64,000 nucleotides of DNA from Lepisosteus oculatus (Eukaryota; Chordata; Actinopteri; Semionotiformes; Lepisosteidae). Shown piece after piece: positions 1 through 64,000 of the stretch. The stretch is taken from contig NC_090716.1 of NCBI RefSeq assembly GCF_040954835.1, positions 8,572,775-8,636,774 of the forward strand, read 5' to 3'. Within the stretch, counting starts at the first letter, position 1, and each line of letters starts with the position of its first letter. A program made the position numbers and the translations under genes. A model generated the notes under the pieces. It worked only from the letters and a program-made list of their open reading frames with translations. It was not told the origin of the DNA and searched no databases.

Positions 1-718
1 TGAGAAAGTTTCTTGTTTATTTGATCAGTCATTTTGAATTGAGTTTTGAAACTGATACAGGACAATGTAGAATTGTACTAAAAAAACATAAGCCCTTAAA
101 TTCAAATATTAAAGGCACTAATTGTCATCCACTCAAAATATGAAAAATTTCAACAGTGTTCTAAATACTTATTTCAATTTTTAATTAAAAAAATGCATAT
201 GTTGTGTACACAAGATTCTTTACTTTGTTCTGAAAATACACATGTACAGTCCAATGACCCCCATATTTCCTGATAACAAGAAAAAGTTAATGATTGGGAT
301 ACTGTATGTATTTCACTGCTCATTGCACAAAATTTTTGTGAAATGTCTTATGCCTTAACACTCAAAGATGGACTGCTTTACAGAGTTGATTCCAAATGCT
401 TACAAAAACTGTAGACATAAATAAATCACACTTTCTTTAAACAAAAAACACAACAATAATTATTGTTCCAAGACAACAGAATAATTAGACATAGAAACTG
501 GAACAAAAACACAGATAATGGTCACCATTTTCATATTCATGGACAGTAACAGAAAAGATTGTTTTTATTTCTTAATTTTGGCTGGATCATTGGCATATTT
601 GATATATGGCTAAACATTTAAAAGAAAATTTAATACATGGAAAATGCGAAGCAAACGAACATATCAGTGGGTGAATACCGCATTTGCTTTCAGTTAAATA
701 CCCCAACATGCTTTGTAG
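1..718 (+). other. Partial intron 1 of copy A (non-coding)
   Basis: AT-rich sequence upstream of the first visible exon of copy A. It ends in an acceptor (…ctttgtag) at 718. No signal-peptide exon like those of copies B and C (encoding SHLQGG) is found here, so exon 1 of copy A either lies left of the window or has been lost. Nothing else is recognisable. Confidence 0.6.
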
Positions 719-3700
719 GTGGACTTCCGTTACAAGGAGACCTCCAATGGGTCCTGCAACCATGAGCACAGCTGGAACTGCCAGAATGGAGACTGTGGGG
801 AGGTTGTTGATGCTGCAGTTGTGGATGTAGCCAGGGATACTAACCTTGGGCAATGGTGCCAATCAGAAGGATACATATTAAGAAACCTCTCAAGCGATAA
901 GCCATTTGAATTGAGGTAAGCAGATCCTGAAAATGTAAAAAAAACAAAGAATTTTCATTATGGCGAACTAGTTGAAGGGCATTTTTATTTTGAACATACT
1001 AATTTACCAAACTCTAGAATCTGGTAACAAATCAATTATCATAGATAGCCTGTCTATTAAAGTCAATTACATTGATTCAAATGTTTGATGATGAACAGAT
1101 TTATAGAGAATATTTCTAGGAACAAGCACTCGTATTACTGAATGCAGCATTATTTCTTTTCCGACTGAAATAGGGCTGCAGACTGCTGCTGGATCCCTAA
1201 TGTTCTTGGAACATCAAACTGGCAGCTGCTGACTCATGTGGATATGGGAAATCGATCTGATTCAAGTCTGCTCAATAGATCTCCAGTTACCACAATGCTA
1301 TCGGCGATCAGGTCTGTGACATTTTTAAGGAACTTGTAGCCGGCTATAATGCCGGCAGGAATGCAGGTAGTCACTGAGGAAGAAACGTGGATAAATGTGC
1401 AGGCTCTGGCATAAATTAATGTAGGACCCACTACTCTATATTTCAGAAGTCAGGTGTATTGGAGTTTAATCTTCTTTGTGTTATGTTTATTAGGAATGCA
1501 CGCCTTGATTAGTAAAGATCAAGCATCTACACTGTAGATTACAGTATATGGGCAGAACATCCAGCGCTTCTGGCATAAAAACTTTTTCATAGCAAATATA
1601 CAAGTACCCGCAGATGCATTCTCATGACTATCTTCAATACGGTCAGCTCCTTGATTGTACCTGTAATGCCAATGAAACAACTACTTAATGACTTATTGGT
1701 GTCTGCATTAAACAAGTGGGCCTTGGACTGGTGACAATACATGGCAGCCTCTTTCCTTACTTTTTTCTTGGGGGGGAATACATGTACCATTACAATTCTC
1801 ATGTAAACCTCATAGTAAGTAGAAGCACAAAAATGTAACCGAAAAAAAAATACAGGGTGAAATAGCATGGACTTTAAAACAATTAAAATAATCGTGGCAG
1901 AGTAGGGAAGGAAACCAATCTGACCCCAGAATGGAAAAGAAACACAGTTTTATTGACCTAAAAGTGTACTGTCAAACCCCTTGTTTTCTGTTTAATACCA
2001 ATATAATATTGATGAGAAACATCTTGAAAAATGGATATTACTCTCATCACACTCTATCATCAAGTTCCCTTTTAAAATCACTCACAATTGTATCCTTAAG
2101 ATTGACACTTAATGCACAAGTTGGATGCTGTAGAATATTTAAATACAATATTTTAAAAAGTATAGAGAGTAGCTGCTGCAAAGTCATCAACAGTCCGTAA
2201 CATGTTTCTTTGTGTGTTTTGAAGAGTACCCCAGAACTGTATGACAACTATCAGGCTGCTGGCCCATGATCCCGACGGTGATCATGTCCATTGCAGGTTT
2301 GGGCAAGCAGCCAGCGGAGAGTGTGCATCATGTTCCCAAAACCCCGCCTTCCGCCTGAGTGAGGTAATATCCACAGCTCGGACAGCTTCATGGGAAAACG
2401 CAATGTTGGTGCAATGGTGAACTCATACTGTTAGTGGTTTCATAACTAAATCACTTCAGTGAAGTGAACAGCGGCTGTTGGATGTTCTTGAATGTGTTGA
2501 AATGAGTAATCCCCTGTAGCATAAAAGTGGCAGAATTTGTTTTTTTAATAAAAGGATGGCGTATCATTGTTAGATTGATAATTGCTACCTCAATTAGATG
2601 TTTTTGGAAAATAGCCACATGAAGACAGAGCTGATTAAGTCAGGTGTGAATGCTTGCTGTATATATTAATATATCAATATTAAAATAATTGTTTCCTACA
2701 AATAATCTCCTCCTCAGCTGCCAATTAAAAATTAATTTAATGTTCTAACTGATTTTCTTTTTCAGAATATGTGTACTTTGCATATTATAAACACTACAAG
2801 CATTGGTGCTCATGTATTTGAGCTGGTAATTGAGGATTTCCCAAAGCAAATGATATCCCTAACATATGAAGATGGGACCTCATCTGTCAGGCTCCCCTTT
2901 TCCCAAAACACAGACAACAACACTGCTGCACTCAGTAAATTGCCTTTGCAATTTGCCATAGAGAGTAAGTGTTCTGTGTAAATTTAATTCACAATGGTTT
3001 TATACCTCAGAAAAAGGTATTCAAAGGCACATGCATGTAAAATCAACATACATTTGGCTGTGATAAACCATTTCATAGTGCTAGAAAGCAGAGCTGTCTA
3101 TAGTGAGATGTATTTTTTGTTAAACAGCCACAGATAACTGTATTATCCTTACAAGTACTCCATAATATTAATGTGTCCTATAATTCATGGCAACTCTTTC
3201 TTGCTTTTAGAAGTACCCTAACCCTAATAGATACATTTACATGTATTATTCTTTACTGCACTGTATTGCAGTTCTTCCACCTCTGTCTACCTGTGACCTT
3301 GGGATTTTGATACCACAGTTTCTACCTCCGACACCATCTCACGGTGACATGTTTCATGTCACAGCTGGCCAGGAGTTTCAGTTTCATGTCAAAGCTCAAG
3401 CCACACAGGGAATGTAAGCCTATTTAATGTCTTAATGTTTGATGTCTAGCATAAGCCTTTGGTGTTTGGAAGAATAAAAATTATGTATGTATAGGTGATG
3501 TTATTCCTCTTTCCTTTAAGCCATTCATATAAAATGTTGTGATATTATGATCATTATATTTCTTGCATATAGAAATGTATAAGAATGCATCTGTCTATAT
3601 TAGGGATGAATTAAATATTGTACATACCAGAATCTGTTTTCTGAGTGTGGTTTATTTTTCCTTTTTTGAAAAAAAAGGATCTATGACTTCCAGATCAGTG

Positions 3701-6700
3701 GCCCACCAAACCTAATAAAACACGTTTATAACAACACCAGTGGAATCCTACAGGCAAGGATAAGTTGGATGCCAGAGGAAAGAGAATTATATCACCGCAT
3801 CCCCATTTGCTATGCTGCGGAAACAACCGAGAGGTACAATATGTCTCCTGTAGATAAGCTTCTGTTTTTATTTTTCTGTATATTGTGTTGTATTAAAAAT
3901 GCCTAATGATTATTCTCTTTGACATTTTGCAGTCAGTCTGAAATGAGATGCATAATAGTAGCTGTTGAAAGATTCCATTCACGTTCTGGTAAGATTATTA
4001 GTAGTTGTAGTCATGATAGTAGTATTATACAGTATGTCAAAGTAAAGGCTGTAGCTGGTTTAATGATGTTATAATTTTCATTAACATTATTTTAGCCTGA
4101 AGACAGCTCAGTTTAATGGAATTAACTGTATACATATCAATATTGTATAACAATTTGCATTACTGTATATTCAGTATTTATCCTGTAATTGTGTTAATGA
4201 GTTAATATTACTACATTTAAACAGTATATAGTATTATGTAGTCATTAATGCCTTTTAAGCTTAATAAATATTGATGTTTTTATTCATCAGGTGAAGCTGA
4301 CGTTGTATGCACTGAGAACACTATGACCATTTCTCTGAACAAGTCGTCAATTAGAGGACTTCATGAAAGTCACTTACGCCTTAATGACCCATCGTGTACA
4401 TTGACATCTAATGAATCTCATGTATTGGCAACTGTGTCACTAAACTCATGTGGAACACAGCTTGAGGTAGTATTTTAAAATGTATGATATCAATATCTTC
4501 ACAATTTTCACTACATAGTGCATTATTATATACATTTGTAGATATATTTACATTATTCGTTTATACATGTATATATGAAGATCTTACCAGTGTTGGAGAA
4601 TTAGGGTTTTTCTATTGTACGCTCAGTTCATAAGAATTCACAATATGCAGAACACCTGCTACACTATATTACAGCTTTTCTGCCTTTTCTCGTTCTGCAG
4701 GAAACCGCAACTGATCTCACTTTCAAAAATGAAATAGTATCAGTTGACGATATCAGGGATGTGATAACCAGGAAACACCTAATTGCGATACCGTTCACGT
4801 GTACCTACTCAAAGAAGGGTCGTATAACATCCAATTTCAAGAGCCACAAGTCCGCCTATGTGTTCACAGAGGCTGGCTTCGGCAGCTTTGGCTATGTGTT
4901 TGAGTTCTACACCAGCAGTAATTTCAGCGAAATGATCGACCCTAACACTTACCCTCTGGAAGTGGAACTCCAAGACATGCTCTACATTAGCATCCAGGCT
5001 CACTCTTCTCTTGCAAACACTAAGCTCTTTGTGGAGTCCTGCAGGGCATCCCCACATGATGACCCCAATGACTCGATATACTATGACATCATGAAAGATG
5101 GGTAAGGTGTTGGCTTGCTGTATTCTGGAAAGTGTTCAGAAGAGTTAGGACTTTTCAGCAAGAAACATAAGAAAGACTGAATCTGGCAATAAGACGGTGC
5201 TTCTAGGAAGGGATACACACATACAGTATTTCCCTGAATATCTCAGTTTAGAAAAAGTGCCCCTTATAACATTTCAGTATTTTTCTACTGTATTTCTTTT
5301 CCTTCATGGATACAAGAATGTTTAAAACTGCCAGAAGGTTGCATTTTTCAACTACCACAACATAATGTTCAGCAATCTGTTAACTTGTTGTTTTACAGGT
5401 GCATCAAGGATGACACAGTAGTTGTCTATTCACATGATGGAATTGAATTCAGGTTTGGAATGAAGGCTTTCAAATTCATTGGGGATTTTGACCAGGTAAC
5501 ATGAGGTTTTATTCAGGGAAATAGCCTCAATTCTCAATCAAACTGACTGCTTTAGTTAAAACAGATTGAATGTGTCTGTTTCATTGTGGAACAGGTAGAG
5601 CAGGTATTAAATTTAGTCTATATATATATATTAAATTTGTCACAAAATCTGAAGCCTACTGGTGTCCAGTATAAGATCAAATTAATAGTGACCGATTTTC
5701 TGATACACAAAATAAATTAAACTTTCTAAACATTATTTGCTGTGTTTTACTGCATTTCAACTCCCTTTGTATATAGTTATTTTAAGAAGATTTAAGATCT
5801 AAATAACTGAACATATGTTTTAAAGGTGATTTAGCATTACTAAAATAATAAGGCACTTTTTAATAAGGTTGTTTTATGTGCATTTTCCTGGCATTAGGTG
5901 TACATCAGCTGCACTGTGATTCTATGTGATGCTGGAGATGCTGACAGCAGGTGTGCCCAGGGCTGCACTCCGAACTCTGCTCGTCGCAGGAGATCCCTGT
6001 CCTCAGAGACCGAAAGACACTATATTTCCCAAGGACCTCTGTGTGCTGCCAAAGGGGCTCTGGGAAAAAGAGGTAAATAGAACACCATTCAAAGAAGAAG
6101 GTCTAAAGAGTGTCCTAGATAAAGAATTTATATGTTTGTTTGCTTTGGCATTTTATTTTGAAATTTCAAGTACCGTACCCACCAAAATGAATTCTGAAAG
6201 GAATACCTTTGCTGATATGTGAATAAAAAAAGAGAAGACTGTCAGTCAAACACAGCTGTGCTTTATCACTGGAAAAAATAGGTGGTGTTTAATGTAAAGA
6301 CTTTTGTGAAATGTAGGGTAGCATTATTGAAAGTGAAAATGGTTTTGAACTATAAAAATATGACATCAGTACAACTAAGAAGAAAGATAGAGAAATGTGT
6401 TTTCTTCAACTGATCTATATCAAGGGTCTTTGTTTTGCTTTATTTTAAAAGGATATTTAAACCAATTTTAATAGGTTTCTTAAAACTTCCTAATAAGCAG
6501 ATAATTTTAAATATAATTAGAAAGTGTGGCCATTTAAATAAAGTTTTAATGTGCAATGTTTGAGACTGAAAACTGGGCATGTTTTTATGCTGCAATTTCA
6601 TTTCTTAATGGCAATTAAATTGTCTGGTCTCTTCCAGCTTCGAATGTGGTTATGAATACAAGCACCAGAGTCTTTGCAGGAGCTTTTGCTGTTGCTGTCC

Positions 6701-6777
6701 TCCTGCTGTGTGGCGTATTGATCTACAATGTCAAGAGATCCAGGACTGTCAAACAGGAAACCCTTTTATCATTTTAG
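719..6777 (+). CDS. ZP-module type I membrane protein, copy A (5' partial, exons 2-13)
   Basis: Twelve exons join in frame: 719-915, 1174-1311, 2225-2363, 2766-2964, 3272-3413, 3678-3833, 3933-3988, 4291-4466, 4701-5101, 5399-5495, 5898-6072 and 6638-6777 (stop TAG). They give 671 residues without exon 1. Phases and nearly all exon lengths match copies B and C. Exons 2-8 encode a Cys-rich ectodomain including HDPDGDHVHC. Exons 9-12 encode a ZP module, recognisable by NDPSC, SCGTQLE, ITRKH, VESCRASPHDDPND and FGMKAFKF. Exon 12 carries RRRR (5982-5993), a furin-type site where ZP proteins are normally cut. Exon 13 gives a hydrophobic helix (FAGAFAVAVLLLCGVLIY) and a tail ending LLSF. Compared with B and C, exon 5 has almost no linker and the tail lacks their YxxL motif. 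The exon 3 donor (gtctgt) is weak. ZP proteins polymerise outside the cell; the role of this one is unknown. It is the most diverged of the three copies. Confidence 0.85.
5982..5993 (+). other. Furin-type RRRR site after the copy A ZP-C module
   Basis: Codons CGT CGC AGG AGA encode RRRR followed by SLSSE, just after the last ZP cysteines (CAQGC). In ZP-module proteins cleavage at such a site removes the hydrophobic tail and allows polymerisation. That it is cleaved is inferred from the family. Confidence 0.6.
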
Positions 6778-6971
6778 AGTTCATGTGCAAAAGCATGGGC
6801 AACGGGGTGTTGCATTAAAATAGGCTATTAGATAAGCCAAAAAAACATATAAAACGTTTATAAGTTTTAAACTTACATGATTTTTTAACACAAGTATCGG
6901 TTTCCTGGATCTCTTATTGGTTAATTAAAAGTAGCATCTTAATAAGCTTTCTTAGGGGAGATGTCATTATC

Positions 6972-6992
6972 AATAAAATGCAATTTAATAAA
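6972..6992 (+). promoter_or_regulatory. Polyadenylation signals of copy A
   Basis: Two AATAAA hexamers (6972-6977 and 6987-6992) lie about 200 bp after the copy A stop codon. This is a plausible 3' UTR end. Confidence 0.5.
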
Positions 6993-8569
6993 CAAACATA
7001 TCAGTTGTGTCAATACATCAGTGAATAACTTTTTTTTTTCAGATGCATAGTACTGATTCCTACATCTGGAAGTGTATGACAAAACTATTATGTACCTGCT
7101 AGGGAAACTCATTCATTTTCTTTTACTTCAATTTATGGTGTGAGGCTTTGGCAAACGTTTATGAAATCATCATAAGATTAGGATCCTACAGCACTAACAT
7201 GCAGCAACCATTATCTCCATCAGTCTGGCTACACAGCAGATCAAGTGTGAGCAATAACTTCTCCAGTTATAATTAAGGGATAAAATTTAGGTAGACCAGA
7301 TTGTGCAGGACATCCTTACTCCTATCAATAGTGACCTAGGATCTTTAATAATCTCACTTATGTCATTTATAACACATAATATAAAAGTGCTTTGGTGTTA
7401 TTTTGTGATGTGATAACCGCATTTTTTAACATAACATTTCTAATTAAATGTGTGACAGTGATTAAAATTTAGATTGGGAAATGTATCACCACAATGATTT
7501 ATTTGGATTGCTTGAAGAATGTACCATTCACATTGTTAACTTTACTTCTCTTTCTGTTTCATACTAATCTCCCTTACATTATCTGTTTTGCCATATTTAT
7601 CATCCAAGAAATAAAAAATCAAATTTATCAAATTGTTTGGGTTATATGGAAAGATCGTATACTGAAACTGCTGTTATTATTAGGTGATTTTACAATTGCA
7701 ATAAATATAAAACTGGTTTGTGTGCATTCTCCCATGCTGAGACTTATTCCTATTGGCATTTATCAAGGGGTGTGGTCTTCTGGTAAGTAAGGTGTGCTTA
7801 CACAAAGGAATGTATGTAAAGAATAAATACAAAGTCAATTGTCGTATGGGATTACTTGCACATTATAAAATGTGATAAAATAATACATCATTGGACTTCA
7901 ATGTTCCTAAAAGAGTAAACATTGTTATCCTTCAAAAGGAGCATCATAAGTAAAACTCTAACATTTTATACCTTTATCTCGCAGGATGCATTTATTTAGA
8001 CCTCTGGTCTTGATCATTTATGTTATCAAATAGCTTAGCTTTCAATGAGCAAGACTTGAGACATAATGTATCCTTCACAGACCTAGAACTATACCCTGAA
8101 AGACATTCCCCTGTGAGTTTACTTACCATACCATCATAGTATGAAACATCATTAATAGTAATTGTATTATTGTTTGATTTACCTGCTTGTTCAGAATTAC
8201 TAACGTGAATTCATCAGTGATATTTTAAAGAGACTCTTGGAGAAAATGTGTACTATGCAAATAGGAAAATAGATGGCATTCTAGGGCTTTTAACTGTTGC
8301 AATCTATAAACCTTTACCTTTAAGGTGAATTTCATTTTAAATTCTGACCATATTTTACATGTGAAATTGTGCAATAAATTTAAAAAAGGTTCATGGCAAT
8401 TCGCCTTTGTTCTATTTGTCAATGTTTAACTTTAATTCCATGATTTGTCAACATTTCTGCATCTTCTCTACTGGTATAGATAGTGGTATCTATTCGAATT
8501 TTGAATTAGGTTTTTATTGATGTGTAATGGATTTTTATGTCAGTCAGCATGGAGATTTTTGCCAGTGTT

Positions 8570-8715
8570 CATGAGGGTTTCATTTGGGTCCTCTGGTTTC
8601 CTCCCATATTCCAAAGACATACTGTACTGGTAGGTTAATGGGCTACTTGGAAAATTGGCCCTGATGTGAGTGTGTGTGATTGTGTCTGTGTGTACCCTGT
8701 GATGAACTGTCGTTT
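8570..8715 (-). repeat. Fragment of dispersed fish repeat (reverse orientation)
   Basis: The stretch reads like the reverse complement of the repeat at 34825-35120. It contains ggtttcctcccatattccaa and ggaaaattggccctg, which match the conserved blocks of that family ('…gggccaatttTcccagaag…', '…ggaggaaacc…'). This pattern is common in fish genomes. The element class is not certain. Confidence 0.55.
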
Positions 8716-8820
8716 TGTTTTAACACATGAAAGTCATATTGAAACTGAAATGAGCATCAGTATGTAGAATGACTGGTAAAACAAACACAGGCACATGAAT
8801 GTACAGTATGCAATGTATAA

Positions 8821-9878
8821 GTAATAGGTTTATTCCATGCTGAAAAGAGAAGAAAGAAAAGGCAACATTTTGGCTATGGAGCCTTCTTCGGGTGTAAGAA
8901 AGATAGGGCAGTCGGCAACGATAATATAGTTTGGGAGAACAAAAGCCAAGAGAGAGGAGGAGGCGGGAGCAGGGTAAAGGCAATCAAGTGGTGCGAGGTC
9001 GAGAGAGGTGAGGAGAGGTGCGAAATGAAACCAACAAATGAATAGAGAGACTTGGAAGAAAACAGGTTTGTCGTTTAGAGAAGGGGAAGGTGTGAACCAA
9101 GTTTCGGGATCATTTTAGTTTCAGATGTCTTTTTGCTATAGGAGTTAAGAAACCCAACTTTGAGAATGCAGATGGAGAGATCAGTGTGATCATGCCTGTT
9201 AGTGGTGAAATGAGAAACTATGGGCTTGGAGAAATCTTTAATCTTCACAGCCCTAACATGTTCTCTGAAGCGCTTTCCGAGCCTCCTTGCTGTTTCCCCA
9301 ATGTAGATGGCTGGGCATTTACTGCAAGAGATACAGTAAATAAGGTTCCTGGAGGTACAAGATGTCATCTGGGTGATCCAGAATTGTCCTGAGGGGCTTT
9401 GAATGACTGTGGTGTTAGATATGTACTTGCAGGTGATGAATCGAGCTCTGTTGCAGGGGAAAGTGCCTGGTGTGGATGATTTCTGAGGGCAGTCAAGGGA
9501 GCTGTGAGCAAGAAGGTTACGCAGATTAGGTGGTCGGCGAAATGAGGTGATGGGGCGGTCAGGAAAGGGCCCCAATGAAGGGATCATCCTGTGAGATAGG
9601 AAAGTTGTCGTTAATGGTTCTTGGTAGAGAGTGTGTTAGGGTGGTAGGGAAGCACCAAAGGAATGTGGTTGTTAGGCTGGGAGTTCCTGATCGAATTGAT
9701 GGTCCGAGGGCTGTTATTGGGTCGGGTGAGGGCCCTATCAATAACACGGGTGGGGTATCCTCTGTTGATGAAAAAAGTGTGCATTTTGAGTGTTTGGTTC
9801 TGGAAATCGATGTAATCACTGCAGAGTCGTCGTCGCCGGAGACCGTAGCTGTCGCTGCCATAGCCGTATGTAATGTAT
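8821..9878 (-). mobile_element. Decayed Penelope-like retroelement with GIY-YIG endonuclease domain
   Basis: On the minus strand, 9075-9587 encodes about 170 residues containing NLIYCISCSKCPAIYIGET and RRLGKRFREH. These are a GIY-YIG nuclease core (YIG, catalytic Arg) preceded by a Cys-rich zinc-knuckle-like stretch, as in Penelope-like elements. Upstream (9559-9861, minus) the connector region is split between frames: PLVLPYHPNT runs in one frame and INDNFPISQDD in another, so at least one frameshift has occurred. The reverse transcriptase core is missing. The left end (8821-8895) has the family's terminal sequence (ggtttattccatgctgaaaa, ggagccttcttc). A one-mismatch repeat gtatg(c/t)aatgtat at 8806-8818 and 9866-9878 may be the target-site duplication. 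Inactive. Confidence 0.8.
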
Positions 9879-9924
9879 GTCAGTGTTCAACCATATTTAA
9901 ATTAATGCTATTACCGATATTTTG

Positions 9925-10000
9925 CCTATGCATGGAATAAACCTTTACTTGTTCTCTTGCAGCCTTTGCATGCTGACGCAACCACCTACTTGAACTACTT
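9925..10000 (+). mobile_element. Penelope-type terminal fragment
   Basis: The sequence tgcatggaataaacctttac followed by ttgttctcttgcagcc and gcatgctgacgcaaccacct matches the right-hand end of the fold-back elements at 22.7 and 52.1 kb. It lies about 50 bp beyond the GIY-YIG element and is oriented oppositely to the left terminus of that element. Confidence 0.65.
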
Positions 10001-11513
10001 ATAGACATTTCATGTCATCCAGGGCAGTTTTGGGGAACCCTTGAAAAGATGAAACCATACTTATAGCTACAAACTAAAATTGATATAAAACCTGCAGTTT
10101 GTAATATTGCAGTTGTCTAATTGCAGTTATCTAATATTGATTTGCAACAAAGCAGTAGAATTATAGAGAGTGGAAAATGGGATAAATCTGTAAGGAACAT
10201 AGCACTGTAGATCAAAATCTTATCAAAATAATATTCAGTAACCCCCTTGTGGATGGAATTGAGACCATTTCAGATACCAATATCTAGATGACAGTTGCAG
10301 AGAAGAAACATAAAAAAAGTGTGATCAATCAAATCATTTTACTAGCACCTTAGAAGAATAAGTGAATGGAAATCACCTAGGAATTTTAAAAAGCTGGATC
10401 CATAATTGATGGTTTCACATTAACATACCTGTCAACAACAATTCTGTTTCCTCAAAGAATTATAAAAAGCTTACTATCATGTTTCTGTTGTTTGTGATGT
10501 TATTGGACACCAGTATTATGTCCACATATGTACTGGCCATGTGATTTTAGTAACTAAGCAGAGCTGGGCCTGTGGTGTATGAGATATTGTCCTCCCAGGG
10601 AGATTCAATTTAAATTTAAATTAGTTTAGGAGTACTTGCACGTTTACAAATTTATACAGCCCATCAAAAGTGTAGTGATTTTAACCCAGGTGATAGTGAC
10701 ATTGGGCCAATTTCAGAAACATTTCTTAAGCTTAAGCAATAATAGCATATTCCTTATGCATGGCAATATACAATACATATACCATATTTACAATAAATAA
10801 ATCACACGAACAAGATTATTACAATGAAAAATATGGCATAAGACATTTTTGAAAAGAAGACGAAAAAGAAAAGTAATGAGACAAAACATTCATGCCACGT
10901 TGTTGCTTTTTATGAGATGGTCATACCTGTTTTCTATCCATGCATTACAGTTTACATGTTTCTTATGATTAAGAAGCTTTTGTGAATACATCATTTCTTG
11001 GTATCACTACTGTAGATCACTATTTAGCCAATGCAAGGTGACCCTTTTCAGGAAGACCGCCTGAGCATGCATTACCTTTTCTTAGTAAAAATAACTTATA
11101 TATATCCTACACATTCCAGAAAGAAAGCATGAAGAGTAATTTCACTTGCTGTGCTCCAATAAGACAGCTGTAATGCATGGCTCATCTTAAAGTCACACCT
11201 GAAGGTCCCTGCCTTAGTGGTCTCTCTCTATGTCATTTGTTTATTTAGGACATGACATTATCTTAGCTTTAAGACTAACTTTAATGTCTTGCCACTCATG
11301 CTTAAAAGTTAGATGGGTTAAAGTGGTCTTTGTAAGCAGTGTTACATACTGTAGCATGTATTTAAACTTGGGCTAAGATGGTCCTTATCGGAAAGGAACT
11401 ATTTGTGAATAAATCCTATGGATTAATTTCCTCATTCCAAAGGGTGGCACTTATTATTTTTCCTTTCTTTTGTGTTCATTCAAAGATGGCTTCACTGGTG
11501 TGTGTTTCTGTGT

Positions 11514-11521
11514 CTATATGA
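11514..11521 (+). promoter_or_regulatory. TATA-like box of copy B
   Basis: ctatatga lies about 55-60 bp upstream of the copy B start codon. It is embedded in a segment (about 11480-11550) that aligns with the copy C promoter (ttcactggt…tctatat…cttgcatttctgt), so the proximal promoter was duplicated with the gene. Confidence 0.5.
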
Positions 11522-11574
11522 GGCAACTCTCCCCTTGTCCTTGCATTTCTGTGCACCAGTGATATTCAGAAACC

Positions 11575-14500
11575 ATGTCTCTGATTGCACTGGTGGTCTG
11601 CCTGAGCCTGGGCTCCGGTGCCTTTGCCTCCCATTTGCAAGGTGGGATCATGACCTTCAGTCCCAAAGGAAGAAACCCAGACGGGACTTTCAGGGTAAGA
11701 GTTGTGTTTTCAATATCACACTCTATGCATGCAGTAGAATAGCTTTTTATAAGGATCATGGGTGATTTTTATTAATATTCCATCTTTACTCAATACTCTT
11801 GCAAACAGAATGCCAGTCAGACAGCAATTATGGTTTGTATAAGAACACCATTTTATCATATTTTAATTGTATTATTACTAGCAGAGTATAGCATAATACT
11901 GTACTTCATTCAAAAGTGGGAAGGAAAAGAAAATCCACATCTTGGAAGCCTACATTCCAGTTAGACATGGGTTGTTATTACCCAACCTGTTTTTCTTTTG
12001 TATTGCATAAAACAATATGAATATTATAATGTAACAATTGTTGATCACATTTACTTAACACATTAAACAGAAAACATATTTAAATGAAGGGGTGAATGAT
12101 ACTCACTGAACACTGCATTGCAGGTAGATTTTCGGTACAAAGAATCATTTAGAAATGGCTGCCATCAGGAATTTTACTGGCCATGCCGGAGTGGGAACTG
12201 TGGACAAAACACCTATTTTCAATATGGGAAAATAGATGACGACCCATTAGGAGGTGGCTGGTGTCAGGCAGAGGGAGTCATGACCAGAAGCATTGCCAGC
12301 GACAAACCTTTTGAATTGAGGTAAGGAAGTTTTCTCAATTTTAAAAATGACAGAGCAGTATGATGCTATATAATAGGCTGAACTATCACATTTTTCAGTT
12401 TCACTGACATAATTCTTTTATGCATTTGTTTGTATCAATATTACAGTGAGTCAAGCTGTTGCTGGAGCTCTGATTCATACAGTCCTCTCTCTTGGCAACT
12501 TTTGACATATGTCGATCTAGGAACAAGATCGGATACCAGACAACCAAACAGGTCTCCTGTAACTACCCTTCCACCAATAATCCGGTATGGCAATATAGAT
12601 TTTTAAATAATGTGTTTAAATATTGCACTTCACAGAAAAAACTATATAATGTGCATATCTTGATTTAGAGACAAACATTCCTATACTAGGCATAATTAGC
12701 TTTCAGCCAAATCAATCTTCAAATGAGATTACAGATTATAAATGGCATGCACTAGTGCATCTACTTCTGGAAATGCTGCTTAATATTTTTTTAAAACACC
12801 TGCAATCTTATTTTGTGTTTTCAAGAGTACCCCAAAACTGTCCAATAACATACAGATTACTGGCACATGACCCAGATGGAGATCGTGTCAGATGCAGATA
12901 TGGATTTAAGCAAAACTTTGAATGCTATAACTGCAGCCAACATGTAGATTTCCACTTTGATGAGGTAAGTGTCATGGAGAAAAATGATAAATAATGTCTA
13001 GTATTTGTATTTGCTAGCCTCACGCAGTTGTGAGCTGCTTAGTATGTGAACATTTATTTTCGTTTTCTGTCTTAAAATAATTGAATATTCTTTCATTTAT
13101 TTCCTTTCTTCAGCACATGGTTTCATTAGCATACAGTATACTGTATAGAGTGCAGTGTAGCTTTGTGTTCCTAATTAAAGGTAAAACAGGTTTATTCTTT
13201 AACAGTACCATAGTGCTGAAAAGTAATACTGTATATCCTCCAGTTACAAACTATAATATCAAAGATTGTTTAAAGAACATTCCAAGGATATTTGGGGAAT
13301 CTAACAAAAGATACAATTACTGTATTCTTCATTTACAAATATATAATTACATATGATATAAAGTATGAAGGGTAAAATGTGATAAATTAGTAGGGTCAAT
13401 AAGAACAATTGAATGGAGTCATGCACACTGACAAAATATCCTAAAAAGTGCATAAAATGAATCTGATGGGTAAGTCGGTAAGTTTTTTTTAATTATTTCT
13501 TTTGTTCTAATTTTATGAACAGCAGCATGCAGGTAGAATCAGTGGCAACCGAAGATTATTGGAATTTTGTTTGTAACCTCTGTATGAATTCGTTTCCATT
13601 TAGCATTTATCAATTCTGAATTTATAGAAACATGCATATTAATGTTTTTTTGTTTTTGTTGCGGACAAGACGATCTGTCTTACTTTCCCCATGTTGTAAA
13701 GTTAATTCTGAAATGCTGTACAATGGATACTTGTTATGTTATTTTGCTGCCCTGTCAATGTTTTGGGGGCTATTCTTGTGATTCTTTGGAAACTGTACAT
13801 TTATAAGTAAGCACGCATTTTTTCTCCCTTCCAGAATACGTGTGCCATTACATATGTTCGCTCATTGACGAGGGTTCATATCTTTGAGATTGTTATGGAA
13901 GATTTTCCAAGACAGTACATCAGTGTTACCTACAGGGATAACACATCATCAGTCCGATCCCCGTTGCCACTGTCTCGGCGCCGCCGCGCTATCGCAACAC
14001 CTTCACTTACGGATTACCAAACCATTTCCACTACTAAGTACCCACCTACCAGTTCTACGTCTCCCTTGAGCAAAATTCCTTTGCAATTTATTATTCAAGG
14101 TAGGAATTTAAAATATGTGTATTCTCGCTAACCCCTTCCTATACAAATAAGTGAAAGATATATAGTGGAATCATGCTGTTGTACTCTTTGTTTCTTAAGG
14201 ATTTGACAGGCCTTTATGATCAGCCGATCAAATACTTTACTTAATTATAAAAACGATGTACAGTAATGCCTCTCTTATAATTGTGACGTACCAGAGAACA
14301 GAAACGGGCAATTCAGGCAATTCTCAGTCAAATGAAAGCCATTTTAGTATTTGTTACCACACTGTACCTTGCATTTTATCTTCTGATCTTTGATTAATTG
14401 CTATGTGGGGTCCTGTTTGCAAAGTAGTGCATTAAAGATCTTGTTAATTGATACACTCATTGATGGCTTTATAATTTATTTTTCAAAATAAGTTGTACTT

Positions 14501-17500
14501 CCTCAAGAAACAGTGACCAAGGAAAAGAGCTTTAAATTTGAAGCACAACAATCAGGTGTCCGTACACTTCAAAACCTCAGCATGTTTGAACTCCTTAATC
14601 AACAAGTACACATTCAACATCGCTAGCCTTTGGGTTCCTGTAGATGCAGGAAGACTCCCCAAACCTGGACTTGCACTTTTGAGCTTGAACATCCATATAA
14701 GTTAAGGGTGCTAGTGCTCTAAATATTGTCTCATTCCATGTTTGGTCTTTGGGATGTAAACATCTACTGAAATCGTTGGCAGGGAGAACATTAGGACATA
14801 ATTTTGCTGCTGAGTCAATTCATTGACTCAAAAATGGTAATTTGTGGTATTTGTACATTTTATCTGAGCAATCTGAAATGCTTGCACATTTCAGTTTTGA
14901 ACAATACCATGACAATCACCTGACTTAATTTAATCTCTTATGCTGTCATGACAAAAATAATGCAAATACATACCTTGTGTGAAATGCATAAAAGCAGTTT
15001 TTCTTCTGGTTGTACTGCATATATTGGCAACAATTCAACCACAAATGTAAGTTGTGTGTTTTTCACATGAATGTGTTTTTTAAGTCTAGGCACAGAGCAA
15101 ACATTTTTTGTTTTTTTTTCAGTTTTCAAAATACTGAAATTAAACTCAATGTAACTATCTTGCTTTCCCATTGCTGTGTTTCAGTTGATAACGATGTGCC
15201 TTCCTGCACATTTGGAGATTACAGACCCAAGCTCCTGCCTCCCACCCCAGCCCACGGTGCCTTTCTGAATGCTACAGTGGATCATGTATTTGAAATCAGC
15301 GTTAGAGCACAAGCATTCTACTCCGTGTAAGGCATTAAATCACATTTTTCAGAAAACAGTAGAAAAAAAAACATTTCAAATGAAAAAAAACAACATAAAA
15401 ACACAATCAGCTCATAATCTGATCTAACAGGAACTTTAATAAATGTTCTTTACCACATTTATTGACATAATATTGGTTGCCCTACTACTCTAAATTAAAT
15501 AAAATACCACCAAAACTAAATGCATTGCATACTTTTACTATGTATTTAAGATCTTTGCAATTTTCTCCTATAAAGGATTTATGACATCAAGATCAGTGGA
15601 CCTCTGAATATCACAAAGTCATTCCAATATGATGACATCAACAAAACTGGACAAGCGTTCATACAATGGACACCAAATGTGAATGACTTAGATGAGCATG
15701 TTCCTATTTGTTTTATAGCAGAGACCAGAGATGGGTGAGTATGAAATTACCAGTTTAATCTTACAGGGGAAACCTTTCAGGATATTGCTAAGAGCATGCT
15801 GTCACTATATGCTGTCATTTGCCTTATCACTGTGCTGGGAGGGAGGACCACCTAAGCAGACTTCTAATTTCTGTTTTTGCACATATAAATTCAAAATCAG
15901 CAAATAAGTAGTTAAGCAACCCAAGACATGTCATATGTATTACTATCTGAGCCACAGATCCCTGCATTTGACATTCTGTTAAATTTAGCTGCTTATCTCA
16001 ATCAACAAACTTCTATTGGAACAGCAACTGTCACTATCCTTCCTCCTTTTTACATACTTTACTATACTGCCACTTCATTGCAGGAAACATATTTGGGATA
16101 GTTTTGTTTATATAGGGAAAAATACATCAGTTACAAACAAGAGCTCCCACATTGAATTGGGACAACAGTGCCCCTCTATCGAAGTCTTCAGTTAAAAATG
16201 AAATATACTTCTTTGTGACAGACGTAAGCACCTATTTAGTGAACCATAACGACTCTAAATAGTGTCTTTTTGGCAAAATCCAAAGAAGACAAGTTTGAGA
16301 TTCATTACTACTGATTTGTTATTAGTTTATATATTGGCTGATTATAACTGCTTGGACTGTCATGGGTAAATATCAACCTGGTCCAGACGCTGAATACTGG
16401 GAGCCAGTTTAAGGGCTTATGTCTTTCCTCCAATAAATATCCTGTAGATATTAGATATTTAAAGTTAATCACATTAAAGTTTAAAAATGTGAATTAAAAT
16501 TAATACTGTGTATCCCTGCTTATTCAAACTCGTTAGCATATGAACTTTCCCTTAAATACTTTGTTATTCTCCAGTAACAGGAATTCTTTGCAAAAAGTGG
16601 TGAAGCAGGTGGAAGCACAACACAGCAATCACTTATCTGTTGTATCTTATCAGACTTTGTATGTTAAAATTAAATGTGCCTGGCAAGCTGTTAGTTGTAA
16701 TGTGCCAAGATGTTAGGATTAGCAACACAAATGTATGCTGTTTACTACAGTATATTCTTATTTCTCATACATGTCATTAACCACTATTACACAGGTATTT
16801 GTACAGTAGAATAAATTTTTTACAAAAAGAGCGATTTTCTGTTGTATACAGGTCTGTGTTCCCTAGTAGCCATTACAGTGTCCAAGGTAACAGATGTATA
16901 ATATAAGACATATAACACCAGACAGGATGTATAAGACAGTTTGGGATCTCTAATTTATGAGAGGTCTGATGTCACATGCATGGACTTCTGTTGATTTTTT
17001 CTGAATTACTCTTTTCAGGTATCAGTCAGAAGTGAGATGTGTTGTGGTAATTGTTGGAAGAAATTATATTCGCAGTGGTAAATATACAACTTAAAATTAT
17101 AATTATTATTACATAAGGACTTTAACACCGAACATTACCTCCAACACTCCACAGAACATTTTTATTACAACATTTTGTTTATGCTCTTTTCTATCTTAAT
17201 GTATGATCATTTTGATTTAAAACAATTTGATTTAGGAAATGTAAAACAATGTTAAATAACTGTGAGTAACAGCTGTGTAAAATTTAAAATATCATAAATG
17301 GCAGCATGCTTGACTATAGCAAGTTCATCTCTAATTTTAAAAATAAAAATTTCAGCACATATATAAATATTTTAAAATTATTTTCTTTCCAATTTAAATC
17401 AAACAGGTGAAGCTGAAATTGAATGCACTGAGAACACCATGAGAATTGCTGTGCTCAAGTCTTCAGTCAGAGGAATTCATGAAAGCCATCTGCGTCTCAA

Positions 17501-19815
17501 TGACCCCTCATGTACGCTGACATCCAACGGCACTCATGTAGTTGCAATAATGTCACTTCACTCCTGTGGAACACAGCTTGAGGTGATGAGTGTTTCTGAT
17601 TCTTTTTCCACATTGTCTTTAAGTTGAACTGAGAAGTTGAGATTTAAATATTTTCTTTTAGTTAGCTATGGACATGTGACCAGGGGAATTTTGAACTGAA
17701 TTATTTTCTTTTTTATGACTCTTGCAGGAAGATCACAAATTTCTTATTTTCAAAAATGAGATTACATCATTTGATAACCTAAATGACATCATAACCAGGA
17801 AGCATCTGGTAGAGATTGGATTCTCTTGCTCCTACCCCAAGACGGGTAACGTGTCTTTCGAGTTCAAAGCACGCAGGATTCCCTACGTGTTCACGGAGTC
17901 TGGCTTCGGCAGGTTCACCTATCAGTTTGAGTTCTTCAGCTCCAATCTGTACAACAGAATGATCGACTCCAGGTCTTACCCAGTGACAGCGGAGCTGCGG
18001 GACATGCTTTATATGGACATTGTGGCGACATCATCTCTTCCCAACACCCAGCTGTTTGTGGAGTCTTGCAGAGCAACTCCTCATGACGACCCCAATGACC
18101 CCGTATTCTACGACATCATCAGAAATGGGTAAGTAAAATAAAATTGGAGGATGAGAGGAACTGTGAGGAAAGACATCTGCCATCTTTCTTGTGTGAAACA
18201 TTGCAGAAGTGTAGGGGAGAGGGTCTCAGTCTCAATGACATCATCAGGACCGGGTAACAAAAGAGATTGTCAGAAATCACTGTCACTGTCTTGGTGTATG
18301 GTGTAATATAAAGTACCTTTACCTTTGTTCTTATTCAGAAAGAAACCTTTGTGGGTTGGTGATTTAAAACAAAACAAAACACATTACAGCAGATACTCAA
18401 AACCTTCCAGAAAAGAGAAGGAGGGCTAATCAGTCAAACTGTGGAGCAAGAAAAAGCACACTGCCGCTAGTTTCCCACTAGCAAAATGTCACCCAGTTGA
18501 TTTCTTTCCAAAAGATGAATTTCTGCTAACAAACACAACCAAGTGCGAATTCATGGAGTCCCAAAATCCACCTAACCTAATCCACCTGGTTGGTTCTCAT
18601 ATAGTACATTTCTACTATACTTTTTATAATTGTTACTTTGTGTAATTTGGAAGCATTCGTAGCACCCATCATATAATACACAAGGATTTTATAAACATAG
18701 TAGCCTCAAATGAAAACACTTTTATGCTCTAAAAATGGTTGAATGTGACCTCCCTACAATTTTGAAAGTAATAGTAGCTTTGTTTTCTAGATGTCTTCTG
18801 GATAATACACTTCAGGTCTTTCCAAGCAACAGGACAGAGTACAGGTTTGGAATGGAAGCTTTTGCCTTCATCGGCCAGTATGAAGAGGTCAGAAAGACTC
18901 ATGAAGATCTCATGAACTTTGTTTTTATAATACCACTATCATAAGTTCTCGTCTAAAGTCAGAATTTTAAGATGAAGTTAATCTTCTATTAGTCTATATT
19001 CTATCCTTTCTTTAATCCAAAAGATAGGATTTAAAAGTACATTATTCAGTTTACAGCAATATATTTTTGTCTTTATGTTTAAAATGTGTTTTCAATAATG
19101 TTTAAAAGTTAAGTAATTTTCACTGTTGTTCAGTGCTGTCTGTGCCCTTGTGTGATTTAAGGTTTACATCAGCTGCATGGTCATCTTGTGCCAGGCTGGC
19201 AACCCCTACACCAGGTGTGCCCAGGGATGTACCAATGGGACTTCCATCTATGATGGGCATCACCTTCAAAAAAGAGATTTGGTTTCACAGACTGCAAGAC
19301 ACTACATTTCCCAGGGACCTGTTCGTCTAGCCAGGAGCTCAGGAAGTGCAGGTAAATTTGTATAAAGACTTTAAGAGCTTCGGTTATAATTGAGTAGTGT
19401 TAAGAGTGAGTCGATCTTGTCTTTTTGATGCATAATGCATAATCAAAGATCGAGATATACTAGGAGAATTCACAGTATACCTGTGAAATATACCACAGTG
19501 GAAAAGCAAAATATCCGGTGTAAAATATAATGAGTGCAAATATGTGAAAGATCTATCAGAGAGTCCCAACTGTTGTAACAATGAAAATATTTCCTTTTGA
19601 GATGTAGTTTTGAAAATGTAGCTTTGATAAATAATTAATTTCATCAAACCAATTCTTACCCGTTTTTTTCAGTATCCCAAGTGAATCTGAGCCCCAACAT
19701 AGTTTTTGTTGCTGGGACTCTCCTGGCTGCCATTGGCCTTCTGTGTGGAGTGGTCATCTATAAAGCCAAGATCTCAAAGGTCCAATACAAAGCTCTTCCG
19801 ACTGCAGACCTCTGA
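11575..19815 (+). CDS. ZP-module type I membrane protein, copy B (complete, 13 exons)
   Basis: Exons: 11575-11694, 12124-12320, 12447-12584, 12826-12964, 13835-14099, 15185-15326, 15576-15734, 17019-17077, 17407-17582, 17728-18128, 18791-18887, 19162-19351 and 19673-19815 (stop TGA). Total 2226 nt, 741 aa. Residues 1-18 form a signal peptide (MSLIALVVCLSLGSGAFA); the mature chain starts SHLQGG. Residues 19-150 are a Cys-rich domain (GCHQEFYWPC, SCCW). Residues about 152-286 include HDPDGDRVRC and a Ser/Thr linker with RRRR. Residues 287-406 are a further extracellular domain (EVRCVV). The ZP module runs from Cys413 to about Cys654 (NDPSC, SCGTQLE, ITRKH, VESCRATPHDDPND). A dibasic QKR follows at 667-669. 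The transmembrane helix is about 704-724, and the tail has YKAL at 733-736. The exon 11 donor (gtcaga) is non-consensus. The N-terminal part resembles, from memory, invertebrate extracellular proteins starting HFRGG. Probable extracellular polymer-forming glycoprotein; function unknown. Confidence 0.88.
13976..13987 (+). other. RRRR processing site in the copy B exon 5 linker
   Basis: CGG CGC CGC CGC encodes RRRR followed by AIA, inside a Ser/Thr-rich linker well before the ZP module. It is a good furin-type site. Copy A has no site here; copy C has only RSIR at the equivalent place. Cleavage here would split the N-terminal domain from the ZP part. Confidence 0.55.
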
Positions 19816-20096
19816 CCTGCTAATCCGCAAAGTGACACTGCTAAATGTGGTGGAAAGTGTTGAACAAATTATTCAAGTGAAATCCTGTGAAACAATTATA
19901 ATATACAGTACTTCAGTAAAATCATAGAATAACAGGTAAAAGGGAATTAACTGTCAAGCTTAACCAAGTAGATGTCTAAATCATGACAAAGCTATAATTA
20001 TAAGAAAAGCAATTCTTTTCCTCAGAGCTTTGTAAAACTCGTGTACATCTTTTATTCTTTTTAACGTGATTGAACTTGTGATTGGACAAAAATGAA

Positions 20097-20133
20097 AATA
20101 AAATGATAACACTATATGTAACATGTTAATAAA
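20097..20133 (+). promoter_or_regulatory. Polyadenylation signals of copy B
   Basis: AATAAA at 20097-20102 and 20128-20133, about 280-320 bp after the stop codon, in an AT-rich 3' UTR. Confidence 0.55.
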
Positions 20134-20633
20134 AACTTGAGCATAAAAGTGTGTTCTGACTTGTTATACCACTTCTCACACGAAAGAAAGAATGCAATGG
20201 TGAACTGTGTCAAGTTAGCCCTCGAGGCTACATGTTGATTTTTCCAAGACTTGCATTAGTTGGAGCTAAAACTACAGTATGTGTACTCAAGGGTGATTTA
20301 AAAGGTGTTGTTGAATAACTTCCCAAAGGCAACAGAAATATGTTTTTGCAGTTAATTGCAATCCATTACAGGATACAGTATATCAGTCCTGTCTCCGAAG
20401 GCTCACATATTTACTGTTTTTTTTTGTTCCAGCTTTGTTCTCAGTTGCATTAACCCAGATAACAAGTTGACTAGAATATTTTTCCCTATTAGAAAATAGT
20501 ATATTGTAACTGTGCAACAGTTAAAAGACAATCTCTAACATGCTTAAGAGGTGAATTCAAATGAATCATATTAGTGTGAATAAAGGTTCAGTTTCACAAC
20601 TGAGAACTCAGTAAGAAAATAATTCAGGTGGGT

Positions 20634-20845
20634 AGCTGGATCAGTATGCGTAGTCTGCAAAGGAACAAGTAATAGGTTTATTCCATGCTGAAAATTGAAG
20701 AGAGAAAACACAATTTTTTGTCTGTGGAGCCTTCTTCGGGTGTCAGCCTAAAGGTCCCACACCTGAAAAAGGCTTCACAGCCAAAGCGTTGTGTTTTCTC
20801 TCTTCTCTTTTCAGCATGGAATAAACCTGTTACTTGTTCCTTTGT
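20634..20845. mobile_element. Penelope-type fold-back insertion 1
   Basis: The left arm (gtgggtagctggatcagtat, caaaggaacaagtaataggt, ttattccatgctgaaaa, ggagccttcttcgggtgt) is followed by its inverse (cacctgaaaaaggcttcaca, gcgttgtgtttt, tttcagcatggaataaacct, acttgttcctttg). The arms pair into a long hairpin with no coding sequence between them. It shares ends with the elements at 8.8, 22.7, 38.2 and 52.1 kb. No clean target-site duplication is seen (only a short aaaataa on both sides). Confidence 0.75.
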
Positions 20846-22114
20846 AACAAAATAAGTTAGTTACCATAGAAAGTCAAGGCTCTTAAGGAAAATTATCCAG
20901 TGAGGCAATACAAGAAAAGCTACTAAAGTCCATGTTTTAACATTATAAATAGTTGGTACAATATAAAAAAAAGACATGTAACAAGTGAAATTGAAGACAT
21001 GCTGTTCTTTTTTTTTGCTACTCAGTATGTTTCCTGTCTCAGTCTTACCTAATTTAAGGAAATGCTAAACAGGTGCATTAGAAGAATACAATGAGGAAAT
21101 CAGTTAGAAGAATAATCAAGGTACAGTATGTTATGGACAGACAAAACACAAACCACAAAATAAAAGTACAGACCTCACCTGACAAGTGTAAGCACATGTG
21201 TTTTCATTTTTTTGTTTTTCAACATTAAATTTAATTTCAATTTACATTACAATTATGTAGTACCTTTTATTTGGTATTGCAGAAATAGTCCTCGCATTAT
21301 AGAAATTTGTCTTCTTTACTTTCTTTCACTGCAGGTCTTGGAGGTCTTGGAAGCACTCCCTCTCATATTTCTTGAAAGGCAGTGGAGTCACAGCTTGGAA
21401 GTCTTGCTTGAAACCTGGAATCACTTCCACTGCTTGTTAGGATGACTCAGTGTTCTGCAATGTCTGGAAAAATATAAATGATTAAAAGAAACTAAAAAAT
21501 ATAATGGCCACTTCCCAATTCTATCAGCGCAATGGCTCCCAAAAAGAAAGTTTTGAAAGGTGGCATCTGTTCCTCCGTATTGAAATCAAATATTATAGCA
21601 ACACCTGCCTTTGCCATTCTGAACCTGGTGTGAGTTTTTCTCATATTTGTCATTTTTTGAATCAGTTGGTTTACTGCCTCTGGGAAAGAAGACCTTAAAA
21701 GCTTTTTTATAACACTTGATTCAAGCCACTGTCTTGGCAGACTCAGCAATAATGTTATAATATTAATTTGCAAGTGCCAGGCATGATACCTGCCAGTTTT
21801 GATGTGGATTCACTACAGAGTGTTCAACTGAGATCAGTTTAGATGTTTATGATTCAATAACATAAAAGAGTAATGGTGATCAGAACACCATTTTGATTCA
21901 CACAGTAATATAATTTTATAATGTTGGGACAGCTTTTTCTCTAGGACAATACCTGTCATATTTGGACTTAACATGCTAAATACCTAAACCCTTGTTTAAC
22001 AATGTACAGCATTTTGAAAACAGAATGCTGGTCAGAAAGCTGCTTTGGTCTGCACAGATGCAGCATTCAGCGTGTATTTTATTTGTATAAGATTGACAGC
22101 AGCTAGAAACATAA

Positions 22115-22612
22115 TAATAATTGCTTACACTCAAAGCGCTTTACAGGTAATGGGGACTCCCCTCCACCACCACCAATATGCAGCATCCACCTAGAATTTC
22201 CCATTGAGGGAGGAGAGCAGAGAGTAATGAAGCCAATTCATAGATGGGGATTATTAGGAGGCCATGATTGGTTAGGGCCAATGGGAAATTTGGCCAGGAC
22301 ACTGGGGTTTAAACCCCTACTCTTTTCAAGAGATTTTTAATGACCACAGAGAGTCACGACCTCAGTTTTACATCTCATCCGAAGGACAGCACCTGTTTAC
22401 AGTATAGTGTCCCCATCACTATACTGGGGCATTAGGACCCAGATGGACCACAGGGTGAGCGCCCCCTGCTGGCCCCACTAACACCTCTTTTAGCAGCAAC
22501 CTTAGTTTTTCCCAGGAGGTCTCCCATCCAGGTACTGACCAGGCTCACATCTGCTTAGCTTCAGTGGGTTGCCAGTTGTGAGTTGCAGGGTGATATGGCT
22601 GCTATATGGAAA
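22115..22612 (-). mobile_element. 5S rRNA-derived SINE, copy 1
   Basis: Read on the minus strand, the head (22511-22602) has gaagctaagcag, gcctggtcagtacctggatg and ggagacctcctggg. These are the internal promoter boxes of 5S rRNA, diverged from the true gene. The body then runs to a tail ending near agcgctttacag. It shares almost its whole length with 39195-39663. Such 5S-headed SINEs (SINE3 type) are known in fish. RNA polymerase III would read it towards lower coordinates. It is not a functional 5S gene. Confidence 0.75.
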
Positions 22613-22693
22613 CATGATAGGTTTCTAATTAATTAGCCGAGCCATTTTTGAACATGAGCAAATCTAAAGCAGTTCTGTGCAATCTTTTTAGGT

Positions 22694-22935
22694 GGCAAAG
22701 GAACACATAATGGGTTTATTCCATGCTGAAAAGAGGAGAGAGAATACACAAAGTTTCGTCTGTGGAGCCTTCTTCAGGTGTCAACCTGAAAGTGCCACAC
22801 CTGACAAAGGCTCCACAGTCAAAACGTTGTGTTTTTTGCTCTCTCCTCTTTTCAGCATGGAATAAACCTATTACTTATTTAGTTCACCTATTCCTTTGCA
22901 GACTACGCATGCTGACGCAGCTACCCACCTGAGCT
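22694..22935. mobile_element. Penelope-type fold-back insertion 2 with perfect TSD
   Basis: The inverted arms are gggtttattccatgctgaaaa…ggagccttcttcaggtgt and cacctgacaaaggctccaca…ttttcagcatggaataaacc, followed by the tail cagactacgcatgctgacgc. The insertion is bounded by an exact 12-bp direct repeat, atctttttaggt, at 22682-22693 and 22936-22947, so this is one retrotransposition event. It has no open reading frame. Confidence 0.82.
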
Positions 22936-23801
22936 ATCTTTTTAGGTTTCCATGTTTGTGTAAAAAATAAATAAAACACAAATGTATGCTTTGTTAGTGC
23001 AGCCTTTGTTGTTCCTGTTCTTAGTGTTATAAAACCCAGGTGCCCGAGTCTGTCAGGATAACACTTGGAAGCCAATTAAGCTAAACAAATAAGTGGGTTT
23101 ACTTCAAATGAACGGTACCAGTGCTTACTATATGTGTGTCAAATTAGCTTTTCATTTTATGATGAAACACATTCAATGCCATTTTAATAAATGATATGAA
23201 ATAAAGTTTAGTACATTTTTTAGTAACAATAGCATCTCTGATCTTACATTTGGTCATTTTTCATACTAGAAATATTTCATTTAACATTATTAAAATCATT
23301 GATTATGAAACACTTATGATCAATAATAAACTAGAATAATTAAATAACTTAATTGTTTAATGCCAGTCAGCACTTTTGTAATTGGTAATTTTACACATCA
23401 GATCAGGGCAGGGCCTTTCTTCAAAATTGGTGTTGTAGACTTATGGGTCATTAGTACTTGGGTTGCTGTCATTAACAGTAGCAAATGCTCAGATACACTG
23501 GGTGTGTTTGTGCATTCCAGTCCTAGCCCTAATCTCTAGCCTACCTCATCAATACACACTGCAGAACATAGCAATAGTTGACTAGCCAACAATAATAACA
23601 TAAACCCAACAAACGTTTTTTTTTATGTGGCATCTTTCTGACACCTTTTTTAACTCTTGCTACATAACAACTTTGACATAAATTAAGCAAGAACTCATCA
23701 ATTGTTTGCTGTATATCATGTTTGATTAACTTCCTCATTTTTCCTTTTTAACTCCTATTGTGTTAGTGACAGGTGACTTCACTGGTATTTGTTTCCATCG
23801 T

Positions 23802-23810
23802 CTATATAAG
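23802..23810 (+). promoter_or_regulatory. TATA box of copy C
   Basis: ctatataag is a consensus TATA box about 60 bp upstream of the ATG at 23868. The surrounding sequence (gacttcactggtattTgttt, ctttgcatttctgttcac) matches the copy B promoter, supporting a short 5' UTR in both genes. Confidence 0.65.
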
Positions 23811-23867
23811 ACACTGTCCCTGTCTTTGCATTTCTGTTCACTGCGGTGAAATAACTACAGTGTTACA

Positions 23868-26800
23868 ATGTCTGCCTTTGCACTGGTGGTCTGCCTGAGC
23901 CTGGGCTCCAGTGCCTTTGCCTCCCATTTGCAAGGTGGGATCATGACCTTCAGTCCCAAAGGAAGAAACCCAGACGGGACTTTCAGGGTAAGAGTTGTGT
24001 TTTCAATATTGGACTGTATAGTGGTTATTGAAAATACTTTTATAGTGGAAAATATCTAATATTTTAATTGCATTTCTTCATCCTGTTTAATCTGTACTTA
24101 ATGCTCAACTGACTTGCACAATGTGTTCTTTCCATTCCATTTTGGCAGGAAGAAAAACCAAAAAGATAAATTACTCCTAATTAAAATACACTGTAATAGT
24201 GCTGACCACAGCAATGTCTGATTCTTGTGAACTAAAGAAAACACTGAGTCAATCATGATCTAAAGGTGTACAATTGTTTTTGCAAGTACCTGTGTTACTG
24301 GTCTGAATAAAGCTATTTTAAAAATGCAAAAGGAATTGTGTGTTTATATGGATATATGACAAATCATTTCAGAAATAAGTAAAGGGGAAAAAATCCTTAT
24401 TATTATAATAGGCTTTCACTACTGGGAAGTGTTAATACAAGATGGACACAAAAAAAGTGCTGATCCTGTCTCTTGTTTTTGAATTTTATGAAACCATAAT
24501 GAATATCTTGATGTGGTAATTATAACTCAAATTATTAACAAATTAGCAAAACTGAATTACAGGTAGACATTCGGTACAAAGAATCCTTTAGAACTGGCTG
24601 CCATCAGGAATTTTACTGGCCATGCCGTAGTGGGAACTGTGGACAAAACACCCATTTTCAATATGGGAAAATAGATGACGACCCATTAGGAGCTGGCTGG
24701 TGTCAGGCAGAGGGAGTCATGACCAGAAGCATTGCCAGTGACAAACCTTTTGAACTGAGGTAAGGAAGTTTTCTCAGTTTTACAAGTGACATAGTAATGT
24801 AATAGGCTGAATGTATTTTTTCAGTTACAAAAAAAATATTTCTTTTTTTGCATTTGTTTGTTTCAATATTACAGTGAGTCAAGCTGTTGCTGGATCTATG
24901 ATTCATACGATACTCCCTCTTGGCAACTTTTGACATATGTTGATCTGGGAACAAGATCGGACACCAGACAACCAAACAGGTCTCCAGTAACTACCCTTCC
25001 ACCAGTAATCAGGTATGGCAATATAGATTGTTTATATATTGTACTCCTGTGTCTTGAGAAGCATTTTGAGATTAAAGATAAATCATGCCTTGTACTAATG
25101 CATTGTATGAAATATAACTTGCTTTAAAATTACCTGCTGTCTTATTTTGTGTTTATCAGAGTCCCCCGAAACTGTCCAATAACATACAGATTACTGGCAC
25201 ATGACCCAGATGGAGATCATGTCAGATGCAGATATGGATTGAGGTCAAACTCGGAATGCTATTCCTGCAACACACATCCAGATTTCAGCCTTGATGAAGT
25301 AAGGTTAAAAGAACCATAGAGTAATGAATCATGACATACACATACAGCAAAGGGTTCTAGAAACAACATATACTTCGGGAATAAACAAAAAGCTCTACAT
25401 ACCACTTAACAGACTCCCCCAAAGAGCACGACTTCATGACTTCACAAAACAGACAATGGGTGAAATTAAAAAATCATTTACCTTTGTTTTAATGAAAATA
25501 TTGCTCAACATCCCTGTTTCTATACTGTATTCATGAAGAACTTAAAATTTTAAATTCAGATTTTAAAACTTTAGATTTATGAATCAGCTCGATAAGCTTA
25601 TTTGTATGTTTAATTTTCTTATTCTAATTTAGAAATTATCTGATAGTATCCACTAACAACAAATGCTTTTGCAATTGCTTATATAATAAATTATATTGCA
25701 ATAATATTTTTTTTCATATTAAAGCGCTTATTTAACTCAGCTTTCATGCAAAAGTCCCAGCTGTCTGTAATATTTTCAATATACTGAATTAGTATATATT
25801 TACCATATATGCATATTTTTATCATGTAAATCCATGGGTCAAAAACAGGTTAATTTTTCCAGTGTTTTGAACTTGCTGTATATGTGTATGTAACCACAGT
25901 TTCTGCTTTTTCCAGAATACATGTACCTTATCGTACCACTACTCATTAAAGACGAATCATCTGTTTGAAATCGTGCTGGAGGATTTTCCAAGGCAGTATG
26001 TTAGTTTAACGTACACAGATGGCACATCGTCCGGCAGATCGCCCTTGGTCCCACACCGTTCTATCCGTTCTATCGGGGGAGGTTCTACGTCACCCTCTCT
26101 GCCTCCCACAGCAGCCTCAAACTGGGGGTGGTGGTTTCCATTGACAACACCTGAACCTACTACGACCACTGAACCTACTACCACAGCAGCCTCAAACTGG
26201 GGGTGGTGGTTTCCATTGACAACACCTGAACCTACTACGACCACTGAACCTACTACCACAGCAGCCTATAACTGGTGGTGGTGGTTTCCAGCAACAACAC
26301 AAGCACCTACTACGACCACTGAACCTACTACCACAGCAGCCTCAAACTGGTGGTGGTGGTTTCCAGCAACAACACAAGCACCTACTACTACCCCTGAACC
26401 TACTACCACAGCAGCCTCAAACTGGGGGTGGTGGTTTCCAGCAACAACACAAGCACCTACTACTACCCCTGAACCTACTACCACAGCAGCCTCAAACTGG
26501 GGGTGGTGGCCTACAACAACCACACCATCCCCAACTACTACAACCACACCATACTCCCGTTCCCTTCTCAGTCCGCCCCTGAGTAAGATTCCTTTACAAT
26601 TTGTTGTTCAAGGTATGTATTTCCAAACCCTTTCCTTAAATTAGAACAAATAAATTAGAATTAAGACAAATAGTCCATTATTTTCTATGGAACTATTTCA
26701 TGTAGGGTAGTGGGTTCATTCTCTTTTTTTTTTTACTTCAGTCTGAATGCAAGGAGAAACAAAACTTCATACTTGGCCAATGACAATGACGGGGGGGACC

Positions 26801-29800
26801 TGTAGTCATCTGCCATTGTGTTAATTGAAACACAACAAAAATCTCTGACAAGAATTTGTTGTTGTCAGACATACAGACGTGTTCTTTATTCTGTAATCAC
26901 GGTATACTTATCTTTATCGTAAGGGGTCAATACACAACTCTTTTGTTTTGAAAAATAATGCAATTGTTTTTTTAGCTCAATGTATTTTCATTTAGATCTA
27001 ACTTTGAAGTTGAGGTTAATTTTAGATTTCTTGTTTTCCGTTGATTTCAGTTGATAACGATGTGCCTTCCTGCACATTTGGAGATTACAGACCCAAGCTC
27101 CTGTCTCCCACCCCAGCCCACGGTGCCTTTCTGAATGCCTCCGTGGATCATGAGTTTGAAATCAGCATTAGAGCACAAGCAAACTACACAACGTAAGACA
27201 TTATGTCTATTTTGTTTATGAAACAGGAAGGCAGTTCAAATTTGTGAAACAATACCCTTGAGTTGTCTCACGCCCCAGCACCTCTGCTCTGTTAAGTACT
27301 AAATGCCCTTTAACCTTTACAGAGCTTGGGGTATGTCAAAAGGGAAAAGGATTGAGGCTCAGTGGAACCTACAGTATTTGCTCATCCTCATTCCCACTGT
27401 TGGTAGAGAAGCCAGTGGTTTGAACCACTATGTAAGAATCAATTGGCAGTTCTAGATTGCAATTGTCAATTGTAGATATTTGTGTTCATCAACACCACAG
27501 GATATCAATCTTTTAACTAAGCAAACTGAGAGACTCGTTCGTGATTCTTTTGTCACCCCATAAAATCAATTATTCCAAATCATGGTTTCTGTGGCTGTTC
27601 AGAACAGCTTGCAAACAATGTGGAATTTTAAAGGGGACTGTAATAGCAACTTTTGAACATTTATGAATGTCTGTTAGGATGCTTAAAATAAAAAAAAAAA
27701 ATAAATATCAAAGCTCTTTATTTACATATTTATTTAATCTTCCAAAGGATATATGACATCAAGATCAGTGGGCCTCTGAATATAACAAAGTCATTCCAAT
27801 ATGACCAAAGATCCAGAATCGGACAAGCATTCATAAAATGGACTCCAACTGAAAATGACTTAAATGATCATGTGCCCATTTGTTTTACTGCAGAGACCAC
27901 AGATGGGTGAGTAAGAGATTAACTATCACTACACACAGTACATACGTTTGCCATGTTATTATTATTATTAATGTTATTATTATATTTTATTATTATTCAA
28001 CATAATCAGTTATTGAAGGTAATTTAAAAAGTGCTAAGGTTAATGTTAATTTTAAATGCTAATTTTAAATTCATTTCATTAACTGATCTCTTTAGATACC
28101 AGTCTGAACTGAGATGTGTTGTTGTCTTTGTTGGAAGAAATCAAATAAGCGCTGGTGAGTACTGTTATTGGAGAAAGCAAAAGGATTTGTGGCAATACAT
28201 ATAGTACCATAGCCGAAATGAGGGCATACTTTCAAGTGGTACTTTTAAATTTCTTTTCTTTTATGTCAGAAAAAATGGTTGTATATATTAATGTTAAAAT
28301 ACATCGTATTGTAAATATCACACTAACAAAAAATAGTTCAATCCACAAGTTCAATTTGCAATTATTTTTTTATTCAATGTGTTTGATGGAAGATAATGAA
28401 TATCTTGTTTTCCAAAGTGAAATTACATCATATGATACTGCACAGTGGTGTTTACAAATAAAATTTGCATTGAACAGGTGAAGCTGACATTGAATGCACT
28501 GAGAACACCATGAAAATTGCTGTGCTCAAGTCTTCAGTCAGAGGAATTCATGAAAGCCATTTACGTCTCAATGACCCCTCATGTACACTGACTTCCAACG
28601 ACACTCATGTAGTTGCAATAATGTCACTTCACTCCTGTGGAACACAGCTTGAGGTAATTACTGTTTCTGATCTTTTTTCCCAAATACAGTGTCTCTCAGT
28701 TAGCATAAAGAAAGTACAATTTTGAAACAGAATATAAATTATTTTACATCATCTAAAATGTTTCCAACTTTTATTGCAGCACCTTTATTTCAAGCACCTT
28801 ATTGCTTCAGAAACATTTCTAATAAACAGTCTAATTATTTTTGTATTCATTATATTTTCAGGAAGATTCCGAATATCTTATTTTCAAAAATGAGATTACA
28901 TCATTTGATAACCTAAACGACATCATAACCAGGAAGCATCTGGTAGAGATTGGATTCTCTTGCTCCTACCCCAAGATGGGTAACGTGTCCTTCGAGTTCA
29001 AAGCGCACAAGATTCCCTACGTGTTCACGGAGTCTGGCTTCGGCAGGTTCACCTATCAGTTTGAGCTCTTCAGCTCCGATCTGTACAACAGAATGATCGA
29101 CTCCAGGTCTTACCCAGTGACAGTCGAACTGCAGCAGATGATTTACATGGACATTGTGGCGACATCATCTCTTCCCAACACCCAGCTGTTTGTGGAGTCT
29201 TGCAGAGCGACTCCTCATGACGACCCCAATGACCCCGTATTCTACGACATCATCAGAAATGGGTAAGCAAATAAAATTGGAGGTTGAGAGGAACTGTGAG
29301 GAAAGACGTCTGCAATCTTTCCTGTGTGAAACATTGCAGAAGTGTAGAGGAGAGGGTCTCAGGGATGTTCCTGGGAGCCCCATGCCTTTCTGTTGCTTCG
29401 CTCTAGCCGAGTCCTTAATCACAGGCTTCTAGATTCACATTGTTATGTTGAGCCTTCTTTAAATTGGAGGTCATGGTTCTTCCCAAACAGAATAGTTGCT
29501 CTCTTCAGATAAGGGGTAAGCAGCTGCTCTTGGAGGTCGAGTTTAATTGCCTCAGGAAGTTGAAAGGGCTGGTAGAGTGGAGCACGAGAACATCAGCAGA
29601 ATAGCTCTGCATCGGCTGTGTTGCCAGTCCATTGTTGTGAAGCAAGAGCTGAGCTCTATGTCAAAACTCTCGAGTTACTGGATAATCATACAGTACATTC
29701 CTCACCTATGCATAGCTGGGGAAGGGTCCAATTGTTGAACCAACACCTGTGTGAGCAGATTCTGTAATGGAGCAATTCGTAAATTTCATTCCAAAAAATT

Positions 29801-31341
29801 CTGCTGCCATTTTGTTTTATTATATGGTCAGAGGCTGGTTAAGCAAATCACATCTTGTTTCTCCTTTTCATTTATTTGTAGATTGTGTGGTATAAAAACC
29901 ATAATTGTGATTAATTTAATATAAAAACATATTTGCTTTGTATTTTTAGGTGTGTTCAAGATAGCACAGTTCAGGTCTTCCCGAGTAACCAGACAGAGTA
30001 CAGGTTTGGAATGGAAGCTTTTGCCTTCATTGGCCAATTTGAAGAGGTAAGAAAGACAATCACATTTATAGCACAACAGTATATTGAATTGAATATATTG
30101 AAATATACAGATTGAGATGAAAAGATCTTACCTTGATGTCAATGTAATTTAAAAAGCTAATGGAAGACAAGAAAAATAATGACTATTAAGATTCCAAAAA
30201 TGTTTTGAATGAAAACAGATGTTACCATATCTAAATATTTATTCCCGCTGTATGTTGTTAATGTACGTTTAAGTGATTTTCATACTTACAGTAATTATAC
30301 AATGAAAGACAATAAAAAAGAGGTTAAGTAAAATACAATACATTTTCATAAGTCAAAAATACCTCTTAAAGAAAAAAGCACATGATGTAAATGCACCTTT
30401 TGTAACTTTTTTCAACTGAGTTTTTCAGGTATTCTTTTTGATATTTCACTGTTATTCAGTACCGTCTATGCCCTTGTGTGATTTAAGGTTTACATCAGCT
30501 GCACAGTCATCTTGTGCCAGGCTGGCAACCCCTACACCAGGTGTGCCCAGGGCTGTACCAATGGCACTTCCAATTCTCATGGGCATCACCTTCACAGGAG
30601 AGCAGTGGCTTCACAGACTGCCAGACACTACATTTCCCAGGGGCCTGTGCGCCTAACCAGGAGCACTGGCAGTGCAGGTAACTTTGGATATGAACTAAAA
30701 GAATCAGTTAAAAAGTCGCTTCAGTGAGAACTTCATTATTTTGTTTAAAAAAAAGTGCAAAACATGGGATGAAAGTATGGTTAGATTCAACCTCACAGTA
30801 TTCATAAACTACTGTACAAACAAAATCTTGTGAGGTAATTTTTCGGTTTGAAATATACTGAAAATAAAGATTTGGAGGTGTTGCAGCTTTTCCTGTAAAG
30901 GCTGTTTCCCATTCTGCATTGACAAAAGCTTACAGTATGTATAATGTATAGGTGTGTCTAATTCTGTGTCTGGAGAGCCAGTTTATCTACAGGATTTCTG
31001 TGTTTCTTTAAAGCACCAGCATGGGACAAGTTCTTGAGACCAGTAATAAGCTGATCTGCTAATAATGCAGCTAATGATTAATGATTAATAATCATTAAGA
31101 GCTGAACTGGAATAAAGTTGCAAAAACACCAGGACTGCATATTCCTGACATAAGATTCAAATTTAAAGCACCATTTATCCCCCTTTTTGCAGCCTCCAGT
31201 TTGAACCTGAACCTGAACCTGAATGTTGTGTTCATCATGGGGACTCTCCTGATTGCACTTGTCCTTGTGTGTGGAACAGTTGTCTACAAAGCCAGGGTGT
31301 CAAGGGTCAGATATGAAGTCCTGCCCACATCCGACTTCTAA
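23868..31341 (+). CDS. ZP-module type I membrane protein, copy C (complete, 13 exons)
   Basis: Exons: 23868-23987, 24563-24759, 24875-25012, 25160-25298, 25916-26612, 27051-27192, 27748-27906, 28096-28154, 28478-28653, 28862-29262, 29950-30046, 30488-30677 and 31193-31341 (stop TAA). Total 2664 nt, 887 aa. The signal peptide (MSAFALVVCLSLGSSAFA) and SHLQGG start match copy B. Phases and all exon lengths except exons 5 and 13 equal those of B. Exon 5 is 697 nt, against 265 in B, because of a 75-bp in-frame tandem repeat encoding Trp-rich and Thr/Pro-rich units (residues about 262-387). The ZP module starts at Cys557. The later dibasic site is HRR. The transmembrane helix is about 850-870, and the tail has YEVL at 879-882. 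Exons 9 and 10 are almost identical to those of B. An orphan exon-10 fragment lies in intron 8. Predicted extracellular, membrane-anchored, heavily O-glycosylated in the repeat; function unknown. Confidence 0.88.
26106..26510 (+). repeat. 75-bp coding tandem repeat in copy C exon 5
   Basis: Units start at 26106, 26181, 26256, 26331 and 26406 (five full 75-bp units), with a partial sixth at 26481. Each encodes 25 residues: TAASNWGWWFP or a variant (NWWWWFP), then a Thr/Pro tract such as TTTTEPTT. The period is exact and a multiple of three, so unit number can change without a frameshift. Neighbouring units share variants (GWWFPLTTPEP in the first two, FPATTQAP in the later ones), which suggests slippage or unequal exchange. 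Thr/Pro runs are typical of mucin-type O-glycosylation. Confidence 0.92.
27955..28003 (+). repeat. TTA-rich microsatellite in copy C intron 7
   Basis: Imperfect (tta)n tract in the intron between exons 7 and 8. No function is suggested. Confidence 0.7.
28389..28443 (+). pseudogene. Orphan partial exon-10 copy inside copy C intron 8
   Basis: This stretch begins gaagataatgaatatcttgt and continues ttccaa…gaaattacatcat. It aligns base for base with the start of exon 10 (28862: gaagattccgaatatcttat). It would encode EDNEYLVFQSEITSYD, against EDSEYLIFKNEITSFD in the real exon. It lies upstream of exon 9, out of order, and stops after about 55 bp with no exon-10 donor. It is best explained as a relic of unequal crossing-over or a small rearrangement. 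Confidence 0.75.
29560..29740 (+). mobile_element. LINE reverse-transcriptase C-terminal fragment in copy C intron 10
   Basis: The frame reads RVEHENISRIA…CQSIVVKQELSSMSKLS. From memory this resembles the region after the reverse transcriptase of a common fish LINE (pattern VEHEI…RSVVVKKELSRKAKLSIYRSIY). It is decayed by substitutions and frameshifts. The LINE clade is uncertain. Confidence 0.45.
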
Positions 31342-31699
31342 TCTTCTTTTAAAGTTCTGAACAGCAGTCTGAGACACAATCGACATGTAGTAAAAGCTAC
31401 ATGCAGCTTTCTTATATTGAAAACATACTTTAGTATAATCATACAATAATTGATCAAAGGCAATTTACTGTCAATCTTAAAAGAGGGAAAATTATACTTG
31501 GTGGTTTCATATTAACATAATTGCTGTGCTGTACATAGATGCATTTCTATTTCCTCATCGGTTTAAATGTCCTATAGAATGCTCTGAATAGATTTTGAGA
31601 AATGGGTTGTTTTTGAAGACTATCATTAGTGTTCTCAATTTGCTTCTTAGCGTGACAGTATTTCCCATACCAGGAAGTAGTTTACTGTTATTTCTGAAC

Positions 31700-32228
31700 A
31701 ATAAATATTAATCCCTTAATACAATGAATGTCTTAAATTAAGGTCCCTATATAACATGCAACTCCCATGAGAATGTGTTTTAAGATGTTGCTCTTTTTGG
31801 ACATTAGGTTCTTTTGAGAATGATAATATTGTATTTAAAGCCTATATGCTTTATCTAGTATAATGGAGAGCCCCTGAAGAGTTGTAGTTTTAATCATTCT
31901 AAGCACATATTGTTTTGCAGTTTGCATGTGAGTCTTAATAGTTCCAATGCAGTATAAAGTGATTTTTTAAAATATTTTTATTGCATTTTTTGATCCCACA
32001 CGTGGCACAGATGGCGGTTTGTTTTATTGTTTACGTACTGATTTTGAAGTTTCTGTAGCACATACGCCAATGATTTTTCTTCAGATTTATTACTGAGAGC
32101 TAAAACACATAAGAAAAAGTGATATAAGCTTAATGACTTTTTTATTTCTCACTCCTTTATATGGACTGTGTTTCTGGAGTTACTATACTTTCTTTGTGAT
32201 TAATTGAATTAATAAAATGTTAAATAAA
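31700..32228 (+). promoter_or_regulatory. Candidate polyadenylation signals of copy C
   Basis: AATAAA at 31700-31705, 32211-32216 and 32223-32228. The first gives a 3' UTR of about 370 bp, similar to copy B, so it is the likeliest site. Confidence 0.4.
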
Positions 32229-32295
32229 ATCTTCTTCTTCCATTTGTTCTCCTTGCTAGATGTTTTTATTGCACAGGCAAACACTTCATGTGTCA

Positions 32296-32600
32296 TATTA
32301 AGATAAGATAAGATCACTTTATTAGACATATACAATTTCTTGTGTTAGGAATTTGTCTTTTTCGTATACCCCAGCTTGCTCTCCATGAGACACACAGACA
32401 CACAAACAGAAAGAAGCTGGTGGTCAGAGCGCAGGGTCAGCCAATGTACTGTGCCCCTGGAGCAGTTGGGGTTAAGGGCCTTGCTCAGGAGCCCAATGGA
32501 GTAGGATTCCTCTGCTGGCCAAGTGATTTGAACTGGAAACCTTCCAGCCACAGGCACAGATCCTGAGCCACAGAGCCACCACTCCACTCCCCCTATTGTC
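32296..32600 (-). mobile_element. tRNA-derived SINE
   Basis: On the minus strand the head at about 32590-32520 has an A-box-like gtggctctgtggctcagg and a B-box-like ggtttccagttcaaatca. These are followed by ggctcctgagcaaggccctt and aacccc, a block typical of fish tRNA-SINEs. It ends at an agataagataaga(tc) tail near 32300. It is diverged and not a functional tRNA gene. Confidence 0.65.
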
Positions 32601-34824
32601 ATACTTTTTACAAAGACTTTGCATTAACACAGAATGAGCACGGTAAGGTAACTTCAGATAAATGGCACCACAAGTTCCCCATATGGGCTCCAGCTTGTGT
32701 GAACTCCTCTCCCAGATAATTTACTTCCCAATACTGAATGAGTGGTAATGCAATTGTTGGAACCTCCAAACAAAGTAATGCTGCTATCAATACTTTCTTA
32801 TTTCTAAAGAATGTCTTGAATTGCTTTTCTGATCGTCTTCAAAAAGAAAAGAACATGGTTAAGAGGTGAAGAGAAAAATAAACCTCATAAAATATGACTG
32901 CATAAAGCAGAATTTAGGGCTGAAATTCAGGATGAAACTCAGGATGCTCCATAGCTTTAGCAACCAAGTAAGTGCTAGCTGAGTTAAATCACTACAGACA
33001 GTTAACATAATTAGAGTAGAACCACACATGTTTAAAGTTCTATAGTGAAAATGTGTTAACAAAACATATTGTTTTATTATGTATAGATGTTTTAAAAATC
33101 TAAACTTTTCTACACATCCCCCAGTGTTAACTTGTTTTGATTGTCTAATATAGTGATTATATTTTTGCCTATTGTATGTTTTACTGTCTCATGAATACAA
33201 CATTGATCACCTTTCTGATCATATTTCTATAATATTTTAATATTCTATTCTATATTACTTCTGATCATATTTTATAATATTTATATTATGCATATCTAAT
33301 TGCATAACTGTAGATATAAGGGTGTTTTATGTATATTATAATATTTGGTTATGTTCTGAATAATGACTATACCAACATATTGAACATATATAATAATGAT
33401 TTGGCCAACATTTGGTGCTGTAAACAGAATGCTACAATCATTATTCTAAATTAAGCCCAAGTACTGCAATTTTTTCTAATAATTCTATTTTTTTATTTTA
33501 TGTCTTTTATTACATATCTTTACACATTCTATACAATATTATAGCATTTTTTAAAAGCAGTGTAGAAAGTGTAGAAAATTGGTGCTTAGTATTTCAAGTT
33601 ATGAATTATAATTATTATTATTAAGATATAAAAATCACTTACTGTATAAATCTCTCCTATAACTCATAATAGGACATTACATAAATTACATTAGGACAAA
33701 TGAAACTTCAACTGTTGACATGACTAAAAGAAAATGTTTGTCCTATCATAATGAAACTTTAAATTGTTTGGGCTTTTAATAAAAGGAGTGTTTAGAACCT
33801 CTAAGAAATGTTTTGCATCATTTGCATTCTCAAGGCAAGTGCAAAATAATTTTTCATAACTAAACCACACCTTAAATAATTTGGCCACATCTTAACAACA
33901 TGTTCCTTTATTAATTACTAGAACATTTTTGCTGCACAATTTGCCTTTCCCTCTCCAGCTATGCATCTCAGTCTGTTTGTGTGGATACAAGAACATAATC
34001 AATACAGAACATGAAGATAGCAAAAAACCTGGTAGTGTTTTTGCTTAGTTTCGTAGCTCAAATGTGTCACATAAAAACACAATTGTCCTTTTTTTCTTCC
34101 ATTGTACTGGGTGTTTAGGGAAAATGTTTTTATGTTTCATGTGGTATTTCCAGTATTCCAAAATGTAAGACTCCTGTAACAAAGGTAACGAAAGATAACA
34201 GGGTACTCTTTGTTTTGGGAGTCTGGATCAAGCTATCCAGCCATGTTGTTAAAGCTGGTATGCTTTGAAAAAGGAACAGGTGAGACCGTAGGCTCAGTTA
34301 GCTACTAGCAACTGACTACAGTATGTTTATATGGGCCAGATGGTCACCTTTCATTTGTATCCTTTCTTATGCTGTTGTGTTTTATGGCTACAATTTGTAT
34401 GGAAATTAATCGCTCAAACTAAAGCGATTACAAAGAATATCCAAGGCATTAAAGAGTTTAGGATACTTCTTCATTAGACAAATTTATTTTTATGGATGCA
34501 ATAATGGTTTCTACATAGAAAATTGAAGCAATAACAATGCAATTTGTTAATAGTAAAACTATGATCAGTAGAGGTACATATCAAGATATTAGCAATGGGG
34601 TGATAAATTGCAAAGGATTCTAGAGGACAACACATGATTGATGATTTTTTAGAAGTTAGGGTTCTAAGTACCATCAGTTGAGAATGTTTCCATAAAAAAC
34701 AGCTTTCTTTAATGACTGTTAATGATTGATTTGAACATTTCTTAAGATATGGTAGTTACACTGTTTCATAAGGAATGCTTTAGATTTTTGTTATTGTTAT
34801 ACATAATAATTATATTATATTTAT

Positions 34825-35120
34825 ACATCCATTTTCTAACTGCATTATCCAATGGTCATGTCATGGGTCATGGGGAAGCCAGAGCCTATCCCAGAAAGCA
34901 ATGGGCACAAGGCAGGATACTCCCTGGATGGGACACTGCAGTGACAATTATGCACAAACTCACAACAGGGCCAATTTTCCCAGAAGCTAATTGATGTACT
35001 CAGAGGAAACCCACACAAACACAGAGAGAAACACAAACTCCATGCAGACAGCACCCCACAAACTGAATCCAAGACCCCAAGAAGCAGCAAAGCTTACCAA
35101 TGTGCCACTGTGCCACCCAT
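34825..35120 (+). repeat. Dispersed fish repeat
   Basis: It contains catccattttctaactgca, gccagagcctatcccagaaa, gcaatgggcacaaggcagga, gggccaattttcccagaagc, catgcagacagcacccc and a final ccaatgtgccactgtgccac. This is a very widespread interspersed sequence in fish genomes, known from memory. It is non-autonomous and its class is unsure. A reverse fragment lies at 8570-8715. Confidence 0.6.
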
Positions 35121-38100
35121 ACTTTATTATATAAATAATAGTATTTTGTAACCTCATGTTCTGAGACTATGCCTTTCCTTTTTTTGGTGGTCAGTTTTAT
35201 ATTAAAAATTCCCTTGTGGGACTAGAGAATGTGAGTGAATCACAATACATTTAAAATGCAGGTTGCTACGTACAGTACATATATGAGTGTCCTGTTCACG
35301 AGCAGGTTCCGTTTCCCTTGCCTTCCTGACACTCTGCAGGAGTGCGGACTGGGCCCTTCGAAGCAATGAGAACTGCGAAACATGCAGAGTTGACTTGCTA
35401 AGAAGCCTCTTTCTTTGTTGCTGGTATGTGAGGATACTAGGTGAGCATATTGACAGCTGTATATGAGGGAGAGTGGATAATGAGAAGGACAAAAGACGTC
35501 ACCCCCTATGACTTCAGGTTGTGTTCTAAAGAATTCTCCGAGTTGCAGCTGGATGAACAGGGTCTGTTGAAAAGAGGAAAGAATCATCAATGTTCCAAAC
35601 CTTTTGCCAGCATGGCGTCCTGGGATGGAAAAATCACTGGGCAACGTCTTTGAAGTAGGTGAGGAGAATTTATCATTTATGTTCAGTGTGATTTACACCC
35701 TCTTAGCTACGGATGAAATTCCCCTGAAGCGACTTGTATTATGCTACCTGTTAAACTCAAGAGTAGTTTATTGTAGTCGTGCCCCAGGCCAGAATAAAAA
35801 GTAAAACCGAACATTAGGCAAGTCGTGGCATGAAAAAGGTTAGGAGCCAAAGAATCTGAAGTATTTTTTGTCACTTTCTGGAGACAGAATTGCTCCTTTG
35901 AGCAATTCATTTGTCACGCAAACAACAAACACAACACAATCGAACCTTTTAAACACAGAAAACATTAATGATGAAAGAATCATCATAAGTTTAGGATACG
36001 AAATCAAAGCATTATGAAGATAAACATCTAAACATCTAAACCTAATCAGCCTGTGCCCCTTTTTGCTCCTATCTGCAGATGTTTTTCCCATTCTACTGCC
36101 ACTGTAGTCTGTGTAGTGATGATCTGCCTTTCAGGACATGGCCTGCCCGTCACAAACTCAGTTTCCTGGTTTCTCTGAACTAATCTGCTGTATGTTGAAT
36201 TGTATCCACTCATTGCTCAGATAACGTTATCTCAGGGAGCAAGACACACTCTCTTTAATCATGCTGACCAGCAATTTTCATAATCTCAGGAACCATGGTG
36301 GTGTCTCATCCTACTCTTGTGTGATTTAAAATGATGTCTTCTTGAATTACTACTTACTAAATGCATCAACTCATTTTGATTATTTCAATTAATCTTCAAC
36401 AGCAAAACACTGAGTGCTTGGCATTTTCTATGAAATCACATGACTTCTGCTCTGCCAAGGAACAATAGTACTCAATCAGCAAACCTGTCTGCTCACTATT
36501 TAAAATGTAAATAGCAATGCGCATGAGCCCAATCAGCTATTGATGTAAATGTAGATTCGTGAGTGTTCATTATGCATCAGTTTATTGCTGACTTAGTTTT
36601 ATATTATATGACCACAGCTTTTTAACTATCCTGGCAATCAACCTTGAAAACACTGTTCAGGACACGTTTTTGTTATAATTTTCACAAACATGGCAGAAAT
36701 TGCCACACAAGATCGTGAACTTTCAACATTGTGTTTCTCGTCTTTTCTCCTTGCTCAGCCTCTAGTTTCCAAGTTACCCATGACGTACCCCTAGTTTAGG
36801 AAATACAAACACAATTATCTTTTCAATGGAAATGATAAGTACATTAGCATAGTCTATTTAAGTTATTTATACAGTTCTTCATACAGTCCTTTCAGGAATG
36901 AAGCAATGTCTGTTTTGGATAACTTTCTTTCCGATAATCCCATGCAGTGAAACTAAATGGAGTGTGACCTTCCAGTAAATGCTGCCACACCTTTTCAGAA
37001 AACAAAAGAACAAATAACAATAGATTTCCAAAATGCAGAAAAAGCATGAAGCATAAGAGATGTGTAATCTTTTCATCCTTTTTCAAAGTCTTAAACACAG
37101 TCATAGCTACAGGACTGTCATTTTGAATTTGAGTCACACTTTACAAGTGTTCGAGCTATTTTATTTTGGGGACACTTTCAGTAATTTAGATATACTGTAT
37201 TATACACCCGCACGTCTAACTTTCTCCTGAAGAGAAAGTTAACAATGTTTCCCCCCAGTTCATCCTGTGAATGACACCTGTTAACAAACTATCCTGTTCA
37301 CCAGGTTAATGAGAACCAGATATTATCTTTGAAAACGTTTTGTCACAATATAACACATTGAGTGGAGTTATAAGTGTAAGGAATTATTGATTATTTCGAA
37401 TAATATATTTGGACATATTCATTCAATTATATTCCAAAAATATGTAGCCTAAAAAGTATTATAGGTACTGTAATACACATTTCTATGCATTCTAATAGAA
37501 TACACTGAAAATATATAGGAAAATACTGTATATATATTGTAGGATTGAGGTTAGACAAGGCTTTTCTGGATTCAAGCATGCGGAGAAAATGTTAATCCCT
37601 TGGTAAACCTTATTTTCTCATTACTTGCTGTTGCTTTATTTTTTAGGTTTATGTGGTACATGAAAACCAATTGCAACTTTTTGTGTAAATATCAAAAGTT
37701 GTTATTAACTTTAAAATATTATTGTGTATTCAGTTTTAAATGGTGATTTATATGCCTTAACTTCCATCCAAAATATGACCTTCAGTTGTACTTCAAGACT
37801 TTAGTACAAAACAATCTAATTACCCTGCCACCCCCTAAAAAAAATAAATGTGTGAAAATGTTGATTATGATTATCAATATCAGACTTAAGAAAATCACTG
37901 TAATTTATACATTGCCCTGGTCAGAATATCTTCATATTTGTTTGTATGATTGTTGTTATGATTAATAATGAAACTCCAAACATCATCAGCAAAAAAATAT
38001 CTTCATCCATCACATCTTTATAGCAGATATTAGTTAGGTTTATGGACATTTGATAAAACATTGATAAAAATAGATACTTAATTGATCCCATGAGGGAAAT

Positions 38101-38188
38101 TGCAGAATTAAGTAAAAAGTAACCAGTCTAGGTAAATCTCCATGTTACAGGCACATACTGTACATGTAAATGAACCATATTTAAAGAT

Positions 38189-39032
38189 ATTCAAGTAGGT
38201 AGCTACGTCAGTATGTGTAGACTACAAAGGAACAAGTTAAGGTTTATTCTATGCTGAAAAGGGAAGAAAGGAAACTTGAACTTTATTGCCATATGTAAGC
38301 AGTACATGTACTGGCACAATAGAATTCTTACTTACAGAAAGTCTCTTGATTGTTAAAAAGTGTAAAAACACAAAGTACAGACAGTGTATCAAGACAATAT
38401 ACAAAGAAACAGTAGACAATGTACAAGTAAACAAGTAAACAGTTTTCATGTTAACAATGCAGACATGTAAACAATGACTGCAGATGTGCAATAAATAAGA
38501 AATTATAATGAGGTAGATGGTGTGGGTGTGGTCCAATGGACATGGCCAAATGTGTCCGCCAATAGCACTGCTTGTGGGTAGAAGCTTTTGGAGAATCTAA
38601 TGTCCATATGCTCTTATATCTTGTGCCTAAAGCAGTGGGGTGAAGAGCTCATGCCCGGGGTGGTGACTGTCATCTTTGATGGCCAGAATTCTACCACGGC
38701 AGCGGTCCTCATAGAGCTGTTTAATCTCTGTGAGACCACAGCTGATGATCTTCTTGGCCACATTCACCTTTCTCTGCAGTGCCTTTCTCTCTCGAGAACA
38801 GTTGTGGCTGTACCACACAGTGATCCCATTGGTGAGGATGCTCTTGATGATGCAGCGGTAGAAGTTCGCCAACACAGGTACTGGCACCCCCCAGCGCTTG
38901 AGGCACCTCAGGAAATAGAGGAACTGCAGAGCCTTCACAACATTTCGGCTCTCACACCCAAAGAAGGCTCCACAGTTGAAACGTTGTGTTTCCTTTCTTC
39001 TCTTTTCAGCATAAAATAAACCTTTACTTGTT
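38189..39032. mobile_element. Penelope-type arms enclosing a LINE 3' end, with 14-bp TSD
   Basis: The left arm (38191-38272: aagtaggtagctacgtcagt, ggaacaagttaaggtttatt, ctatgctgaaaa) and the right arm (about 38955-39032: aagaaggctccacagttgaa, acgttgtgtttc, ttttcagcataaaataaacc) are the same inverted termini as the fold-back elements here. Between them sits LINE-derived sequence. The whole is flanked by an exact 14-bp repeat, ccatatttaaagat, at 38175-38188 and 39033-39046. The outer duplication therefore belongs to the Penelope-type insertion. Either the LINE inserted later or it was carried as cargo. Confidence 0.78.
38273..38950 (-). pseudogene. LINE 3' fragment (C-terminal reverse-transcriptase ORF), degenerate
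   Basis: Minus strand 38627-38950 encodes residues including LANFYRCIIKSILTNGITVW and ERKALQRKVNVAKKIISCGL, followed by IKQLYEDRCRGR and HPGHELFTPL. From memory this is the C-terminal end of a fish LINE of the L2/CR1-like group (pattern NFYRCTIESILT…WYGN…RKALQRVV…HPSHRLF). The 3' UTR-like part runs down to 38273. The 5' part of the element is absent, consistent with 5' truncation. Confidence 0.7.
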
Positions 39033-39194
39033 CCATATTTAAAGATGCAACTCACTTTTTGGTGAGGGAAGGTGGGAGGAGGCATGAAGGATTTTAATAG
39101 TGTAAGAGCTCCATCTAGTGCAGTACAGATGGATTACAATGAAGATTATTATTTGGGGGACAAGCAACAAAGTTTCTACTGTTACTAATAATAT

Positions 39195-39663
39195 TTCTTT
39201 ACACTTATATATCAACTTTTCTGGACACTCCACTTAAAGCGCTTTACATGAAATGGGGACTACCCTCCACCACCACCTGGATGATGCAGCAGCAGCCATA
39301 GTGTGCCAGAACACTCCCCACACACCAGCTCTTAGTGGGGAGGAGAACAGAGTGATGAAGCCAATTCAAAGATGGGGATTATTAGGAGGCCATGATTGTT
39401 AAAGGTCAGGGGGAAATCTGTCCAGGAAATGGGGGTAACACCCCTACTCTCTTTGAGAAATACCCTGGGATTTACTACACTACACTGGGGCATTAGGACC
39501 CACAAAGGCAACAGGGTCAACGCCCCCTACTGGCCCCCCACTAACACCTCTTCCAGTAGCAACCTTAGTTTTTCCCAGGAGTCTCCCATCCAGGTACTGA
39601 CCAGGCTCACACCTGCTGAGCTTCAGCCAGTTGTGAATTGCAGGATGATATGGCTGCCGGCCA
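39195..39663 (-). mobile_element. 5S rRNA-derived SINE, copy 2
   Basis: Minus-strand head at 39572-39660 with gaagctcagcaggtgtgagc, ctggtcagtacctggatggg and agactcctggg. The body is collinear with copy 1 (shared blocks: gatggggattattaggaggc, cactggggcattaggaccca, cgccccctactggcc). The tail ends near agcgctttacatg. The 5S-like boxes are diverged, so this is a SINE and not a 5S gene. Confidence 0.75.
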
Positions 39664-40885
39664 CTGTTATTGTTACAGTACAGTGCAACAAATGTACTTA
39701 AAGAGGCCGATTGTTACTGTCTGGGCTATTATTAAAAGACTTAGCAACACTGTTGGAAGCCTGTTACCTATTATTGTTGTTAAGGTTGTTTCAAGTTCCA
39801 GTTCCAGTAGGATGATGCACTGAGTGATTAAAGCCCTGTGGAGTTTGGAGCTAGCTTCCAACAGTGGCTATCATTCTTCCCTTGTCAACAGCAACATATG
39901 CCCAGGTCCAGTTGCCCACAGACAGGCCAGTTCTCCTAAGGCCATTCCTAGTCACGGTCCAAACACCTGTGAGGTGGTGAATCTGGCAGCTGTGTCTATG
40001 TCCTGTGACTCCTTCTGGCCCCAGGCACTGCATCTGTCCCCAGCACAGGACCTCTGGGACAGCACGTCTTTATTCTTCCGTTACCATAATCCACCCAGTC
40101 ACCTCACCCTTCAGCTGGTTGAAGCTCAGCAGAGAGACACAAGGAGAGCTCAGAGCAGGAAGTCTTGCCCTTACAGACGTGCCCAGTTATTTTTGATTAG
40201 CCCCGCAATTGGTAACAACTTCTTAAGAGTGACACTGTATGTTTTCTCTAGTTTTCTGGGTGCCTCTGCTACAAGAAACCACCCGTTACAGATGCTTGTT
40301 TCGAGTGTTGGAAGTTTCAGGAAGATGGGTCAGTGCTACTTTTATCCCCTAAAATATGATGCAAGCAGTCAGTGAAATAGAAGAGCACTCTGTGCATCAG
40401 ATTCTCCAAATCAGAGGAAATGCGTGAGTGCCCTTGATCTGCCTGGGCTAGCTTCCCTGGATCTCCCATCCACCCACACAGCTAGGGGGTGCTCTCAATC
40501 CCCTGGCCACTGTCCAGTCATGTAAACACCACACTGGAGGCACTACATTTATTAGAAAGTCGTGATGGAGTTTAAAGTCAATAATTTTTTTAATCCTCGT
40601 GAGAACAGCCAGATGGGATATTCCAGAAATCTTAAGGTACATTTAAAAAGAGCTTTAACTCCAAAAAAGATTTACTTGTATGATTCTTTCTTGGGGTATG
40701 ATTGACTTACATTCACATCTTCCAACAGTACTAAAAGAAACACGGTAAAAGGTCCTTTTCAGCATGATCAAGAGATACAGTAGGCATGCTTGCTGTTTTA
40801 CAAATCAGCCATCTGTTAAATCACAAAACACCGTAGTTTGGTGAGCACTACCACACATTGGCTAGCAATTCATTTTAGAGTTTTT

Positions 40886-41004
40886 TAAGGCATAATATAC
40901 AACCAGGCTCCTGTTACAACCTCAAACCTCCAAAGATATTGCAGTTGCTTTTAGCAAAGCATTGAGATTTTGATTTTCTTCGGGGAAGGAGGGGAATCTA
41001 AAAC
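40886..41004 (+). repeat. Local duplicate, CpG-poor copy (upstream of USP47)
   Basis: ttaaggcataatatacaacc, aggctcctgttacaacctca, cttttagcaaagcattgag and gaaggaggggaatctaaa align with 41818-41962 inside USP47 intron 1. CpG sites in the downstream copy appear here as TG or CA. No coding potential. Confidence 0.6.
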
Positions 41005-41712
41005 TTAGGTGTTTTGTGATGTAACATATGGCTGATTGGAATACCAGAAATCTATGACTAGAATCATATTATTTCAAAGTGTGGATTTTGTTTTGTCTTT
41101 CACACCTGTGTGAAGTGTAAGTGTATAAAGCACATGTAAAATACAAAGCAACAATACATATATTTTAAAACATAACATTCTATTAAAGAATAACTAAATG
41201 AAAACAGAATTAAAAACATGATGATTAAACTAGAAAACCAACAGCTAAATTGAAGCCGTAAATGTGAGGTATACAGTTGTGGTAACGAACGAGTCTCACA
41301 GCTTTGTGCACGGTCACTATAAGGACAACGTACATCTGTTAGGCACGATTGAAATCTCCTTTTCTAACGCCCTCCTAAACTGCTTTTCACGTTGCGGATG
41401 CACCTATTGTGCTAAGTTGACCGATATTCCCGTGAATCCTCCTGCGTGTTTAGGAAATGACGTTTGGAGTCCCTCTGAAATCTCGCGAAACTGAAGGACA
41501 GCCATTTTTCCCCATTGATTGCTGTCTGTGCTGTAGGTGGTGTAACAGAAAAGAAAAGTAACTGCGCTCACTCTGGTTATTTGTTTTGGTCTTTTTTTTT
41601 ATCTTGGCCCCGAAACAACACACGACATAATGATCTCGTACGCCGGGTTGAAGCCTTCCTGTTGACTTCCGAGGTCGGGTAACTGTCTGTTTAAACTGTC
41701 TGACAAATGGAA

Positions 41713-63954
<22,242 letters not shown>

Positions 63955-64000
63955 GTGAGTAATATTGCACAGAAACAGAAAAACGTTTAGGAAAGACAGG

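Follow-up and report, generated by a model that had tools for sequence, protein, structure and literature searches.

A tandem gene array in Lepisosteus oculatus that appears to encode undescribed extracellular filament proteins with a uromodulin-like ZP module

Introduction

What kind of protein joins a cysteine-rich N-terminal part, without a familiar domain, to a ZP module and a C-terminal membrane helix? This question is raised by a 64,000-nucleotide stretch of the Lepisosteus oculatus genome (contig NC_090716.1, positions 8,572,775 to 8,636,774; here, the window), for which a preliminary description made from the letters proposed an array of three related genes. The ectodomain, with 14 cysteines in five paralogues and no entry in the libraries we scanned, is a clear target for structural and expression studies. 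Study of the family could show whether ZP polymers with different ectodomains were once part of the vertebrate inheritance and then disappeared from certain lineages, and should the resemblance to invertebrate proteins be true, these fish genes would offer a vertebrate model of an animal protein family that has received little attention.

Results

We built gene models for the array, with an AG acceptor and a GT donor at every internal boundary. Coordinates are those of the window, and negative values lie upstream of it.

-13184..-5200 (C21:8559590-8567574), upstream, outside the window: gene D, fourth array gene, 13 exons, 710 aa
719..6777, + strand: gene A, exons 2-13 at 719-915, 1174-1311, 2225-2363, 2766-2964, 3272-3413, 3678-3833, 3933-3988, 4291-4466, 4701-5101, 5399-5495, 5898-6072, 6638-6777
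11575..19815, + strand: gene B, 741 aa, 13 exons at 11575-11694, 12124-12320, 12447-12584, 12826-12964, 13835-14099, 15185-15326, 15576-15734, 17019-17077, 17407-17582, 17728-18128, 18791-18887, 19162-19351, 19673-19815
23868..31341, + strand: gene C, 887 aa, 13 exons at 23868-23987, 24563-24759, 24875-25012, 25160-25298, 25916-26612, 27051-27192, 27748-27906, 28096-28154, 28478-28653, 28862-29262, 29950-30046, 30488-30677, 31193-31341

The models for A, B, and C bear out the three head-to-tail paralogues with intact frames proposed at 719-31341, and they reproduce the lengths of 741 and 887 aa given earlier for B and C. The 12 exons of A inside the window encode 671 aa; its exon 1, which carries the leader and HMQGG, was found just upstream at -211..-92. 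With this exon included, A has 711 aa and the 13-exon structure of B and C, as had been predicted. The head-to-tail paralogy thus stands, but the count of three does not, because D makes four genes in tandem. All four have intact frames and GT-AG introns.

To the right, the array adjoins exons resembling a gene that we take to be USP47, in agreement with the preliminary description: of four frames of this kind searched against Pfam, one (56117-56326) matched UCH with E 8e-9 and three had no credible match. Beyond the window, a Dickkopf_N frame farther right was read as DKK3, and two NAD_binding_4 frames on the left were read as FAR1.

Intron phases after exons 1 to 12 are the same in D, A, B, and C at all 12 positions (0,2,2,0,1,2,2,1,0,2,0,1). 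In the five array pairs other than B-C, amino acid identity is 49-57%, dN is 0.34-0.43, and dS is 1.6-2.1 (NG86), the last being near saturation. Given that dN is far below dS, the array genes are under purifying selection, and this pattern together with the level of identity indicates paralogy beyond chance. Whole-gene dN/dS is well under 1 in all six pairs.

A diverged fifth member, E, lies approximately 8.4 Mb from the array on the same contig, and the intron phases of its assembled exons 2-12 agree with those of the array genes (11/11). Such a distant relative with the same phases supports the earlier suggestion of an old family. Two other genome matches were set aside. One on C9 (E 3 genome-wide, 2.7e-4 in a small database) was rejected because it has two internal stops, is missing CCW as well as the cysteine after it, and is followed by no family sequence when judged by eye; one on C19 (E 1.1) gave no match at E<=1 in the small database. 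An alignment of the five members has 23 columns that are cysteine throughout, of which 13 belong to the ectodomain and 10 to the ZP module. A further ectodomain cysteine is C53 of B; B and E both have it as position 13 of exon 2, and because the aligner mis-gapped this column in E, we counted it from the exon position. The ectodomain, of about 385 residues, therefore has 14 cysteines common to all five members.

We divided gene B, which was searched most fully, into the following parts.

11575..14099, + strand: exons 1-5, leader, SHLQGG start, cysteine-rich part with CCW, NRSPVTT, AHDPDGD, and a last segment with PLSKIPLQF; no credible family match
15185..17077, + strand: exons 6-8, third ectodomain segment, residues ~284-403; no family match
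17407..19351, + strand: exons 9-12, ZP-N (residues 413-502) and ZP-C (525-650), then a basic stretch and RHYISQGPV
19673..19815, + strand: exon 13, hydrophobic membrane helix and short basic tail

The proposed ZP module was borne out in every member. In B, ZP-N (1.2e-15) and ZP-C (5.6e-28) both exceed the curated Pfam cutoffs, as they do in D and A, with similar scores, and in E, with weaker ones. C was covered by exon rather than as a protein: its ZP-C exon exceeds the cutoff in a genome search (C21:8601813-8602043), and its exons 9-12 share 84-96% DNA identity with those of B. Four cysteines in ZP-N and six in ZP-C are present in all five members. In phmmer searches of PDB sequences, B matched GP2 (4.2e-20), uromodulin (9e-20), TGFBR3 (2.2e-7), ZP2 (2.4e-7), and choriogenin H (0.006). 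Judged by its closest matches among PDB sequences, the ZP module that makes up the C-terminal half is of the uromodulin/GP2 type. Neither D8C, EGF, nor trefoil was matched in Pfam by B (E<=10) or by D, A, and E (E<=1).

In each of the four array genes, the ZP module leads into a basic region and then RHYISQGP[VL]; a membrane helix with a short basic tail comes next. We matched RHYISQGPV to the uromodulin hydrophobic patch by eye, as the phmmer alignments end before the patch. A full RxxR precedes RHYISQGP in A only (RRRR), with a dibasic pair in B, C, and D (KR, RR, RR). In B and C, an RxxR sits after the strand instead, and E has no RxxR in that region. As the preliminary description held, the C-terminal helix is hydrophobic (in all four array genes), and the leaders of B and C, described there as signal peptides, are clearly hydrophobic and above the 1.6 hydropathy cutoff. 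The leaders of D and A fall below that cutoff and were judged by eye.

The ectodomain had been thought to lack an ordinary named domain, and our searches agree: nothing credible was found in Pfam, NCBIfam (scanned with B alone), or PDB sequences. We ignored a weak Tobravirus_2B match in B (Pfam E 0.18), three unrelated Pfam matches (E 0.12, 0.13, and 3.8), each in one of four ectodomains, and one PHROG match (E 0.25) in one of five. Profile comparisons among the three ectodomain segments, ZP-N, and ZP-C gave probabilities of <=0.3% in 10 of 10 pairs; at the sequence level, the ectodomain therefore shows no sign of being a further ZP-N repeat. The pattern of the third segment of B is suggestive of an Ig-like or cadherin-like beta-sandwich. 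The preliminary description likened the N-terminal part to extracellular proteins of cnidarians, molluscs, and lancelets with an HFRGG start, and the two may be related: predicted proteins of these animals carry the HFRGG start, CCW, NRSP, DPDGD, and IPLQF in the same order. Pattern scans of viral contigs returned 77 and 74 stretches, with no relative among them. Among 64 pattern stretches in genome contigs, the only one to pass tblastn was in a Corynebacterium contig, and we judged it spurious because it has internal stops and overlaps other long frames. We found no description of the ectodomain in open-licence PMC titles and abstracts, where a text search for HFRGG returned other subjects and related motifs returned none.

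B and C are far closer than the other array pairs, with an overall dS of 0.32 (NG86), and their synonymous divergence is patchy along the gene, a patchwork best read as gene conversion. An old family expanded in this fish lineage had been proposed; the age holds, but the step that produced B and C appears more recent. In exons 1 and 4 (40 and 46 codons), dN exceeds dS between the two. The linkers between ectodomain segments also vary, with a furin-like RRRR in B and a mucin-like Trp/Thr-rich repeat in C.

26106..26509, + strand: repeat in exon 5 of gene C, 75-bp tandem unit, 5.4 copies, 95% matches; the unit codes for 25 linker residues rich in Trp, Thr, and Pro (AASNWGWWFP...TTTTEPTTT)

Discussion

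Because they join a uromodulin-like ZP part to an N-terminal part that is rich in cysteine and has no family match in the databases searched, the products of the array genes and E look like real, undescribed extracellular filament proteins. We think it probable, at roughly two chances in three, that they are membrane-anchored ZP precursors that are cleaved and polymerized, with the N-terminal part displayed as filament branches. The precursor would be a type I membrane protein of the cell surface, kept inactive by its C-terminal propeptide; the RHYISQGPV strand, which we take to be the external hydrophobic patch, would be part of that propeptide. Once a trypsin-like or furin-like protease had cut the basic site before this strand, the propeptide would leave and the ZP modules would polymerize into filaments; polymer formation is what the presence of a ZP module leads us to infer. 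The ectodomain would then project as branches and supply specificity for a matrix partner, a microbe, or another ligand, with the variable linkers acting as spacers. Cleavage, the hydrophobic patch, polymerization, and branch display are established for uromodulin in the accounts cited (PMC7737619, PMC4755741). Set against the filament reading, a full RxxR precedes the patch-like strand in A only, and the leaders of D and A fall below the hydropathy cutoff. Conservation counts against it as well: compared with the ZP module, the ectodomain (B residues 19-240) is the less conserved part in four of six pairs (by 0.08-0.10) and the more conserved in two.

The membrane helix, the short basic tail, and the lack of an obvious GPI signal would also suit a receptor or adhesion protein that stays on the membrane and uses its ZP module as a scaffold, as in TGFBR3, which B matches in the PDB at 2.2e-7; the imperfect protease sites of B, C, and D point the same way. 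We regard such a nonpolymerizing protein as unlikely, because the filament formers GP2 and uromodulin are far closer matches than TGFBR3, and because RHYISQGP[VL] is kept in all four array genes, as expected of a patch that regulates polymerization. We give still less credence to the array encoding ZP glycoproteins of the fish egg envelope (chorion), expanded as egg-coat ZP genes often are. Strong diversification of ZP genes is reported in ray-finned fishes (PMC13361971), and more than 100 of 150 scored ZP-C matches in this genome are in tandem units on contig C3. However, in the stretch of C3 that we inspected, the frames were named by eye as ZP3-like and as trefoil plus ZP, a different architecture from that of B, D, A, and E with their missing trefoil, and the ZP module of B is far nearer GP2 and uromodulin than ZP2 or choriogenin H. 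That the genes are mostly decaying duplicates with little function is very improbable: B and C do seem to exchange sequence, and dN exceeds dS in two of their exons, but the intact frames, the GT-AG introns, and the low whole-gene dN/dS in every pair argue against decay.

A broader and more tentative reading can be framed, although we would sooner bet against it. The ectodomain may represent a set of ancient animal domains, so far undescribed, that has stayed fused to a uromodulin-type ZP polymerizer in some fishes. The array would then be a small and diversifying group of binding modules displayed on filaments, reshuffled by gene conversion with changing spacers, and would act as an epithelial decoy or barrier that is absent from mammals. 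Uromodulin (PMC7737619) and GP2 show ZP filaments as platforms whose N-terminal branches do specific work.

The array proteins share with uromodulin and GP2 the type of ZP-N and ZP-C, a probably membrane-anchored precursor, and an N-terminal region in front, as far as the sources cited describe them; the basic residues and the patch-like strand behind the module are a putative further likeness. They differ in that uromodulin and GP2 have D8C and EGF domains, unmatched in B, D, A, and E, and a GPI signal in place of the membrane helix and basic tail, and in that the array ectodomain shows no relationship to any scanned family. Choriogenin H and ZP2 of the egg coat also have a ZP module, but match B much more weakly, and no trefoil was matched in B, D, A, or E. 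The frog pirica/XL18 genes likewise encode nonmammalian vertebrate ZP proteins with a uromodulin-like ZP domain (PMC2694273). Compared by description, pirica is different in having 432 aa and lacking the N-terminal EGF region of uromodulin (PMC2694273), and because that description gives it no N-terminal region, we rejected it as an orthologue. A skeletal-matrix ZP protein of the coral Acropora, again compared by description, resembles the array proteins in its single ZP module; it also has a basic cleavage motif ahead of a membrane helix (PMC4890752).

An array of four paralogues

We located exons through an all-against-all comparison of reading frames and then set their boundaries by splice sites. 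In the resulting models, B and C are both complete genes of 13 exons, encoding 741 and 887 residues, respectively; A has 12 exons inside the window (C21:8572775-8636774, where C21 is the contig, in a 1.2-Gb genome) and its exon 1 upstream of it at -211..-92. In the flanks (50 kb on the upstream side, 30 kb on the downstream side), we found a fourth gene, D, at -13184..-5200, and tblastn with A and B (E<=0.01) recovered no additional copy there. The three paralogues of the preliminary description thus stand, but the array numbers four. D, A, B, and C have identical intron phases and a single open frame each, and on these predicted structures the array consists of real genes. Their length differences are mostly due to exon 5, which in C includes 5.4 copies of a 75-bp tandem repeat encoding a Trp/Thr/Pro-rich linker.

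Length of exon 5
A: 199 nt
B: 265 nt
C: 697 nt
D: 178 nt

Upstream of C exon 9, a short frame (28362-28469) resembles the start of C exon 10 in the frame comparison (43% over 42 residues, E 1.4e-6) and is possibly a relic exon duplicate. A 186-aa open frame on the minus strand (9075-9635) contains a GIY-YIG-like segment, which we take to be typical of Penelope-like retroelements. The flanking frames are presumably USP47, DKK3, and FAR1, a combination that fits a vertebrate; Pfam detected UCH in one of the four USP47-like frames, along with Dickkopf_N and NAD_binding_4.

Divergence within the array

Overall dS between B (11575-19815) and C (23868-31341) is 0.32; in the five other pairs dS approaches saturation (1.6-2.1). 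From exon to exon, B-C synonymous divergence is patchy, ranging from 0.03 to 1.56, and DNA identity per exon roughly tracks it (0.86-0.96 in low-dS exons versus 0.66-0.88 in high-dS exons). Gene conversion is the likeliest reading of this patchwork.

B-C dS by exon
Exons 1-4, 6, 9, 10: 0.03-0.17
Exons 5, 7, 8, 11, 12, 13: 0.33-1.56

In exons 1 and 4, B-C dN exceeds dS (0.046 versus 0.034 and 0.18 versus 0.10); because 40 and 46 codons are too few, we do not claim positive selection. Compared with the ZP module, residues 19-240 of the ectodomain (the N-terminal ~385 residues) show lower conservation in four of six pairs (e.g., A-B, 0.50 versus 0.60) and higher conservation in two (D-B, 0.60 versus 0.59; D-C, 0.62 versus 0.57), and conservation is lowest in the Ig-like segment of A (0.40-0.41). 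For these residues, dS is saturated in four of the six pairs, so the ratio is not computable there.

The ectodomain and a distant family member

Pfam identified ZP-N and ZP-C in B, D, A, and the distant member E, and nothing else credible in these four proteins. The B ectodomain matched nothing in Pfam (E<=10) or NCBIfam (searched with B only), the other three gave only unrelated weak Pfam matches, and a four- or five-member profile matched no PDB sequence (E<=10). The ectodomain therefore does not correspond to an ordinary named domain in these databases, in agreement with the preliminary description. The link to invertebrate proteins put forward there is, in our view too, a possible one. Segments two and three, which carry the motifs AHDPDGD... 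and IYDIKISGP...W.P...VPICF.AET, appear by eye to resemble Ig-like or cadherin-like beta-sandwiches.

A genome search with the B ectodomain returned at least 31 matches (scoring was confined to the top candidates): 28 in the array, two weak (E 1.1 and 3), and one at C21:182532. Around the last lies E, a diverged gene whose exons 2-12 we assembled, with boundaries chosen by eye using the array genes as a guide, into 603 stop-free residues. Its intron phases (2,2,0,1,2,2,1,0,2,0,1) are those of the array genes, its ectodomain is 32% identical to that of B (linkers shortened), and its cysteines align with those of the array genes. Exon 1 was not found around C21:182532, and a candidate exon 13 was visible in an acceptor scan only. 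As a predicted gene, E supports an old origin of the family.

Locus of E
C21:181854-192087: E, a transaldolase-like frame, and a reverse-transcriptase-like frame

The transaldolase-like frame lies ~5 kb from E (Pfam TAL_FSA, 1.5e-5, 25 bits, under the family cut-off of 27). The reverse-transcriptase-like frame, presumably a LINE-type insertion, sits between E exons 6 and 7.

A separate genome search with ZP-C placed more than 100 of 150 scored matches (479 candidates) in tandem on another contig, C3. In one 10-kb stretch there, a unit recurs every 7,979 bp and carries frames that we named by eye as ZP3-like and trefoil-plus-ZP. On this naming, the stretch belongs to a large gene amplification of egg-coat type.

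Clusters of scored ZP-C matches on C3
8.08-9.02 Mb
12.25-13.26 Mb

Comparison with uromodulin

Among PDB sequences, the B ZP module best matched GP2 (4.2e-20) and uromodulin (9e-20), with far weaker matches to TGFBR3 (2.2e-7), ZP2 (2.4e-7), and choriogenin H (0.006). Domains and cysteines place the array proteins among ZP-module proteins; their N-terminal domains do not place them in the UMOD/GP2 family. In uromodulin, as described in PMC7737619 and PMC4755741, the external hydrophobic patch is the last ZP-C strand and prevents polymerisation as long as hepsin has not cleaved the RFRS site; the N-terminal region makes up the branches of the filament. In the array genes, the last ZP cysteine is followed by basic residues, the patch-like strand RHYISQGP[VL], and a membrane helix. 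A full RxxR precedes this strand in A only, and B, C, and D carry a dibasic pair there, so a single furin-type mechanism for all four is disfavoured. The order of elements after the last ZP cysteine resembles that of uromodulin, and our best inference, by analogy, is that the array proteins would work as uromodulin does.
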